From Aureibaculum luteum (GTDB lineage Bacteria; Bacteroidota; Bacteroidia; Flavobacteriales; Flavobacteriaceae): a stretch of DNA of 64,000 nt. The first letter of the stretch is position 1. Every line of letters starts with the position of its first letter. The translations under genes were made by a program, and so were the position numbers. Under the pieces are notes generated by a model. That model searched no databases and was not told where the DNA came from. It was given only the letters and a program-made list of their open reading frames with translations. The stretch covers positions 1,134,639-1,198,638 of the forward strand of contig NZ_QRGD01000001.1 of NCBI RefSeq assembly GCF_003449015.1, written 5' to 3'. Positions 1-64,000 of this stretch are shown here, in pieces.

Positions 1-1
1 C

Positions 2-1090
2 TTTGGTAGAGATGTTTTAGAAACAAAAAAGAAAATCCCAGAATGGGATCGGATGATTGTTTTGGCCATGCGTTTTACTTTTATAATAGCATTCGTTTTT
101 ATTGGAATTCAATTCTTTTTTGGACATAGCTATCAAGAAAGGGCATTTATCTTTTTAATGCCCATAATTGCTGTATTCTCTGTACTTACCTATTTTGTGT
201 TAACTAAAATAGAAGGAAAGCATGTTACTTATTTTATTATTGGATCCGTATCTTATTTAACGTTAGCAATTGCGGCATATTTATTAAAAATGGCATTTGA
301 TAATGAACATTTTATGGGTATGCAGCCAAAATTATTAATGTATTTAGGTGCTTTAATAGAAATGTTAATGACTGCCTTATTAATTGGGAATAAGTTAAGA
401 ACATATGAAAAAAATAAAATAAAAATCGAAAATGAACTGATCATAAAAACAAAAGAAATGAATGATCTAAAAATGACCATTTTGCAAACTCAAATGGATC
501 CTCATTTTTTGTACAATTCATTAAATTCTATTAATAACTTTGTATTACAACATGATAAAGAAAAAGCATCAGATTATATTACAAAATTTTCTAGATTAAT
601 ACGAGAAGTACTTAAAAATTCTACAAGTTTAACAATACCATTAGAAGATGATTTAGGCATTTTAGGTTTATATATAAAGCTAGAGCAAATGCGGACGATT
701 GGTGGCTTTGACTATGTTGTAACTATAGATGAAGGTATAAATTTAAGAGATATTCAAGTACCACCATTATTTATGCAACCATATATAGAAAATGCTATTT
801 GGCATGGGTTTAATACAAAAAAGGATTATAAAAGAATTAGCCTTTCCATATACGATGAGGAAGACAATATACGATGTGAAATAATAGACAATGGTGTAGG
901 TATAAAAGAATCACAAGCTAAACGTGCAAAATATAAATCGGATAGAAAACCCTTTGGTTTAAAAGCTTCAGAAGATAGAATAAAGCTCTTACATGAAAAT
1001 CAAAAGGTATATGTAATTATTGAAGATATTTCTGATCATAATAATACGGGTACAAAAGTTACTATCAAATTTCCTAAAAAGATACTTTAA
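2..1090 (+). CDS. LytS/YehU-type sensor histidine kinase, 5' end outside the window
   Basis: Membrane sensor kinase that would phosphorylate a response regulator, probably LytTR type, not seen here. The frame is open to the first base of the window and reads FGRDVLETKKKIPEWDRM before the first Met at 53, so the gene is cut by the window edge and 53 is not its start. About five hydrophobic segments fill the first 115 residues (counted from the Met at 53), resembling the tail of a 7TM-DISM sensor. A short coiled coil follows, then the His_kinase box QMDPHFLYNSLNSI (phospho-acceptor His about 151), and an HATPase part with N box (IENAIWHGF) and G box (DNGVGI). Family assignment is solid; the signal is unknown. 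Confidence 0.9.
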   Translation, partial: FGRDVLETKKKIPEWDRMIVLAMRFTFIIAFVFIGIQFFFGHSYQERAFIFLMPIIAVFSVLTYFVLTKIEGKHVTYFIIGSVSYLTLAIAAYLLKMAFDNEHFMGMQPKLLMYLGALIEMLMTALLIGNKLRTYEKNKIKIENELIIKTKEMNDLKMTILQTQMDPHFLYNSLNSINNFVLQHDKEKASDYITKFSRLIREVLKNSTSLTIPLEDDLGILGLYIKLEQMRTIGGFDYVVTIDEGINLRDIQVPPLFMQPYIENAIWHGFNTKKDYKRISLSIYDEEDNIRCEIIDNGVGIKESQAKRAKYKSDRKPFGLKASEDRIKLLHENQKVYVIIEDISDHNNTGTKVTIKFPKKIL

Positions 1091-1277
1091 CAGGCTTTAA
1101 TCAATTCAAACTAACGTTTTTAGGTATATTTTTATCCTTATTTTGCAATCTTTATTTACCATTTACTGCTAAAATCTTACCGTTTATTAATCTTTTCAGT
1201 TCATTCATTGAATTTAATTCATGCAAACAAAAACATAGCGTAAATTTGAGTTATAAATATAATTACTTGGAAACCCA

Positions 1278-1526
1278 ATGTCTATAACATCATTCTCTAA
1301 ACCATCAGATGCTGACGTATTAAGCAATGTAGACACTAAAGGAAAAGTATTAGGTTTTGTAGATGAAGGTATGGTATTGCAAAATGCAGATGAGACGCGA
1401 TATGTTAGGACGGTTAAAATAAAATTGGACGAAGAAGAAGTAATACAAAACATTGTGTATATAAAAACGGGGACTGATTGGGTTTTTAAAAAAACAGAAA
1501 CCATTGCTGTAATTTCACATCCATAA
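1278..1526 (+). CDS. Small hypothetical protein (82 aa)
   Basis: Not recognised. Predicted soluble, acidic, mostly short beta-strand-like segments (VLGFVDEGMVLQ, YVRTVKIKLDEEE, NIVYIKTGTDWVF), with no signal peptide or Cys motif. It stands alone between the kinase and porZ, followed by a good terminator at about 1592-1630, so it is probably its own transcription unit. The opposite strand also has an open frame here (1214-1504), but the plus frame has the more protein-like composition and the terminator is correctly placed for it. Function unknown. Confidence 0.6.
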   Translation: MSITSFSKPSDADVLSNVDTKGKVLGFVDEGMVLQNADETRYVRTVKIKLDEEEVIQNIVYIKTGTDWVFKKTETIAVISHP

Positions 1527-1591
1527 AAAACAAAGAGACTGATTCGTATAAGGGAAAATTACTATGAAAAGGAATGATTTAAAGTTATTCC

Positions 1592-1630
1592 AAAAAAACC
1601 TCAAAATGCTATTAATTTGAGGTTTTTTTA
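1592..1630 (+). terminator. Rho-independent terminator after the small hypothetical gene
   Basis: Inverted repeat AACCTCAAA / TTTGAGGTT with an 8-9 nt loop, followed by a run of seven T. It lies 65 bp after the stop of the 82-aa gene and isolates it from porZ. Confidence 0.8.
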
Positions 1631-1713
1631 TGCCTTTTTTAGAAAATTGTAAGAATTCAAAATTGTTTTTGTTCTAGTTATTATTGAATATCTTTGGCAG
1701 AAATCTATTCGTA

Positions 1714-4050
1714 ATGATAAAGAGATTAATTTTCTTATTTGTGTTGATGTCTAACTTGCCCAGTTGGTCACAAACTGATTTTAGTTCAAATTGGGAAGAT
1801 TTTTACTCGTATAACAATGTAAAAGATTTTATTAAGGTAGAATCAAAAATATATGCAGTAACTGATAATGCTGTATTTATTTATGATACAGTAACCCAGG
1901 AAATTGAAAAATTATCTTCCGTTCAAGGGTTGTCCGGAGAAACTACATCTAGCATTTATTATAGTGATATTCATAAAAAACTAGTTATAGGCTATCAAAA
2001 TGGCTTATTAGAAATAGTTGATGACAAGGGTAAAATTACCTTGGCTACAGATATTCAACGTCTAAGTATTACAGGAGAGAAAGGGATAAATCAGATCACA
2101 GAATATAATGATAAGCTCTATTTTTCTACACCATTTGCAATTGTCGTTTATGATATTGATAAATTAGAATATCAAGATACTTATTTCATAGGCAATAATT
2201 CTTCAACAGAGAACATAAATCAAATTGCCGTTTATAACAATGTGATTTATGCGGCCACTGAAAGTGGAATTTATACGGCAGATGTTAATAGTAATAGTTT
2301 GATTGATTTTAATAACTGGCAGCAACCACAAGGTGACTTTTTAGGCGATTTTAAAACAATAACGGTTTTTAATAATGAATTATTTACATCAAAACTTAGT
2401 GGATTTTATAAAATTATTGGAATGGGTTTACAGTTGATTAATTTTTTACCTGATACTATTTTACAAATAAAAGCTTCTGAGAATTATATTACAGTGACAA
2501 CTCAAAAATCTGCTTATGTTTATAATTCAGCATTGTCACAAGAAGTAGTTGCAAATACTACAGTAGAATATGATTATATTTTACAAGCTGCTTTTGCAGA
2601 AAATAATTCCATTTATCTAGGCACAACGGAATTTGGAATTTTAAACCGGAGCTTTTCAAATGGTATCGAACACAATGAAATCCATCCGCAGGGTCCAATT
2701 TCAAACGATATATTTTCGATTACTTCAGAAAATGATCACATCTGGGTCGTTTATGGTGGGTATAACGATGCCTTTACGCCACAACAGAGTGAACGTCCAA
2801 TTAGTCATTTTAATGGCTCAGACTGGGTTAATATACCCTACAGCAGTATAGCTCCTGTGAGAGATTTAGTACACGTAACGGTAGATCCTGATAATATAGA
2901 AAAAGCGTATGTCAGTTCATTCGGACAAACATCTGCAGGTCAACTCGGTGCCACGGGTGGAATTTTAGTCGTAGAAAATGATGAAATAACAACTTTTTGG
3001 AATCAAACCAACAGTGGGTTAGAAGATTTAGCTCCAGATAATCTTAATTACAGTAGTGTTCGAATTAATGGTACTGCATTTGATAATCGTGGAAATTTTT
3101 GGGTAAGCAATTCTTGGGTAAACAACAGATTAAAAAAAAGAAGCCCTAGTGGTGCTTGGGGCGAATTTGATTTAAGTTCAATTATTACCAATGGTGCTTT
3201 TGGGTTAACCGAGCTAATTGTTGATAGAACTGGTAGTATTTGGATGGGCTCTAGACGTAATGGTGTGCTAGTTTATAATGAATCAGGTGATAGAAAAAGA
3301 GCGTTAGTTACAGAAACTAATAAAGGCTCTTTACCTGATCCAAATGTTAGAACGCTGGCTGTTGATCGTAACAACAGAATTTGGATTGGTACAAAAAAAG
3401 GTCTGGTCGTTTATTTTAATGCAGGTAGTGTTTTTGACGATGCTATTTACGATGCTTCTTCAATAGTTGTTGATGACGATGGTATTGCTAAAAAATTATT
3501 AGGAGATCAATCTGTAAGTTCTATTGCTATTGATGGGGCTGATAACAAATGGTTTGGTACTGATACGGGTGGAGTGCTTGGTACAAATTCATCAGGGCAA
3601 GAGACTTTATTCAATTTTAATAAGAATAATTCACCTATACCGTCTAATAAAATTATTAAAATTAAAGTGGATAATAGTAACGGTAAAGTGTTTATTGCAA
3701 CAGATAAAGGCTTGGTGGCTTTCAATAATAATGTAGCTCCATTTGGAGAGAGTTTGGGCGAAGTATACGCTTATCCAAATCCTGTTAAAAAAGAACATTC
3801 TTTTGTTACTATTGATGGTAGAAATGGTACGCATTTACCTAGAGGAACTAATGTAAAAATTTTAGATGCCTCTGGGCGATTGGTTCATGAGACCAACGTA
3901 ATTGAAGGTCAAGAATTAAAAGGAGGTAAAGTAATTTGGAACAAAACTAATTTGGCTGGCAGAAAAGTTGCTTCGGGTATTTATATAGTGCTTCTAACAA
4001 TTCCAGACAAGTCAGAAACTTCAATTACTAAAATAGCTATAATTAATTAA
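1714..4050 (+). CDS. porZ: PorZ, type IX secretion system beta-propeller protein
   Basis: Cell-surface component of the type IX secretion system attachment machinery; in Porphyromonas gingivalis PorZ delivers anionic LPS to the PorU sortase. The protein (778 aa) has a signal peptide (MIKRLIFLFVLMSNLPSWSQ), two groups of propeller repeats with typical phrases (FSTPFAIVVYDIDKLEYQ, RIWIGTKKGLVVYFN, NKWFGTDTGGVLG), and a C-terminal T9SS type A sorting domain (YPNPVKKEHSFVTI ... LAGRKVASGIYIVLL). I start at the ATG at 1714 because the signal peptide begins there; the frame extends up to a TTG at 1684. It ends one base before recO, an arrangement common in Flavobacteriia. Confidence 0.92.
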   Translation: MIKRLIFLFVLMSNLPSWSQTDFSSNWEDFYSYNNVKDFIKVESKIYAVTDNAVFIYDTVTQEIEKLSSVQGLSGETTSSIYYSDIHKKLVIGYQNGLLEIVDDKGKITLATDIQRLSITGEKGINQITEYNDKLYFSTPFAIVVYDIDKLEYQDTYFIGNNSSTENINQIAVYNNVIYAATESGIYTADVNSNSLIDFNNWQQPQGDFLGDFKTITVFNNELFTSKLSGFYKIIGMGLQLINFLPDTILQIKASENYITVTTQKSAYVYNSALSQEVVANTTVEYDYILQAAFAENNSIYLGTTEFGILNRSFSNGIEHNEIHPQGPISNDIFSITSENDHIWVVYGGYNDAFTPQQSERPISHFNGSDWVNIPYSSIAPVRDLVHVTVDPDNIEKAYVSSFGQTSAGQLGATGGILVVENDEITTFWNQTNSGLEDLAPDNLNYSSVRINGTAFDNRGNFWVSNSWVNNRLKKRSPSGAWGEFDLSSIITNGAFGLTELIVDRTGSIWMGSRRNGVLVYNESGDRKRALVTETNKGSLPDPNVRTLAVDRNNRIWIGTKKGLVVYFNAGSVFDDAIYDASSIVVDDDGIAKKLLGDQSVSSIAIDGADNKWFGTDTGGVLGTNSSGQETLFNFNKNNSPIPSNKIIKIKVDNSNGKVFIATDKGLVAFNNNVAPFGESLGEVYAYPNPVKKEHSFVTIDGRNGTHLPRGTNVKILDASGRLVHETNVIEGQELKGGKVIWNKTNLAGRKVASGIYIVLLTIPDKSETSITKIAIIN

Positions 4051-4051
4051 A

Positions 4052-4765
4052 ATGCTAATTACAAGCAAAGCAATTGTACTTAACGCCATTAAATATGGCG
4101 ACTACGATCTTATTGTAAAATGCTATACAGAGCAAGGATTAAGGTCTTATATGGTTAAACGAATTTTTAAAGCAACAAAAGGTAAGTTAGCTCCTGCATT
4201 TTTTCAACCCCTAACGCAATTAGAAATAACGGCTAATTATAATAGTAACAGAACATTACATTTTATAAAAGAGGCTAAAATTAGTACACCATATACCACA
4301 ATTCACAATAACGTTATTAAACAAACCATGATGGTTTTTTTATCTGAAGTACTCTCTCATGCGTTAAAGGAAGAAGAAGAAAATCAGTCGTTATTTAGTT
4401 ATTTAGAAACCGCCTTTCAATGGTTAGATAACCATTCAGAAACACCCAATTTTCATTTGGTGTTTTTGATGAATCTCACTAAATATTTAGGGTTCTATCC
4501 TGAAAAAGGTAACCAATTTTTGTATTTCGATTTGAATGAAGGTAAATTCACAAATCACATTATATCAAACCTATACATTTCTGGTAAAAATTTAGATTAT
4601 TTTAAAGCACTACTCGGCACAAATTTTGATATAGAGAATGAGCTAAAACTTAATAAAACGAATAGACACGAATTACTAGAAATTCTAATCCAATATTTTG
4701 AATTACATTTACCAGGATTTAGAAAACCGAGATCTTTAGAAGTTTTAAAAGCTGTGTTTAACTAG
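4052..4765 (+). CDS. recO: DNA repair protein RecO
   Basis: Recombination mediator of the RecFOR pathway that helps load RecA at gapped DNA. The 237-aa length fits. The N-terminal OB-fold shows the family signature (AIVLNAIKYGDYDLIVKCYTE, then LRSYMVKRI), followed by the helical C-terminal domain (HLVFLMNLTKYLGFYPE). The zinc-binding cysteines of some RecO proteins are absent, as often in Bacteroidota. It starts one base after porZ stops, so the two are surely co-transcribed. An 11-bp tandem duplication (TAGGCCTTTAA twice, 4763-4784) starts at the stop codon. Confidence 0.95.
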   Translation: MLITSKAIVLNAIKYGDYDLIVKCYTEQGLRSYMVKRIFKATKGKLAPAFFQPLTQLEITANYNSNRTLHFIKEAKISTPYTTIHNNVIKQTMMVFLSEVLSHALKEEEENQSLFSYLETAFQWLDNHSETPNFHLVFLMNLTKYLGFYPEKGNQFLYFDLNEGKFTNHIISNLYISGKNLDYFKALLGTNFDIENELKLNKTNRHELLEILIQYFELHLPGFRKPRSLEVLKAVFN

Positions 4766-4845
4766 GCCTTTAATAGGCCTTTAATAAAATTATAATCAAT
4801 CTATATTAACAAATTAAAACAAATAGGTTGGTAAAATTAATAGAG

Positions 4846-7293
4846 ATGAAGCGTTTTTTATTACTTATTTTAATCTTTTCTTATTTTACTTCAAATGCAC
4901 AAACAATTACTGTTTTAGATGAAGAAAGCAGGTTCCCAATTTCTAATGTGGCCATTTTTAATGAAAATAAAACAAAACATGTAGTTTCAGATAAAGATGG
5001 AAAGGCAGATCTTTCTATTTTTAAATTTAATGACATTTTATCTTTTACTCATTTTTCATATATAGAATATGAAGTTTTAAAACGGCAAATTACAACTGAT
5101 AAAATTATTTTAAAAAGTACTGAACACACTTTAGATGAGGTTTTCTTATCTACATCAAAAAGTAAAGAATCACGTAATCGAATTGCGGAACAAATAGATG
5201 TTTTTTCAATAAAAGATATTCAAAAAATTTCTCCACAGACTTCGGCAGATTTGTTAGCTGAAATGCCTGGTATAAAAGTACAAAAATCACAGTTTGGTGG
5301 TGGAAGTCCTGTATTACGAGGTATGGAATCAAATAGAGTGTTATTGGTGGTTGATGGTGTTCGTATGAACAATGCCATTTACAGAAAAGGACATTTACAA
5401 AATTCTATTACGGTATCGCCAACAATGTTAGAGAGAACTGAAGTAATATTTGGTCCTTCGTCCGTTATTTATGGGTCTGATGCTTTAGGAGGGGTAATTC
5501 ATTATTATACCAGAAAACCAACTTTAAGCAATAAGCCTAATGTAAATGGTGCTGGTTTAATGAGGTATAGTACGGTAAACAATGAATTTACTGTACAAGC
5601 GGGAGTAGAACTCTCTTTGAAAAAAATAGCGAGTTACACGAGTATTTCTCACAGTAAGTTTGGTGATTTAATGATGGGAAAAAGTCGAAATCATGGTTTT
5701 GATGATTGGGGTAAAGTAACTGAATTTTCCAATAATTCAGATAATTATTATAGTGAAACACCAATAGCTAATTCTAATCCCAATTTGCAAAAGAATACAG
5801 GATTTGATCAAACTGATTTTTTACAAAAATTACTTATTCCGCTTACTGATAAATCAAGTTTGAGTATAAATTTACAATACAGTACTACTTCTGATATTCC
5901 GCGTTTTGATAGGTTAACAGAAAGGAGAGATGGCGAGTTGCGATATGCAGAGTGGTATTATGGGCCACAAAGTAGATTTATGGTATCCACTCAATTGGAG
6001 CTCAACCCAGAAAAAAAATGGATGAACCATGGTTTAATTACATTGGCTTATCAAGATATAGAAGAATCTCGTATCGACAGAAAATTTAACAGTCTAGATA
6101 GGTCTTATAAAACAGAAAATGTAGATATTTTTAGCTTAAATGCAGACTTTTCTGTGCCCTTAACAAAAACAAAAGATCGTATTTTATCTTATGGAGGTGA
6201 ACTTACGCATAATGATGTGGGCTCTAACCCTGAAGGAAAAACGTTGGCTGTTAGTGGGAATACAATTACAGGTTATTCAGGTACTTTTGCTGTACAATCT
6301 AGGTATGCGGATGGTGGAAGTACGTATTCTACAGCTGCTACCTATGTAAATTATCGTCAAGATATTAGTAAGACTTCCACGTTAAATTCAGGAATTCGTT
6401 TTACGTATACAAATTTAGCGGCTACTTGGATAGATGATACTTTTTTTACGTTGCCAGATAATGATATCACTATTGATAATTCAGCAGTAACAGCAACATT
6501 TGGGTACATCTTTAAACCGGTTACTAATTGGCAATTTAATGGTGTTTTATCCTCTGGGTTTCGTTCACCAAACTTAGATGATACCGGTAAAGTACGCGAA
6601 AAATCAGGAGATGTTACGGTACCGAACATTAATCTAAAACCTGAATATGCCTACAATGCGGAATTGGGGATTTTAAAATATTTTAACAAGAAAAAATTCT
6701 ATGTTAGCGGAACGGTTTATTATACATTGTTAGACAATTATATTACTCGTGAAGGTTTTATGTTAAACGGTAATACAACGATGATATATGAAGGAGAAGA
6801 GGCTAATATCGTTGCTAATGTAAATAAAGATCAAGCCTATATTTATGGAGGAACATTTGATGTAAAAGGTACAATTTCTGACCATTTAAGTACACGAGCT
6901 TCGGTAACGTATACCAAAGGTAAGGCGTATGATACTGAAGAGCCGTTATCGTCTATTCCCCCGTTATTTGGCATGGTAGAATTAAGTCACGAAAAAGGTA
7001 GATTTAATAGTAGTATCGATTTTAAATTTAATGGTAGAAAAAGACCAGAGGACTATAATATTACGGAAGATATTGACCGTTATGATGAAACACCTTATTT
7101 AGCGGAAACAGATTCTTATTATGGTACACCAGCTTGGACAACCTTAAATATTAACTCAAAATACAAGCTTTCGAAAAACTTAGATTTTATGGTTGCTATT
7201 GACAATATTTTTGACAACCATTATAAAGAGTTTGCCTCTGGTATTAGTGCTCCTGGGCGTAATTTTTCTTTTACGTTGTTGGGGAATTTTTAA
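4846..7293 (+). CDS. TonB-dependent outer-membrane receptor with carboxypeptidase-like N-domain
   Basis: 815-aa outer-membrane gated channel. Order: signal peptide (MKRFLLLILIFSYFTSNAQ), a CarboxypepD_reg-like domain (about 20-95), a plug domain (about 100-230, with PGIKVQKSQFGGGSPVLRGM and VDGVRMNNAIYRKGHLQ), and a beta-barrel ending in an aromatic residue (FTLLGNF). The plug and the GMESNRVLLVVDGVRMNNA segment recall haem/vitamin B12-type receptors, but no ligand can be assigned. The true start is the ATG at 4846; the frame opens earlier at a TTG (4828). It follows recO by 80 bp, as in several flavobacteria. Confidence 0.9.
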   Translation: MKRFLLLILIFSYFTSNAQTITVLDEESRFPISNVAIFNENKTKHVVSDKDGKADLSIFKFNDILSFTHFSYIEYEVLKRQITTDKIILKSTEHTLDEVFLSTSKSKESRNRIAEQIDVFSIKDIQKISPQTSADLLAEMPGIKVQKSQFGGGSPVLRGMESNRVLLVVDGVRMNNAIYRKGHLQNSITVSPTMLERTEVIFGPSSVIYGSDALGGVIHYYTRKPTLSNKPNVNGAGLMRYSTVNNEFTVQAGVELSLKKIASYTSISHSKFGDLMMGKSRNHGFDDWGKVTEFSNNSDNYYSETPIANSNPNLQKNTGFDQTDFLQKLLIPLTDKSSLSINLQYSTTSDIPRFDRLTERRDGELRYAEWYYGPQSRFMVSTQLELNPEKKWMNHGLITLAYQDIEESRIDRKFNSLDRSYKTENVDIFSLNADFSVPLTKTKDRILSYGGELTHNDVGSNPEGKTLAVSGNTITGYSGTFAVQSRYADGGSTYSTAATYVNYRQDISKTSTLNSGIRFTYTNLAATWIDDTFFTLPDNDITIDNSAVTATFGYIFKPVTNWQFNGVLSSGFRSPNLDDTGKVREKSGDVTVPNINLKPEYAYNAELGILKYFNKKKFYVSGTVYYTLLDNYITREGFMLNGNTTMIYEGEEANIVANVNKDQAYIYGGTFDVKGTISDHLSTRASVTYTKGKAYDTEEPLSSIPPLFGMVELSHEKGRFNSSIDFKFNGRKRPEDYNITEDIDRYDETPYLAETDSYYGTPAWTTLNINSKYKLSKNLDFMVAIDNIFDNHYKEFASGISAPGRNFSFTLLGNF

Positions 7294-7313
7294 GTTATTA
7301 TAAATTCAAAGAC

Positions 7314-7347
7314 TTGTTTTCTTCTAAAGAATTAATGACTATATTTG
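7314..7347 (+). promoter_or_regulatory. Flavobacterial-type promoter for the single-domain response regulator
   Basis: A -33-like TTG at 7314-7316 and a perfect TAnnTTTG -7 element (TATATTTG, 7340-7347) with a 23-bp spacer, 81 bp before the ATG at 7428. The consensus is that published for Flavobacterium; the assignment here is by eye. Confidence 0.5.
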
Positions 7348-7427
7348 TAAGTGTCGCTTAACATATTTAACAATACCTATCACTTATATTCTTTTTTAGC
7401 TCTGTTAAGTAGGCTTTTTATATCTCT

Positions 7428-7943
7428 ATGAAAAATAATCTAACAGATAAATCTCTTGAAAATTGCAATAATATATTAATAGTTGAAGACAATCAATTGT
7501 TATCAGATGCAATTGAAATGATGATAAAATTATTGCCTGTAAAAGATTCATTACCAACGTTTCAAATTCAAAAAGCTTTTGATTATGAAAAAGCAGTGGT
7601 TAAAATTTTAGAAATCTCAAATCAAGGACATTTAAATACTGTTATTTTAGACATTAATCTCGGTAAGTCAAAAAAAGGTGAACGAAAGTCAGGTCGAGAA
7701 TTGGGTGTTTTAATAAGAAAGCATGCTCCAAAAACCAAAATCATTGTTTTTACATCTCATAGTGATGAACTTGAAATAAATTCAATTTTAAAAAATATTA
7801 ATCCTGAAGGATTTTTAATCAAAGATGGTCGTACTGATCATAATTTGTTCCAAGAAGTAATATTAAAAGTGATTAATGGAGAAACTTATTATTGTGATAC
7901 AGTTTTAAATGTAATGAGCAATATAAAAATCCGAAATAAGTAA
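7428..7943 (+). CDS. Single-domain response regulator (receiver only)
   Basis: 171-aa receiver domain with no output domain. It shows the acidic pocket (ILIVEDNQ), the phospho-acceptor Asp in VILDINLG, the conserved Thr/Ser in IIVFTSHSDE, and the Lys in EGFLIKDGRTD. The insertion after the Asp (GKSKKGERKSGRELG) matches response regulators paired with TPR-type histidine kinases in this phylum, which normally carry a LuxR-type HTH. Here the protein stops about 25 residues after the receiver (NVMSNIKIRNK), so it may signal by protein contact or be a regulator that lost its HTH. A second regulator of the same subtype with a C-terminal domain is at 57001. No kinase gene is adjacent. Confidence 0.85.
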   Translation: MKNNLTDKSLENCNNILIVEDNQLLSDAIEMMIKLLPVKDSLPTFQIQKAFDYEKAVVKILEISNQGHLNTVILDINLGKSKKGERKSGRELGVLIRKHAPKTKIIVFTSHSDELEINSILKNINPEGFLIKDGRTDHNLFQEVILKVINGETYYCDTVLNVMSNIKIRNK

Positions 7944-7981
7944 TTTATTTCAACTTGTTGGAGAATTAAAATAGAGTAATA

Positions 7982-9334
7982 ATGTATAGATTTTTAACCC
8001 TTTTAGGATGTTTTTGTGTGTTATTTTCATGTAAAATGAGTAAAACTAACGTAAATGATATTTCAATTGAATTAACTAAAACTGATAATGACTCTATAGC
8101 TTTTGATAATTTTTATTCAATAAAAATGGTATCTTCATTATATAATTTTAATCCAAAATTTTACCAATCTCAATTTGAATATAAAAATATACCTAATGTA
8201 GATTCACTATTGATTTCAACATTAGTTCAAGACTATAATAAATTTAAGTATGACTTATATAAGTTAGGTTTCCTTGATAGCTTGTCTCCCAGAATAGATA
8301 GCTTAATTGAAAAGAAGAAACCAGCTTTGAACGTTCAAGCTATTGTAACCTATTTTTCTAACGGTAAACAGACTGTTATTTTTGATGAAAATAATAATAA
8401 AGATTTTTCAGATGACCAGGTTTTAACTTTTAATGAAAATTATTATTTAGAGTATAAAGATCAGAGAATCGATACTAATTTACCTGTTCAAAATCTTAAT
8501 CTAAGATTAGAAATAAACGACAGTATTATTTTTCAAAAGCGAAAAGTTATTATTTACCCTAGTGCATATTCTTACTATACGGGTTCTTTAAGCAATGATG
8601 AGGTAATAAATAAATCTAGAATTCATTTTAAATTTAAAGATTATTGGAAAGGTAAGTTTAGTTACCAAGACAAAAAATACGATTTAGCCATACAAGGTTT
8701 TCATCCTCGTTATTTAACGTTTCTTATAAAACCAGATTCATTTTCTTTTAGCAAAACGTCTTCAGAGTATAATGCGAATTTCACTTACAAATTAAAAGAT
8801 ACTATACAGCTGAATAATGATTACTTTGTTTTAGATACTATAAAACAAGATATGTTCGCTTTAAAATTAAAAAAACTTGATTCTTTAAAGGAATTTTTCA
8901 GTGATAAAATGGGTTATAAACTCAAAGACTATCAGTTGTTAGATTTGAATAATGTTCCATTTTCAGTTGATAGTGCTTTAAAAGAAAAAGATTATGTTCT
9001 ATTAGATTTCTGGGGAACATGGTGTTTGCCTTGTATAGCGTTAACTCCGCAATTGAAACGCCTTTTTGATACGTTTGAAAATTTAAATATAGTAGGCATT
9101 GCTACGGATAGAGATATAGCCTCTGTTAAGGATTATGTAAAGAAAAACGATATTAGCTGGAAGAATACATTCAACGATGCCTCACCTAAGGGAATTAAAA
9201 GAGATTTAAGAATCTCAGCATATCCAACGTTTATATTAATTGATAATAACCGCAATATAGTATATCGGGGTGTTGGTAAGTTAGCCTTAAATGAAATAGA
9301 AGAGATAATTAACAAAAAAACCCGAAACAAGTAG
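7982..9334 (+). CDS. TlpA-family thioredoxin-like lipoprotein
   Basis: Secreted thiol-disulfide oxidoreductase of 450 aa. The signal ends in a lipobox (FCVLFSC), so it is probably a periplasmic-facing lipoprotein. Residues 25-310 are an unrecognised domain rich in Lys, Asp and Tyr; residues 320-445 are a thioredoxin fold with active site WCLPC (in DFWGTWCLPCIALTPQL) and the cis-Pro loop YPTFILID. Such proteins keep Cys residues of exported proteins reduced or isomerise them. It follows the response regulator by 38 bp. Its last codons and 3' flank recur, decayed, at about 12966-13050. Confidence 0.85.
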   Translation: MYRFLTLLGCFCVLFSCKMSKTNVNDISIELTKTDNDSIAFDNFYSIKMVSSLYNFNPKFYQSQFEYKNIPNVDSLLISTLVQDYNKFKYDLYKLGFLDSLSPRIDSLIEKKKPALNVQAIVTYFSNGKQTVIFDENNNKDFSDDQVLTFNENYYLEYKDQRIDTNLPVQNLNLRLEINDSIIFQKRKVIIYPSAYSYYTGSLSNDEVINKSRIHFKFKDYWKGKFSYQDKKYDLAIQGFHPRYLTFLIKPDSFSFSKTSSEYNANFTYKLKDTIQLNNDYFVLDTIKQDMFALKLKKLDSLKEFFSDKMGYKLKDYQLLDLNNVPFSVDSALKEKDYVLLDFWGTWCLPCIALTPQLKRLFDTFENLNIVGIATDRDIASVKDYVKKNDISWKNTFNDASPKGIKRDLRISAYPTFILIDNNRNIVYRGVGKLALNEIEEIINKKTRNK

Positions 9335-9374
9335 CATTCAGCAAAATGGTATTCAAAAAGATTTTGAGAATTAA

Positions 9375-12101
9375 TTACAAATTATAGGTTAAACTCAACA
9401 CTAAATAACGTGGCTGTATAAAATATTGGCTACTGGAAGTGTAAAATTCATTTGTTCTATCCTGATTAATTGATTTTGTATTAAAAATATTTGTAGCACT
9501 AATTTTATATTCCCATTGACTATCCTTCTTTTGGTAAGCTAAGTTCGCGTTTAAAAAACTATACGAATTTAAATGTTGAGTTTGATTTTTGTAGTTATAA
9601 TATGAATAATCTAGTTTAAAAATAAAAGCTTTTAAAAAATTAGCATCGAAGTTCATGAAAAGTCGATCTGTATTAAATTTAGAATTACTATCACCTTGAT
9701 TGTACTCATTTATAATGAGATTATATCCTATCTCAATGTTTGGTTTATTCTTGTTATGACTAGTGCTTAATGCAAAATTATAAGATTGAGTAATGGCTTC
9801 ATTAAGCGTAACTACCTCTTCAAAAACCTGATTATATTTACTATATGAAATTGAACTACCTATTTCAGCCTTCAATTCCCAAAAATATCTAGCCATTTGT
9901 AAGTTAACACTTAAATTTTCATCTGAAAAATTTGAATTAAAAGGAGAGGACAACTGCAACACACCATCTGGATTAATCTTATTGCGAAATGCATTTATGG
10001 CTTTATTATAATTAATTGAAGTGAAAAGTGACATATATTGACCTGATTTGAATAAATTTCGATCAACATAATAACTTAAGTTTAAATCGTGTGATAAGGA
10101 ATTTTCCAAATCACGATTTCCTCTAAATAATGAATTGTAATTATTTAAAACTAACCCTTCCGCTAATTTGTTTACATCAGTAAACCTTGTTTGAATTTTA
10201 TAATTGAAGTAAATTGATTCCGAGTTGTTGAACTTTACAATAGTATTAAAATTGGGTAAAAATTGAAAAAAATTATGTCTTGAGGAGTTTTCAAATTGCG
10301 TATTTTTAGAAACATAATTGTGTAACGTAAAACCTGGACTTATTGTGAAAATCCCTGTTTTTAATCGATAACGTAGTCCTAAATAGATATCATTAAAACG
10401 ATAAGAAACATCATTTTTTATTGGTGCTTCTGCATCGGTTAAATTATTAACAGTACCGTTATCTAGAATTTGAAATATTTCTGAATTAAATTGCTGCTTA
10501 CTTAACAAGGTACCCAATGTGAAATTTAGATTGCTTCTTTTAGTTAAAACATACCAATAATCAAGTTTAGCATCAAATTTGTTTGTTTTTACAAGATGCT
10601 TCTGATTCACATTATAGTTGGATTGAGCTTGATCTAAGCCAAGGTTGTCAGCAAACGGAAATAGACTTGTTTGAGCTAATATGGCATTGTAAAAAGGGTC
10701 TTCTTTTTGTATTAAATACTGCGATTCAAAAGCGAGAATATTTTTGTCGTTTAGCGTATAATAGTAATCTAAACCTTGTGTAATTTTATAAGGATTTTGC
10801 TTATTGGTCTCATCAATATCTTTGAGTACTGATGAGTAAAAATCTTTATAAGTGCTTTTTTTAGAAAAACTGGCAAAAGCGTTGTAATTTAATTGTTCCT
10901 TACTATCGGGTTTATAAACTGAACTTAATTTAAACAAGCCTAACTTACTTTTTTGACGTTTATCATTCGTTGTAGTTTCATCTTCTATTTGGTTTGCATT
11001 AGTTTCTGTTTGTGTAAACTGTCTTAAACTTTTTTCAATGGTTTGGGTTATATTACTAGAAAAAATAGCAAAACCAGATAAATCCCAATTTTGGGAAGGA
11101 GAATAATTGAGGTCTGTTGCAATAAATTTACTATCAATAGACTTTGCCTGATTATTACGTAATGCTAATGAACCATAATCCGTTGATTCAACGTTAAAAA
11201 GAGTCCCGCTTTTTTGATGTACATCATTAAATCTTCCAGAAAATCGAGAAAGGTCATTTGAAGATAAAGGGGCGTCACCAATATTATTAAAATCAGTAAT
11301 GATGTTGACACTTTTTTTAGGACTATAATAAAATAGTTTAGGATGAATTATATACCTTTCACTAGGGCCTCCTCCAATCATTACATCGCCAAACCAAAAA
11401 TTCTTCTTGCCTTCTTTAAGCTTAATATTAATGGCTACATTTTCGCTATTGTCACGTAATTGACTTAATTGAGCGACATTGTCATGATTTTTTAGTATCT
11501 CTATCTTGTCAAGTACATTGGCTGGAATGTTTTTTGTAGCTAATTTTGTGTTACCGTCAAAAAAACGTTTCCCTTCAACCATTATAGTATTAACTACTTT
11601 TCCTTGTACTTTTATTTCTCCATCTTTGGTTACTTCAACACCTGGTAAACGTTTTAATACATCTTCAAGCTTTTTGTCACTTTCGTTTTTAAATGAATCC
11701 GCATTATAGATTAGGGTATCTCCTTTAATTTTAATGGGTATTTTATAGGTCAGTTCGACTTCATCTAAATCAGTTGAATCCTCTAAAAGATGAAAATTTC
11801 TAATTATATCAGTTGCATTCGTACTAATTTCTATTTGAATATTCTTCTTACCTATATAGCTTACGGTTATTTGGTAAGTTGTGTTTTCGGCTAAGTTAAG
11901 GCTATATTCACCCTTCGGATTGGTAATTTTAAAAGATTCAATGGTTTTTGTTTTTTGATTTACAGCAATAACATTAGCCATCTGCAATGGGCTGCCAATA
12001 CTGTCGTTTACAACGCCATTTAACTTAACTTGAGAAAATAACACGTTTGATAGGCAAAAAAGGCCAAAGAAAAGATAATACTTGATTAGATGTAGTAGCA
12101 T
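9375..12101 (-). CDS. TonB-dependent receptor-like outer-membrane beta-barrel protein
   Basis: 908-aa outer-membrane protein: signal peptide (LIKYYLFFGLFCLSNVLFSQ), a CarboxypepD_reg-like domain (about 25-105), a plug-like domain (about 115-235; LEDVLKRLPGVEVTKDGEI, VMVEGKRFFDG reads here as IMVEGKRFFDG), and a long barrel of the outer-membrane beta-barrel family 3 type ending in YLVLSLTYNL. It lacks a recognisable TonB box. It lies 19 bp after the GLPGLI gene in the same direction. This pairing recurs throughout Flavobacteriia and suggests a shared envelope role, still uncharacterised. Substrate unknown. Confidence 0.85.
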   Translation of the reverse strand: MLLHLIKYYLFFGLFCLSNVLFSQVKLNGVVNDSIGSPLQMANVIAVNQKTKTIESFKITNPKGEYSLNLAENTTYQITVSYIGKKNIQIEISTNATDIIRNFHLLEDSTDLDEVELTYKIPIKIKGDTLIYNADSFKNESDKKLEDVLKRLPGVEVTKDGEIKVQGKVVNTIMVEGKRFFDGNTKLATKNIPANVLDKIEILKNHDNVAQLSQLRDNSENVAINIKLKEGKKNFWFGDVMIGGGPSERYIIHPKLFYYSPKKSVNIITDFNNIGDAPLSSNDLSRFSGRFNDVHQKSGTLFNVESTDYGSLALRNNQAKSIDSKFIATDLNYSPSQNWDLSGFAIFSSNITQTIEKSLRQFTQTETNANQIEDETTTNDKRQKSKLGLFKLSSVYKPDSKEQLNYNAFASFSKKSTYKDFYSSVLKDIDETNKQNPYKITQGLDYYYTLNDKNILAFESQYLIQKEDPFYNAILAQTSLFPFADNLGLDQAQSNYNVNQKHLVKTNKFDAKLDYWYVLTKRSNLNFTLGTLLSKQQFNSEIFQILDNGTVNNLTDAEAPIKNDVSYRFNDIYLGLRYRLKTGIFTISPGFTLHNYVSKNTQFENSSRHNFFQFLPNFNTIVKFNNSESIYFNYKIQTRFTDVNKLAEGLVLNNYNSLFRGNRDLENSLSHDLNLSYYVDRNLFKSGQYMSLFTSINYNKAINAFRNKINPDGVLQLSSPFNSNFSDENLSVNLQMARYFWELKAEIGSSISYSKYNQVFEEVVTLNEAITQSYNFALSTSHNKNKPNIEIGYNLIINEYNQGDSNSKFNTDRLFMNFDANFLKAFIFKLDYSYYNYKNQTQHLNSYSFLNANLAYQKKDSQWEYKISATNIFNTKSINQDRTNEFYTSSSQYFIQPRYLVLSLTYNL

Positions 12102-12120
12102 AACATCTTATAAATAGAAA

Positions 12121-12897
12121 TTAATTTTCAAATGGAAAACCCATTTTTTCCTCAAACCCCTTTGGAGAAACTATTTTGCCTCTTAGTGGTTCTATTTTAG
12201 CAAGTTTTTCTGGATTTAGCACAATTTCAGTCGCAACAATTGTCTGGTAACCAGCCTCGTCAACTTCTAAAATTAATCCTGGCAATCCCCCATATCTATC
12301 TGGTCCATTACTAATTGGAATTTCCATAGTGTACCAAGCAATAAAATTTAAATCTTTTAGTTCTAAAACATTTTCAAAACTACCATCTTCATTCTTCACC
12401 TGTTCATTACGCTCTACACTTTGAACAAAAGAGGCTTTATAGCAAGTATATTTTCCAATTTTCTTTGTTTCGTCTATTAGTTTCCAATTATATACTTTCA
12501 TAGTATCCTTTACAACTAATTGTGCACCGAAACCATCAAACTTCCACATGTAATAATTTTCTTTAAAATTTTTATAATAATCTGTAAATGGAAATTGATC
12601 AACATCTGAAGGTTTAAGGTTTAATTCTTCGATAGGTTTATAAATAGATTCCAAATTATTAAATTCTAAAATGAATGTTCTTTCAAGAAATTTTTTAGAT
12701 ATATCTATTCCGTCTTCAATTTTTTTACGCTCAGTAATATCTAGGTCTGGATCTTCTAATTGTTTTCTTTCTTTGGTATCATTATATATACGTTCATAAG
12801 TAATTTTTCCTTGAAAATTTTGTGCAGAAAGAATTAGCGTAGAGAATATGTATACTATTAGTGATAATCTAAGTGAGAGATTGCTAGCGTTTTTCAT
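12121..12897 (-). CDS. GLPGLI family protein
   Basis: 258-aa exported protein of the Bacteroidota GLPGLI family, named after the motif seen here as YGGLPGLILEVD. Signal peptide at residues 1-25 (ending LILSAQ), then alternating strands. The family has no known biochemical function, but its genes usually sit beside a TonB-dependent or outer-membrane beta-barrel gene, as here. First gene of the two-gene unit with the 908-aa barrel. Confidence 0.9.
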   Translation of the reverse strand: MKNASNLSLRLSLIVYIFSTLILSAQNFQGKITYERIYNDTKERKQLEDPDLDITERKKIEDGIDISKKFLERTFILEFNNLESIYKPIEELNLKPSDVDQFPFTDYYKNFKENYYMWKFDGFGAQLVVKDTMKVYNWKLIDETKKIGKYTCYKASFVQSVERNEQVKNEDGSFENVLELKDLNFIAWYTMEIPISNGPDRYGGLPGLILEVDEAGYQTIVATEIVLNPEKLAKIEPLRGKIVSPKGFEEKMGFPFEN

Positions 12898-12965
12898 GGT
12901 AAGAATTTTACAAATCTAAAACTAACATTTTTTTTTCATATATAGATTAAGTTTAGTACATGTTC

Positions 12966-13050
12966 TTAAAATTAGTGAAGAAGATAAATGAGTTTTTACT
13001 GAAGAAGCAATAAAAAAACCCAAAATAAATAGCATTTAGCAAAAGGGAGT
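12966..13050 (+). pseudogene. Decayed 3' end of a TlpA-type thioredoxin gene
   Basis: In the frame ending with TAG at 13030-13032 the sequence reads ...TEEAIKKTQNK-stop, with an in-frame stop a few codons upstream. This mirrors the end of the thioredoxin lipoprotein at 9334 (...NEIEEIINKKTRNK-stop). Similarity continues past the stop codon: AGCATTCAGCAAAATGG there, AGCATTTAGCAAAAGGG here. The two copies are in the same orientation and bracket the inverted GLPGLI/barrel pair. Only about 60-80 bp are recognisable. Confidence 0.45.
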
Positions 13051-13101
13051 AAGCTAAACGGTACTCATTAAGGGTTCATTAGTATCTTCTGTTAAGTTCT
13101 T

Positions 13102-14826
13102 TTAAAAATCAAACTTATAGGTCAATCCACCAAAAACTTGTAAACCTTGCACATAGTAGTTAGTATATTTTTGATAATCGCTACTTAATAAATTATTTAC
13201 CTTAGCAAACGCCGTAAGTTTTTCATTAAATTTATAACCTCCATTAAGGTTTAAATCTACATAATCACCTACGGTAACTCTAGTTGCTGGGTTAATTGGT
13301 GTTGAGATTTCATCTTTGCGACTACCAACATAAAATATGTTAGCACCAGCAAACCAATTATCATTATTATAATCAGCAAAGGCACTTACTTTTAACGCAG
13401 GTAAGTTCCATGCTTTATCTTCGGTTTTAGTGTCGTATTGATTGAATTCTGCATTACCACCTAATTTTAACTGTTTTGATACATCTATAGAGACTTCTGC
13501 AAAACCACTAATAGTTTTAATAGTATCATATACCACACCAAAAGAATTTCCGGCTTTATAACCATAATCAACTAAATCAGTTCCTTGGGTTTTAGAAGCA
13601 TTTAACTTGTATAAAGGCTTGTCACGCTCGTTGCTATATGATGCTTTAAAGTTATATCCAATATTCGAGGCTAATTTTCCTTTTAAACCAAAGAACCCGT
13701 TATATTGCTCATCTGTACGTCTCATGGTTAAGGTAGGCGAAATAAAAGGATTCTCATCTGCAAAGCCTTTAAAGGAGTTTTGATGTAAATCTCCAGTTAC
13801 ACCTCCATAAAGTGTCAAAACCTCGTCTATAAGCTTGTAAGAGGCTGTAACGTTCGGATAATAATAGCCTTTACTTTCATTACCACTACCTGTACCTGAA
13901 CTGTATAATAATTTTACACCAAGGTTCACGGTAAGGTCATTACGTAAAATTTCTAAACTAGGGTTAAAACCAATATTAAAAAAGGTATATTTTAAATCGT
14001 CTGTATCTTCGTAATTTCTTTCAAATTTACCTCTTAAAAATTCTAAGCGTACATCAGCATTGATATACTCTGATGCAATAGGAAATTCTATTTTTGGTTT
14101 TGCTAAAAAGTGAATTTCTGCACTCCCTTGGTCATCTGTAAAACGATTAGATTCAACAGTGCCGCCTTGAAAAAAGGAATCTTTATAATCCACTTTACCG
14201 CCTACATAAATTTCTGTATATTTTTGCTGTTCATCAATACTTTCAATAGCATTTTCACTAAAAGAAATTAGTTCAGGTAAACCATACCAGTTATATTTTT
14301 GCATTCTTGCACCCGCATTTACCTGCCAGTCAAAGTCGCGTTCTTCTTGTTTATAAAAAAGATCTAACCGTGTATCAAAATAATTATCATCTAATTCAAT
14401 ATTATTAATACCTCCTTTGGATGAAATAAAATTAAAAAAGGCTCCAAAGTCATTATAACGATTGCTATTTCCATGAACAAATAACTCTACACCTGGGGTA
14501 GAAAAATTACCAAATCCTGCAGAAACATAATTGTCATACACTTGTGGACTCGGATTTACCTTTAGTACTTTTGCTTTTCCTTTATTGGGAGTAAATGTAG
14601 AAGCTACAGGAATGGAAAAAATGCTATAACTAATAGGTTTTTTTATATCAATATCGTTGGTGTCAATTTGAGGTGATGATTTTATTTTAAAAGCATCAGA
14701 AACCGTTGGGGTATATGATTTTACCACATTGATAACTTCCGTGCCAATAGTATCTTTACTCCTTTCCTGAGCAAACGTTAATGATGTTACCAACAATATA
14801 ATCAATGTTGAAATGTATTTTTTCAT
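13102..14826 (-). CDS. Outer-membrane TonB-receptor-like beta-barrel protein
   Basis: 574-aa protein with a signal peptide (ending TSLTFAQ) and a barrel rich in aromatic strands that ends in QVFGGLTYKFDF. It has no carboxypeptidase-like domain and no convincing plug domain, so it is a barrel-only relative of TonB-dependent receptors. It lies 160 bp downstream of the large TPR protein gene, in the same direction. The arrangement 'TPR protein, then barrel' divergent from ftsE looks like an envelope-assembly module; its role is not established from the sequence. Confidence 0.8.
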   Translation of the reverse strand: MKKYISTLIILLVTSLTFAQERSKDTIGTEVINVVKSYTPTVSDAFKIKSSPQIDTNDIDIKKPISYSIFSIPVASTFTPNKGKAKVLKVNPSPQVYDNYVSAGFGNFSTPGVELFVHGNSNRYNDFGAFFNFISSKGGINNIELDDNYFDTRLDLFYKQEERDFDWQVNAGARMQKYNWYGLPELISFSENAIESIDEQQKYTEIYVGGKVDYKDSFFQGGTVESNRFTDDQGSAEIHFLAKPKIEFPIASEYINADVRLEFLRGKFERNYEDTDDLKYTFFNIGFNPSLEILRNDLTVNLGVKLLYSSGTGSGNESKGYYYPNVTASYKLIDEVLTLYGGVTGDLHQNSFKGFADENPFISPTLTMRRTDEQYNGFFGLKGKLASNIGYNFKASYSNERDKPLYKLNASKTQGTDLVDYGYKAGNSFGVVYDTIKTISGFAEVSIDVSKQLKLGGNAEFNQYDTKTEDKAWNLPALKVSAFADYNNDNWFAGANIFYVGSRKDEISTPINPATRVTVGDYVDLNLNGGYKFNEKLTAFAKVNNLLSSDYQKYTNYYVQGLQVFGGLTYKFDF

Positions 14827-14986
14827 GTGTTTATTTCTATTGTTTTTTAATGGTCACATGCAGTTCGCAATTAATCAATCTTTTGTATGATAAAATATTG
14901 AACATGCTCGTGTCATGTTGTAATTAAATTTGAAATTTATATTCAAGATTTAAAATTGTTTTTGTACTTAATTTATTGATCCTATT

Positions 14987-17900
14987 CTAATTCTCTGGAT
15001 TGACAGATTCATTAGTCTCAGCTTCTTTCTTCTTAATTTTAACAAGCTCTGATTTGGCTTCATCGGTCACATCTTTATAATCGGAAAAGTTTTTAATCAC
15101 ACTTTCTAAAATATAAGTAGCTTGATAAGCATCTTGTAATTCGTAAAAGTTTTTGGCCATTACAATTAGTCCTTTGGCTCCAAAATATTTATAAGCGGAA
15201 TAATCTGCCACTAAAGTCTGAACTGTGGTATTTGACACTTTGTAATTACCTTCTTGGTGTTTAAAATAAGCATCATAATAAATCGCTTCCGCTTTTAATT
15301 CGCCTGTAGCAATTTTACCGACTTCGGTGTACGCTTCTTCAGCCTTACGTTCATCACCTGTTTTAAATGCAGAACGAGCAATAATTACTTTAGCATCAGA
15401 TTTTACTCTATTTTCTAATTTTGGTCTCAATAATACTTTTTCAGCATACGCTACGGCTGCATCGTAATTTTCTTGTTCGTAATATCCTTTCATCAAATTA
15501 CTTTGAGCAAAAGTGATGTTTTGAGGAAAATCAGCTTGCTCTTCCAAACGTTTTAAAATCGGCATTGCCTTCGTCCAATTATTAGCTTCTAAATAAGCTT
15601 GAGATAACCTTGATAAAGCTTGTTCAGTAAACTCATTACGTTCTTGATCTGTTACATAATTATAATAGGGTATAGAGGTTGTTTGTTGTTTTTCATTAAA
15701 TAGAGCCTCTGCTAGATAGAAATTAGCGTTTAAAGCGTGTCCACCACTTGGAAATTCTTTTAGATAGCTTTTAAATGCTGAAATTGCTTTTTTACGATTG
15801 TTTAAGAGGTATTGTTTTTCAGCCGATTCGTACATGTCATTATCCAAATCAGAATCTGTTACGGTTACAAAATCTAGATCTTTAACCCAAGAAGCATATT
15901 CATCAACACGGCCTAGATCTACATAGATTTGTCTTGCATTGGCAACCGCTTGTTTGGCTTCTCCAGTACTAGGAAATTCCTTAACCACACGTCTATATTT
16001 ATCTAAGGCTTCATTATCTCTTTCTATATTATAATAGATTAATCCTTGTTTTAATAAGGCTTTAGGTACGTAAGAGCTTCTTTTATATTCATTGAGTAAA
16101 TTGTTGTACGCAGTTAAGGCAGATTCATTATCATCAGCAACAATATATGAATTACCTAATTCATAATAGGCGTCATCACGTAGGGTAGATTTAGGATACG
16201 CTTTTAAAAAGGCCTTAAAATCGTCAATTTTAGCATTGTTTTTACGGATAAACCCATAACTCATCGCTCTTTGAAAATGAGCATAATCCCTGTCAATACC
16301 TTTTTTGTTTATAACGTTGTTGTAAGCCGTTATGGCTTTATTGTAATTACTAGAAACATAAAACGCATCACCTAAACGTAAATAGGCATCGTTAAGTTTG
16401 TTTTCGTCATCAGGATTTGTATCAATAAAAGACTGAAATTCATCACCAGCACGGTTATAATCTTTTAATTTAAAGTAAGAATACGCAATATTATAATCAA
16501 TAAATTCATTTTCTGGAAGGCCAGAAGCGTCCATTTTTTGAAATTTTTGAAAACCAGCTAATGCGTCTTTATAATTATTTGACAAATAATTAGTTTCTGC
16601 TTTCCAGAAAATGGCTTTTGCCGTCGTTGAAGTATTTCTAGGACTATCAATAGCAAGGTCAAAATAAGTCAATGCATCATCATAATCTCCATCATTAAAT
16701 AATTGAATTCCTCTATATAAGGCTACTTTTTGATATAAATCTTTATGATGTGCTTCGTTTTTACCTTTTAAAGCAACTAATGCACCAGCATAATCTTTAG
16801 AAGAAATGTAAGCACTAATAAGTAATTCGCCAATTTCGTCTTTCGCGGTAGATTTTGGATACAGGTCTAAATATTCTTGCAACACATCAGGTACACTTTT
16901 ATAAGGATTACCAATTTCATAACTCAGTTTAGCATAATTTAACCAAGCATCTTTTTTAATATCCTCATTAAATTCCATTTGCGAGGCATTTCTAAAGGCA
17001 TTTAGAGCTTCCGTTTTAAGATCTGTTTTCAAATAACACTCTGCTAAATGGTAATATGCATTTTGAGATACCGAATTTTCGCCACCAATAATTTTATTAA
17101 AATTCGCTATAGCATTTTCATAATCGTTTTGTTTGTAATAGGCATAACCTAATAAATAATAATCTGTATTGTTCCATTTACGACGTTTCCCTTTGTAATT
17201 TTTTAGATGCGGTATGGCTTCAGCATATTTATTAAGGTTAAAATAACTTTCACCAATAATTTTTGAAATTTCTGATCGCTCGTTTACATCCGCTTTTTTA
17301 AGAAATGGTTCTGCAACATCAATAGCTTCTTGAAACTGTCCTGTTTTAAATTTGATATTTGCCATGTAGTATGGTACATCATCACCTAATTCTTTGTCAT
17401 TAGCAACTTCGCCTAAATAACGATCAGCGTTGTCATAATCATCATCTTGATAAGCGATAAATCCGTAGTAATATTTCGCTTGAGAGCCATATTCTTGAGA
17501 AGTCAATAATTTTTGAAAAATACCTTTTGCTTGTTCATAGCTTTTCACTGCAAATAGACCATAAGCATATTTAAAATTAAAATCTTCTTCTTGCTTTATA
17601 GACAGGTTACGCGTTTCTACACGTTTGTACCATTTTAGGGCATAAGGATAGTTGGCATTTTTAAAATAATAATCGCCAACCTCTAAAAATGCCGTATTTT
17701 GTTTAGTACTTGTAGGAAAACGCTCTACAAATTTTAGCATCATTTTGTCGCCATCGCGTTCGCCAATTTGAATGGCACTGAATGCTTCATAATAAGCACA
17801 ATTGGCTTTATATTCAGAAATATCGTCAAAATCAGATTTTAAAGAATTAAATTGGTGCTTGGCAGCAACAAAATCTCTGTTATTATATAAGTCAACAGCA

Positions 17901-18010
17901 TGATTGTAGGCCGTTAAATTGTGCGTATAAATTTCTGTTTTTTGAGCAAAGCTAGAAGCTGAGCAAATAAAAACTATGGTGGCGAGAAGCCAATTTTGGC
18001 AATGCTTCAT
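14987..18010 (-). CDS. Large periplasmic tetratricopeptide-repeat protein
   Basis: 1007-aa exported protein built almost wholly of TPR units (for example AKYYYGFIAYQDDDYDNAD, NAYYHLAECYLKTDLKTEA, DAYYELGNSYIVADDNESA), about 25 repeats. TPR arrays of this kind scaffold protein complexes, and YbgF/BamD-like proteins are shorter relatives. I start at the Met at 18010, where a signal peptide begins (MKHCQNWLLATIVFICSASS); the frame runs 22 codons further upstream without sense. It is divergent from ftsE and upstream of the 574-aa barrel, which it may serve. Function otherwise unknown. Confidence 0.85.
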   Translation of the reverse strand: MKHCQNWLLATIVFICSASSFAQKTEIYTHNLTAYNHAVDLYNNRDFVAAKHQFNSLKSDFDDISEYKANCAYYEAFSAIQIGERDGDKMMLKFVERFPTSTKQNTAFLEVGDYYFKNANYPYALKWYKRVETRNLSIKQEEDFNFKYAYGLFAVKSYEQAKGIFQKLLTSQEYGSQAKYYYGFIAYQDDDYDNADRYLGEVANDKELGDDVPYYMANIKFKTGQFQEAIDVAEPFLKKADVNERSEISKIIGESYFNLNKYAEAIPHLKNYKGKRRKWNNTDYYLLGYAYYKQNDYENAIANFNKIIGGENSVSQNAYYHLAECYLKTDLKTEALNAFRNASQMEFNEDIKKDAWLNYAKLSYEIGNPYKSVPDVLQEYLDLYPKSTAKDEIGELLISAYISSKDYAGALVALKGKNEAHHKDLYQKVALYRGIQLFNDGDYDDALTYFDLAIDSPRNTSTTAKAIFWKAETNYLSNNYKDALAGFQKFQKMDASGLPENEFIDYNIAYSYFKLKDYNRAGDEFQSFIDTNPDDENKLNDAYLRLGDAFYVSSNYNKAITAYNNVINKKGIDRDYAHFQRAMSYGFIRKNNAKIDDFKAFLKAYPKSTLRDDAYYELGNSYIVADDNESALTAYNNLLNEYKRSSYVPKALLKQGLIYYNIERDNEALDKYRRVVKEFPSTGEAKQAVANARQIYVDLGRVDEYASWVKDLDFVTVTDSDLDNDMYESAEKQYLLNNRKKAISAFKSYLKEFPSGGHALNANFYLAEALFNEKQQTTSIPYYNYVTDQERNEFTEQALSRLSQAYLEANNWTKAMPILKRLEEQADFPQNITFAQSNLMKGYYEQENYDAAVAYAEKVLLRPKLENRVKSDAKVIIARSAFKTGDERKAEEAYTEVGKIATGELKAEAIYYDAYFKHQEGNYKVSNTTVQTLVADYSAYKYFGAKGLIVMAKNFYELQDAYQATYILESVIKNFSDYKDVTDEAKSELVKIKKKEAETNESVNPEN

Positions 18011-18300
18011 TGTGGTGAATTGTTTAAAAAATAATTCGTAATAAATATCAAAAATAACACACTCTAAGTTAAACAACGTGCAAATTATTCTAAATTGTAT
18101 AATTGTTAATTAATATAACATTTTGTTAACTAAATGTGTTAAAATTCATTATCAAATGGCAAAAATTGAGCCAAAATGATCTTAGTTAAATCATAAATAT
18201 ATTTTCTAATCGTTATTTTAGGGACTTTGGTAAAATCACTTCACACCTTAAACATTCAATTTTATTCCCTAAATTTGTCAGGCAAAATAATTACAAATCC

Positions 18301-18978
18301 ATGTCCGAGCAAAAACCGGTATTACATTTAAAGAATGCCTTTATTTTTCAACAAGAAAATTTAATATTATCTGATATTAGTTTAGATATTTATAGAGGTG
18401 ATTTTATGTATTTAATTGGAAAAACGGGGAGTGGTAAAAGTAGTTTGATGAAAACCTTATATGGCGACTTACCCTTAACACAAGGTGAGGGAGATATTGT
18501 AGATTTTGATTTGATAAAATTAAAAGAAAAGGAGATACCTTTCCTTAGAAGAAAATTGGGTGTTGTATTTCAAGATTTTAGGCTACTTAATGATAGAAAT
18601 GTACATGATAATTTACTTTTTGTATTGAAAGCTACGGGTTGGAAAGATTCTTCTAAATGCAAATCTAAAATTGATGAGGTTTTAGAAAAAGTAGGGATGA
18701 GAACCAAAGGTTTTAAAATGCCTTTTCAACTTTCTGGTGGTGAGCAACAACGTGTGGCAATTGCTAGAGCGTTATTAAATGATCCTGAATTGATTTTAGC
18801 TGATGAGCCAACGGGTAATTTAGATCCGAAAACCTCTTTGGAGGTAATGAGCGTTCTGGAGGAAATTAATAAAGAAGGCAAAACCATATTGATGGCAACT
18901 CACGATTATGCCCTTATTTTAAAATATCCTCATAAAACCATTAAATGTGATGGTGAAAAGGTTTTTGAAGTGGTTTAG
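18301..18978 (+). CDS. ftsE: Cell-division ABC transporter ATPase FtsE
   Basis: 225-aa cytoplasmic ATPase that pairs with the membrane protein FtsX to control septal peptidoglycan hydrolases. Walker [11 protein letters not shown]-loop VVFQDFRLL, signature [15 protein letters not shown], Walker [14 protein letters not shown] and H-loop [11 protein letters not shown]-like [10 protein letters not shown] are all present, and the length is typical. ftsX is not adjacent, as is usual in Flavobacteriia. A TAAATTTG -7 element lies at 18270-18277. The 3' end overlaps the convergent glycosyltransferase by 4 bp. Confidence 0.93.
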
Positions 18979-20099
18979 GAAATTAAATCAATTATTTTTT
19001 GAGCATTTTCCTTGGTGTTAAATCCTTTTAAATGATTTGATTTCTTACGTTTTTCGAACTCTTTTATTGAAAAACGCTCACCCATCAATTGATTCGTTTT
19101 TTCTATAAATTGTTGCTTTGTATTGGCAATTTCACATAAGTCTTGAAGTCCTGTACCTTCTACCATATCACTATTTACTAAACAAAATCTACCATTATAA
19201 AGTGCGTTGATTAATTTTAGTTTAATACCTGTTTTTTGAAAGGTTGGTAGTACATTAATATGAGCCTTTTCTAATAAGAGATCGAGGTGGCCTCCATCTT
19301 TAATAACAACAAATTTCATGTTGCTATGTAAGTCAATTTTTTTAGAAATATCCTTGTTGATAAAACTACTTGCAAAGATTATAGGATAATTAATTTCTTT
19401 AAAAGCCGCTATTAAAAAAAGTGCAGATTTTATGTTATCGGCTATTCTTAAGTCACCATAATACAATATGTAATCACCTTTCTCTGATAAATGTTTTATA
19501 TTATTATTCTTATGAAATGCAGGAATATAGACAGCTTTGTCAACATATTTTTTGTGAAAATATTCATGTTCTAAAGGAGAAATCGTTAAAATTGAATTTG
19601 TTTTATTTGCTATTTTTTCAAAGTATAAAAATTTTATAGCTTCAAGTTTAAAGAAAATCTTTTTAAATATGTTTTTCTCACTTTTTGCTAATCCATTTAA
19701 ATACTCATGCTCTATATTATGGGCTCTTACAAGTGTTATTCTATTAGCAAAAGTATTTTTCAGTAATGGAACAGTAGTATGTAAACCTTCAAATAATATT
19801 GGGGCATTACTATTTTTCAAATTTTCAAGCAGTACATTATTATATCTAGATTTCGCTCTGAATGGGATTGTTGAAAAAACGCTACTTATAACAGTATTAC
19901 GTTTATAATAATAGATATGTTTACAATACTTTTTTAAATTTTCAGGCCTACCTCTGCCAAACTCAAATACGTGTAAATAAATATCAACATTTAATTCGCT
20001 TAATGCCTTTATTTTGTAGAAAACATCTATTACGCCACCGTAATTTGGTGGGAAAGGAACATCAAAGGAAACTATATGTAAGGATTGCTTCATTAACAT
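18975..20099 (-). CDS. GT4-type glycosyltransferase
   Basis: 374-aa cytoplasmic glycosyltransferase of the GT-B fold. The N-terminal half starts with a Rossmann strand and glycine loop (LHIVSFDVPFPPNYGGVIDV); the C-terminal half contains ILYYGDLRIADN and the donor-side segment TFQKTGIKLKLINALYNG, where the usual ExxxE motif is poorly kept. Likely adds a sugar to a surface polysaccharide or LPS. Met at 20099 or 20093 could be the start. It is divergent from the oxygenase gene; a 9-bp inverted repeat (AAGGTATTG / CAATACCTT, 20127-20159) lies between them. Confidence 0.82.
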   Translation of the reverse strand: MLMKQSLHIVSFDVPFPPNYGGVIDVFYKIKALSELNVDIYLHVFEFGRGRPENLKKYCKHIYYYKRNTVISSVFSTIPFRAKSRYNNVLLENLKNSNAPILFEGLHTTVPLLKNTFANRITLVRAHNIEHEYLNGLAKSEKNIFKKIFFKLEAIKFLYFEKIANKTNSILTISPLEHEYFHKKYVDKAVYIPAFHKNNNIKHLSEKGDYILYYGDLRIADNIKSALFLIAAFKEINYPIIFASSFINKDISKKIDLHSNMKFVVIKDGGHLDLLLEKAHINVLPTFQKTGIKLKLINALYNGRFCLVNSDMVEGTGLQDLCEIANTKQQFIEKTNQLMGERFSIKEFEKRKKSNHLKGFNTKENAQKIIDLIS

Positions 20100-20126
20100 G
20101 TATTCATAAAAGTAAATAACCTTACG

Positions 20127-20159
20127 AAGGTATTGTTTTTAATATATTTTCAATACCTT
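20127..20159. promoter_or_regulatory. Inverted repeat between divergent glycan genes
   Basis: AAGGTATTG at 20127-20135 and its exact complement CAATACCTT at 20151-20159, with a 15-nt AT-only loop, in the 77-bp gap between two divergent genes. It could be an operator for both. It is not followed by a clear T-run suited to a terminator. Confidence 0.35.
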
Positions 20160-20176
20160 TAAATTATAATTAATTT

Positions 20177-21004
20177 ATGCTTTTTGTGGAATATAGAAGA
20201 GAGACAATCGCAACACTATTATTAAAAAGACTTACAGAACAAAAAGTAGATTTAAAAAGGCAGTTTATTGATTCTAAGCCATTAATTGGTCATTTTGTAC
20301 TCGATAACCTTTTACCTAATGACCTCACAAAAGAGGTTTATGAAAAATTTCCATCTACAAAAGAGGTAATACAAAAAAAGAATATAAGAGAATCTAAATA
20401 TATAGCGTATCAAATGAACGCCTACGATTCGTTGTTGGAAGAAACTATTTATGCTTTTCAAGACAAAAGAGTAGTAAATATAATTAAAGAGATATGTGAT
20501 TTAGATTCTATTTTACCAGACGAGAATCTATATGCAGGTGGGCTTTCAATGATGGGTAAAGAGAATTTTTTAAACCCTCACTTGGACAATTCTCATGATG
20601 CGGATTTAAAAAATTGGAGAGTATTAAATTTATTATTTTATGTTACTCCAGATTGGAAAAAATCATCAGGAGGTAGTTTAGAATTATGGCCAAAGGGAGT
20701 AAAAGCACCTTCAATTGAGATAACGAGTAAATTTAATAGACTTGTGGTTATGTCTACACATAAAAACTCATGGCATTCTGTAAATAAGGTTACGACAGAG
20801 GGAGTTAGGTGTTGTGTTTCAAATTATTATTTTTCTGAGAATCCAATTCATAATTCTGATAAGTTTCATATAACTACATTCAGAGGGAGGTCAAATCAGA
20901 AATTGATTGATATTTTATTAAGATTAGACAATCAATTAAGAAAAGGGGTTCGTAAACTTTTTAAAAAAGGAATTAGGGAGAACCCTCATAAATATAAAAA
21001 GTAA
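20177..21004 (+). CDS. 2OG-Fe(II) oxygenase family protein
   Basis: 275-aa protein with the iron-binding facial triad: His and Asp in NPHLDNSHD and the distal His in NSWHSVNKV, followed by the 2-oxoglutarate-binding Arg in GVRCCVSNYYFS. The double-stranded beta-helix core covers about residues 100-235; the basic C-terminus may be membrane-associated. Relatives hydroxylate small molecules, sugars or proteins. Its position between two glycosyltransferases suggests modification of a surface glycan or its lipid carrier, which is inference. It ends 3 bp before the convergent glycosyltransferase gene. Confidence 0.8.
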   Translation: MLFVEYRRETIATLLLKRLTEQKVDLKRQFIDSKPLIGHFVLDNLLPNDLTKEVYEKFPSTKEVIQKKNIRESKYIAYQMNAYDSLLEETIYAFQDKRVVNIIKEICDLDSILPDENLYAGGLSMMGKENFLNPHLDNSHDADLKNWRVLNLLFYVTPDWKKSSGGSLELWPKGVKAPSIEITSKFNRLVVMSTHKNSWHSVNKVTTEGVRCCVSNYYFSENPIHNSDKFHITTFRGRSNQKLIDILLRLDNQLRKGVRKLFKKGIRENPHKYKK

Positions 21005-21007
21005 CTT

Positions 21008-22120
21008 CTATTTCAAGTTTTTAAAAACTTCAACTAACTTTGATTGTTCACTTTCCCAGGTGTATTTTTCAGATGCTTTTTTTAAGTTTTGCTTATAGGT
21101 TGCATACTCCTTAGTATTCGCAGCTATCTGTTTTATTTTTTCTGCTAATTTTTTGGGCTCAACATCATCAATTACCCAACCAATATTGTTTTCTCTAACT
21201 AAATCGGCCACTTCTTTTCTATTAGAAACTAATAGAGGTGTTTCTGCTTGTATATAATCAAATACTTTATTAGGAAGGCTGAATTCGTAGTTGAGGTTGG
21301 TAGCTTTGTCTAATGATAGACCTAAATCAGCTATTTTGGTATATTCCATCAATTCGAGATAAGGTAATTTACCTTTGATGACTACCTTTTCTTGTAATTG
21401 TAAGGATTTAGTTAATCTTTTTAAATCTTCAAAAACATCTCCACTACCAATTATATAAAGAATAGTATTTTCTAAATACGTCATCATTTTTACAGCTTCT
21501 TCAGCACCTCTATCGATATTGATACCAGATCCCTGTAAAATGAGCATTTTTTTATCTCCCTTTATTTTATTTGCTAATGAAAAATCGACAGATTTATGTT
21601 GCAATTTAGGGGCAATATTTCTGATAATATTTACATCAACATCGTATTTATTGGAATAAATATCAGCAATACTTTGATTTACAGTATATACATTTTTAAG
21701 TTTAGGAAAAATGAACTTTTCAATGATTAGCCATGCTTTTTGAATACGTGGCCTATCAATTAATTCGCCTATTTCTGTAAAAAGTTCGTGGCTATCATAT
21801 ACTAGTTTTTTACCAAGTAGTTTGCTAATTAAAAAGTTGGGGAGTAAAGTGTCTAAATCATTAGAAAGAAGAACATCTTTTTTTAGAAACAGGAGTTTAA
21901 AAAATAAACGCATGTTATATTCTCCATAAAACCACACCTTCTTTTTAAAAATCAGGTTCATTCTAATGGTTCGGTAATTCCTAGTGAGAGGTAAGCTATT
22001 AGGTAATTTTCTTCCGATAAGAATAACATCATACTTCATCTGAACCAAGGTTGAACAAACTTTATGTACACGTTGGTCTGTAACCAAATCATTGGTAACT
22101 GAAACAATAATTCTTTGCAA
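21008..22120 (-). CDS. GT4-type glycosyltransferase, TTG start
   Basis: 370-aa GT-B glycosyltransferase. The N-terminus RIIVSVTNDLVTDQRVHKV is characteristic of this flavobacterial group, and it directly follows a TTG codon (complement of 22118-22120), so TTG is the likely start; the next Met is about 27 codons in. The C-terminal domain has LILQGSGINIDRGAEEAV (donor-binding loop), IIGSGDVFEDLK, and SLPNKVFDYIQAETPLL containing the ExxxxLP-type region. Likely role in surface polysaccharide or LPS assembly with the neighbouring glycosyltransferase and oxygenase. Confidence 0.85.
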   Translation of the reverse strand: MQRIIVSVTNDLVTDQRVHKVCSTLVQMKYDVILIGRKLPNSLPLTRNYRTIRMNLIFKKKVWFYGEYNMRLFFKLLFLKKDVLLSNDLDTLLPNFLISKLLGKKLVYDSHELFTEIGELIDRPRIQKAWLIIEKFIFPKLKNVYTVNQSIADIYSNKYDVDVNIIRNIAPKLQHKSVDFSLANKIKGDKKMLILQGSGINIDRGAEEAVKMMTYLENTILYIIGSGDVFEDLKRLTKSLQLQEKVVIKGKLPYLELMEYTKIADLGLSLDKATNLNYEFSLPNKVFDYIQAETPLLVSNRKEVADLVRENNIGWVIDDVEPKKLAEKIKQIAANTKEYATYKQNLKKASEKYTWESEQSKLVEVFKNLK

Positions 22121-22150
22121 CTGGACTGTTTTAAAGCGAAGGTAAATAAA

Positions 22151-22181
22151 AATCCCGTTCTTAACTTCTTAAAAACGGGAA
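22151..22181 (-). terminator. Terminator after the MORN-repeat gene
   Basis: Inverted repeat TCCCGTT / AACGGGA with a 13-15 nt loop; read on the minus strand it is followed by TTTTTATTT. It ends the MORN-repeat transcript about 70 bp after its stop and just before the downstream glycosyltransferase. Confidence 0.65.
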
Positions 22182-22249
22182 ATTGCTATGAAAAGTAGTG
22201 ACAAGTCACTGTTAACTATGTCGTTGTATTTTAATAAACCTTACAAAAA

Positions 22250-22777
22250 TTATTGTGCCGGTTTAAATTTGTAGCTGTCTTGGTTAATACCAGTCCCGCT
22301 AACATATTCGTTATTGATGTATTTTCCACCAATATTTACACTTTCTTTATTGTAAAAATTAGCGATACCATGTTTTAAGTTGTTTTGCCAAGTACCTTCA
22401 TATAAAGTGCCGTTAGTATAGTAGTATAATCCATAACCACTTCGAATACCAAAACTATAGTTTCCTTTATATTTAGAGCCGTCGTGCCAAACATAAACGC
22501 CTAATCCGTGTCTTTTGTCTTGCATCCATTGGCCTTCATAAACATCTCCATTGGTCCAAGTATATTTACCTTCACCTTCACGAAGTCCAGATTTCCAATA
22601 TCCTTCATAAACACCAGTTTGATACTGCATGGTGCCCTTTCCGTTTTTACAATTTCCAGAAATACATTCTTCAATTATAACTTTACTTTCTTGCTTTTCT
22701 TCAGTGCCTTTAGCATCATCTGCTTGAGCTAATATGTATAAAGGTGATAATAAGAATAGGAATATTAACTTTTTCAT
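22250..22777 (-). CDS. MORN-repeat exported protein
   Basis: 175-aa protein with a signal peptide (ending SPLYILAQA) and about five MORN repeats of the form YEGxWxxGxxxGxGxYxW (YEGYWKSGLREGEGKYTW, YEGQWMQDKRHGLGVYVW, YKGNYSFGIRSGYGLYYY, YEGTWQNNLKHGIANFYN). MORN repeats form beta-hairpin arrays that bind lipids or proteins. A CISGNCKNGKGT segment just before the repeats carries two Cys. Monocistronic, with its own terminator. Role unknown. Confidence 0.85.
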   Translation of the reverse strand: MKKLIFLFLLSPLYILAQADDAKGTEEKQESKVIIEECISGNCKNGKGTMQYQTGVYEGYWKSGLREGEGKYTWTNGDVYEGQWMQDKRHGLGVYVWHDGSKYKGNYSFGIRSGYGLYYYTNGTLYEGTWQNNLKHGIANFYNKESVNIGGKYINNEYVSGTGINQDSYKFKPAQ

Positions 22778-22875
22778 AAAATAATAGATTAAAAATATGT
22801 ACTATAACGTTAAGTATTAAAATATAGTATAATAAGTAAATATAGTCTGTTTAAAAATAGGAGATTATTACTTTT

Positions 22876-23631
22876 TTAACCAACAATTGAAACAACAATA
22901 CCTCTTTCTTCTAAATTTTTAACTAGGGATGTCGATATACCTCTATCAGTAATAATTTGATCTACTTGTTCAATTCCGCAGATTTTAGCAAAACTTTTTT
23001 TACCAAATTTAGAAGAGTCTGCTAGTACAATCGTCTTTTGTGCAGAGATCAACATTTTTTTATTAAGCTGTGCTTCTTCTAAACTTGTGGTTGATAGACC
23101 ATAATCTAAATCAATGCCGTCAACACCTAAAAACAACTTACTACAAGATACATTCTCTAATATTTGTGCAGCATAACTACCAATTACTGACGCTGAGCTG
23201 TGTCTAACATAGCCCCCTAATTGTAATATTTCTATATTTTTATGTTTGATTAAATGAAGTACAACATGCAATGAAGAGGTTATTGCCGTTAATTTATTTT
23301 TTGGAGTAATGAATTTTGCCAACGCCTGAACCGTGGTTCCTGAAGCAATCATTATAGAATCATTTTCATCAATTAATTTTGCCGCAGCTTGTGCAATTCC
23401 ATTTTTTTCTTCAACCGAAATTTTTTCTTTTTCATTCACTTCTTTTTCGTTGATATAAGGGTTTTCTAAAGATGCACCACCATGTGTTCTAAATAAAAGC
23501 CCTTTTGCCTCTAAAAGTGTCAAGTCTTTTCGAATGGTTACAGCCGATACATTTAATTGTTTACACAGATCTAACACTTCTATATATTTTACTTTGTTTA
23601 GAATGTCTAAAATAATTTGATGTCTATTCAT
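22876..23631 (-). CDS. DeoR/GlpR-family transcriptional repressor
   Basis: 251-aa regulator. The N-terminal DeoR helix-turn-helix (about 5-57; VLDLCKQLNVSAVTIRKDLTLLEAKGLLFRTHGGA) is followed by the DeoR sugar-phosphate effector domain (about 75-235; IMIASGTTVQALAKF, LGVDGIDLDYGLSTTSLEEA, IVLADSSKFGKKSFAKI). I start at the Met at 23631, since the open frame upstream runs through promoter sequence. It is divergent from glpD-glpK-glpF, so glycerol-3-phosphate is the likely inducer and the repeats at 23753-23807 are its likely operator. No experimental basis here. Confidence 0.88.
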   Translation of the reverse strand: MNRHQIILDILNKVKYIEVLDLCKQLNVSAVTIRKDLTLLEAKGLLFRTHGGASLENPYINEKEVNEKEKISVEEKNGIAQAAAKLIDENDSIMIASGTTVQALAKFITPKNKLTAITSSLHVVLHLIKHKNIEILQLGGYVRHSSASVIGSYAAQILENVSCSKLFLGVDGIDLDYGLSTTSLEEAQLNKKMLISAQKTIVLADSSKFGKKSFAKICGIEQVDQIITDRGISTSLVKNLEERGIVVSIVG

Positions 23632-23752
23632 ATTTAAATCTCTTATTGATATACCAACCTTAATATATCTGCAAATGTAACTAAAATGAAAGAAAACGAA
23701 AAGTATAGAAGAGACTATTTGATGAATATGAAGAATAATATGAAAATATTTA

Positions 23753-23807
23753 TTTCGTTTTGTTTCGTTTTGTTGCAAAAATTGTATATTTGGAATTCAA
23801 AACGAAA
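23753..23807 (+). promoter_or_regulatory. glp promoter overlapped by DeoR-type operator repeats
   Basis: Two tandem copies of TTTCGTTTTG (23753-23762 and 23763-23772) and one inverted copy CAAAACGAAA (23798-23807) bracket a perfect flavobacterial -7 element TATATTTG (23785-23792). TTTTG at 23758-23762 could be the -33 element with a 22-bp spacer. TTTCGTTT-type sites are common for DeoR-family repressors, and the repressor gene is divergent from this point. A repressor here would block polymerase on glpDKF and could control its own gene. Confidence 0.7.
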
Positions 23808-23826
23808 AATTTAAAAGAATATAGCG

Positions 23827-25395
23827 GTGAGTTTATATCAAAGAGAAACATTAATTAAGCAATTACAAACAAACAAAAAATGGGATGTAATTATTATTGG
23901 AGGAGGAGCAACAGGTTTAGGAATTGCCTTAGACAGTGTCACTCGGGGTTATAAAACGCTTTTGTTAGAGCAAATTGATTTTGCAAAAGGCACATCGAGT
24001 CGGAGTACGAAACTGGTTCATGGAGGTGTGCGTTATTTGGCTCAAGGAAATATAGATCTAGTTAGAGAGGCTTTATATGAAAGAGGTCTTATGCTAAAAA
24101 ATGCTTCACATTTGGTCAGTAACCAATCTTTTATAATTCCAAATTATAATTTATGGGATAGATTAAAGTATACGGTAGGTTTAAAATTATATGATTTTTT
24201 AGCAGGTAAATTAAGTTTTGGTAAATCTGTTGGCATTAGTAAAAAGAAAACGACATTAAGGTTAACCACGATAAAACCGGACAAATTAAAAGGTGGAGTT
24301 GTTTATCACGATGGGCAATTTGATGATTCTAGATTAGCTATTAATATTGCTCAAACTAGTATTGAAAAAGGAGCCACAATACTAAATTATTGTAAGGTAA
24401 CTGGTTTGTTGAAAGATGATGAAGGTATTGTAAATGGAGTTATTGCACATGATATTGAAACGGATAAATCCTACAAATTAAATGGAAGAGTTGTTATAAA
24501 TGCAACTGGAGTTTTTACGGATGAAGTTTTACAAATGGATGATAACAAGGCAAAAAATATTGTCCGCCCTAGTCAGGGAATCCACTTGGTTTTAGAGAAG
24601 TCTTTTTTACCAGGAAATGATGCTATTATGATTCCGAAAACAGATGATGGTAGAGTCTTATTTTTGGTGCCTTGGCATGATAAAGTTGTAGTAGGCACAA
24701 CAGACACATTGTTAGATAGCCATAGTCTAGAACCAAAACCACTGGAGAAAGAAGTAGATTTTATTATAGATACCGCAAATAGGTATTTGAATAAAAAAGT
24801 AAGTAAAAAAGATGTATTGAGCATTTTTGCAGGGTTAAGACCTTTAGCGGCTCCAAAAGATAATTCCGAAAAGACCAAAGAAATATCTAGAAGTCATAAG
24901 ATTATAGTTTCAAGTTCAGAATTAATAACCATTACTGGAGGCAAGTGGACTACCTATAGAAGAATGGCACAAGACACGGTAAACAAAGCCATTAGTCTTG
25001 GTAAATTACCCAATGAAACTTGTAAAACAAAGGATCAACTTATACATGGAGCTTTAGAAAATGTGGACAGATCTAATCACTTATACATTTATGGTACAGA
25101 TCAGGTTCATATTGAGCAACTAATTAAAAACGAACCTGAATTAGGTGAAAAATTGCATCCAAAACTAAGCTTTACTAAAGCAGAAGTGGTTTGGGCTGTA
25201 AGAAATGAAATGGCAAGAACTATAGAAGATGTGCTGGCTAGACGTGTACGAATGTTGTTTTTAGATGCTAGGGCTGCAATTAGTTCGGCACCATTGGTTG
25301 CAGAAATATTAGCAAAAGAATTAGGAAAAGATAAGGTTTGGGAGCGTCAACAAATAGATGATTTTACAACCACTGCGAAACAATACGTATTATAA
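23827..25395 (+). CDS. glpD: Aerobic glycerol-3-phosphate dehydrogenase GlpD
   Basis: 522-aa FAD enzyme that oxidises sn-glycerol-3-phosphate to dihydroxyacetone phosphate and passes electrons to quinone at the inner membrane. The N-terminal FAD fold IIIGGGATGLGIALD, the GTSSRSTKLVHGGVRYL signature, and the C-terminal DAO_C helical domain (from about 390; EVVWAVRNEMARTIEDVLARR) are clear. The start is GTG at 23827, 20 bp after the last operator repeat. First gene of the glpDKF operon. Confidence 0.95.
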   Translation: MSLYQRETLIKQLQTNKKWDVIIIGGGATGLGIALDSVTRGYKTLLLEQIDFAKGTSSRSTKLVHGGVRYLAQGNIDLVREALYERGLMLKNASHLVSNQSFIIPNYNLWDRLKYTVGLKLYDFLAGKLSFGKSVGISKKKTTLRLTTIKPDKLKGGVVYHDGQFDDSRLAINIAQTSIEKGATILNYCKVTGLLKDDEGIVNGVIAHDIETDKSYKLNGRVVINATGVFTDEVLQMDDNKAKNIVRPSQGIHLVLEKSFLPGNDAIMIPKTDDGRVLFLVPWHDKVVVGTTDTLLDSHSLEPKPLEKEVDFIIDTANRYLNKKVSKKDVLSIFAGLRPLAAPKDNSEKTKEISRSHKIIVSSSELITITGGKWTTYRRMAQDTVNKAISLGKLPNETCKTKDQLIHGALENVDRSNHLYIYGTDQVHIEQLIKNEPELGEKLHPKLSFTKAEVVWAVRNEMARTIEDVLARRVRMLFLDARAAISSAPLVAEILAKELGKDKVWERQQIDDFTTTAKQYVL

Positions 25396-25448
25396 CTCAA
25401 AATAATTTTTAACATACAAACTACACTAACTAATTAAATTCACTAATT

Positions 25449-26963
25449 ATGGGAAAATACATACTGGCCTTAGATCAAGGGACAACAAGCTCCAGAGCTA
25501 TTGTTTTTGATAAGAAAGGAAATATAATCTCAATTGCTCAAAAAGAATTTACACAATATTTTCCAAAACCTGGATGGGTAGAACATGATCCAACTGAAAT
25601 ATGGTCAACCCAGGCGGGCGTTGCTACCGAAGCCATTGCTAAAAAAGGATTAAATATAGAAAACATTGCTGCTATTGGGATCACTAACCAGCGTGAAACG
25701 GTTGTGGTTTGGGATAAGAATACAGGTCAACCCGTTTATAATGCAATTGTTTGGCAAGATAAACGTACTTCAGATTATTGTGATGAATTAAAGCTTCAGG
25801 GTAAATCTGAAATGATACGAGAAAAAACAGGATTGGTTATTGATTCTTATTTTTCGGGTACGAAAGTAAAATGGATTTTAGATAATGTTGATGGAGCAAG
25901 AAAAAAGGCCGAAGATGGTGATTTGATTATGGGTACCATAGACACCTGGTTAATTTGGAATTTTACCAAAGGTAATCAGCATGTTACAGATGTGACCAAT
26001 GCGTCAAGAACATTGTTGTTTAATATAAATACGATGGATTGGGATGATGAGTTACTAGAATTGTTGAGCATACCTAAAAGCATGCTACCTGAGGTAAAAC
26101 AGTCGAGTGAGGTTTATGGACACACACAATCTACTTTTTATAACTCAAAAATTCCAATTGCAGGAATTGCTGGAGATCAACAAGCGGCTTTGTTTGGTCA
26201 AATGTGTACGAAGCCAGGCATGGTTAAGAATACGTATGGCACAGGATGTTTCATGTTAATGAATATTGGTGAAAAACCTATTGTTTCCAAAAATAATTTA
26301 CTTACAACAGTTGCGTGGAAAATCAATGGAAAAACAACATATGCATTTGAAGGAAGTGTTTTTATTGCTGGTGCTGTTGTACAATGGTTACGAGATGGTT
26401 TAAAGATAATTCGTATGTCTGCTGATGTAGAAAATTTGGCAAGCTCTGTTGAGAGTTCAGAAGGGGTTTATTTTGTTCCTGCATTTGCTGGGCTAGGAGC
26501 TCCGCATTGGAATCAGCATGCTCAGGGTACAATTTTCGGATTAACAAGAGGAAGTACAGATGCTCATGTTGCACGAGCCGCATTAGAATCTATAGCCTAT
26601 CAAACCATGGACATTTTAAAAGCGATGGAAGCCGATTCGGGTATTACGATTCAGGAATTGCGTGTAGATGGTGGAGCAACAGTGAACAATATGTTAATGC
26701 AATTTCAAGCTGACGTTCTAAATACAATAACCGTTCGTCCAAAAGTGGTGGAAACAACAGCGATGGGAGCTGCTTTCTTGGCAGGCTTGGCAGTTGGGTA
26801 TTGGGAAAGTCCTGATGAAATTCAAGAAATTTGGCAAACAGATATGCATTTTAAACCTACTGAAGATAGAAAACAAATTAAGGAAGAAATAAAAGGTTGG
26901 TATAGGGCTATTGATGCATTAGAGTATTGGACAAGAAATAATTCAGAAACAAAAAATAATTAA
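25449..26963 (+). CDS. glpK: Glycerol kinase GlpK
   Basis: 504-aa FGGY-family kinase that phosphorylates glycerol to glycerol-3-phosphate with ATP, trapping glycerol brought in by GlpF. Signatures: [48 protein letters not shown], catalytic region [14 protein letters not shown], and [19 protein letters not shown]. The length is almost identical to well-studied GlpK proteins. It lies 53 bp after glpD and 1 bp before glpF. Confidence 0.97.
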
Positions 26964-26964
26964 C

Positions 26965-27702
26965 ATGACGCCATTTGTAGCAGAAATTATCGGAACTTTT
27001 TTCCTTATTCTTTTAGGAGGAGGGGTAGTAGCTAATGTTGTTTTAGAAAAAACCAAATCAAATGACCAAGGTTGGATGGTGATTACAACCGCCTGGGGTT
27101 TGGCTGTTTTTGTAGGTGTTGTAGTGGCAGGTCCATACAGTGGGGCTCATTTGAATCCGGCGGTAAGTATTGGATTGGCTGTTGCAGGAAAATTTGAATG
27201 GAATTTGATTCCACTTTACGCTTTAGGTCAGTTTATCGGTGCTATGTTAGGTGCTGTAGGTGTTTGGTTAATTTATAAAGATCATTTTGACGTTACGGAA
27301 GATGGAGAGGCTAAGCGAGCTATTTTTTGTACGGCTCCAGCGATTAGGAATCCTAAATCAAATATTATTTCGGAAATCATAGGCACTTTTGTATTGGTAT
27401 TCGTAGTACTTTATTTTACCAATGCATCATTAACAGAAACAGAAACTCCAATCGGTCTAGGTTCTCTTGGAGCATTACCTGTTGCCTTTTTAGTTTGGGT
27501 TATTGGTTTGTCACTTGGTGGCACTACAGGTTATGCAATAAACCCAGCACGTGATTTGGGGCCTAGAATTATACACGCTATTTTACCAATTAAAAATAAG
27601 GCTTCTAATGATTGGGGTTATGCATGGATTCCTGTTGTCGGACCTATAATTGGTGCCTCATTAGCAGGTTTACTGATGTTGGTGTTATCATCAAGCTTAT
27701 AG
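26965..27702 (+). CDS. glpF: Glycerol facilitator / aquaglyceroporin GlpF
   Basis: 245-aa inner-membrane channel of the MIP family with six membrane segments and two half-helices carrying the NPA motifs (SGAHLNPAVSIG and GYAINPARDLGP). Asp after the second NPA-Arg (NPARDLGP) is the residue that marks glycerol-type rather than pure water channels. Its start lies 1 bp after the glpK stop, so it is the last gene of glpDKF. No terminator is obvious before the regulator gene at 27823. Confidence 0.93.
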   Translation: MTPFVAEIIGTFFLILLGGGVVANVVLEKTKSNDQGWMVITTAWGLAVFVGVVVAGPYSGAHLNPAVSIGLAVAGKFEWNLIPLYALGQFIGAMLGAVGVWLIYKDHFDVTEDGEAKRAIFCTAPAIRNPKSNIISEIIGTFVLVFVVLYFTNASLTETETPIGLGSLGALPVAFLVWVIGLSLGGTTGYAINPARDLGPRIIHAILPIKNKASNDWGYAWIPVVGPIIGASLAGLLMLVLSSSL

Positions 27703-27822
27703 TTGTTAGTGGGTTTCTCTACTGTTTAGAATAAATGCTAATCTTCTGTTTAAGGATATCGGACTTTCTTTTTTATCTTTACACAAAATGTCTAAAAAGA
27801 AACGACAGTTCAAACACTAAAC

Positions 27823-30621
27823 ATGAAAGTCATACAACTACTTTTATTGTTATTATTACCATTGACATTTTTTGGTCAAGAAACGCCTCCTATATTAAAA
27901 TTTTCATCAAACACATACCAAGCAGAAAATCAAAATTGGGCAGTTACGCAAAATGCTGAAAATTTTATTTTTGTTGCTAATAACGAAGGTTTATTAGAGT
28001 ACAATGGTGCAAAATGGATGCTTTATCCATCACCAAATAATACTATAATGCGGTCAATATTAGCTGTAAAAGAAAAAATATTTACAGGGGCTTATATGGA
28101 GTTCGGGTTTTGGAAAAGAAATGACGAAGGATTATTAATTTACACTTCATTGTCCGACAAAATAAAGTCTGAATTAATAGAGGATGAAAATATCTGGAAT
28201 ATTAAGGCTTTTGATAATTGGGTAATTTTTCAATCTTATGACCGATTGTATTTTTACAATGTAGAGAATAATGAACTCAATTACTTTACAGATAAGGGTA
28301 ATTTCTATCGCATTTTTGAAATAAATAACACTATTTATATTTTTAAAAATAATGGAAATTTATACAAACTCGAAATAGGTAAGGAGGTATTGATTGCACA
28401 TATTCCAGATAGCTATAAGGTCAAATTTGTTTTAAATATTTTTGAAAGTGATAATGAAGATCTCATTTTAGTAACCCGAAATAAGGGTTTTTTTAAAATT
28501 GATAAAGAAGTTGTTACCAAATGGTCTATTTCGGGTGATCATATTTTTGATGAATTTCAAATTTACAGTGGAGTTCAACTCTTGGATAAAACCTATATGT
28601 TAGGAACAATTTCTGCTGGAATTATTCATTTATCTCAAGATGGTGAATTAATTAACACTATTAATCAGTCTAATGGTCTTAGTAACAATACAATTTTAAA
28701 CTTGTTTGAAGATGCTTCAGGTAACGTGTGGTCTGCCTTAGATAACGGAATAGATTGTTTAAATATGCAATCTTATATTCGAGAATATAATGATAATGGG
28801 GGTACGGTTGGTACAACCTACAGTTCAATTATACATAATGGGAAATTGTATGTAGGTACCAATCAAGGCTTATTTTATAAGTCAACTTTGGTTAATGAAC
28901 CCTTAAAACTAGTAGAAGGAACAAAAGGACAGGTTTGGTCGCTTTTTGTGTATGAAAATGAGTTGCTTTGTGGTCATACATCAGGCACTTTTCTTATTAA
29001 AAACAATACGTCGCAACAAATATCTGATATTCCTGGTACTTGGAATTTTAGGGAGTTTCCAAATCATCCAGAACTATTATTACAAGGCCATTATTCGGGT
29101 ATGAGTATACTCGAAAGAAAGAATAATAAATGGGTCTTAAAGAATAAGATTAAGGGATTTGAAAACTCAGCTCGTTTTTTCGAAATTTTGGGTAATTCAG
29201 AAATATGGATTAATCATGAATACAAAGGAGTTTATAAATTATGGTTAAACAATAATTACACTGCTTTTGAAAAAGTAATTCTTTTTTCTGATGTGCCGAA
29301 GGGCAAAGGCTCAAGTATTTTAAAATATGATGACGACTTGTTGTATAGCTATCAAGAAGGTGTTTTTAAGTTAACTGGTTCGGGAGAAAATTTTGTAAAA
29401 GATACGGCACTGAGTAAGTTAATAGTTAAAGACGAGTATATTTCTGGTAAACTGGTTAAGGATAGTAAACAGCGGTTGTGGTCGTTTAATAAATCGAGTA
29501 TTAATTATGCTGAAAAGGGGCCAATTCCTGGTAAAATTGAAATAAAATCAATTCCCATTCAGAACTATTGGAGAAATACTACGGTTAGCTTTGAAAACAT
29601 TACGCACTTAAAAGATAATTTATATATTATTGGAAAAACAAATGGGTATATTTTAGTTGATTTGGATAAATATAATAAAACACCTCATAAAATATTTCTA
29701 AATGATATTATTGTTAAGGCGAAGGATAGTGTTTTTAATGTTTTAGTGAATGAAAATGGTCATTTTAACTATAATGAAAATGTTTTACAATTCAATTTTA
29801 GTACACCAAGATATAATAAATATGAATTTGTAAATTATCAATACAAATTAGATAATTACCAAGCGGACTGGAGTAATTGGACAGCATCACCAAACGTAAT
29901 CTTTGATAAATTACCATTTGGTAGTTATACCTTCACGGTTAGATCCAAAGTAGGTAATCAAGTTTCAGATAATACTGTTAATTATACTTTTGAAATAGCA
30001 AGACCCACATATTTATCAAATTTTGCAATTGGAGGGTATCTTTTATTGATACTGATTTCTGGATTTATAACGCACCGCTTGTATAAAAGACATTATAAAA
30101 AACAGCACTTAGAACTTATCGAACAAAATCAACGTCAGATAGAAGTTAATAGAATAAGTAATGAACAAGAGGTAATAAAGCTGAGAAATGAAAAATTAAA
30201 TCAAGAAATAGAGAGTAAAAACAGAGAATTAGCCATTTCAACAATGAGTATTGTTAAAAGAAATGAAGTATTACGAAAGGTAAAGAAAGAGTTGAAAAGT
30301 AACATTGGCTTGTCTAAGGATGATGATGTATTTAAATTGATTGATAAAAACTTAGAAAACACCAAAGATTGGAATTTATTTAAGGATGCTTTTAATAGTG
30401 CTGATAAAGATTTTCTTAAAAGAGCAAAAAGCTTGTACCTTGATTTAACACACAATGATTTAAAATTTTGTGCTTATTTAAGATTAAATTTATCTTCAAA
30501 AGAGATTGCTCCTTTGCTAAATATTTCAGTAAAAAGTGTTGAGGTTAGGCGATATCGATTGCGAAAGAAAATGAAACTAAAACATGAAATTAACCTCACA
30601 GATCATATTTTGGATATTTAG
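27823..30621 (+). CDS. Periplasmic propeller sensor with LuxR-type DNA-binding domain
   Basis: 932-aa one-component membrane regulator. Signal peptide or anchor (IQLLLLLLLPLTFFGQ), a large propeller built of two-component-regulator repeats (about 25-610), a Y_Y_Y domain (about 660-725; YKLDNYQADWSNWTASP), one transmembrane helix (about 735-755; IGGYLLLILISGF), a coiled coil (760-830), and a C-terminal LuxR-type HTH (about 875-930; LSSKEIAPLLNISVKSVEVR). It resembles hybrid two-component sensors but has no kinase or receiver domain. Placed directly before susC/susD, it is likely the glycan-responsive activator of this locus. A hairpin (GGTCTTTTAAAAGACC) follows its stop. Confidence 0.85.
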   Translation: MKVIQLLLLLLLPLTFFGQETPPILKFSSNTYQAENQNWAVTQNAENFIFVANNEGLLEYNGAKWMLYPSPNNTIMRSILAVKEKIFTGAYMEFGFWKRNDEGLLIYTSLSDKIKSELIEDENIWNIKAFDNWVIFQSYDRLYFYNVENNELNYFTDKGNFYRIFEINNTIYIFKNNGNLYKLEIGKEVLIAHIPDSYKVKFVLNIFESDNEDLILVTRNKGFFKIDKEVVTKWSISGDHIFDEFQIYSGVQLLDKTYMLGTISAGIIHLSQDGELINTINQSNGLSNNTILNLFEDASGNVWSALDNGIDCLNMQSYIREYNDNGGTVGTTYSSIIHNGKLYVGTNQGLFYKSTLVNEPLKLVEGTKGQVWSLFVYENELLCGHTSGTFLIKNNTSQQISDIPGTWNFREFPNHPELLLQGHYSGMSILERKNNKWVLKNKIKGFENSARFFEILGNSEIWINHEYKGVYKLWLNNNYTAFEKVILFSDVPKGKGSSILKYDDDLLYSYQEGVFKLTGSGENFVKDTALSKLIVKDEYISGKLVKDSKQRLWSFNKSSINYAEKGPIPGKIEIKSIPIQNYWRNTTVSFENITHLKDNLYIIGKTNGYILVDLDKYNKTPHKIFLNDIIVKAKDSVFNVLVNENGHFNYNENVLQFNFSTPRYNKYEFVNYQYKLDNYQADWSNWTASPNVIFDKLPFGSYTFTVRSKVGNQVSDNTVNYTFEIARPTYLSNFAIGGYLLLILISGFITHRLYKRHYKKQHLELIEQNQRQIEVNRISNEQEVIKLRNEKLNQEIESKNRELAISTMSIVKRNEVLRKVKKELKSNIGLSKDDDVFKLIDKNLENTKDWNLFKDAFNSADKDFLKRAKSLYLDLTHNDLKFCAYLRLNLSSKEIAPLLNISVKSVEVRRYRLRKKMKLKHEINLTDHILDI

Positions 30622-30643
30622 GGTCTTTTAAAAGACCTATTTT
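30622..30643 (+). terminator. Terminator after the regulator gene
   Basis: Perfect 16-bp palindrome GGTCTTTTAAAAGACC at 30622-30637, followed by TATTTTA. Weak T-run, but well placed between the regulator and the susC promoter region. Confidence 0.5.
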
Positions 30644-30714
30644 AACCATACTTTGCCACTACATTTCTATTTTAATTGTCTTTTTTAAATTTTACGCAAA
30701 ATATTCATTATTCG

Positions 30715-30881
30715 TTATTTGATAGTGGTATAAGTGATTATTTGATAAAATTTGATATCATTTTTTGAGTATTTCTATTGTATGTTTTTTGTATGGGTAA
30801 TTTTTGGGTAAACTTTAATACTTAACTTATATTTAACAAACACTTAATATTAGGTTCATTTCGGTTCATTGGTATGTTCAT
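30715..30881 (+). promoter_or_regulatory. Repeat-rich upstream region of susC
   Basis: The 298-bp gap before susC holds no gene. It has TTTGATA three times (30718, 30741, 30751; the first two extended to TTATTTGATA) and, nearer the gene, GTTCAT three times (30854, 30864, 30876; the first two as GGTTCATT). Spacings of 10 and 12 bp place repeats on one face of the helix. TAATATTG at 30881-30888 resembles the TAnnTTTG -7 element. These are candidate activator sites for the LuxR-HTH regulator just upstream. Confidence 0.5.
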
Positions 30882-30919
30882 AATATTGAAAACTTAAATA
30901 AAATAAACTCAAATTACTT

Positions 30920-33900
30920 ATGATGTTAAAATTAATTAGAAAAAGGACAAACCTAGCCTTGCTCATGTTAGCTTTTGTAATAAGCGGCTTTACTGCATTG
31001 CAGGCTCAAAAAACAGTAATAGGTACTGTGCTAGACGAAACAGGAACTCCGTTGCCAGGTGCTTCGGTGATTGTAAAAGGAACAAGTAACGGTACATCTA
31101 CCGATTTTGACGGAAAATTTTCGTTAAATGTGGCTGATGATGCTCAAACATTGCTTATTTCCTTTATTGGTTATCTAACCAAAGAGGTGGCTGTAACTGA
31201 CGAAACACTTTCTGTATCGTTACAGTCTGATGTAAACGCCTTAGATGAGGTAGTGGTTACAGCATTAGGTATAAAAAGGGAAGAAAAAGCCCTTGGGTAC
31301 GCTGTTCAAACAATTGATGGTGAAGATTTGCAAAAAGTCTCTGGAGTTGACGTGGCGACTTCCCTTACTGGTAAAGTAGCAGGGTTATTAGTTAATAACT
31401 CCACAGATTTTAATGTAGCTCCTGAGCTTCTCATTAGAGGTGAAGAACCTTTATTGGTAATTGACGGAATTGCCTATGAAAATAAAACCCTTAGCGATAT
31501 TTCTTCTGAAGATGTGGAATCAATGAGTGTCTTAAAAGGTGCTACGGCTTCTGCTCTATATGGTTTTCGTGGTGCGAATGGTGCTATTTTAATTACAACG
31601 AAAAGTGGTAGTTCCGGTGATGAAGGATTTACGGTTGATTTGACCACAAACACCATGTTTGCTGCAGGCTATTTGGCAATTCCAGAAAAACAAGGTGTCT
31701 ATGGTCGTGGTACTAACAATACCTATAATTTAAACGCGGATCAATCTTGGGGTACCGCAATGGACGGATCCATTCAAAATCAATGGGATCCTATTGCAAA
31801 AGAATTTAGGGATTTTGAATATCTCCCAATAGGAACAAACAATTTTGAAAACTTTTTAGAACAAGGTTATATTACCAACAATAATATCAGTTTGGCATAT
31901 AAAAAAGAGAATGTTTCTTTGAGAAGTTCGGTCAATTGGATAGAACAAAAAGGGCAATACCCTAATGCTAAATTAGATAAATATACCTATAGTTTTGGTG
32001 GGGATATTAATTTGGATAAATTTCAATTGAATTCAAACTTATCGTATTCAAAAAGTGAGTCACCAAATAAAGGTTCTAACGGTTATACTTCTTATGACCC
32101 TATGTACTCTTTATTAATATGGAGTCCTTCAGATTGGGATGTACTCGACTATAAAGATAATTATTGGCTTGAACCAGGCGTGCAGCAAAATAATCATTAT
32201 GGATATGATTATGATGCGGACAGATATAGAGGAAAAAATCAAAACAACCCATATTTTGACAGGTATGAAAAAACAAATGAAGTATCACGAGATATTTTTA
32301 ATGCAGACCTTTCTATGAGTTATGAAATTACCGATTGGTTAAAGGCTACAGTTCGTTCTGGATTGGATTTTTATGTTGACCGAGGACAGTTAAGAGTTTC
32401 TCAGGGTTCATATACCTCTACGGGTAATACTGCCATTCCTGGCAACCTTTATACATGGAATGGTACCAGAACAGGAGCTTATGTAACAGGCAAAACACAA
32501 GGCTTTAGTATCAATAACGATTTATTGTTAACAGGTAATAAAAAATTTGTAAATGATAAATTTGAGGTAGATTATCTTGTAGGTGGTACCATATTTTACA
32601 AACGGAATGACAACTTAAATGCTCAAACAATAGGTGGTATTTCCATTCCCGGATTTTTCTCACTAAATGCTTCGGTAGAACCTGCAGCTGTTGGAGAAAG
32701 TACACAAACCCAACAAGTAAATTCAGCATTCGGACGTTTGGCTTTATCATGGAACAAATTAATTTATGTAGAAGCCACAGGACGTAATGACTGGAATACT
32801 GCATTAGCAGGTCCAGATGTGCCGGATTCAAAAAGGTCTTATTTCTACCCTTCATTTTCTGGTAGTTTTGTTGTATCTGAATTGTTGCCTGAATCAACTA
32901 AAGATTGGTTAGATTTATTTAAAATAAGGAGTTCATGGACGCAATCAAAAACACCAGCAGGTATTTATGATATTAATAGCGTTTTCTCTATTACTCCAGG
33001 CACATGGAATGATTTAAATGGGGCAAGTGCTGCTAGCAGTTTGTATGATTTACAAACTATCCGCCCACAAAGTGCTGATACCTATGAATTTGGATTTCAA
33101 GCCATGTTCTTAAAAAAACGTTTGACCGTAGATCTAACTTACTACAATAAACATCAGTACGATTATTTAAAATATGCCAATATATCTGATGCATCTGGTT
33201 ATGCCACAAAGTATATTAATACTGATGAAGAAATAGACCGCAAAGGTTGGGAAGTAGCACTTACTGCCAACCCAATAAGGACAGAAGATTTAGAATGGGA
33301 TCTAGGGTTTAACTGGTCAACGTATAAGCGTGTATATGCAAAGCTTGACGAAACGTATTCTACAGTACAGCCTTGGGTGAAGGTAGGAGAACGAGTAGAT
33401 CATTATGTAGGTAGGGAGTTTATGACAGATCCTGCCACAGGGCAATATGTATATAGTAATGGTAGAATCCAAAAAGATCCCTTTAGTTCGGTATTCGGAT
33501 ATTCTGATCCTGATTGGATATGGGGTGTGAATTCTACTTTACGTTATAAAGATTTTAGTTTATTTGTATCTTTTGATGGTGTAGTAGGTGGTTTGGCAAG
33601 TACTAGAACTGAAAGTTATATGTGGCAGTCTGGTGGACATCCTGATTCTGTTACCCCAGAAAGAGCAGCAGACGTGGCTAATCCTGGTTCTACAAACTAT
33701 ATTGGTGATGGTGTTATGGTTGTATCTGGTGAGGTTAGTTATGATACTGATAATAATATTATATCAGACACACGTGTTTTTGCAACAAATGATGTAGCAA
33801 CTACCTATGTACGAGCTGTAAAAGATTTACATGGAAGTAGTGCATGGGGAGGTACTGGAACATCTGCTGACGCTTTCGCAAGAACATACTTTAAATTACG

Positions 33901-34102
33901 TGAAATATCTTTAACGTATAACGTACCTACTAAATTTTTAAGTAGTTGGGGACCTATTAAAAGGGCATCCATAAGTTTTGTAGGACAAAATGTACTGTTA
34001 TCAGCTAAAGATTTTAAATATTCTGACCCCGATAACCGTAATGAAGACTTTGCTGATCCATCTGTTAGGTATCTTGGAGGTAATATTAGATTCACATTTT
34101 AA
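30920..34102 (+). CDS. SusC/RagA-family TonB-linked outer-membrane transporter
   Basis: 1060-aa outer-membrane glycan importer. Signal peptide (to about 29, ending ALQAQ), CarboxypepD_reg-like domain (about 30-110; VIGTVLDETGTPLPGASVIVKGT), the SusC hallmark LDEVVVTALGIKREEKALGYAVQ, a plug domain (LIRGEEPLLVIDGIAYENK and VLKGATASALYG), and a long barrel ending in YLGGNIRFTF. SusC forms the channel under a SusD lid, energised by TonB. The susD gene starts 12 bp downstream. Enzymes encoded next suggest an oligomeric beta-glucan ligand. Confidence 0.95.
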   Translation: MMLKLIRKRTNLALLMLAFVISGFTALQAQKTVIGTVLDETGTPLPGASVIVKGTSNGTSTDFDGKFSLNVADDAQTLLISFIGYLTKEVAVTDETLSVSLQSDVNALDEVVVTALGIKREEKALGYAVQTIDGEDLQKVSGVDVATSLTGKVAGLLVNNSTDFNVAPELLIRGEEPLLVIDGIAYENKTLSDISSEDVESMSVLKGATASALYGFRGANGAILITTKSGSSGDEGFTVDLTTNTMFAAGYLAIPEKQGVYGRGTNNTYNLNADQSWGTAMDGSIQNQWDPIAKEFRDFEYLPIGTNNFENFLEQGYITNNNISLAYKKENVSLRSSVNWIEQKGQYPNAKLDKYTYSFGGDINLDKFQLNSNLSYSKSESPNKGSNGYTSYDPMYSLLIWSPSDWDVLDYKDNYWLEPGVQQNNHYGYDYDADRYRGKNQNNPYFDRYEKTNEVSRDIFNADLSMSYEITDWLKATVRSGLDFYVDRGQLRVSQGSYTSTGNTAIPGNLYTWNGTRTGAYVTGKTQGFSINNDLLLTGNKKFVNDKFEVDYLVGGTIFYKRNDNLNAQTIGGISIPGFFSLNASVEPAAVGESTQTQQVNSAFGRLALSWNKLIYVEATGRNDWNTALAGPDVPDSKRSYFYPSFSGSFVVSELLPESTKDWLDLFKIRSSWTQSKTPAGIYDINSVFSITPGTWNDLNGASAASSLYDLQTIRPQSADTYEFGFQAMFLKKRLTVDLTYYNKHQYDYLKYANISDASGYATKYINTDEEIDRKGWEVALTANPIRTEDLEWDLGFNWSTYKRVYAKLDETYSTVQPWVKVGERVDHYVGREFMTDPATGQYVYSNGRIQKDPFSSVFGYSDPDWIWGVNSTLRYKDFSLFVSFDGVVGGLASTRTESYMWQSGGHPDSVTPERAADVANPGSTNYIGDGVMVVSGEVSYDTDNNIISDTRVFATNDVATTYVRAVKDLHGSSAWGGTGTSADAFARTYFKLREISLTYNVPTKFLSSWGPIKRASISFVGQNVLLSAKDFKYSDPDNRNEDFADPSVRYLGGNIRFTF

Positions 34103-34114
34103 TTAAAAAGAACG

Positions 34115-35644
34115 ATGAAAAATTTAAAATATATTTTTATAGCAATCATTTCTTCAATCATTGTGTTTTCTTGTAGCAATTTTGAAGATCTAAATACTGA
34201 TCCTGATAGTTCAACTACTGTTTCATCAGAAATGTTGGCTACGCAGGTATTGAAAGATACATACAGGTTCTGGAATCCAAATCCAAATGATTTTATTTCT
34301 GGAAACCTATTTAACAAACACATCGCTGTACTTGAAACGGATGCAAATGCAAACCAATATTATTATTCGTTTTATCCATTTGGAAGTTTTGGGGCCTATA
34401 CAAGATTAACAGACCTTCAAAGAATGGTAGAATTTGCTGAGGGAAGTCCAACTCAATCGTCTTATAGAGGATTAGCTAAGTTTATGAAAGCAATTTATGG
34501 GCTTTCTTCAACCTTAGATATGGGAGATGTTCCTTATTCTGAAGCAGGTATGGCCGAAGAAGGAAATGTTACCCCAATATATGACAAGCAAGCTGATGTT
34601 TTTGTATCAATCTTAAATGACCTTCAAGAAGCGGAAGCTTATTTTGCGGAAGGAAATAATTTTGATGGTGATTTTATGTTTGATGGTGATGCTTCGAAAT
34701 GGCAAAAATTATGTAATGCTATGCAGTTAAAAGTACTGCAAACCATAAGTAAACAGATTACTGATGCACAAAAAGCACGTTTTGCAGCTATTGTAAATAC
34801 CGGTAATTTAATGGAAGGCAACGGTGACAACCTTAAATTGGTTTATAGTGAAAATCCGAACGCTACGCATCCATTTTTTAATGGAGAAAATAGAAGGATT
34901 ACAACTGCTATTTCAAAATTGGCTGTTGATGCATTAAAAACAATGAAAGACAGAAGGTTGTTCTATTTTGCAAATCCAGCACAAGCTTTGATAGATGATG
35001 GTCTATCCGAATCTGATTTTGAAGCCTATGAAGGTGCTTTGACCTCAGAAGCTTCAGAAGTATTGGCCCTTAACAATGATAATGGCGAGTACTCGTTACT
35101 AAACGATCGGTATGTTATTTATATGGATGGAGAGCCAATGTTAAGATTCACTTATGCAGAACAATGTTTTATTATTGCTGAGGCAATTGAAGAAGGTTGG
35201 GTAACAGGAGATGCACAAGAATACTATGAAAATGGTGTCAAAGCAATGCTCAAATATTACATGGATTTACCATACACGGCTGACCATGTTCATGGAATGG
35301 CTATTGATCAAAATTATATTGATAATTATTTTACGGATGACGCTTCTTATGCAGTTGGTGGAACAAAAGAAGATCGTTTAAAACAAATATTGACCCAAAG
35401 ATGGTTGATAGATTTCTTTCAAGGTAATGGAGGTAATTATGCTCAATTCTTACGTACAGGCTTACCAGAATATCCTTTGGACCCTTCTACCAGTTTAAAT
35501 CCTGATGATACTTCTGTTTATCCTAAACGTTGGAAATATCCAGAATCAGAACAAACCACGAATCCTGAAAATTATCAAAAAGCTATTGATGAACAATACG
35601 CAGGTTTTGATGGAATTAATCAAGTTCCTTGGTACTTACAGTAA
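34115..35644 (+). CDS. SusD/RagB-family glycan-binding lipoprotein
   Basis: 509-aa surface lipoprotein that forms the lid on the SusC channel and captures oligosaccharides. The signal ends in a lipobox (SIIVFSC), the N-terminus has the SusD phrase FEDLNTDPDSSTTVS, and the body is helical with TPR-like segments (RGLAKFMKAIYGLSSTLDMG, QAEAYFAEG-like EAEAYFAEGNNF). The C-terminal NPDDTSVYPKRWKYPESEQ loop is typical of the SusD-like_2 subgroup. Co-transcribed with susC. Confidence 0.93.
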   Translation: MKNLKYIFIAIISSIIVFSCSNFEDLNTDPDSSTTVSSEMLATQVLKDTYRFWNPNPNDFISGNLFNKHIAVLETDANANQYYYSFYPFGSFGAYTRLTDLQRMVEFAEGSPTQSSYRGLAKFMKAIYGLSSTLDMGDVPYSEAGMAEEGNVTPIYDKQADVFVSILNDLQEAEAYFAEGNNFDGDFMFDGDASKWQKLCNAMQLKVLQTISKQITDAQKARFAAIVNTGNLMEGNGDNLKLVYSENPNATHPFFNGENRRITTAISKLAVDALKTMKDRRLFYFANPAQALIDDGLSESDFEAYEGALTSEASEVLALNNDNGEYSLLNDRYVIYMDGEPMLRFTYAEQCFIIAEAIEEGWVTGDAQEYYENGVKAMLKYYMDLPYTADHVHGMAIDQNYIDNYFTDDASYAVGGTKEDRLKQILTQRWLIDFFQGNGGNYAQFLRTGLPEYPLDPSTSLNPDDTSVYPKRWKYPESEQTTNPENYQKAIDEQYAGFDGINQVPWYLQ

Positions 35645-35786
35645 CATAAAATGTTTTAAGTTTCATATTATATTATTTGAGTTAGTTAGTTTATTGAATC
35701 TAGGGGCAGCTAGTCTGCCCTTAGATTTTTTCTTAATTTTTAGTGTGAATAAAGTACATTACAAATCAATATAAAAAGTATAAAAA

Positions 35787-37364
35787 ATGCGTTTTTTATT
35801 TATTACCTTAGTAGCTGCAAGCTTACTTGCTTGTAGCAATAACATGAAAGAAAACATTTATTTTGCAGACAATATAGTAGTTGCTCATCGTGGAGCATGG
35901 AAAGCAGAACAGCTTCCAGAAAACTCGATTGCTTCGCTAAAACATGCTATAGAATTAAAATGTACAGGCTCAGAGTTTGATGTACATATGACCGCTGATA
36001 GTGTTTTAGTTATCTATCATGATGCTCATTTTAATGACTTACTAATTAAAGATACTACTTACGAAGAATTGGCAAAATTTAAACTTTCCAACGGAGAGGT
36101 TTTACCAACGTTAAGAGACTACATTCTTGCAGGAATGGAAAATAATACAACCACTGGATTAGTATGTGAGATTAAACCTAATAAAGACAAGGAATATAAT
36201 CTTAAAATGACGGATAAAGTTCTTGCTTTAGTCAAAGAATTAAAAGCGGAATCATATATCCATTCTTATATTAGTTTTGGGTATGATATCCTTCTTAGGA
36301 TTCTTGAACTTGATCCAAAGGCCCAAACGCAATATTTAAATGGGACCAAAACGCCGCAACAATTGAAAGATGATGGTATTTCTGGATTAGATTATCATTT
36401 AAAAGTATTTAAAAAAAATGCGGAGTGGATACAAAGTGCCAAAGAACTGGGGCTAACATTGAATGCTTGGACGGTAAATTCTCAAGAAGATTTAGATTGG
36501 TTAATAGCAAATGAATTTGATTATATTACTACTAACGAACCTGAGTTGTTATTTGATAGAATTAAGGTGAGTCCTGTCAGCAATGGTTATTCATTGGTTT
36601 GGAGTGATGAGTTCAATTATAAAGGGAAACCTGATAGCTTAAAATGGACTTATGATTACGGTTTTATTGCAAATCAGGAAAAACAATATTATACGGACAG
36701 CCTTAAAAATGCAAGAGTTGAAGAAGGTCATTTAATCATAGAAGCCCACAAGGAAGATATTTCGAATAAAGATTTTAAAAATAAGAAATTGGACAACACT
36801 TGGGCTGCGTATAAATCTAAAATTAAAACAGCATCATACACCTCAGCAAGGATAAAAACCGAGGATCTTGCAAAATGGAAATACGGCCGTATTGAGGCGA
36901 GGGCAAAATTGCCAAAAGGACGTGGCATGTGGCCGGCAATTTGGATGTTGAGCGAATCAAGAAAAGAACTAGGTTGGCCAGAAAGTGGAGAAATTGACAT
37001 TATGGAACATGTGGGGTATGATAATGATTCCATTCACGGAACAATACATACCAAGGCGTATAATCATACAATAGGTACTGAAAAAGGTAAAACTATTTTT
37101 ATAGAAAACCCGAATGATGAATTTCATGTTTTCGCTATTGAGTGGACACCTGAAAAAATAGATTTTATGTTAGATGACGTCGTTTATAATCACATAGAAA
37201 ATGAGCATAAAACTACTGCAGAATGGCCTTTTGATCAAAAATTTTACCTAATTTTGAACGTTGCTGTCGGTGGCGGTTGGGGTGGTCAAAAAGGAATAGA
37301 TGATAGTATTTTCCCGCAACAAATGGTGGTGGATTATGTGAGGGTTTATCAAGAGAAAAAGTAA
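35787..37364 (+). CDS. Fusion lipoprotein: glycerophosphodiester phosphodiesterase + GH16 beta-glucanase
   Basis: 525-aa protein with two catalytic domains. The lipobox (AASLLACSNN) suggests a surface or periplasmic lipoprotein. Residues 28-255 are a GDPD TIM barrel with the expected residues: HRG near the start, ENS, the E-x-D pair in GSEFDVHMT, His in LVIYHDAHF, and CEIKP. Residues 262-523 are a GH16 jelly-roll with catalytic motif GEIDIMEHVG (Glu402, Asp404, Glu407) and GWPESGEID, as in laminarinase-like GH16. GDPD frees glycerol-3-phosphate from glycerophosphodiesters; GH16 cuts internal beta-1,3(4)-glucan bonds. Both sets of catalytic residues look intact. The joined activities suggest a phosphoglycerol-bearing glucan (inference). 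Confidence 0.92.
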   Translation: MRFLFITLVAASLLACSNNMKENIYFADNIVVAHRGAWKAEQLPENSIASLKHAIELKCTGSEFDVHMTADSVLVIYHDAHFNDLLIKDTTYEELAKFKLSNGEVLPTLRDYILAGMENNTTTGLVCEIKPNKDKEYNLKMTDKVLALVKELKAESYIHSYISFGYDILLRILELDPKAQTQYLNGTKTPQQLKDDGISGLDYHLKVFKKNAEWIQSAKELGLTLNAWTVNSQEDLDWLIANEFDYITTNEPELLFDRIKVSPVSNGYSLVWSDEFNYKGKPDSLKWTYDYGFIANQEKQYYTDSLKNARVEEGHLIIEAHKEDISNKDFKNKKLDNTWAAYKSKIKTASYTSARIKTEDLAKWKYGRIEARAKLPKGRGMWPAIWMLSESRKELGWPESGEIDIMEHVGYDNDSIHGTIHTKAYNHTIGTEKGKTIFIENPNDEFHVFAIEWTPEKIDFMLDDVVYNHIENEHKTTAEWPFDQKFYLILNVAVGGGWGGQKGIDDSIFPQQMVVDYVRVYQEKK

Positions 37365-37457
37365 TGAAGACCTCAGAATACGATTTACTAAGTCTGGTAA
37401 ATTAGCTGTTTAATTATAGTAAATAAAAGATATTGTTTAAATATCACATTTAGACTT

Positions 37458-38270
37458 ATGAAGAAAGCATCAAAATATTTAATTATACTTTCCATATTTA
37501 CAATTTATGCGTGTAATTCATCTGATAGTAAAGATGATAAAGAAATTGAAAAAGAATATCAATTGGTTTGGGAAGATGAATTTAATGAAGAAGGAAATCC
37601 TGATGCTACAAAATGGAATTATGAAAATGGTTATGTTAGAAATAATGAAAAACAATTCTATACGGAAAATTTAAAAAATGCCAGAGTTGAAAACGGTTAT
37701 TTAGTATTAGAAGCCGTTAAAGAAGAAATTGAAGGTTATAATTATTCGAGTGGCAGTATTACTACTAGTAATTTGGTGGCATGGCAATATGGAAAAATCG
37801 AAATAAAAGCAAAATTACCCAAAGGAGTTGGCATATGGCCTGCAATTTGGATGTTGGGCGAAAATTGGAAACAAGTTAGCTGGCCTAAATGCGGAGAAAT
37901 TGACATTATGGAGCATGTTGGCTTCACCAAAGATTCTATCTACGGAACCGTGCATACCGAAGCCTATAATCATAATATAGGAACTGCAGTTGGTAAAGCT
38001 GTTTTTATTAATAATCCTTATGATCAGTATCATATTTATGCCGTTGAATGGACTTCAAAAAAAATAGATTTTCTGTTGGATAATGATGTTTATCATTCCT
38101 TTAAAAATGAAAACAAAACGGATGCTGAATGGCCTTTTGACCAAAAATTTCACTTAAAATTAAATATTGCTGTTGGTGGTGGTTGGGGTGGTACACAAGG
38201 TATTGATGATAGTATTTTTCCACAACAAATGCTAGTAGATTATGTTCGTGTTTATCAAAAAACAAATTAA
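37458..38270 (+). CDS. GH16 family beta-glucanase lipoprotein
   Basis: 270-aa secreted glycoside hydrolase. Lipobox in FTIYACNSSD, a short acidic linker, then a single GH16 domain (about 35-268) with catalytic motif GEIDIMEHVG (Glu147, Asp149, Glu152). It is closely similar along its length to the GH16 half of the preceding gene (shared AWP-type segments GxWPAIWML, FDQKF, AVGGGWGG, QGIDDSIFPQQM, VDYVRVYQ), so the two arose by tandem duplication. Likely endo-beta-1,3-glucanase. It stops 4 bp before the phosphatase gene. Confidence 0.93.
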   Translation: MKKASKYLIILSIFTIYACNSSDSKDDKEIEKEYQLVWEDEFNEEGNPDATKWNYENGYVRNNEKQFYTENLKNARVENGYLVLEAVKEEIEGYNYSSGSITTSNLVAWQYGKIEIKAKLPKGVGIWPAIWMLGENWKQVSWPKCGEIDIMEHVGFTKDSIYGTVHTEAYNHNIGTAVGKAVFINNPYDQYHIYAVEWTSKKIDFLLDNDVYHSFKNENKTDAEWPFDQKFHLKLNIAVGGGWGGTQGIDDSIFPQQMLVDYVRVYQKTN

Positions 38271-38274
38271 AAAA

Positions 38275-39108
38275 ATGAAAAAAATTCTGCTTATTATTAT
38301 TCTAGTAATGTCATATTCAATGACAAATGGTCAAAGTTTAAAAATAATGACTTACAACATTCGATTAGATGTAGCTTCTGATGGAGAAAATGCTTGGGAG
38401 CATCGCAAGGAGTTTTTAACCAATCAGATAAAATTTTACAGTCCTGATGTCATGGGTACACAAGAAGGTCGCCCTAATCAGATAAAGTATATGAAAGAAA
38501 CCTTAACTGAATACAAAATGATTGGCCACGGTAGAGATGGCGGTGATAATGGTGAGTATTCGGCTATTTTTTACAATACAAATAAAGTAAAAGTAGAACA
38601 AGATAGCACGTTTTGGTTATCTAAAACTCCTGAAAAGCGATCAAAAGATTGGGATGCTGCTATTGAAAGAATATGTACTTATGGTTTATTTACGGATTTA
38701 GAATCTCTTGAAAAAGTATGGATAGTGAATACGCATTTAGATCATATTGGTCAAGAATCGAGAGTTAATAGTATGAAAATTATCGAAGCACATATTAATA
38801 CGATAAACACAGACAATTATCCTGTAATTTTAATGGGTGATTTTAACGTGGAGCCTGATAATGAATTGATAACCAATTTAAAACAAAACTTTTATGATAC
38901 TAGAGATCAAAGCAAACTAAAATTTGGTCCTGTAGGTACTTTTAATGCCTTTAAATTCAACGAACCTGTAACAAGACGAATCGATTATATTTTTGTGTCT
39001 AAAACTCCCAATGTTAAAGTTGAAAAATATGCTATTTTAAGTAATTCAAAAGATTTAAAGTATCCTTCTGATCATTTACCAGTTTATGTAAAGTTAGAAC
39101 TAGAGTAA
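38275..39108 (+). CDS. Secreted endonuclease/exonuclease/phosphatase-family enzyme
   Basis: 277-aa exported EEP-superfamily enzyme, a metal-dependent phosphodiesterase or phosphatase fold. Signal peptide MKKILLIIILVMSYSMTNGQ; catalytic elements MTYNIRLD (Asn), GTQEGRP (Glu), NTHLDHIG (His), MGDFNVEPD (Asp, Asn), RRIDYIF (Asp) and SDHLPVYV (His) are all present. I start at 38275; the longer frame back to 38242 overlaps the preceding GH16. Within a glucan locus it may act on phosphate diesters or monoesters of the glycan, not on nucleic acid, but the substrate cannot be read from the sequence. Confidence 0.88.
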   Translation: MKKILLIIILVMSYSMTNGQSLKIMTYNIRLDVASDGENAWEHRKEFLTNQIKFYSPDVMGTQEGRPNQIKYMKETLTEYKMIGHGRDGGDNGEYSAIFYNTNKVKVEQDSTFWLSKTPEKRSKDWDAAIERICTYGLFTDLESLEKVWIVNTHLDHIGQESRVNSMKIIEAHINTINTDNYPVILMGDFNVEPDNELITNLKQNFYDTRDQSKLKFGPVGTFNAFKFNEPVTRRIDYIFVSKTPNVKVEKYAILSNSKDLKYPSDHLPVYVKLELE

Positions 39109-39144
39109 AACCACTAAGCCAAACATCCAAGTAATTTTAAAACC

Positions 39145-41478
39145 ATGAAAAAAATTTATTTATTATTTCTTATCCTTCCCTCTATATTAATATTTCAGAG
39201 TTGTAATAACACTAGTAGTAATGCCAAAGCAACTAAAAATGATTTAAATCAAGATGCGAATATTGAACGGAAAGTTGATTCTGTTTTAGCCTTAATGAAT
39301 TTGAATGAGAAAATTGGGCAAATGGTTCAGTATGCAGCTAGTTGGGATGTAACAGGTCCAGCTTCATCAGAAGGAAATAAATTCAAAGAAGAAAAATTAA
39401 AAAAAGGTGAAGTTGGTTCAATGCTTAATGTTACGTCTGTAAAAGCAGTTCGTGAAGCACAAAAATTAGTAATGGATAATTCGCGATTAAAAATCCCTCT
39501 TATTTTTGGTTATGATGTAATTCATGGTTACGAAACTATATTCCCTATTCCTTTGGGAGAAAGTGCTAGTTGGGATTTAGAGATAATTCGTAAATCAGCT
39601 GAAGTTGCAGCAATTGAAACTTCTGCTGCAGGTGTACAATGGACCTTTGCTCCGATGGTAGATGTTTCTAGAGATGCTCGTTGGGGTCGCATAATGGAAG
39701 GTGCAGGTGAAGATCCGTATTTAAGTTCAAAAATAGGTGTGGCTAGAATCAATGGTTTTCAAGGAGACGATTTGTCAAAAAATAATACCATAGCCGCCTG
39801 TGCGAAACATTTCGCAGGTTACGGATTTGGAGAAGCGGGTAGAGATTATAATACTGTAAATATTGGAGAACACGAATTGCATAACGCTGTTTTACCTCCA
39901 TTTAAAGCTGCTGCTGAGGCAGGTGTTGCCACTTTCATGAATTCTTTTAATGAAATAGATGGTATTCCGGCAACAGCTAGCAAAAAATTACAAAGAGACC
40001 TATTAAAAGGCGAGTGGGCTTGGAATGGGTTTGTGGTTTCTGACTGGGGTTCAATTGCAGAAATGATTGCTCATGGCTATGCAAAAGATAAGAAACATGC
40101 CGCTGAACTTGCTTTAAATGCAGGTAGTGATATGGATATGGAGTCTTATGCTTACGAAGCTGAGTTAGAGAAACTTTTAGAAGAAAATAAAGTAAAGTTA
40201 AGTGATATTGATGATGCCGTAAAGCGAATTTTACGCGTAAAATTTCAATTAGGTTTATTTGATGATCCTTATAAATATTGTGATGAAGAACGAGAAAAAA
40301 ATGAAATTTATACTAAAGAACATTTAGAAATAGCTCGTGATGTAGCTAAAAAATCAATCGTTTTATTAAAGAACGATACTGTTAAAACTAAAAAATCGGC
40401 ATTGCTACCTTTATCTAAATCTGTAAAGAGCATTGCTGTTATCGGTCCTTTGGCTGATGATAAAGACACACCATTAGGAAACTGGCGAGGAAAAGGCAAA
40501 TATAATTCTGCAGTTTCTTTATTAGAAGGTGTAAAAGCTGCCGCCGGTGACGATACTAAAATTTATTACGAAAAAGGTATCGAATTGACATCAAAAACGG
40601 TTGCACCCGGAGAAAATCAATTCTTACACCTTATGGAATTTAATACAACAGATAGATCAGGAATTTCAGCTGCTGTTAATGCTGCAAAAAAGGCAGACAT
40701 TGTTTTATTGGCCATTGGTGAAAATGCCTTTCAAACAGGAGAAGGAAGAAGCCAGACAAAAATTGGTTTTGCAGGCTTGCAACAAGAGTTACTTGAAGCG
40801 GTTTATGCCGTTAATAAAAATGTAGTTATTGTGCTTATGAATGGTCGCCCAATGGATATTACTTGGGCTGCAGAAAATGTGCCTACAATTTTAGAATGTT
40901 GGCATTTAGGATCGCAGTCGGGTTTTGCTATAGCAGATGTTTTATTTGGTGATTATAATCCGTCAGGAAAATTACCTGTTTCTTTTCCATACAATGTGGG
41001 TCAAGAGCCTTTGTATTACAATCAAAAAAGCACAGGAAGACCTATGAGTACCCAAGTAACCTATTCTGGCTATAACGATGCTCCTAAAGTAGCTTTATAT
41101 CCATTTGGACACGGCTTAAGTTATACTAACTTTTCTTATGGCAATGTGAGCTTAGATAAAGCAGAAATGGCTAAGGATGGTGAAATACAAGTATCAGTTA
41201 ATGTAACCAATAATGGTACTAGAGATGGTGAAGAGGTTGTTCAACTTTATATTAGAGATTTAGTAGGAAGCCTTACACGTCCAATAAAAGAACTAAAAGG
41301 ATTTGAAAAAATAATGCTTAAAGCAGGTGAAAGCAAAGTAATAAACTTTACAATAGATACCGAAACACTCCAATTTTATACTGCAAATAACAAATGGGAG
41401 GTAGAGCCTGGTGATTTTAATGTTTGGATTGGTGGTAGTTCTACAACTAAGAATATGGCTGAGTTTGTAGTTAACTAA
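39145..41478 (+). CDS. GH3 family beta-glucosidase, BglX-like
   Basis: 777-aa exo-acting glycoside hydrolase that releases glucose from the non-reducing end of beta-gluco-oligosaccharides. Lipobox in ILIFQSCNN; GH3 N-terminal TIM barrel with KHFAGYG and nucleophile region VVSDWGS (Asp300); C-terminal alpha/beta sandwich (from about 410; IAVIGPLADDKD); and a fibronectin-like C-terminal domain (from about 690; EVVQLYIRDLVGSLTRPIKELKGF). The length matches BglX. It follows the EEP gene by 36 bp and ends the locus at a strong terminator. Confidence 0.94.
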   Translation: MKKIYLLFLILPSILIFQSCNNTSSNAKATKNDLNQDANIERKVDSVLALMNLNEKIGQMVQYAASWDVTGPASSEGNKFKEEKLKKGEVGSMLNVTSVKAVREAQKLVMDNSRLKIPLIFGYDVIHGYETIFPIPLGESASWDLEIIRKSAEVAAIETSAAGVQWTFAPMVDVSRDARWGRIMEGAGEDPYLSSKIGVARINGFQGDDLSKNNTIAACAKHFAGYGFGEAGRDYNTVNIGEHELHNAVLPPFKAAAEAGVATFMNSFNEIDGIPATASKKLQRDLLKGEWAWNGFVVSDWGSIAEMIAHGYAKDKKHAAELALNAGSDMDMESYAYEAELEKLLEENKVKLSDIDDAVKRILRVKFQLGLFDDPYKYCDEEREKNEIYTKEHLEIARDVAKKSIVLLKNDTVKTKKSALLPLSKSVKSIAVIGPLADDKDTPLGNWRGKGKYNSAVSLLEGVKAAAGDDTKIYYEKGIELTSKTVAPGENQFLHLMEFNTTDRSGISAAVNAAKKADIVLLAIGENAFQTGEGRSQTKIGFAGLQQELLEAVYAVNKNVVIVLMNGRPMDITWAAENVPTILECWHLGSQSGFAIADVLFGDYNPSGKLPVSFPYNVGQEPLYYNQKSTGRPMSTQVTYSGYNDAPKVALYPFGHGLSYTNFSYGNVSLDKAEMAKDGEIQVSVNVTNNGTRDGEEVVQLYIRDLVGSLTRPIKELKGFEKIMLKAGESKVINFTIDTETLQFYTANNKWEVEPGDFNVWIGGSSTTKNMAEFVVN

Positions 41479-41497
41479 GTTTTATCTAATGAACATA

Positions 41498-41530
41498 AAA
41501 TGCCCGCTACATAGCGGGCATTTTTTATTT
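41498..41530 (+). terminator. Strong bidirectional terminator at the end of the glucan locus
   Basis: AAATGCCCGCT / AGCGGGCATTT with a 4-nt loop, followed by a T-run, 20 bp after the GH3 stop. The complementary strand also ends in TTTTATG, so it may serve the convergent dehydrogenase transcript too. Confidence 0.9.
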
Positions 41531-41539
41531 TAAATACAC

Positions 41540-42310
41540 TTACTGTGCACTCCAGCCGCCATCTAAGGCAAAAGTAGTACCTGTTATTGTCGCTGATGCT
41601 TCTCCTGCTAATAAAAGAGCCGTTTCTGCAATTACTGATATGGGTACAAACTCTTTAACCGCTTGTTTTTTTAGCATTACTTTTTGTACCACTTCATCTT
41701 CTGTCATTTGATGAGCTATTGCTTGGTCTTTTATCTGACCTTCCACCAACGGTGTTTTAACATAGCCTGGACAGATAGCATTGGCATTTATATTAAAAGG
41801 AGCTCCTTCTAAAGCTAATACTTTAGTCATGCCTATTACTCCATGTTTGGCAGTAACATAAGCCACCTTAAATTCAGAGGCTCTTAATCCATGAACCGAG
41901 GCTATATTAATAATTCTACCAAATTTTTGAGCTTTCATTTGTTTCCAAGCTGCTTTAGACGCATAAAAAGCGGAGTTCATATTAATGGCAATAATATTTT
42001 CATACTTTTCTGATGAAAACGCTTCTATGGGAGAAACATGTTGGATACCCGCATTATTTATCAATACTTCTAAAGAACCAAAAGTTTTAATGGTTTCCTT
42101 AACCAAGTCTTCAATTTGGTTTTTATCTAATAAGTTAGCATTAGAAAACGAAGTTTTAACACGATACTTTGCAGCAATATTTTTAGCAATTACAGCACCA
42201 TTGGCTTCTAAACCATTAAACATTACATTGTATCCTTTTTCTGCAAATTGCGTAGCAATACCCAAACCGATACCACTTGTACTTCCGGTAATTAAAACGG
42301 TCTTATTCAT
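41540..42310 (-). CDS. 3-hydroxybutyrate dehydrogenase (SDR family)
   Basis: 256-aa short-chain dehydrogenase. NAD-binding GSTSGIGLGIA, NNAGIQ, catalytic Ser in NIASVHG and YxxxK as YVTAKHG. The segment AICPGYVKTPLVEGQIKDQA and the C-terminus ITGTTFALDGGWSAQ match D-3-hydroxybutyrate dehydrogenases, which oxidise 3-hydroxybutyrate to acetoacetate with NAD. Last gene of a minus-strand cluster; it overlaps the hydrolase gene by 8 bp. The exact substrate within 3-hydroxyacids is unproven. Confidence 0.82.
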   Translation of the reverse strand: MNKTVLITGSTSGIGLGIATQFAEKGYNVMFNGLEANGAVIAKNIAAKYRVKTSFSNANLLDKNQIEDLVKETIKTFGSLEVLINNAGIQHVSPIEAFSSEKYENIIAINMNSAFYASKAAWKQMKAQKFGRIINIASVHGLRASEFKVAYVTAKHGVIGMTKVLALEGAPFNINANAICPGYVKTPLVEGQIKDQAIAHQMTEDEVVQKVMLKKQAVKEFVPISVIAETALLLAGEASATITGTTFALDGGWSAQ

Positions 42311-43085
42311 GACTTAAAAATGTAAATAATGCCTTATTAAATGCATCAGGTTGGTCGAGTACAACTCCATGTCTCGAGTTCTTGATTACTTTAAGAGAAG
42401 CATTTTGTAATTTTTTTACATATTCCTCTTTAAATGCTACTGGAGTATAATCCATATCAGAAGCAATTACAAGTGTTTCCGCCTCTATATCTTTTATTTT
42501 GTTACCCATGCCCCAATCCATTAGTGTTACGAAAGATTGATAATAATTATCAAAATCATTTTTTTTGCAACGGGCTTCAAACTCGGTCCTTAAATTCAGT
42601 TGATGAGATTCAGGAAACATATTAAAAGCAATTTCTTTTGCTAATGGACCCAAACCATTTGTCTTTAGGAATTCAGTTCTATTTTTGAGCAAATTTTCTC
42701 CAATTTTTCCCATATCATTAAAATCAGGTCCACTATTGACGATAACCATTTTGTCAATTTTTTCCGGATAAGAATAGGCAAATTGAAAAGCTATTGCTCC
42801 GCCCATAGAAAAACCTATAAAAGTGACTTTATCAATTTTTAGAGCGTCTAAAAATTCTTTAATATCATTGACCATGTAGTCAACACCAAAATTATTGTCT
42901 TTCATTACCGAGTCTCCGTGACCTCTTAGATCGACTGTGATCACACGAAAGTTTTTAGAAAAGAAAGGAACTTGAAAGTCCCAATCTTTTATAGATGATC
43001 CGAGCCCGTGAAGGAAAAGTAAGACCTTGCCCTTTCCTTTATCCTCGTAGTTCAGTGTTATATTGCTGAGGTTTATTTTTGGCAT
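42303..43085 (-). CDS. Alpha/beta hydrolase, enol-lactonase/esterase-like
   Basis: 260-aa cytoplasmic hydrolase without signal peptide. Oxyanion region FLHGLGSSIKDWD, RGHGDS, nucleophile elbow GFSMGG, acid in IASDMDYTP, and catalytic His in NSRHGVVLDQP. It resembles 3-oxoadipate enol-lactone hydrolases and small ester hydrolases. Placed between the TonB receptor (6 bp) and 3-hydroxybutyrate dehydrogenase (8-bp overlap), it probably opens an ester or lactone whose product the dehydrogenase oxidises (inference). Confidence 0.82.
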   Translation of the reverse strand: MPKINLSNITLNYEDKGKGKVLLFLHGLGSSIKDWDFQVPFFSKNFRVITVDLRGHGDSVMKDNNFGVDYMVNDIKEFLDALKIDKVTFIGFSMGGAIAFQFAYSYPEKIDKMVIVNSGPDFNDMGKIGENLLKNRTEFLKTNGLGPLAKEIAFNMFPESHQLNLRTEFEARCKKNDFDNYYQSFVTLMDWGMGNKIKDIEAETLVIASDMDYTPVAFKEEYVKKLQNASLKVIKNSRHGVVLDQPDAFNKALFTFLSHE

Positions 43086-43091
43086 TGAATA

Positions 43092-45563
43092 TTATTTTTT
43101 CTTAAAGAAATCTACTGTATATTTTAACTCAACAGAATATAAAGTACCAATTATTGGCGAAGCTACAAACTCTCGGTTTTTAGCATTAAACAAGTTTGTA
43201 ATACTAGCACCTACTGTAAATTTATCCGTAATATAATAACCAGCATTGGCATCAATAGTTAAGCCCCCTAATTGACCGTAGTTCCATGTTCTTCCGTTCT
43301 TGGCATTTGCAAAAACATCGTTGGTGCCATCTCCATCTAAATCTTGTGTTTTTGCTGCAATGTTTATCCCAGAAAAGAAGTCATATTTTTCTACCCAACG
43401 ACCATAAAGTGTTCCATAGAACTTATTTTTATTATAGTGTAATCCAATACTTAATTTGTTGGTTGGTGTATTTATTGGTAATTCCGTGTCTAATACTACA
43501 CCATCTAAATTACCGTCATTATCCATATCGCTTTTGTCTAAATCACGACCAAAATAAGAATAGTTTAGAGAAGTTCTAAAGGCATCAGTATGGTAATAAT
43601 TCAATCCGATATCAATACCATAAGTATCTACTTTACCGAAGTTTAAATAAGTCAGTAAGAAAGCAGACGGCCCAGTGGCTCCTGGAACTGCATCTTCAAA
43701 TTTTTCATCTCCAACGTGAGTTACATAATTACCATTTGCGGCATCAGCAATATTGCGTAACGGGCTAATAAAGTTTTTAGATTTATTATAATAAGCATTA
43801 GCATCAATAAACAATTTATCAGTTAATTGCCCTTTATAACCGACTTCATAAGAGTCTATAGTTTCAACATCTAATTTTTGGATTTTAGTACCGTCGGTTA
43901 AAGTAAATCCTTCACCATTACCGATTAGCAATCCACCAAAAAGATTTCCTTTTAAATTTAAAATAGACGGTACAGCAATACCTTTACCGTAAGTTGCTCT
44001 AAAAGTACCTTTATCCATTACCTTGCTGATTGCAAATTTTGGAATAAAGTTTGAGCCATATAATTCATGATTGTCAACTCTTGCTCCAAATAGAAAGTTC
44101 CATCCAGATTCGGCTAATTTATATTCCAATTGTGTATAAACTCCTTTTTGATCGATGTCGATACCATTTTGATCTAAGAGATAAGTACCATTAGAATCTG
44201 CCATATCTAATTGATATTGAGCTCCTAATGTCAAATAAAACTCACCCCAATTATTATTGTATTGGCCTTCTGCATTAAACCTTTTTGATGCATCTTCAAA
44301 AACGGCACCTCGAGGTAAGGCGATGCCAAAAGCTTGATTCCATTGTTCGGTATAAGACCTTCTCAAAGCTTCTTCTTCACTAAAACCATTATCCTTAAAT
44401 GATACATAATTTTGTGTTCTTTGGTTCATGGCATAGGTATCTTCCGTTTTACTCCAAGTATAATAAGTATTAAAGAAAAAGTTAGTCGATACAAATTTTA
44501 ATTGGGCAATATCTATGCTCCAATCTTTAATTTTATTACGCCCAGCATTGGTTACCCCAATATTACTATTATTACTATGGCCATAATAACCAATAATTTC
44601 AGATGCTTTACCAGGTTTAAAATGCAAGGACGCACCGTATTTTTCACTGTCAAAATCATTGTCTTTTCCTAATTCTTTATATCCTTTATCACCAACATAA
44701 ACGCTATCTGTATAATCAAACTCTTCACCAGTAGATTTTTCAAAATGCAGTTTATAGGCAAATTTGTCACTAATGGCTTGTGCGTGTCTTAATCTGGCAG
44801 TAAATACTTTTTGGTTACCAACACCAACAGCAAAAGTTGTTCCTTCAGATGTAAAAGGGTTTTTCGTAATAGTGCTTACCAATCCGTTATGGGCATTAGG
44901 ACCATATAGTGTACCGTTAGGACCTAAAAGAATTTCAACACGTTCTACGTCATCTTTTGTAACGGTAGAAAAAGTACCAAAAGGTAAGCCGGTAGCTACC
45001 AATGTAGAAACTCTATCATCAGTAATTTGAAGATTTTTAGAATTAAATGCAGAGTTAAAACCTCTAATGTTAATTCCAGTACCTAAAACTCCACTTCGAA
45101 CAAAATCCACACCTTTTTGTCTTGCGGCCAATTCGCCAATATTAAAACTAGCAAATTCTTGAATGTCTTGTGCTCTAATTACGTTGACAGTAGCCGGAAC
45201 ATCCGTAATTTTTTGAGGTTTTTTACCTGCAGTTACAACCACTTCATTTAAAATGTTGTCCGATGAATTTAGAGAAATATCTACTTTAGTAATTTTGCCA
45301 GCTTCAACTGAAACACGCTGTGTAATTGATTGTAATCCCAAAAATGAGAAAGTTACATTATAACTGCCTACAGGAATATTTTCTAAAAGATAATTTCCAT
45401 CAAAATCAGTAACAACGCCTTTGCTAATACTGTTAATGCTAACAGAAGCAGATGGCAAAGGTTGTCCGGCATCATCGGTAATAATACCTTGAATACTTCC
45501 GGTATCTTGAGCATGCAAAATTGCAAAAGAAAATATAGTTAAAAGAAGAAACAGTTTTTTCAT
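43092..45563 (-). CDS. TonB-dependent receptor with carboxypeptidase-like domain
   Basis: 823-aa outer-membrane receptor: signal peptide (ending FAILHAQ), a CarboxypepD_reg-like domain (about 22-100; GIITDDAGQPLPSASVSI), a plug domain (about 115-230; GINIRGFNSAFNSKNLQITD and VEILLGPNGTLYGPNA), and a barrel ending in YTVDFFKKK. Not a SusC type: no SusD partner, and the plug begins KKPQKITDVPATVNVI as in catecholate/small-ligand receptors. It heads the transcript that includes the hydrolase and the 3-hydroxybutyrate dehydrogenase, so its ligand is probably their substrate. Confidence 0.9.
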   Translation of the reverse strand: MKKLFLLLTIFSFAILHAQDTGSIQGIITDDAGQPLPSASVSINSISKGVVTDFDGNYLLENIPVGSYNVTFSFLGLQSITQRVSVEAGKITKVDISLNSSDNILNEVVVTAGKKPQKITDVPATVNVIRAQDIQEFASFNIGELAARQKGVDFVRSGVLGTGINIRGFNSAFNSKNLQITDDRVSTLVATGLPFGTFSTVTKDDVERVEILLGPNGTLYGPNAHNGLVSTITKNPFTSEGTTFAVGVGNQKVFTARLRHAQAISDKFAYKLHFEKSTGEEFDYTDSVYVGDKGYKELGKDNDFDSEKYGASLHFKPGKASEIIGYYGHSNNSNIGVTNAGRNKIKDWSIDIAQLKFVSTNFFFNTYYTWSKTEDTYAMNQRTQNYVSFKDNGFSEEEALRRSYTEQWNQAFGIALPRGAVFEDASKRFNAEGQYNNNWGEFYLTLGAQYQLDMADSNGTYLLDQNGIDIDQKGVYTQLEYKLAESGWNFLFGARVDNHELYGSNFIPKFAISKVMDKGTFRATYGKGIAVPSILNLKGNLFGGLLIGNGEGFTLTDGTKIQKLDVETIDSYEVGYKGQLTDKLFIDANAYYNKSKNFISPLRNIADAANGNYVTHVGDEKFEDAVPGATGPSAFLLTYLNFGKVDTYGIDIGLNYYHTDAFRTSLNYSYFGRDLDKSDMDNDGNLDGVVLDTELPINTPTNKLSIGLHYNKNKFYGTLYGRWVEKYDFFSGINIAAKTQDLDGDGTNDVFANAKNGRTWNYGQLGGLTIDANAGYYITDKFTVGASITNLFNAKNREFVASPIIGTLYSVELKYTVDFFKKK

Positions 45564-45645
45564 AATATAGTGTCGTTTGAGTTAAATTAGGTGTGCAATC
45601 TATTATGAAAAAATAATTATCATCAAGTTTATTCTAGTCAAACTA

Positions 45646-45659
45646 AGTGCGACTATTAC
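45646..45659 (-). promoter_or_regulatory. Shared motif upstream of the TonB receptor gene
   Basis: AGTGCGACTATTAC on the plus strand, 83 bp upstream of the receptor start (45563, minus strand). A near copy (AGTGTGACTATAC) stands 68 bp upstream of the SSS symporter at 51158-51170. The pair suggests a common regulator for the two transcripts of this cluster. Confidence 0.4.
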
Positions 45660-45718
45660 TAGTTAGTGTTAAATTAAATTGTATATATTATTGATAATGA
45701 GGTCATTTAAACGATAAG

Positions 45719-47134
45719 TTAAAGGTAGGACTTTAATTGTAAAAATGCTTCAGGAAGATTTTTTGAAAGTTTATCTATAACTTTAATCATGTGTTGTTTT
45801 TGATTTAAGGTGTGTTGCTTATCGCTTATAGGCTCTTTAATTTCTTCCAATAATTTAGTGGCATTAATTTTACCTTCCATATATCTAGATAGCGATATAC
45901 TCCAGGATATATTGGGTACATAATTCCCTTTTTTCTTTCGTTCCTTTTCTTTGGCTATGAGATTAAATTTACTTGTAATTTTTAAAACTTCATCATATTT
46001 TTCTTCAATAACCAGCACGTTTATATATGATGTAAAGAAATGATGCCAACGGTGTTCAATGATTTTAGATTTGTATTTTTTAATTATTTTTTTGGCGTAG
46101 TTATCTGCTTCAGCTAACTTATTAAGTTCGGTTAGAATTCGAATTTGATTAGAAGCATAACCTAGTTTTTGATGATAGTTATGGGTTTCATTGAAAAGAT
46201 TAATGTATTCTGCCATTAGTACATTCGCTTTTTTTGGTTTACTGTTTTTAAGCAGAATAGATACCAGATTATTAAGGTACATTAAGGTGTCATTATTTTC
46301 TTGACGTATAGAGAGAAATGCGTAATACTCCGCTTTTTTCAATTCATCTTTTCTAGAGTGCATTAAAACACGACTGGCGTAATAATTAGATAATATCCTT
46401 CTCGAATACATTTGCCCCATCCCAAAAAACACATCTATTTGATCAAATATTTTTTTTAGTTTTTCACTCTCATTATAATTGGTATACATAAATGCTAATA
46501 AAACAAAAGCTTGATATCTATTTTTACCATCAATTTCTGTGGTTTGAAAAATTTTTAACAACCATTTTTCCCAAAATTTTGGTTCATTGTTATTGAGGCT
46601 ATATTGGTTGGTAATATCGGTGGTGGCGTTGTATAATTTTGAATCAATTCTTGTGGATGTAGTATAATGGTGCTCGTAATTTTTAAGAAAATCGGCCACA
46701 ATTTGATGATCATTATACCGCATTCTAACGAGTAAATAGGGTTTATAATCCTTTACCAACTCATATAAATTCTGAAAATTATAATCCACTTTCTTATATT
46801 GAATTATGTATTGTAAAAAATATTTTTCTTCCGTTGCAGTAATAGCATCGGTCAATACTTTATTTTTTAAAAGCATAATCCAATTTATAATAATATCAAC
46901 ATCGATGGAGGTGAGTTTGTTGTTAATCCACTTCTTGATATAAGAGTATTTTCGCTTATCAATACTTTGATTAAACGCTAATGGATTATTTTCCGACAAG
47001 GCATTGGTAATTACCAATGCTATTATTTGTGTTTTTTCAGGGTCTTTAAATTGATGAAAGGCTGATAAATAAGTCGCTTCATGCGGAAGAATGTGCTGAC
47101 TAAAATCGGTAAATTTTTTTAGTTTAGTTTTCAA
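45719..47134 (-). CDS. Helical-repeat (TPR-like) protein of unknown function, TTG start
   Basis: 471-aa soluble protein, basic and almost all helical, with TPR-like segments in the second half (AEYYAFLSIRQENNDTLMYLNN, LAEADNYAKKIIKKYKSK). No signal peptide, no membrane segment, no enzyme motif. The start is TTG (complement of 47132-47134), 5 bp after the upstream hydrolase stop; no ATG stands near. The tight coupling to the hydrolase and ligase genes suggests a partner or regulator in the same process. Not a recognised family. Confidence 0.65.
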   Translation of the reverse strand: MKTKLKKFTDFSQHILPHEATYLSAFHQFKDPEKTQIIALVITNALSENNPLAFNQSIDKRKYSYIKKWINNKLTSIDVDIIINWIMLLKNKVLTDAITATEEKYFLQYIIQYKKVDYNFQNLYELVKDYKPYLLVRMRYNDHQIVADFLKNYEHHYTTSTRIDSKLYNATTDITNQYSLNNNEPKFWEKWLLKIFQTTEIDGKNRYQAFVLLAFMYTNYNESEKLKKIFDQIDVFFGMGQMYSRRILSNYYASRVLMHSRKDELKKAEYYAFLSIRQENNDTLMYLNNLVSILLKNSKPKKANVLMAEYINLFNETHNYHQKLGYASNQIRILTELNKLAEADNYAKKIIKKYKSKIIEHRWHHFFTSYINVLVIEEKYDEVLKITSKFNLIAKEKERKKKGNYVPNISWSISLSRYMEGKINATKLLEEIKEPISDKQHTLNQKQHMIKVIDKLSKNLPEAFLQLKSYL

Positions 47135-47139
47135 ACGTT

Positions 47140-48087
47140 TTATTCTTTTGATTCAACAAACTGTTTTATCAATAAATTTACTTGATTTGGTTTTTCAAAC
47201 TGAACGAAATGACCACTTTCAGGGATGTACTCCACTTGAACATTTTTAATTTGTTCTTTGGCAATATTTCCCACCTTTTCAGTGCTTAACGTCGGATTAA
47301 AATAACGGTTGGGTATCAATTTATCTTCCTTACCAAAAATAACTAGGGTATTTTGTTTTATATCCTTTAATTGATTAAAAACAGGTTCGTCTAACATACC
47401 TGCAATGCTTTTAATAATAGCTTCACAATGGGCATCAAAATTAGATGCATTTTTAATATGTTTACGGTCATCAATCATTTTTTGAGCATCTTCGGGCAAT
47501 TTGAAAAAATTTAATGCATAATTATTTACAATTTGTTCGTCAGAAGTGTTTTTTACGGTAGCTGCCGTGTAAGCCGTTTTCATAAAGTTGGCTTGTTCTT
47601 TTTTAAAAGTTTCTAACCCTGCAGGGGCAATAAGTATTAATTTTTGAATGTCTTTGGGATAGGTGGTTGCTAACTTAATAGATGCTTGTCCACCCATTGA
47701 GTGTCCAATAAGCACAACATTTTTTAACTCTAATTTTTTAATTAGTTGATGTGTAATTGAAGCAAAATAGGAAGGTGTATAATCAACGTTAAGCATTGAA
47801 GACTTTCCGTAACCTGGTAAATCTAAGGCTAAACAGGTATAGTTGTTTTTTAGCATTTCAATATTTTTCGACCAAGCATCAGCATTGCTACTCAAGCCGT
47901 GTAAAAACAACAATGTGGTTGCACCTTTACCTTCCATTATATAGCTAATTTCTATACTATCAATGGTTATTGATTTTGCCGGATATGTATATTCAGAAAC
48001 GATATTTTTCATAAGTTTTGGTGTGTTTTGTGCAAATAATATCGCGTTAATGCAGAACAAAAATATAAGAGCTATTTTTTTTATCAT
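47140..48087 (-). CDS. Exported alpha/beta hydrolase
   Basis: 315-aa hydrolase with a signal peptide (IALIFLFCINAILFAQ), so probably periplasmic. Oxyanion region FLHGLSSNADAW, DLPGYGKSS, nucleophile elbow IGHSMGG, acid in FGKEDKLIP, and catalytic His in ESGHFVQFEKP. The start overlaps the ligase stop by 4 bp. A periplasmic esterase beside a TonB receptor and an acyl-CoA ligase would fit cleaving an imported ester or oligoester before transport across the inner membrane (inference). Confidence 0.85.
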   Translation of the reverse strand: MIKKIALIFLFCINAILFAQNTPKLMKNIVSEYTYPAKSITIDSIEISYIMEGKGATTLLFLHGLSSNADAWSKNIEMLKNNYTCLALDLPGYGKSSMLNVDYTPSYFASITHQLIKKLELKNVVLIGHSMGGQASIKLATTYPKDIQKLILIAPAGLETFKKEQANFMKTAYTAATVKNTSDEQIVNNYALNFFKLPEDAQKMIDDRKHIKNASNFDAHCEAIIKSIAGMLDEPVFNQLKDIKQNTLVIFGKEDKLIPNRYFNPTLSTEKVGNIAKEQIKNVQVEYIPESGHFVQFEKPNQVNLLIKQFVESKE

Positions 48088-49589
48088 TTTTTTGATTTTA
48101 ACGAATTAAAGTAAATCATTAATCTTTTTCTAGAAACTTTTCCTAAACCAGTAATGGGTATTTTATCCATTAAAAATATATATTTAGGATGTTTAAAACC
48201 AACTAAGTTTTTGTCTAAAAAAGTACGAATGTCTTTAATTACAATGCTTTTGTCATTAGTAGTAACAAAGGCAATGCCGCAACGGCCCCACTTTTCATCT
48301 TTTGTACTTAATACAATCGCCTTATCAATACCATTAAACTGTTCAATTACTGTTTGAATTTCTTGAGGATAGATATTTTCGCCACCAGAGATATACATAT
48401 CATCTTTGCGGCCTTTTAAAAATAAGTATCCTTCTTGGTCTTTATATGCCATGTCACCAGTATGTAACCAGCCATTTTTAATTTTATTTTTGGTTTTTAC
48501 CGAGTTGTTCCAATAACCAGGACTCACAACTTCACCTTTTATACATAGTTCGCCAATTTCATTGGTTTTTACAGTTTTCCCTAAGTGATTAATGATTTTT
48601 ATATTGAGGTAAAAATTTGATTTCCCAATGGAATTAGGTTTTAATTTTGCCATTTCATGGTGCAAAGAAGTGATACTTGGACCAGCTTCAGTCAATCCAT
48701 AACCTGGTCTTATGTATACTTTTTTTTCTTCATACCAATAGTTAATTATCTCTTGTGAAACCTCCTCACCGCCAGAAATAATATATCGTAAATTACTTAA
48801 GTCAACTTCTTTAAACACTTTGGTTTGTTGCATCATTAGAAGCATGGTTGGTAATGCCATAAATAAAGAGGTTTCATTTAAGGCTAATAAACATAATGCT
48901 TTTTCAGCATCAAACTTATCAAGCATACCAATATGTGCTCCTTTATGTAATAAGGGTGTTATAAAAATATTCCATCCTGAAGTGTGGTAAGGTGGTAGAA
49001 TATTTAATGTTGAATCTTTAAACGTAATTCCCAATTGCATTGACGTGTTCAGGCTATTCCAGAACATCATTTTGTTGGTGTAAATAACACCTTGTGGACT
49101 ACCAGTAGTACCTGAGGTGTAAAATATAAAAAGAGGGTTATCTTCCTTTATTATATATTTTTTATTCGAAATAGGGATTGGATTTTTATAGTGATACTTT
49201 ACTAATTCAGGTGTTAAAGTCTTGATATTATGAACTGCTTCGGGATCTATTTTTTCTTTATAATCTGGATGATAGATTAATAATTTCGGAATACAATCGA
49301 CAATTAATTTTGTTATTTCTTTTTGTGAGAGACGATAGTTAAGAGGTACTAAGATTACTCCCATTCGCTGACAAGCAGCAAATAGAACAATATATTCTAA
49401 AGAGTGTTGGGCTAAAACTGCAATTCTATCTCCTTCTTCCAGTCCTAATGTGATAAACTTATCCGTTAACCTGTTAGCGAAGGTATCTAATGAGGCATAG
49501 CTATAATTCTCGTTACTATCATAAGAGGTTAACGCTGTCTTATCTGGCGTATAATCTGCCCATTTTGCTATCCAATCAAAAGTATCCAA
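48084..49589 (-). CDS. AMP-dependent acyl-CoA synthetase/ligase, TTG start
   Basis: 501-aa ANL-superfamily ligase that activates a carboxylic acid to its CoA thioester through an acyl-AMP. P-loop motif FIFYTSGTTGSPQG, the Y-G-LTE core GYGLTEAGP, GWLHTGDMAY, GRKDDMYISGGENIYP, and the catalytic Lys in GLGKVSRKRL. The substrate cannot be read; fatty, hydroxy and aromatic acid ligases share these motifs. The start is TTG (complement of 49587-49589), 4 bp after the symporter stop, since residues just after it (FDWIAKWADYTPDKTAL) are the standard family beginning. Confidence 0.9.
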   Translation of the reverse strand: MDTFDWIAKWADYTPDKTALTSYDSNENYSYASLDTFANRLTDKFITLGLEEGDRIAVLAQHSLEYIVLFAACQRMGVILVPLNYRLSQKEITKLIVDCIPKLLIYHPDYKEKIDPEAVHNIKTLTPELVKYHYKNPIPISNKKYIIKEDNPLFIFYTSGTTGSPQGVIYTNKMMFWNSLNTSMQLGITFKDSTLNILPPYHTSGWNIFITPLLHKGAHIGMLDKFDAEKALCLLALNETSLFMALPTMLLMMQQTKVFKEVDLSNLRYIISGGEEVSQEIINYWYEEKKVYIRPGYGLTEAGPSITSLHHEMAKLKPNSIGKSNFYLNIKIINHLGKTVKTNEIGELCIKGEVVSPGYWNNSVKTKNKIKNGWLHTGDMAYKDQEGYLFLKGRKDDMYISGGENIYPQEIQTVIEQFNGIDKAIVLSTKDEKWGRCGIAFVTTNDKSIVIKDIRTFLDKNLVGFKHPKYIFLMDKIPITGLGKVSRKRLMIYFNSLKSKK

Positions 49590-49593
49590 ATTA

Positions 49594-51090
49594 TTATGAC
49601 GTTTTTAGTTTTGAATTGTTTGTGAATTTGTACAATACCAATCCTACAAGTAAAGATGTTACAATTGCAATAGCGGCCGAAACTCCTGGGTTATTTACAG
49701 GCTCTTGCATATATGGTGTTATTCTGCCGTAATAAATTCCAAAATGGACTACTAAAGCGGTAATACTAGCTATAAAAACTACTTTTATGGAAACATCTTT
49801 TAAAAAGATACCAAATAACACAGGTACAAATGCTGCCGCAAAATAGGCATAAACCCCATTTTGAGCAAAAATTGCAACACTTACATTGGGATATTTAATT
49901 TGGTGCCAACTTAATAAGAAACTTACTATTGCTAATATAACGATCACTATTTTGTTTATGACAAAGGTGTTTTTACTTACTTTATTTTTAAAAATGGGTT
50001 GTAATATATCAGAAGTTATCGTTATTGATAAGGATTGTATAAGGCTTTCTAATGTTGATAATCCTGCAGAAATTAATCCGACTACAATTATCAACCCCGT
50101 TACAACTGAAAATTTTGTAACTACATAAGCAGGAATAATTTCATCCATTTTTAGTTTTTCGCCATTTACGGTGAAATCAGGAAAACTGATGCGTGCATAT
50201 AAACCAACGACCACAACCAAAAAGAAAACAATCATAAATGAGATACCACTAAACAAATAGGTGTTTACTTTTTTAGGATCTTTTAATAATAACGATTTTG
50301 TAATGATATGGGGTTGGCAAACAACAGCGACGCCTATTACAATTTGAGCTGCAATAATTTCAAAATAATCACGGAATAGAAAGCTGGTTTCGTTGGTAGG
50401 CTTTGTTAAATTGGGGTCTATGTCGTTTAGTTTATCCAAAAAACCAGAAATGCCGCCGTCCATAAATTCGTAACCAGATCCAATTAAAATTAATGCTACA
50501 ATAAACATGATAATAGCTTGTATGGTATTGGTATATACCATGGAGTTGGCCCCACCAAACATCATATAACCAAATACAAATACCGTAATGCCCATGAGTA
50601 CATAAAAAGGTTCTAGGTTTAAAGATTTTGCGATGACCTGCGTTAGTCCTACATTAATTAAGACAATAAACGTAATTAATAAAAGTGCAATTACACCAAA
50701 GAAAAAAGCATAATTCTTATTTTGATAGCGTTGCCCCATCCATTGAGCCATGGTGGTAGCTTTAACGGTGCTACCATATTTTGCAAAGCCTTTTGTAAGT
50801 ACAATTAGTGAAATAAAAGCAGCTATGGGTAAAATAATACCAAAGGAAAGTACACCTGAAAGTCCGTAGAGAGCTATAAATCCAGGGTTAATAATAAAAG
50901 TTGCTGCACTTGTCATAGAAGCGGCTAATGATAAACCAACCACCCATGATGGAAACCCAATCGTTCCCACGGCATAGTCGGCAATATTTGTAGTTTTTCT
51001 AGCTCCTCTAATAACAAAATATAAAATTACACAGGCGTAAACGGCTAATAAAAGCCACATATAAGTTACCCAATTATCTGATGCAAACAT
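49594..51090 (-). CDS. Sodium:solute symporter (SSS family)
   Basis: 498-aa inner-membrane transporter with about 13 membrane helices, starting with an outward N-terminal helix (WVTYMWLLLAVYACVILYFV). SSS signatures include GFPSWVVGLSLAASMTSAA (sodium-binding helix 1) and the region GLISAGLSTLESLIQSLSIT in the second repeat. The family brings in sugars, amino acids, nucleosides or organic acids with Na+. As first gene of the ligase/hydrolase unit, it probably imports the monomeric carboxylic acid that the ligase activates (inference). Confidence 0.92.
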   Translation of the reverse strand: MFASDNWVTYMWLLLAVYACVILYFVIRGARKTTNIADYAVGTIGFPSWVVGLSLAASMTSAATFIINPGFIALYGLSGVLSFGIILPIAAFISLIVLTKGFAKYGSTVKATTMAQWMGQRYQNKNYAFFFGVIALLLITFIVLINVGLTQVIAKSLNLEPFYVLMGITVFVFGYMMFGGANSMVYTNTIQAIIMFIVALILIGSGYEFMDGGISGFLDKLNDIDPNLTKPTNETSFLFRDYFEIIAAQIVIGVAVVCQPHIITKSLLLKDPKKVNTYLFSGISFMIVFFLVVVVGLYARISFPDFTVNGEKLKMDEIIPAYVVTKFSVVTGLIIVVGLISAGLSTLESLIQSLSITITSDILQPIFKNKVSKNTFVINKIVIVILAIVSFLLSWHQIKYPNVSVAIFAQNGVYAYFAAAFVPVLFGIFLKDVSIKVVFIASITALVVHFGIYYGRITPYMQEPVNNPGVSAAIAIVTSLLVGLVLYKFTNNSKLKTS

Positions 51091-51157
51091 TAAAATTGAT
51101 TTTGAAACAAATAAAATGCTTATTGTTTAATAATATGGAGTTTTATCGATATATTTT

Positions 51158-51170
51158 AGTGTGACTATAC
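51158..51170 (-). promoter_or_regulatory. Shared motif upstream of the SSS symporter gene
   Basis: AGTGTGACTATAC on the plus strand, 68 bp upstream of the symporter start; the partner of the motif at 45646-45659. The other bases around it are not conserved between the two sites, so the match is not explained by a larger duplication. Confidence 0.4.
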
Positions 51171-51285
51171 AGTGTATTTGTTTTATAATTTCTTAAGGAA
51201 CTAATTTACAGATATATAAAGAAGTGAGACTTAAGTTAATTGCAAAATGGGAACTAAATTAGAAGACACAGTTCGTTATTTATCA

Positions 51286-51496
51286 AGTGCAGTAATTGCA
51301 CTTGCAACTACCTGCCTTTGCAAGTCAGATGTCTTAAAACAACAAAACCTGCTTAATTTAAAAATGGAAAATTTTTCCAGTAATAGCTATTTATACTAAA
51401 AAAGTAAAGAATAAGTATTTAGAAAATACTTTTGATTCATTATTGTCAGGTAAAGAAATTAAAATAACAAAAACCAAAGCTATTGGTGTTCTATAA
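51286..51496 (+). pseudogene. Decayed 3' end of a redoxin-family gene (copy 1)
   Basis: The 464-bp stretch 51091-51554 holds no intact gene. From 51377 to a stop at 51494-51496 one frame reads PVIAIYTKKVKNKYLENTF then DSLLSGKEIKITKTKAIGVL, which matches the C-terminus of flavobacterial redoxin/thiol-disulfide proteins (YVENAIDxLLAGKxVxVTKTKAIGC). Upstream of 51377 the frame is broken, yet the DNA remains similar to copy 3 at 62732-62919. A hairpin terminator (51512-51556) follows, as expected for the lost gene. Confidence 0.7.
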
Positions 51497-51511
51497 AATC
51501 ATGGTGTATAT

Positions 51512-51556
51512 ATGCTGCCATAAATAGTATCCTTTTTATTTATGACAGCATTTTTT
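51512..51556 (+). terminator. Terminator behind the redoxin remnant
   Basis: ATGCTGcCATAAA / TTTATGaCAGCAT stem with an AT-rich loop, followed by a T-run on the plus strand. The next gene on the minus strand ends inside the T-run, so the structure belongs to the plus-strand remnant. Confidence 0.65.
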
Positions 51557-53141
51557 ATGCATTAGAAAGTAAAACTTCATCAAAATTAATACCTTCTATT
51601 GGTTTAATTACTTGATTAGAAGAATCCCAATCAATTCTTCTTCCTAACTTATAGGAAAGCCCGGTCATGTGAGCGGAAATTGCCTCTTCAAATCCTTCTT
51701 TTATTCCACAGCTCAATTCCCCTCCATTTTTAATACCACTTAACCATTCACGTAAATGTAAAAAAGTCGAATCTACTCTGGATCCATTAATATAGGTCCA
51801 CATTAATCCTTTATCAGCAAAATATTGAGAAGTCGCAGAGGAAATTGCATCAGGAATATTTGCTCCCGGATCGTATTGAAAAATCGGATTAGAAGGTCTC
51901 ATTTTATTCGATTTAAGCATAGTCTCGTATTTAGTTGAACGACTATCGGGCCAAATAGTCAATTTATTACCAAGTTCCATGGTAGCGTCATGTCCCATAA
52001 GTAATGTTGGACGGCTAAATCCGTTACCCAGTGTAGCACTGTAAATAAAGGTCATTCCTTTTTCTTTTCCTTTTTCCTGACTACTACCAGTACTAAAATT
52101 CGGAAACTCCATATTCACTTGTAAAACATCAGGCACATTACGTCCATCAATATGTGTATAAATACCTCCAGAAGCTGTAATAGAATCTGGGATACCCATG
52201 TTCATAACACAGTTAAGCCGATCATAGTCATGTGTAAGTAAATCACCCGACAAACCAGAACCGTAAGCCCACCATTTTCTCCATCTAAAAAAATGATTTT
52301 TATTAAATGGAACTTTTGGAGCAGAACCTAAAAAAAGGTCCCAATCTATAGTTTGTTCGTTTGCTTCTTCATGAATACTATAGTTCCAAGCTCCATTATC
52401 ATCATTTCTATTCGTATTTGTTTGAATCATAGACACATGCCCTAATGTGCCTTTTTTAACAATGTCTTGTGCTGTTTTAAAACTTAATGTTTGTCTGTGT
52501 TGATGGCCAACCATTAGTAGAGCACTTGACTTTTCGGCAGCTTCTCTGAGTCTATAAGTTTCTTCTATTGTGTGTGTCATTGGTTTTTCAACATATACAT
52601 GAACACCATTTTCTAATGCATCAATTGCCATTGGTGCGTGCCAATGGTCTGGTGTAGCAATAATAATAGCATCTACATTACCACTACGAATCATTTCTTG
52701 ATGTGTTTTATAACGTTTTACAGTATTTTCTTTTGTAGAAAAAGAGGCAATAACATTCTCTGCCCTAACATCAAAAGCATCACAAACAGCTACCAAATTT
52801 ATATTTAATTTATCCTGAGCTTGAAAATCTTTTAATGCAGTGTGCTTAGGGTTTTTTTCTACGGCCTTTTCCATATTTTGAAGCCATTCTTTGGTTGCAA
52901 AACCTAATGATTTACAAAGTTGTTCTCCACGGATACCAAAACCGACAATACCAACTCTAATCGGTTTGCCACCAATTGAAGGTAATGCTGAAGACAAAGA
53001 GGGTTTTATATTTAATTGTTCCAATATTTCTGAACGTTCTTTATTGGTCATAAGACCCTTTGAAGCTCCTGCCCACCAAATTCCACCAACAATTGGTAAA
53101 CCTGCTAAGCCTTTTATCATGTCTCGTCTAGTCCATTTCAT
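51555..53141 (-). CDS. Gfo/Idh/MocA-family oxidoreductase with Tat-type signal
   Basis: 528-aa NAD(P)-dependent oxidoreductase. A twin-arginine signal (WTRRDMIKGLAGLPIVGG) suggests export of the folded, cofactor-bound enzyme. The Rossmann fold starts at IRVGIVGFGIRGEQL; EKPMTHT carries the Lys of the family's EKP motif, and DHWHAPMAI with GHQHRQ matches the flavobacterial secreted Gfo/Idh group. Substrates are usually sugars or cyclitols; none can be assigned. It overlaps the DoxX gene by 4 bp and is translationally coupled to it. Confidence 0.9.
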   Translation of the reverse strand: MKWTRRDMIKGLAGLPIVGGIWWAGASKGLMTNKERSEILEQLNIKPSLSSALPSIGGKPIRVGIVGFGIRGEQLCKSLGFATKEWLQNMEKAVEKNPKHTALKDFQAQDKLNINLVAVCDAFDVRAENVIASFSTKENTVKRYKTHQEMIRSGNVDAIIIATPDHWHAPMAIDALENGVHVYVEKPMTHTIEETYRLREAAEKSSALLMVGHQHRQTLSFKTAQDIVKKGTLGHVSMIQTNTNRNDDNGAWNYSIHEEANEQTIDWDLFLGSAPKVPFNKNHFFRWRKWWAYGSGLSGDLLTHDYDRLNCVMNMGIPDSITASGGIYTHIDGRNVPDVLQVNMEFPNFSTGSSQEKGKEKGMTFIYSATLGNGFSRPTLLMGHDATMELGNKLTIWPDSRSTKYETMLKSNKMRPSNPIFQYDPGANIPDAISSATSQYFADKGLMWTYINGSRVDSTFLHLREWLSGIKNGGELSCGIKEGFEEAISAHMTGLSYKLGRRIDWDSSNQVIKPIEGINFDEVLLSNA

Positions 53142-53632
53142 AAATTTTCTATTTTAATTTCTTCTTTATTTTTATTAAAAACACGTCTCAATCCAAAGTA
53201 GTTGCCAGTTGGTAATTGATAAATTATAATACAGGCAACAAGCTCAATTAAGTTTTTGTTTATAAACCAATAGCTTCCTTCAACGTTTACTTGCATTAAC
53301 CAAGGAAAAGGAGGATGTGCCAAATAATATAGTGCCAATAGACCAATACCAACAATTGCTCCTAGTTTCTCAAAAATACCGAGCGTCAAAGTGAGACCTA
53401 CCACTATAAGGGCAGCCATATTTAAGCCATCAACCCAACCGACGACTCCTTCGCTAGTAAGAGCGGTAAACACTGATTTTAAAGGCCCTTGTGCAGAGGC
53501 TAGATAACCGAAAGATGTCCAATCAGGATTATATAGTTTTATAATCCCTTCATATAAAAAGTGCCAGCCAATAAATATTCTCATCAGGGCTACGCTGTCT
53601 TTTAGTCCCCACATTTTTTTAGTTTTAGCCAT
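53138..53632 (-). CDS. DoxX-family membrane protein
   Basis: 164-aa inner-membrane protein with four hydrophobic helices (AALIVVGLTLTLGIFEKLGA, IVGIGLLALYYLAHPPFPW, LIELVACIIIYQL and an N-terminal one with LMRIFIGWHFLYEGIIKLYNPDW). The IGWHFLYEGI-KL start is typical of DoxX proteins beside secreted Gfo/Idh oxidoreductases, where they may link the periplasmic enzyme to the quinone pool; that role is a suggestion only. First gene of the two-gene unit. Confidence 0.85.
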   Translation of the reverse strand: MAKTKKMWGLKDSVALMRIFIGWHFLYEGIIKLYNPDWTSFGYLASAQGPLKSVFTALTSEGVVGWVDGLNMAALIVVGLTLTLGIFEKLGAIVGIGLLALYYLAHPPFPWLMQVNVEGSYWFINKNLIELVACIIIYQLPTGNYFGLRRVFNKNKEEIKIENL

Positions 53633-53795
53633 TTGATTTATATTAAATAGTGTACTAAGTTAGGTCTATAAAGGAATGTTTTTTATGATTTTTATCAGGT
53701 ATTAAAAATCAAGAAATAGCTATGATTCTATATAAAGAGCATATCAATTATACAGGTTTTCTCAAAATATTTCAAGTTTATCCAAAGTCTTTTGA

Positions 53796-53889
53796 GTTGA
53801 TTTAGAAAATACCGAAGATACTTTGTGATCTGGCAACAACAATAGAAGTTACCAAAACCAGGGCTGTTGGATGTTTTATAAAAATTTAG
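53796..53889 (+). pseudogene. Decayed 3' end of a redoxin-family gene (copy 2)
   Basis: The 429-bp stretch 53633-54061 holds no gene. From 53796 the sequence reads VDLENTEDTL-stop-SG and, after a frame shift, IEVTKTRAVGCFIKI-stop (TAG at 53887-53889). This keeps the VTKTxAxGC ending that copy 1 lost. It is followed 24 bp later by a near-perfect terminator, as for a real gene end. Only the last 30 codons or so are recognisable. Confidence 0.65.
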
Positions 53890-53912
53890 TTTAGAAGTTT
53901 TAAATGATACTT

Positions 53913-53939
53913 AAAAAGCAGACGATCGTCTGCTTTTTT
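53913..53939 (+). terminator. Terminator behind redoxin remnant 2
   Basis: Uninterrupted palindrome AAAAAGCAGACG / CGTCTGCTTTTT around AT, with a T-run on both strands. It is bidirectional and may also end the transcript of the minus-strand gene that stops at 54062. Confidence 0.8.
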
Positions 53940-54061
53940 GTTGAAACAGTGTGATTTTTAAAATAATAATTTACCAATATAAAAAGAAGGTCATTTCCAA
54001 GTTTATTACTCTCGGAATTACTTACTTTTATTTATCTCACAATACTATATAATTAACCAAT

Positions 54062-54751
54062 TTACTTATTGCAAATATGTTTATCAATCATATACTGAGT
54101 TATTGGATCAAGGGTTTTACCAGTTGTTGGATGTAAGCCATGATAAGTAAAAAATTCTAATTCTCCTTTTATTGATTTACCATACCATAAATTTTCACTT
54201 CCATCTGGTTTAAAAAAATGGTAATTACAATCAGGTTCAACTCTTTTAAAATTATCAAAGATTACTTTATTATATTGAATAGATTTGATTTCACTTTCAT
54301 ATTCACATTTAATTCTCTCAAAATGATTGTTTTCTATCCAAACCATGCAATCTTTTTTTGTAAGCTCATATCCAAAATAACTAATTAGTAAGACAATAAT
54401 TATTGATCCTATTGTAGTTTTATTTTTATTAATATTTGAAATAAAATTGTTGTGGTATTTCTTTTCAGGTGAGTTTTCTTTTAAAAAATGATGATAGTCT
54501 TTATATCCCAAATATTTACATAATCCAAGAATAACTTTTTGTTGCATAATACTAACATCATTACCCCCCTTTTTTATAGCTAAATTATAGTAATCTCGAA
54601 ATCTTCTTTCTCCAAATTGGAATTGCTCTTTTTCCTCAATGAAGTTTGATAATAATTTGGCAATACTTGTATTTGATGGTGTTTTACCATCTCTTTTTTT
54701 TTCGTTTTCTTCAGCTTTTTTAAAAGCTTTAAGGATTAGATCTCTATGCAT
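54062..54751 (-). CDS. Single-pass membrane protein with basic N-terminal helical domain, unknown
   Basis: 229 aa, not recognised. Residues 1-95 are helical and charged (HRDLILKAFKKAEENEKKRD, FGERRFRDYYNLAI, ILGLCKYLGYKDYHHF) and look like a compact cytoplasmic, possibly nucleic-acid-binding domain. One transmembrane helix follows (about 112-128; IGSIIIVLLISYFGYEL), then a roughly 100-residue outer domain with three Cys (KDCMVW, IKCEYE, PDCNYH) and a C-terminal Cys. I use the Met at 54751: the frame upstream to a GTG at 54835 would translate the repeat array at 54793-54850. It may be a membrane-anchored regulator that uses that array. Confidence 0.7.
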   Translation of the reverse strand: MHRDLILKAFKKAEENEKKRDGKTPSNTSIAKLLSNFIEEKEQFQFGERRFRDYYNLAIKKGGNDVSIMQQKVILGLCKYLGYKDYHHFLKENSPEKKYHNNFISNINKNKTTIGSIIIVLLISYFGYELTKKDCMVWIENNHFERIKCEYESEIKSIQYNKVIFDNFKRVEPDCNYHFFKPDGSENLWYGKSIKGELEFFTYHGLHPTTGKTLDPITQYMIDKHICNK

Positions 54752-54792
54752 TAATGGGTTAATTAATAGAACGTTAAAATTACAAATTACTT

Positions 54793-54850
54793 TGGAAATT
54801 TTTTGGAAAAAGGTTTCCAAATAGTTTCCATTCACTTTCCAAACTTTCCA
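54793..54850. promoter_or_regulatory. Array of six helically phased TGGAAA half-sites
   Basis: TGGAAA starts at 54793 and 54804 on the plus strand; its complement TTTCCA starts at 54814, 54825, 54836 and 54845. Centre-to-centre steps are 11, 10, 11, 11 and 9 bp, so all six face the same side of the DNA helix, with a dyad between the second and third. The array lies 42-99 bp upstream of the membrane-protein start at 54751 and in the gap shared with the divergent lipoprotein/two-component operon. It looks like a cooperative multi-subunit operator. Confidence 0.6.
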
Positions 54851-54876
54851 GACTATTATTTTTTCATTTGCTCTTG

Positions 54877-55086
54877 AATTGATTAAATGCCTTACTCGTA
54901 ATAAGGCTTGCGAATTAAATCAATTTAAAAAATGGGAGCCATGAGGCAGCGTAATATAATCATTGGGAAGTAATTATACTTCTCTGTTTCTAGACTCCAT
55001 ACTTCCCAAAAAGAGAGAGCTCTCTTCAGTATTTAACGTGTTGTTGGGTAACAATAAACTCTGAGTAAAAACTCGGACAGCAACAC
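54877..55086 (+). promoter_or_regulatory. Structured leader upstream of the lipoprotein / two-component operon
   Basis: Four stem-loops in 210 bases with no gene. (1) AATTGATT/AATCAATT (54877-54884 with 54918-54925) enclosing GCCTTA/TAAGGC (54889-54907). (2) GGGAAGTA 54965-54972 can pair with TACTTCCC 55000-55007, or GAAGTA 54967-54972 with TACTTC 54977-54982; these exclude each other. (3) AAGAGAG/CTCTCTT 55011-55026. (4) GTGTTGTTG/CAGCAACAC (55038-55046 with 55078-55086) enclosing CTGAGT-AAAA-ACTCGG. It may be a cis-acting 5' leader or a small RNA; no known family is recognised. Confidence 0.45.
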
Positions 55087-55113
55087 TTTTGTTCAATTTA
55101 AAATTAACACAAA

Positions 55114-55302
55114 ATGAAAAAAATAGTTTTAATTATGGTTATGGTTTTCCTCAATATATTTTTATTCTCATGTTCATCAGATGATGTTTTATCGGATACT
55201 GACCCTGAAAATTTGGAGATTGCCGAAGAGTGTTGTGACGAAGAAGGTGACATTCCACCACCTCCACCACCACCTCCACCAACAACCCCTATCGAAAATT
55301 AA
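55114..55302 (+). CDS. Small lipoprotein with polyproline tail (62 aa)
   Basis: Signal peptide with lipobox (IFLFSCSSDD), giving a mature protein of about 43 residues: an acidic middle with adjacent cysteines (AEECCDEEGD) and nine consecutive prolines before TTPIEN. Small proline-rich lipoproteins of this sort are often found in front of TPR-type histidine kinases in Flavobacteriia and might act as an envelope stress signal or ligand. It lies 34 bp before the kinase gene. Function unknown. Confidence 0.75.
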   Translation: MKKIVLIMVMVFLNIFLFSCSSDDVLSDTDPENLEIAEECCDEEGDIPPPPPPPPPTTPIEN

Positions 55303-55336
55303 TGGTTAACTAAAAATTAGTTAGTATTTTAGAGGA

Positions 55337-56998
55337 ATGAAAAAAATGAAAACTTCATTCCTCTTTTTTTATTTATGTATTACTACCTTTTCCTGCATTG
55401 AAGATGTTCCTGCTCAACAATCTATTGATAGTTCATATTATTACTATTCTTTAATTTTTAATCCTAAAAAAAATACTGATTTAACTTCAGCTTTTGTTTT
55501 TTATAATAACCAAAAAAATCAAAGTCTAATAGAAAAAGATACTTTAAAGGCAATAAATGATTTAAGGTTAATTGCTATTATTCAAAACAAAATAGGATTT
55601 TTAAATGAAAGTGAAAACTCATCTGTTGAAGCACTGAAATTGTTAGACCAAGTAAAAGCTAGTGATTCAATAATTGTAGAAGCAAAAGTAGGGCTATTTA
55701 ATCATTTAGGTAAAATTTACCGAAACCTTGAACTATATGATAAAGCAATAGAATTCTATAATAATGTATTAGATATTGCCCAAACACAAAGTCAAATTAC
55801 AACTATTTTGAATAATAGAGCATTTGCCTATTATGAACAAAAAAAGTATGATTTGGCCATCATTGAATTCAATAAAATTTATAAACAAAGTTTATTGAAT
55901 AATAATAAAAAATCAATAGCAAGAGCTTTGGATAATTTGGGTTTGGTACAATCAAAATTAAACTATCCAGTTGCCTTATCAAATATTAAAGAAGGTTTAA
56001 AGATAAGAGAAGATCTTGGCTACGTAACAGGTGTTTTTACTAGCTACCTACATTTAACAGAATATTATAAAGACAGGAATCAGAAAAACAATGCCTTATT
56101 TTATGCTAAAAAGGCATTAGATATTGCCAATACTAGTAAAAGTTTAACAAAGAAAGAAAGTGCATTGTCTTTTTTGATGGATTTAAATGATAACCCTGAA
56201 ATTATTGAATTTAAAAGAATAACTGATAGTATTTCAAAAGTGAGGCTGACTCAGAAGAATGGATATGCGTCAATAATATATGATTTAGGAAACGAAACGA
56301 AAAGAGCAAATGAAAATAAACTAAAAGAAGAAAAAGAAAAACGATTGAAATTATGGTATCAAGCAATTGGGATTTTTATCTTTTTGGGAGCTATTTTTTT
56401 ATATTTTATCTTAAGGTCAAAATATAAAAAGAATAAAATTGAACAGATATATAAAACGGAAACCCGTATTTCAAAAAAGGTACATGATGAAGTTGCTAAT
56501 GAAATATACCACGCAATGATCAAGTTACAAGATGATTCGAATACAAAAGAAGAGATTTTAGATGATTTAGAAGACATTTACAGCAAAACAAGAGAAATAT
56601 CTAAAGAGAATAGTACTATTGATTTTACAGAGAATTTTGAATCATTATTAAATGATTTGTTATTAAGTTATGAGGATACAAAAGTAAATGTCATAACAAG
56701 AAATATGAACAAAATAAATTGGGGCAGTGTTTCTGATTTAAAGAAAACAGCCATATATAGAGTGTTGCAAGAATTGATGACCAACATGAAGAAGCATAGT
56801 AAGGCTTCTAATGCTGTATTGCATTTTAGTAAACTAAGAAACAGAATTATTATTGAGTATAAAGATGATGGGGTAGGCTGTATTGTAAAAAAGAAAGGTG
56901 GTTTGCAAAATGCGGAAAACCGTATTAAACAAGTAAACGGAACTATTACTTTTGAATCACAAATTAATAATGGATTTACTGCAAAAATTATAGTTTAA
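55337..56998 (+). CDS. TPR-sensor histidine kinase (NarL/NreB-type, HPK7)
   Basis: 553-aa sensor kinase. An N-terminal signal with possible lipobox (CITTFSC), a sensor of about five TPR units (about 50-270; LGKIYRNLELYDKAIEFYNN, RAFAYYEQKKYDLAIIEFNK), one transmembrane helix (about 345-360; AIGIFIFLGAIFLYFIL), a short coiled coil, then a HisKA_3-like region with His in SKKVHDEVANEIYHAM and a HATPase_c domain (N box LQELMTNMKKHSKASN, G boxes YKDDGVGC and GGLQNAENRI). It ends 2 bp before the response regulator gene, its clear partner. Confidence 0.9.
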   Translation: MKKMKTSFLFFYLCITTFSCIEDVPAQQSIDSSYYYYSLIFNPKKNTDLTSAFVFYNNQKNQSLIEKDTLKAINDLRLIAIIQNKIGFLNESENSSVEALKLLDQVKASDSIIVEAKVGLFNHLGKIYRNLELYDKAIEFYNNVLDIAQTQSQITTILNNRAFAYYEQKKYDLAIIEFNKIYKQSLLNNNKKSIARALDNLGLVQSKLNYPVALSNIKEGLKIREDLGYVTGVFTSYLHLTEYYKDRNQKNNALFYAKKALDIANTSKSLTKKESALSFLMDLNDNPEIIEFKRITDSISKVRLTQKNGYASIIYDLGNETKRANENKLKEEKEKRLKLWYQAIGIFIFLGAIFLYFILRSKYKKNKIEQIYKTETRISKKVHDEVANEIYHAMIKLQDDSNTKEEILDDLEDIYSKTREISKENSTIDFTENFESLLNDLLLSYEDTKVNVITRNMNKINWGSVSDLKKTAIYRVLQELMTNMKKHSKASNAVLHFSKLRNRIIIEYKDDGVGCIVKKKGGLQNAENRIKQVNGTITFESQINNGFTAKIIV

Positions 56999-57000
56999 TT

Positions 57001-57666
57001 ATGTTTAAAAAGGTATTGGTTGTAGAAGATATGGATGACATCAATAGAGGTGTTAAAATTGCATTGTTGGAATTAAATATTTCAGAAATTGACCAAGTAC
57101 AATACTGCGATGATGCATATCTTAGAATTAAAAAAGCGATAAAAGACCAAAAACCTTATGACTTATTGATTTCTGATTTATCATTCAAAGTAGATCATCG
57201 CGAGCAAAAATATCCTTCAGGTGAAACCTTAATTAGAGCCTTACAAGAAGTACAACCTGATTTAAAGGTTATTATGTATTCAGTAGAAGATCGGCTTCAA
57301 AAAGTGAGAACCTTAATAAATACATGCAATATTAAATCATATGTATGTAAAGGCAGACACGGCTTAAAAGAATTATCAAAAGCCATTCATACTGTTTATA
57401 ATAATGTGCAATATCTTTCTCCCCAAGTAGCAAAAGCCTTAAGTGATCGCTCTAATTTGGAAATTGATGATTACGACTTAGAACTCGTAAAACAATTATC
57501 TTTTGGCTTATCACAAGATGAAATAAGCAGCTATTTTAAAGAAGAAAACATTTCCCCCAATAGTTTGAGTTCTATAGAAAAACATTTAAACAAACTAAAA
57601 ATACAATTTAAAGCCAATAATGCTACACACTTAGTAGCTACTGTAAAAGACTTAGGGCTTATTTAA
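57001..57666 (+). CDS. Response regulator with C-terminal HTH-like domain
   Basis: 221-aa partner of the TPR kinase. Receiver domain (1-140) with VLVVEDMDDI, phospho-acceptor Asp in LLISDLSF, Ser in KVIMYSVEDR and Lys in KSYVCKGRHG. The C-terminal part (about 155-221; LVKQLSFGLSQDEISSYFK ... SLSSIEKHLNKLKIQFKANN) has the helix pattern of a NarL/LuxR HTH with unusual residues. The receiver has the same post-Asp insertion (KVDHREQKYPSGETL) as the orphan regulator at 7428. A hairpin with TTACGG/CCGTAA follows the stop. Confidence 0.87.
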   Translation: MFKKVLVVEDMDDINRGVKIALLELNISEIDQVQYCDDAYLRIKKAIKDQKPYDLLISDLSFKVDHREQKYPSGETLIRALQEVQPDLKVIMYSVEDRLQKVRTLINTCNIKSYVCKGRHGLKELSKAIHTVYNNVQYLSPQVAKALSDRSNLEIDDYDLELVKQLSFGLSQDEISSYFKEENISPNSLSSIEKHLNKLKIQFKANNATHLVATVKDLGLI

Positions 57667-57765
57667 CAACTTCCTTTTTATAATTTTTTTGCCCGTTACG
57701 GATTGCCGTAATGTATTGACTTATAATGACTTTAAATTTGAAGTGTTAAACTTTAAAAAATAATT

Positions 57766-57936
57766 ATGTCAAAAAAACCAATAGGTACAACAGTAAAAAC
57801 AGGGCATAAATGTCCGGAATCTGGTATTTGGAAAGTAGTTGGAACTCCTTCAACCACTGCTCCAATTGCAGAGGGTAATACAATGCCTCCATATGGAGGT
57901 AAGGCAGTTACTTGGAAGCTTATACAGTACGCTTAA
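57766..57936 (+). CDS. Small YjzC-like protein (56 aa)
   Basis: Short gene reading MSKKPIGTTVKTGHKCPESG, then IWKVVGTPSTTAPIAEGNTM and PPYGGKAVTWKLIQYA. The pattern 'G-x-x-x-P-x-S-G-x-(W/Y) ... I-A-x-G-(N/D)-x-x-P-P ... W-K-L' recalls the small YjzC family, of unknown function. A leader with GTTAAACTTAAAAA-type sequence and ATGTCAAAA start is shared with the next small gene (58043), and a good terminator follows at 57967. The strong codon pattern and stop-terminator layout support a real gene. Confidence 0.7.
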   Translation: MSKKPIGTTVKTGHKCPESGIWKVVGTPSTTAPIAEGNTMPPYGGKAVTWKLIQYA

Positions 57937-57966
57937 TACTTTGTGTATTGTTAATTTGAAATTTTA

Positions 57967-57999
57967 AACCTTACGGGATTCCGTAAGGTTTTGTTTTTT
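57967..57999 (+). terminator. Terminator after the YjzC-like gene
   Basis: AACCTTACGG / CCGTAAGGTT with a GATT loop, followed by TTTTGTTTTTT. A relaxed version of the same hairpin (TTACGG / CCGTAA) lies at about 57696-57712 after the response regulator, without a T-run. Confidence 0.9.
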
Positions 58000-58042
58000 A
58001 AGGGGCTTAATTTTGAATTGTTAAACTTAAAAATATAAAATT

Positions 58043-58249
58043 ATGTCAAAATACTATGTGAATAAAAATGCTCAAGAAAATGGAGACCATGAAGTCCATA
58101 CTACAGGATGTTCTTGGTTACCCGAAGTACACAATAGAATATATTTAGGTGATTATAATAGCTGTAATGCTGCTGTTAAAAAAGCAAAAGAACACTATTC
58201 ACAAGTAAATGGTTGTTACTATTGTTCAAAAGATTGTCATACTTCATAA
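58043..58249 (+). CDS. Small Cys/His-rich protein (68 aa)
   Basis: Soluble small protein with five Cys and several His: HEVHTTGCSWLP near the N-terminus and GCYYCSKDCHTS at the C-terminus, with YLGDYNSCNAAVKKAKEHY between. This layout (start YYVNKNAQENGDHEVH) is shared by a widespread but unnamed bacterial family of about 70 residues. The Cys/His content suggests a bound metal. It starts the group of small genes running to about 59.9 kb and lies 10 bp before the PH-domain gene. Confidence 0.75.
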   Translation: MSKYYVNKNAQENGDHEVHTTGCSWLPEVHNRIYLGDYNSCNAAVKKAKEHYSQVNGCYYCSKDCHTS

Positions 58250-58259
58250 ATAAGTAGAT

Positions 58260-58634
58260 ATGAAAATTGATTTATTAGTAAAGGTTAGTGTAATAAATGA
58301 GATAGATGAGAAAGACAAATTAATTGGTGTTTCAAATTTATTAGTTGATGATGAATTGGTAGAGTTGGCCTTTAAGCATACAAGAGATAAAGTTTGGTTT
58401 ACTGATAAAAGGCTAATTGCAATGGACGTCCAAGGTTTTACAGGGAGTAAAAAAGAATTTCGATCATTTCCATATTCAAAAATATCATCTTTTTCAGTGG
58501 AAACTGCTGGAACTTTTGACGGCGATAGTGATTTTAAAATTTGGATTAGCGGGATCGGTGTATTTGAAATTAAGTTTCATCGTCGATTGGATATTAAGAA
58601 AATTGGGAAGTATCTAAGTAATAAAATATTATGA
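58260..58634 (+). CDS. Bacterial PH-domain protein
   Basis: 124 aa. The pattern VWFTDKRLIAMDVQGFTGSK ... FPYSKISSFSVETAGTFDGD ... FKIWISG matches the bacterial pleckstrin-homology domain (bPH) from about residue 30 to 120. No signal peptide or membrane segment, so cytoplasmic. These domains form ring-like oligomers or bind lipids and proteins; their cell role is unknown. It overlaps the following gene by 4 bp (ATGA). Confidence 0.85.
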   Translation: MKIDLLVKVSVINEIDEKDKLIGVSNLLVDDELVELAFKHTRDKVWFTDKRLIAMDVQGFTGSKKEFRSFPYSKISSFSVETAGTFDGDSDFKIWISGIGVFEIKFHRRLDIKKIGKYLSNKIL

Positions 58635-58990
58635 AAAAATTAATTATAGTATTAGGCTGTATACTTTTTGCATCAAATGTATTTTCACAATCGTTTGTAA
58701 GTCCAATAAATTTTGTCGAGAATGAAATAAATAAGCACAAGGTGATTTCCTTTATAAATAAACAAGTAAAGGATGATTATTCTGCTATTGGAATGGATGA
58801 CCCATCAACATTAAGAATGATGGAAAAAGAGAACTTAAAAGCATTTAAAAAGCTCACCGAAGCTACCAATTCTTCTTTATTGAAAACAGTAATAAAAACT
58901 TATTGTGAAATAGGGATGTGCAATTACTCAACTATTTTAATGATGTATAACGAACAGAACAAAGCAAGTAAGAAAACTCTAAAATGGTAA
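58631..58990 (+). CDS. Small exported protein, unknown (119 aa)
   Basis: Signal peptide MKKLIIVLGCILFASNVFSQ, then a helical, lysine-rich mature part of about 100 residues with two Cys (TYCEIGMCNYST). No family recognised. The start overlaps the PH-domain gene by 4 bp. The repeated Met-Met and Asp-Pro phrases (MDDPSTLRMMEKEN, CNYSTILMMYNEQN) suggest two related helical halves. Confidence 0.65.
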   Translation: MKKLIIVLGCILFASNVFSQSFVSPINFVENEINKHKVISFINKQVKDDYSAIGMDDPSTLRMMEKENLKAFKKLTEATNSSLLKTVIKTYCEIGMCNYSTILMMYNEQNKASKKTLKW

Positions 58991-58995
58991 ATATT

Positions 58996-59544
58996 ATGAA
59001 AAAATTAATTATGATATTGTTGTGCTCACTTTTTATAAATGGGGCATTTAGTCAAGAAATAAAAGAACAAAAAGAAGAAAACTCTAAAATGCTCGATTTT
59101 GTGTCAAAAACAGGAGTATTAATCAAATTCGAAGATTATAATCTTCCCAATATTAAGGCAATGTTATATAGTGTTGTACAGTCTAGAATAAGAAAAATAA
59201 CTAGTGGAAATGAAGAACAATTTTTTCTTCAGATTTCAAAGAAAGGTAAATATGACACAAAAACGGCCTCAATTGCGTATGATGATTTATTAGAAGTTCA
59301 AAAAGCATTGATAAAATTAAAAAGCCAGTCAGAATTGGATTTAAATGCTACGTCAGATTATCTCGAAAATAAATTTGTCTCGGACGATGGTTTTCGAATA
59401 GGTTATTATATTAATAAAAATAAGCTGACTTGGACTATGAGATTAGAAAAATATGGAAGCGATAATACTGTTTTCATAAAAGATTTTGAAACTCTTTTAG
59501 AAACGTTTCAATCAGGAAAAGAAAAAATAGAAGAACTTAAATAA
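58996..59544 (+). CDS. Small exported protein, unknown (182 aa)
   Basis: Signal peptide MKKLIMILLCSLFINGAFSQ, closely like that of the preceding gene, then an alpha/beta mature part (FVSKTGVLIKFEDYNLPNI ... FFLQISKKGKYDTKTASIAY ... FRIGYYINKNKLTWTMRLEK). No known domain. The frame also offers an ATG at 58984 overlapping the upstream stop, but the signal peptide begins at 58996. Same transcription unit as the 119-aa gene. Confidence 0.68.
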   Translation: MKKLIMILLCSLFINGAFSQEIKEQKEENSKMLDFVSKTGVLIKFEDYNLPNIKAMLYSVVQSRIRKITSGNEEQFFLQISKKGKYDTKTASIAYDDLLEVQKALIKLKSQSELDLNATSDYLENKFVSDDGFRIGYYINKNKLTWTMRLEKYGSDNTVFIKDFETLLETFQSGKEKIEELK

Positions 59545-59568
59545 GATTAAATAATAAGTTTTTTTAGT

Positions 59569-59907
59569 ATGAAAAATAAACATCTAAAAAACACAAGTAT
59601 TATTATAGTCATTCTTCTAATATTTTTTTTGGGAAGGGAATCTAAACAGGTGAAATCTGTTTATGAAAGTCAACCAACATATTTGAAAGATTCGTTTGAA
59701 GATGATTCAAAGCATGAAGTAGATGGAATTTTTAACACGATACAAGAGGAAAGTAATTCAGATATAGTATATCGTTGTGGGCAAAGTAAGATATATCATC
59801 CTACTACATCGCATGCCTCTTTTAAACGATGTAAATCTAAAGTGTATGAATTGACGGTTGAAAGAGCAAAGGAATTAGGAATGCGGCATTGTAAGTGTCG
59901 CCACTAA
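59569..59907 (+). CDS. Small membrane-anchored Cys/His protein, unknown (112 aa)
   Basis: One N-terminal hydrophobic helix (IIIVILLIFFLG), an acidic linker, then a compact domain VYRCGQSKIYHPTTSHASFK / RCKSKVYELTVERAKELG / MRHCKCRH. The 'C ... YH ... C ... EA ... C-x-C' layout is that of small zinc-ribbon-like repeats often seen next to competence or nuclease genes, and lacks a catalytic motif. It ends the group of small genes, 81 bp before the CD-NTase gene. Confidence 0.6.
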   Translation: MKNKHLKNTSIIIVILLIFFLGRESKQVKSVYESQPTYLKDSFEDDSKHEVDGIFNTIQEESNSDIVYRCGQSKIYHPTTSHASFKRCKSKVYELTVERAKELGMRHCKCRH

Positions 59908-59988
59908 AGAAAAGTATTAATTACAATTGAGGGGTATAATTACTATTAACTAAACCCAATATGTTAGCAACGAGATAAATCAAACCGA

Positions 59989-61005
59989 ATGGCAATAGAC
60001 TACGAAAAGCGATTACAGAATCTAAGTATAAGAAGATTTGATAACGAATTGAATGAATCATTTTTGACAAAATCTTTCAGTTCAACCAGTATTCCAAAGA
60101 ATATAAAATACCTTATGGAATCAATGGTTAGAATTGATAAAAAATATAACGATAAGACTATTGAAGCTGCGAATAGAGTTCAAAAACATTTAGAAAATGG
60201 TTATGACTTACATTTTTCAAGAGCGTATAGAACTCAAGGCTCAGTAACTACATCAACAAATATAAAAGTTCATAGTGATTTTGATTTACTCACAATTATA
60301 GATAGATATCAATTCACTGGTATAGGAGTTCCGAACGATAACCCCTACACTGATTCAAAGCCAAATTCAGATATTAAAAGTTTAAGAAGTCAATCTGAAA
60401 AAATAATGGAGGCTATTTATGATGAAGTTGATAAAACAGGAAAAAAGAACATTTCTATTTTTAATAAATCACTAAATAGAAAAGTTGACATTGTTTTTTG
60501 TTTTTGGTACAACACAAAAAAATACTTGGAAACATCTAGTGAATATTATAAAGGAATATACTTATTCGATTTCACAAAAGATGAGAAAATTATGGACTAC
60601 CCTTTTGCACATATTAGTCAAGTTAACACAAAAGGAGATAACACAAATGATGGTTCTAGAAAAGGAATTCGGCTTTTAAAAACATTAAAAGCTGATGCAG
60701 ATATAGATATTAGCAGTTTTCATTTAACAACAATAGTTCATTCAATTGGTGATAACGATTTATATTATCACATAGGTAAAGAAATAAACATAGCTAAAGC
60801 AATAAGTAACCAACTTCAAAAATTAATTCACAACAGTGAATACCGCAGAAGTGTCGAGAGCCCTAATGGAACCGAAAAACCTTTAAAAGAAGACACAGTT
60901 GACTCAATGAAAAGGATAAAGGCGGATTTAGACGAATTGATTGCAGATGTTCACAATGAACTTTATTTAGGCTATTTTGAAAAAGGAGAATTAATATATT
61001 CATAA
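59989..61005 (+). CDS. CBASS CD-NTase (cGAS/DncV-like nucleotidyltransferase)
   Basis: 338-aa nucleotidyltransferase that would make a cyclic nucleotide second messenger on phage infection. Core motif: QGS (Gly84-Ser85) then SDFDLL (Asp97, Asp99) and third acidic residue in KVDIVF (Asp167); helical C-terminal part from about 230. Genes for bacterial STING are usually paired with CdnE-like enzymes that make cyclic di-GMP, so that product is likely here, though specificity cannot be read directly. The last A of its TAA stop is the first base of the next start (61005), showing tight coupling to the effector gene. Confidence 0.88.
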
Positions 61006-61937
61006 TGAGAAAAAAAAGAATTTTTATTGGCTCTTCATCCGAAGAACTTGGTCTTGCAAATGCTGCTAAAGTAATACTTGAAAGAGATTTTGAGGTAACA
61101 ATTTGGAATGATAATGTTTGGGATACTTCTGTATTCAAGATAAATAATAATTTTTTAAATGATTTACTAAGAGCATCACTGCAATTCGACTTTGGCTTGT
61201 TAATTGGGACAACTGATGATGAAGTAAAGTATCGAGGAGATTCAGTAATGCAACCTAGAGATAATGTTTTGTTTGAGTTAGGTCTTTTTATAGGTCGCTT
61301 AGGTTTATCTAAATGTGCTTTCGTAATAGATAAGGAATTAAAAGTTTTATCAGATATCACAGGTATTTCACTTGCTCGATTTGAAAAATTAGATACGCCC
61401 AGCTTTGTTTCGGCTATTAGTCAGGTAAGTGAACTTTTTAAAAATCAAATTGACTCAGATATTAATTTTTTTCCATCCTCAACATTGGCTTCTGGCTACT
61501 TTGAAAATTTACTGTTACCAACATGTAAATTTTTGATAGAAAATGACGGATTTGAAGTAGAAGATGTAAAATATAAAGATTGTAAAATTCAAGTTATAAT
61601 ACCCAATAAACTAAACCCTGACGTGAATCTTCAATTTGAACAGCTAAAAAGAGGATTTAACTCAAAAAATGTATCATTTCAATATGCCGGTCGCCCTAGA
61701 TTTATAAGTATGGAAACAGAAATTAAAGATGACAAATTAGTTTTCATTGATTTTCCAACAACATTGTCTGGAATAAACTATGCAATCTCTAACCTTTTAC
61801 CAAATGATTTTAATTCAATGAGTGCTGATTACGAAGCTATAATTGGTAGAGAAATAGAACGATTTATATACACAATTAAACAACTAGCTTTAAGGAATAG
61901 CTTTGACACTCTAATCGAAATAAAACGAGAACAATAA
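61005..61937 (+). CDS. TIR-STING CBASS effector (Cap12-type)
   Basis: 310-aa effector. N-terminal TIR-type domain of the CAP12/Pycsar class (about 1-130): [22 protein letters not shown], and [13 protein letters not shown] with candidate catalytic Glu91. C-terminal STING-like domain (about 158-305): [29 protein letters not shown], and DFPTTLSGI; Asp249 and Thr253 have the i,i+4 spacing I recall for the guanine-reading pair of bacterial STING, and Arg230/Arg232 fit the lid. On binding cyclic di-GMP such proteins form filaments and degrade NAD+, killing the infected cell. The STING half is assigned by pattern, not alignment. Confidence 0.82.
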
Positions 61938-62091
61938 ATCCAGATGTTAAATATATATATAAGATAGACGAAACAATAGTTAAATCAAGTGTTTTGGCTC
62001 GTGTAAACTTTGTACTTAAGGAAAGTTTAACACTTAGAAATCGCCACTTTACATATAGTAAACGTTAACTCTCATTAGTAAAAAGAATAAT

Positions 62092-62319
62092 ATGGAAACA
62101 AAAAATTGTCCTTACTGCTCAGAAGAAATTTTAAAACAAGCAAAAAAATGTAAATTTTGTGGAGAATATATTGATGAGGAACTCAGGAAAGAACGGAAAC
62201 AGGAAACAGTTAATGAAAAACCAAAGGAAATAGTAGTTACGCAAAAAAGTAGTGGATTAATGACCTTCTTAATAATTTTAGTGATTATCATCTTAATTGG
62301 AATAATTACAGGATTATGA
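62092..62319 (+). CDS. Zinc-ribbon protein with C-terminal membrane helix (75 aa)
   Basis: N-terminal double CxxC: NCPYCSEEI and KCKFCGEYI, a zinc ribbon; a charged linker (EELRKERKQETVNEKPKEI); and a C-terminal helix (LMTFLIILVIIILIGIITGL). Short proteins of this layout anchor a cytoplasmic zinc ribbon to the membrane. It overlaps the next gene by 4 bp. Lying 154 bp after the CBASS pair, it may be unrelated to it. Confidence 0.75.
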   Translation: METKNCPYCSEEILKQAKKCKFCGEYIDEELRKERKQETVNEKPKEIVVTQKSSGLMTFLIILVIIILIGIITGL

Positions 62320-62672
62320 AATTATTTGTAATCTCTTCAGTTATTTTCCTAATAAATCAAATATTTCAATATTTTAACATTGGTATAGTCTTTTCGACAT
62401 CATATCTTGATGACTTGTTATTTTTCCCAATAACTCTTTCAATTATCAAATTATATGAAAATAGAAGAAGTGCTAATTATAAAATCCCTGTAAAACATAC
62501 AATAATTGGACTTTTAATTATTTCAGTATTATTTGAAATAATTATTCCAAAAATTGATTTAAGATTTACAGGAGACTATATTGACGTTATTTTCTACTCA
62601 TTAGGAGCGATTGTTTATCATTTGACAAATCTGAATAAAAAAAGAGAGTTAACCTACTCAAGAAATCTTTAA
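62316..62672 (+). CDS. Small four-helix membrane protein (118 aa)
   Basis: Integral membrane protein with about four hydrophobic segments (LFVISSVIFLINQIFQYF, YLDDLLFFPITLSIIKLY, HTIIGLLIISVLFEIIIP, YIDVIFYSLGAIVYHL). The LDDLLFFPI and F-E-x-IIPKID phrases recall a small-membrane-protein group annotated in Flavobacteriia as citrate-transporter-like or VanZ-like; I do not trust either name. Translationally coupled to the zinc-ribbon gene. Confidence 0.65.
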   Translation: MKLFVISSVIFLINQIFQYFNIGIVFSTSYLDDLLFFPITLSIIKLYENRRSANYKIPVKHTIIGLLIISVLFEIIIPKIDLRFTGDYIDVIFYSLGAIVYHLTNLNKKRELTYSRNL

Positions 62673-62713
62673 AAGTTGTCGGAATTCATTGCACGCTTTG
62701 CAATGGGTCCTCC

Positions 62714-62919
62714 TAACCAGTGCCACAATTACAACTACCTATCTTTACAAGCCAGGTGTCTTAAAGCAATAAATCCTAATCAATTTAAAAAGCCATTTTT
62801 TTTCATTAATAGCAATTGATACTAAAAATATAAAAGTTAAGTATTAAGAAAATGCTATTGATTCTTTATTGGCAGGGAAAGATGTAGAAGTAACCAAAAT
62901 GAGGTCTATTGGGTGTTAG
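62714..62919 (+). pseudogene. Decayed 3' end of a redoxin-family gene (copy 3)
   Basis: The 282-bp gap 62673-62954 holds no intact gene. From 62803 to a TAG at 62917-62919 one frame reads SLIAIDTKNIKVKY-stop-ENAIDSLLAGK, then DVEVTKMRSIGC-stop: the redoxin C-terminus with an internal stop codon. From 62732 on it is collinear with copy 1 (from 51305), with few indels; in the first 34 bases I count 29 identical. So the two share more than the coding end. Confidence 0.7.
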
Positions 62920-62954
62920 ATAAAGAGTTAATCGTAGTAAATATATATAAAAAA

Positions 62955-63599
62955 CTATTTATTGTATTCTATCATTTTCTTCAAGGTTGTAATCTCTTCA
63001 TCTTCATTAGCTTTAGAACTTACTGGACGAACTTGACAAGTATATTTTCTATGAGAATTGAAATAGTTAGAATTGTCATTAATTTTAATAAACTTAGCTT
63101 GAAGAAAACGAGCTCCTGAAATTATTTGAATTGCGGTATTTCCTGAATTGACAACTTCAACAGAAGCACAACCTATATAACCCGGCTGTAAAAAAGATGA
63201 AATAATAAGCCCTAATCTACTGTATGAACTTCTCAAGGTTAAATTAGCATAAACATTATTGGGTAGTTTTAAATACTCTAGAGTTGAAAATAATATTGTT
63301 TGTGTAGGATGTAACAAGAAAGTTTCTCCAATCCTTCTTCTTGATTCTGTAAAATTGCTTTTTATTGATCTACTAGTGATATCATTATTAGTGGTGTCTA
63401 TAAAGGCTTTTCTTCCTTGTTGCATAGCAAGAAAATCTGTGCCAATCCTTAAATCAACACTAATTTCTCCAATCTGATTCTCTTCTAACATTGGAGTAAT
63501 AATCAACTCTTTTTTTCGAATCAATTCGAGTATTTTGGGTTTTGCTAATATTCCTGGAGAATTATCTCCAATAATTTTTTTTAAGAGAGTTTTGCCCAT
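62955..63599 (-). CDS. Dcd-fold deoxycytidine triphosphate deaminase / dUTPase-like protein
   Basis: 214-aa member of the Dcd/trimeric dUTPase fold, which lowers dCTP or dUTP. Motifs: GEISVDLRIG, LRSSYSRLGLII (phosphate-binding region), FLQPGYIGCASVEVVNSG (region with the catalytic Glu), and ISGARFLQAKFIKI. It is some 20 residues longer than usual Dcd at the N-terminus, and the usual HPGF/DPGF becomes QPGY. Housekeeping Dcd is possible, but the site in an accessory region and the odd N-terminus suggest a specialised copy. Its start overlaps the end of the upstream gene by 19 bp. Confidence 0.82.
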   Translation of the reverse strand: MGKTLLKKIIGDNSPGILAKPKILELIRKKELIITPMLEENQIGEISVDLRIGTDFLAMQQGRKAFIDTTNNDITSRSIKSNFTESRRRIGETFLLHPTQTILFSTLEYLKLPNNVYANLTLRSSYSRLGLIISSFLQPGYIGCASVEVVNSGNTAIQIISGARFLQAKFIKINDNSNYFNSHRKYTCQVRPVSSKANEDEEITTLKKMIEYNK

Positions 63600-64000
63600 T
63601 TTTGTGTAACTGTAAAATTAGAAATCGATTTTTCAATTAAGTTATTAATGATATTATACTTCTGTCGAGGCCTAAAATCTTTTAAAAAATTAGTACCAGA
63701 GTCATCCCAAAAATCCCAACCTAGTTTGAAGATATAATGCAATTCTTCATTACAAGAAACTTCTTGAGGAATTAATAATAATAAATCAGATTTAACTAAT
63801 TCAATTTTAGTATGTCTTATAGATATAAATGATCTTATAGATATGGCTAATACTCTATTAAACTCATTTAATTCATCACAATTTACACCATTTATGAACT
63901 TATCGACAACTTCTATTCTTCTTTTAGTTGCCGGATGAGTTGAAGAGTCTCCTTGCTCTGAGGCAATATAATTTAGATAGGAACTAGAAGCATTGTTAAT
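63581..64000 (-). CDS. Unknown protein, 3' part only (5' end beyond the window)
   Basis: An open minus-strand frame runs from the window edge to a TAA at 63581-63583 (140 codons with stop). It reads SSSYLNYIASEQGDSSTHPA ... RRIEVVDKFINGVNCDELNE ... FKLGWDFWDDSGTNFLKDF ... VTQKWAKLS. The STHPATKRRIE motif faintly recalls the C-terminal part of some M48-type peptidases, but that is not enough for a name. Its end overlaps the Dcd-like start by 19 bp, so the two are coupled and likely act together. Confidence 0.65.
   Translation of the reverse strand: MNNASSSYLNYIASEQGDSSTHPATKRRIEVVDKFINGVNCDELNEFNRVLAISIRSFISIRHTKIELVKSDLLLLIPQEVSCNEELHYIFKLGWDFWDDSGTNFLKDFRPRQKYNIINNLIEKSISNFTVTQKWAKLS

Follow-up and report, generated by a model that had tools for sequence, protein, structure and literature searches.

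Glycerol genes beside a GDPD-GH16 glucan locus in marine flavobacteria suggest a feeding pathway for glycerol-phosphate-decorated glucans

Introduction

Why do genes for the use of glycerol lie beside genes that dismantle a β-glucan? The question is raised by a 64,000-nucleotide stretch of the Aureibaculum luteum genome, hereafter the window, in which glpD, glpK and glpF precede a PUL that encodes a GDPD-GH16 fusion protein. Several Gram-negative bacteria make glucans that bear glycerol phosphate. One such glucan, from Pseudomonas, is described in PMC10237404; no degradation pathway for such glucans was recognised among the matches listed from open-licence PMC papers. In several marine flavobacteria glp genes stand beside genes whose products appear to cut β-glucan and to strip glycerol phosphate from it, which suggests a feeding pathway for glycerol-phosphate-decorated glucans. 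For the window we infer, as on balance the probable reading, a PUL directed at a glycerol-phosphate-decorated β-1,3-glucan, whose released glycerol would feed GlpF, GlpK and GlpD.

Results

Gene content of the window

The first-pass annotation had described ten glp and glucan genes in a fixed order on the plus strand with no break longer than 300 bp; all are present, and the widest gap, between the regulator and susC, measures 298 bp. Adjacent susC and susD homologues, joined by two co-directional GH16 genes, a GH3 gene and a dedicated Y_Y_Y/LuxR regulator, characterise the glycan part as a susCD-type PUL. The features are as follows.

22876–23631, minus strand: glpR-like repressor of the DeoR family (Pfam HTH_DeoR and DeoRC), divergent from glpD
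23632–23826, no strand: glpR–glpD intergenic region, with GlpR-like boxes (TTTCGYTT) and a TAnnTTTG element noted by eye
23827–25395, plus strand: glpD, FAD glycerol-3-phosphate dehydrogenase (DAO and DAO_C; the best NCBIfam model, glycerol-3-phosphate dehydrogenase, scores 305 bits, under its cut-off of 360)
25449–26963, plus strand: glpK, glycerol kinase (NCBIfam GlpK, 839.8 bits against a cut-off of 498)
26965–27702, plus strand: glpF, glycerol facilitator of the MIP family (MIP, 2.1e-44; TIGR00861 above cut-off)
27823–30621, plus strand: one-protein membrane sensor with propeller/Y_Y_Y and LuxR-type HTH parts (Reg_prop, Y_Y_Y, GerE; the Pfam Y_Y_Y match is slightly below the gathering score)
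30920–34102, plus strand: susC, TonB-linked outer-membrane transporter (TIGR04056, 515 bits against 368)
34115–35644, plus strand: susD, SusD-like_2 lipoprotein (PF12771, 1.9e-61)
35696–35728, plus strand: hairpin with a 14-pair stem and T-run between susD and the enzymes, a possible attenuator
35787–37364, plus strand: GDPD-GH16 fusion lipoprotein (Pfam GDPD 4.4e-24, GH16 5.1e-28)
37458–38270, plus strand: second GH16, a lipoprotein (Pfam GH16; 63% identity to the GH16 half of the fusion)
about 38275–39108, plus strand: secreted EEP-family phosphatase/phosphodiesterase (PF03372, 4.2e-16)
39145–41478, plus strand: GH3 exo-β-glucosidase of the BglX type (NF011678 BglX, 762 bits against 666)
41497–41524, both strands: terminator-like hairpin with a 12-pair stem, closing the locus

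The glpR gene and the two hairpins are additions to the first-pass annotation. Terminator-like sites number 10, against 8.7 in shuffles, so that the hairpin count itself is not significant.

The GDPD-GH16 fusion keeps active-site residues of both domains

The fusion combines a Pfam GDPD domain, with the His, Glu and Asp residues that have catalytic and metal-binding roles in this family, and a GH16 fold of laminarinase type carrying the catalytic ExDxxE motif. Aligned with 2pz0, the GDPD residues H34, R35, E63, D65, H78, E128 and K130 show no substitution in any of the 11 rows of alignment A1 or the 21 of A2, the latter comprising the window protein and 20 of 21 named fusions (all but L101). 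Within the GH16 motif GEIDIMEH (401–408), E402 and D404 are likewise invariant across the 21 rows of A2, and E407 nearly so. Inactivity of the GDPD domain, which the first-pass annotation had named as a ground for abandoning its proposal, finds no support in the sequence, since the active-site residues are kept.

Over its full length the fusion matches 7ww4/7wwc (E about 3e-152), and its predicted structure (pLDDT 92) superposes on 7ww4 with a TMq of 0.88 and an rmsd of 1.4 at 49% identity; the 7WWC homologue was crystallised with plain laminaritriose. These PDB entries, released in 2023, are of a multidomain β-1,3(4)-glucanase, for which PMC12448869 gives conflicting sources (Pedobacter terrae or Bacillus circulans) and states that there is no accompanying publication. 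The window fusion shares their two-domain architecture, but no locus, glycerol or phosphodiester context was found for them, and nothing matching the susCD or glp genes of the window occurs in the flanks examined around named Pedobacter fusions.

The locus also differs from those for laminarin. Canonical laminarin PULs pair susCD with a PKD surface glycan-binding protein, and flavobacterial ones comprise susCD, a PKD protein, GH16, GH3 and GH30. The window locus has susCD, GH16 and GH3 in common with these; it lacks a PKD domain in the proteins scanned and adds GDPD, EEP and the adjoining glp genes. Two further β-glucan PULs of the laminarin kind occur in the same genome, with weak PKD matches (the one in C47 below the gathering score), so that plain laminarin does not require the window locus.

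A candidate route from glucan to dihydroxyacetone phosphate

On the reading we favour, the surface fusion lipoprotein would bind and cut the β-1,3 backbone with its GH16 half and hydrolyse the glycerophosphodiester with its GDPD half, after which SusCD would import the oligosaccharides. The secreted EEP would then remove phosphate left on glucose-6, much as 4c1r is named for mannose-6-phosphate, or on glycerol, and GH3 would yield glucose. Glycerol would pass the inner membrane via GlpF, and GlpK and GlpD would then convert it, by phosphorylation and oxidation, to dihydroxyacetone phosphate. That the route relies on GlpF and GlpK, and not on a transporter for glycerol-3-phosphate, is in keeping with a head group that originates in phosphatidylglycerol; this would be sn-glycerol-1-phosphate, which GlpD could not use before dephosphorylation. 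Uptake of glycerol-3-phosphate via GlpT was rejected: the best match in the genome scores 73 bits against a cut-off of 632, and none lies above it. OPGs, to which the first-pass annotation had likened the substrate, were rejected as a target in their E. coli form, whose β-1,2 backbone poorly fits a laminarinase-like GH16.

The EEP protein matches 4c1r (2.5e-44), which we take to be the BT3783 mannosyl-6-phosphatase of a yeast-mannan PUL, and so resembles a sugar-6-phosphate phosphatase; its gene comes next after the fusion in all 14 fusion genomes (in the window, after the second GH16). The window locus would share with that PUL an EEP-fold phosphatase for a phosphorylated glycan; the yeast-mannan system has another backbone and other enzymes and, to our knowledge, neither a GDPD-GH16 protein nor a glp linkage. 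A second likeness is to systems in which a glycerophosphodiesterase harvests a cell-surface polymer, such as Bacillus subtilis GlpQ, which acts on teichoic acid and is specific for sn-glycerol-3-phosphate (PMC7086022). The window locus differs from these in having GlpF and GlpK, not GlpT, and a GDPD fused to a glucanase within a susCD locus.

GDPD-fold specificity is varied, and the substituent might be a different phosphodiester (phosphocholine, phosphoethanolamine, or a GPI-like or wall-linking group) on the β-glucan, in which case the glp genes would handle glycerol from elsewhere, for instance a glyceryl aglycone or a glycolipid anchor. The EEP, together with a sulfatase (CSPSR) in many relatives, does point to a substituted anionic glycan; nevertheless the canonical GDPD residues are kept and glycerol as a product is the simplest account of the repeated glp linkage, and we regard this explanation as quite improbable. 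With the sulfatase in so many relatives, the substrate may bear sulfate and differ in kind from the Pseudomonas glucan, and the target may be a sulfated algal glucan.

The fusion and the glp genes are linked in part of the relatives

The fusion is present in 14 of 397 family genomes. A glpK gene was detected at 1e-150 in 11 of them, the exceptions being G153, G173 and G181. Taking glpK within 20 kb of the fusion as linkage, eight are linked, two (G349 and G361) are unlinked, with only a distant glpK elsewhere, and one is undeterminable. Eight of ten judged genomes compares with a chance expectation of 0.10 of 10, a calculation that ignores relatedness, and on it chance adjacency is rejected. 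The first-pass annotation had named a lack of conserved glp linkage in relatives as counting against its proposal; on this point the outcome favours the proposal, through the eight linked genomes and in more than one layout. The two unlinked genomes, the three of 14 without detected glpK and the named fusions outside Flavobacteriaceae, where 0 of 11 have glp genes in the flanks examined, speak the other way. Among 17 other genomes with a GDPD or GH16 match only, four are linked in the stretch examined (G157, G133, G225 and G094).

Control neighbourhoods (L164–L203, about 20 kb each) represent 40 of 131 glpK genomes; most were picked because their glpK scored high, the others because GDPD or GH16 matches occur elsewhere in them. 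With L184 and L185, from genomes holding parts of the system, left out, none of the remaining 38 contains GH16, EEP, GH3 or the regulator. Background synteny was likewise rejected: among the genes listed, those outside the locus mostly have 0–1 homologues in the 14 further loci compared (five for the sulfatase next to glpR), as against 7 for glpR, 8–9 for glpD, 13 for glpK, 14 for glpF, 12 for the regulator (44–77% identity in linked relatives), 11 for EEP and 9 for GH3. Since susC and susD come in two unrelated types, their counts are 2 or 9. The loci of relatives come from a set of at least 587, of which the best 80 were kept.

The arrangement itself varies. glpDKF lies upstream, with glpR, in the window, G119, G340, G134, G209, G244 and G125, and the divergent glpR position recurs in these six relatives and in G157. 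In G070 and G133 glpDKF lies directly downstream of the glycan genes, about 40 bp past GH3 in the former and with a HAD-family phosphatase 8 bp past glpF in the latter; glpR was not found at 1e-60 in either genome (positive control 7/7). G225 has glpF-GDPD-GH16 with 12-bp gaps behind glpK, and is not counted as a fusion genome since its GDPD and GH16 are two separate adjacent genes. Two Arenibacter show glpK-glpF-GH16, and G047 glpDKF-GH3.

These data bear on two further explanations. The PUL could consume algal β-glucan while the GDPD takes lipid head groups from the same lysed cells, glpDKF using glycerol from both, so that co-location would reflect co-occurrence of lysis products. Lipid-derived glycerophosphodiesters are the classical substrates of GDPD enzymes, glpK is absent or unlinked in five of the 14 fusion genomes, G157 links glp to a GDPD without an adjacent GH16, and a weak, distant GDPD lies near three glp loci that lack the fusion (L180, L188 and L192). 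We nonetheless hold this two-nutrient diet to be unlikely, if the most plausible of the alternatives: GDPD and β-glucanase share one polypeptide in all 14 fusion genomes, the window copy within a susCD locus; in G070 and G133 the PUL genes lead straight into the glp genes; and the control neighbourhoods are free of the glucan genes.

Linkage is partly due to shared ancestry, much of it falling in one clade of a quick glpK tree in which 16 of 44 inner branches are open; L170 (G212), closest on that tree to the two linked Arenibacter, has no glucan gene nearby. Such a clade, the laminaritriose in 7WWC and the sufficiency of GH16 plus GH3 for laminarin would agree with a GDPD half that only binds or spaces, in a laminarin locus whose glp neighbours were inherited by chance. 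Against this, which we rate the least probable of the alternatives, stand the catalytic and metal residues invariant in A2, the excess of linkage over expectation with its rearranged layouts, and the genome's two other laminarin-type PULs.

Regulation and transcription units

Four GlpR-like boxes lie in the 202-bp glpR–glpD stretch of the window, a number reached by 0 of 1000 shuffles. The motif was chosen by eye from glpR–glpD regions, and 29 regions were then searched for it; of six glpR–glpD regions included (all but those of G244 and G157), five are box-rich, and that of G134 has a single box, a number equalled or exceeded in 120 of 1000 shuffles. In the window such boxes occur at glpD only. 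GlpR would govern glpDKF, and the Y_Y_Y/LuxR sensor the PUL. The 120-bp gap between glpF and the regulator has no detected terminator-like site and contains TATCTTTA elements (read by eye, unscored). The two gene sets of the window are probably separate transcription units, and look like separate units in several relatives; hairpins follow glpF in G157, L091 and L093 (read by eye, unscored). In G070, G133 and G225 the genes are contiguous. The first-pass description of a joined locus holds for the window in the sense of adjacency, since glpDKF is served there by a divergent regulator and GlpR-like boxes of its own. The initial interpretation is partly supported: linkage in part of the relatives, the GDPD residues and the laminaritriose-bound homologue speak for it, the poor fit to E. 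coli-type OPGs against.

In the congener G340 no regulator match was found in the locus, and three GlpR-like boxes precede susC (1 of 1000 shuffles, uncorrected for many tests). It is possible, though we advance it tentatively, that the locus represents the first degradation route for the glycerol-phosphorylated glucan class and a diet of bacterial necromass rather than algae, with the transporter and enzyme operon of this congener under GlpR. If the reading we favour holds, the fusion would offer a ready two-in-one glucanase and glycerophosphodiesterase, the locus a genomic marker for tracing the recycling of glycerol-phosphorylated glucans at sea, and the layouts a case in which a glycan locus has taken on a general glycerol module in several ways.

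Partly conserved linkage of glycerol genes to a GDPD-GH16 locus

Domain and family searches of the window recovered all the genes named in the first-pass annotation, in the proposed order: glpD-glpK-glpF, a Y_Y_Y/LuxR regulator, susC, susD, the GDPD-GH16 fusion, a second GH16, an EEP enzyme and a GH3. Two features had been overlooked:

22876-23631, divergent from glpDKF: glpR, a DeoR-family repressor
41497-41524: terminator-like hairpin at the locus end

Counting the window's own genome, the full fusion occurs in 14 of 397 Flavobacteriaceae genomes (G handles; L handles denote individual loci), 11 of which also have glpK (E up to 1e-150); G153, G173 and G181 yielded none at this cut-off. Linkage was left unjudged in G047, since its fusion sits on a 7.9-kb contig. 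The proposal that the linkage is conserved stands for eight of the ten judged genomes, with glpK within 20 kb of the fusion (G000, the window's own; G340, a congener; G119, G070, G125, G134, G209 and G244), but not for the three lacking glpK, nor for G349 and G361, where glpK is distant or on another contig and in both cases only 53-62% identical. Chance would link 0.10 of the ten, in a calculation that ignores relatedness. Seventeen further genomes match the GDPD or GH16 part only; within the stretch seen, four are linked (G157, G133, G225, G094) and 13 unlinked, including G146, interrupted by contig ends.

In a collection of named genomes, the full fusion was found in 21 loci among the best 80 of at least 587. 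Ten belong to Flavobacteriaceae, as set by genus or label: six have glpK-glpF upstream (L084, from Aureibaculum flavum, L085, L088, L090, L091, L093), three have no genomic glpK (L087, L089, L092), and L100 is broken by contig ends. The other 11 (six Pedobacter, two Niabella, Saprospiraceae, Saccharicrinis and Aureispira) show no linkage in the available flanks. The two sets overlap, L085 apparently being G119 and L089 apparently G173, as their contigs are of equal length. None of 38 control glp neighbourhoods contains GH16, EEP, GH3 or the regulator, and three contain a weak GDPD.

The association between glp genes and the PUL is real and is kept across part of the Flavobacteriaceae. Among the matches listed from open-licence PMC literature, no paper was recognised that deals with a GDPD-GH16 PUL or with glycerol genes linked to one.

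Architecture and history of the linked loci

Layout A (glpR, glpDKF, then the PUL) is found in seven fusion genomes (the window's, G119, G340, G134, G209, G244, G125) and in G157, where GDPD is a separate gene without an adjoining GH16. In layout B (G070, G133), glpDKF lies immediately downstream of the PUL genes in a genome without detected glpR: in G070, glpD follows GH3 by ~40 bp with its start read as TTG, and G133 has the order unfused GDPD, GH2, two GH16, EEP, GH3, GH31, GDSL protein, ORF, glpD, glpK, glpF. The glpR search was negative in all eight genomes searched and positive in 7/7 of a positive control. A HAD-family phosphatase gene with a signal-like start (by eye) begins 8 bp after glpF in G133 (L081 14785-15765). 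The minimal layout C comprises glpK followed by glpF-GDPD-GH16 with 12-bp gaps (G225), glpK-glpF-GH16 (two Arenibacter), and glpDKF-GH3 with GH3 split over two frames (G047).

In a quick glpK tree, a 20-row clade (97) unites the A and B rows (except the loose case G094b) with G047 and five unlinked rows, and leaves out the G225 and Arenibacter C rows; at least nine changes between linked and unlinked are required across 47 rows. Because of this clade structure and these changes, the linkage pattern is partly shared ancestry, the remainder being rearrangement, loss or repeated recruitment.

Fusion and EEP enzymes

The 525-residue fusion (Pfam GDPD and GH16 domains both found; mean AlphaFold pLDDT 92) is 94% identical to that of A. 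flavum. Its H34, R35, E63, D65, H78, E128 and K130, the expected GDPD catalytic and metal residues, align with GDPD 2pz0 and do not vary in either of two alignments, one of 11 rows and one of 21 (the window's protein and 20 named fusions, all but L101); the GH16 motif GEIDIMEH is also retained. Its one whole-length match to a solved protein is PDB 7ww4/7wwc, by title a multidomain beta-1,3(4)-glucanase, with laminaritriose bound in 7wwc; PMC12448869 describes 7WWC as lacking an accompanying publication and contradicts itself on the source organism. Used as a query against the window's own genome, the GDPD half matched nothing but the fusion itself.

The fusion's GH16 half and the adjoining GH16 (window 35787-38270) share 63% identity, suggesting duplication; the other fusion genomes of the neighbourhood comparison lack a separate GH16 between fusion and EEP. 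EEP is the next gene after the fusion in 14/14 fusion genomes (in the window, after the extra GH16). Complete removal of a phosphodiester group from a sugar needs a phosphodiesterase and then a phosphomonoesterase; the best named PDB relative of EEP is the mannosyl-6-phosphatase 4c1r (2.5e-44).

Candidate substrate

The presence of GH16 and GH3 implies a beta-1,3-glucan as target. The locus is unlikely to be dedicated to plain laminarin, because the own genome has two other laminarin-type PULs (L204 8799-19757, contig C46; L205 8972-19789, contig C47), which encode PKD-like proteins and GH16 together with GH3 or GH30. A phosphoglycerol-bearing beta-glucan, as first proposed, is on balance the most economical reading of the locus. 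A phosphatidylglycerol-derived head group would be sn-glycerol-1-phosphate, which would not be directly usable by GlpD; this would account for EEP, GlpF and GlpK occurring with no clear GlpT, of which none scored above the cut-off in the own genome. LTA provides an analogy for such a head group (PMC7086022).

That phosphoglycerol glucan might be bacterial: PMC2997053 and PMC10237404 assign a glycerol-phosphorylated glucan of P. aeruginosa PA14 to ndvB (original, Sadovskaya 2010), and the latter suggests MdoB-like transfer from phosphatidylglycerol. A diet of NdvB-type glucan is nevertheless doubtful. A CSPSR-containing sulfatase, which counts against a bacterial source and may point to a sulfated glycan, lies beside or inside the locus in nine relatives (G134, G209, G244, G125, G157, G070, L087, L111, L094); homologues also occur in G340 and G349, and the window locus itself lacks this sulfatase.

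L049 13890-15359: sulfatase
L111 15243-16709: sulfatase
L210 1257-2738: sulfatase

Regulation

Four TTTCGYTT boxes occupy the glpR-glpD gap of the window, a number reached by 0/1000 shuffles. Of the six layout-A genomes tested, five (all but G134) show enrichment of GlpR-like boxes at glpD. No such box was found in the 16 glpF-regulator and regulator-susC gaps tested. As judged from sequence, the glp genes and PUL of layout A are probably separate transcription units, since hairpins follow glpF (G157, L091, L093; by eye). G340, in which no Y_Y_Y/LuxR gene was matched within the 40 kb seen, has three GlpR-like boxes between glpF and susC (L209 13723-13886), matched by 1/1000 shuffles with a motif picked by eye and 29 regions tested; if confirmed, they would place its glycan operon under the glycerol repressor.

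In the regulator-susC gaps of linked relatives, two elements picked out by eye recur ahead of susC: a sequence resembling TGTTCGTTTTTTATCGAGGTA, and direct repeats of ACCACGACA. They are possible binding sites for the Y_Y_Y/LuxR regulator.

The window (31129-35673) and A. flavum (L084 5368-9885) carry different susC-susD pairs: no DNA similarity is detectable in susD, nor in susC beyond the initial ~208 bp, but flanking DNA is 91% identical. At the nucleotide level, this difference is a cassette swap within an otherwise conserved locus.
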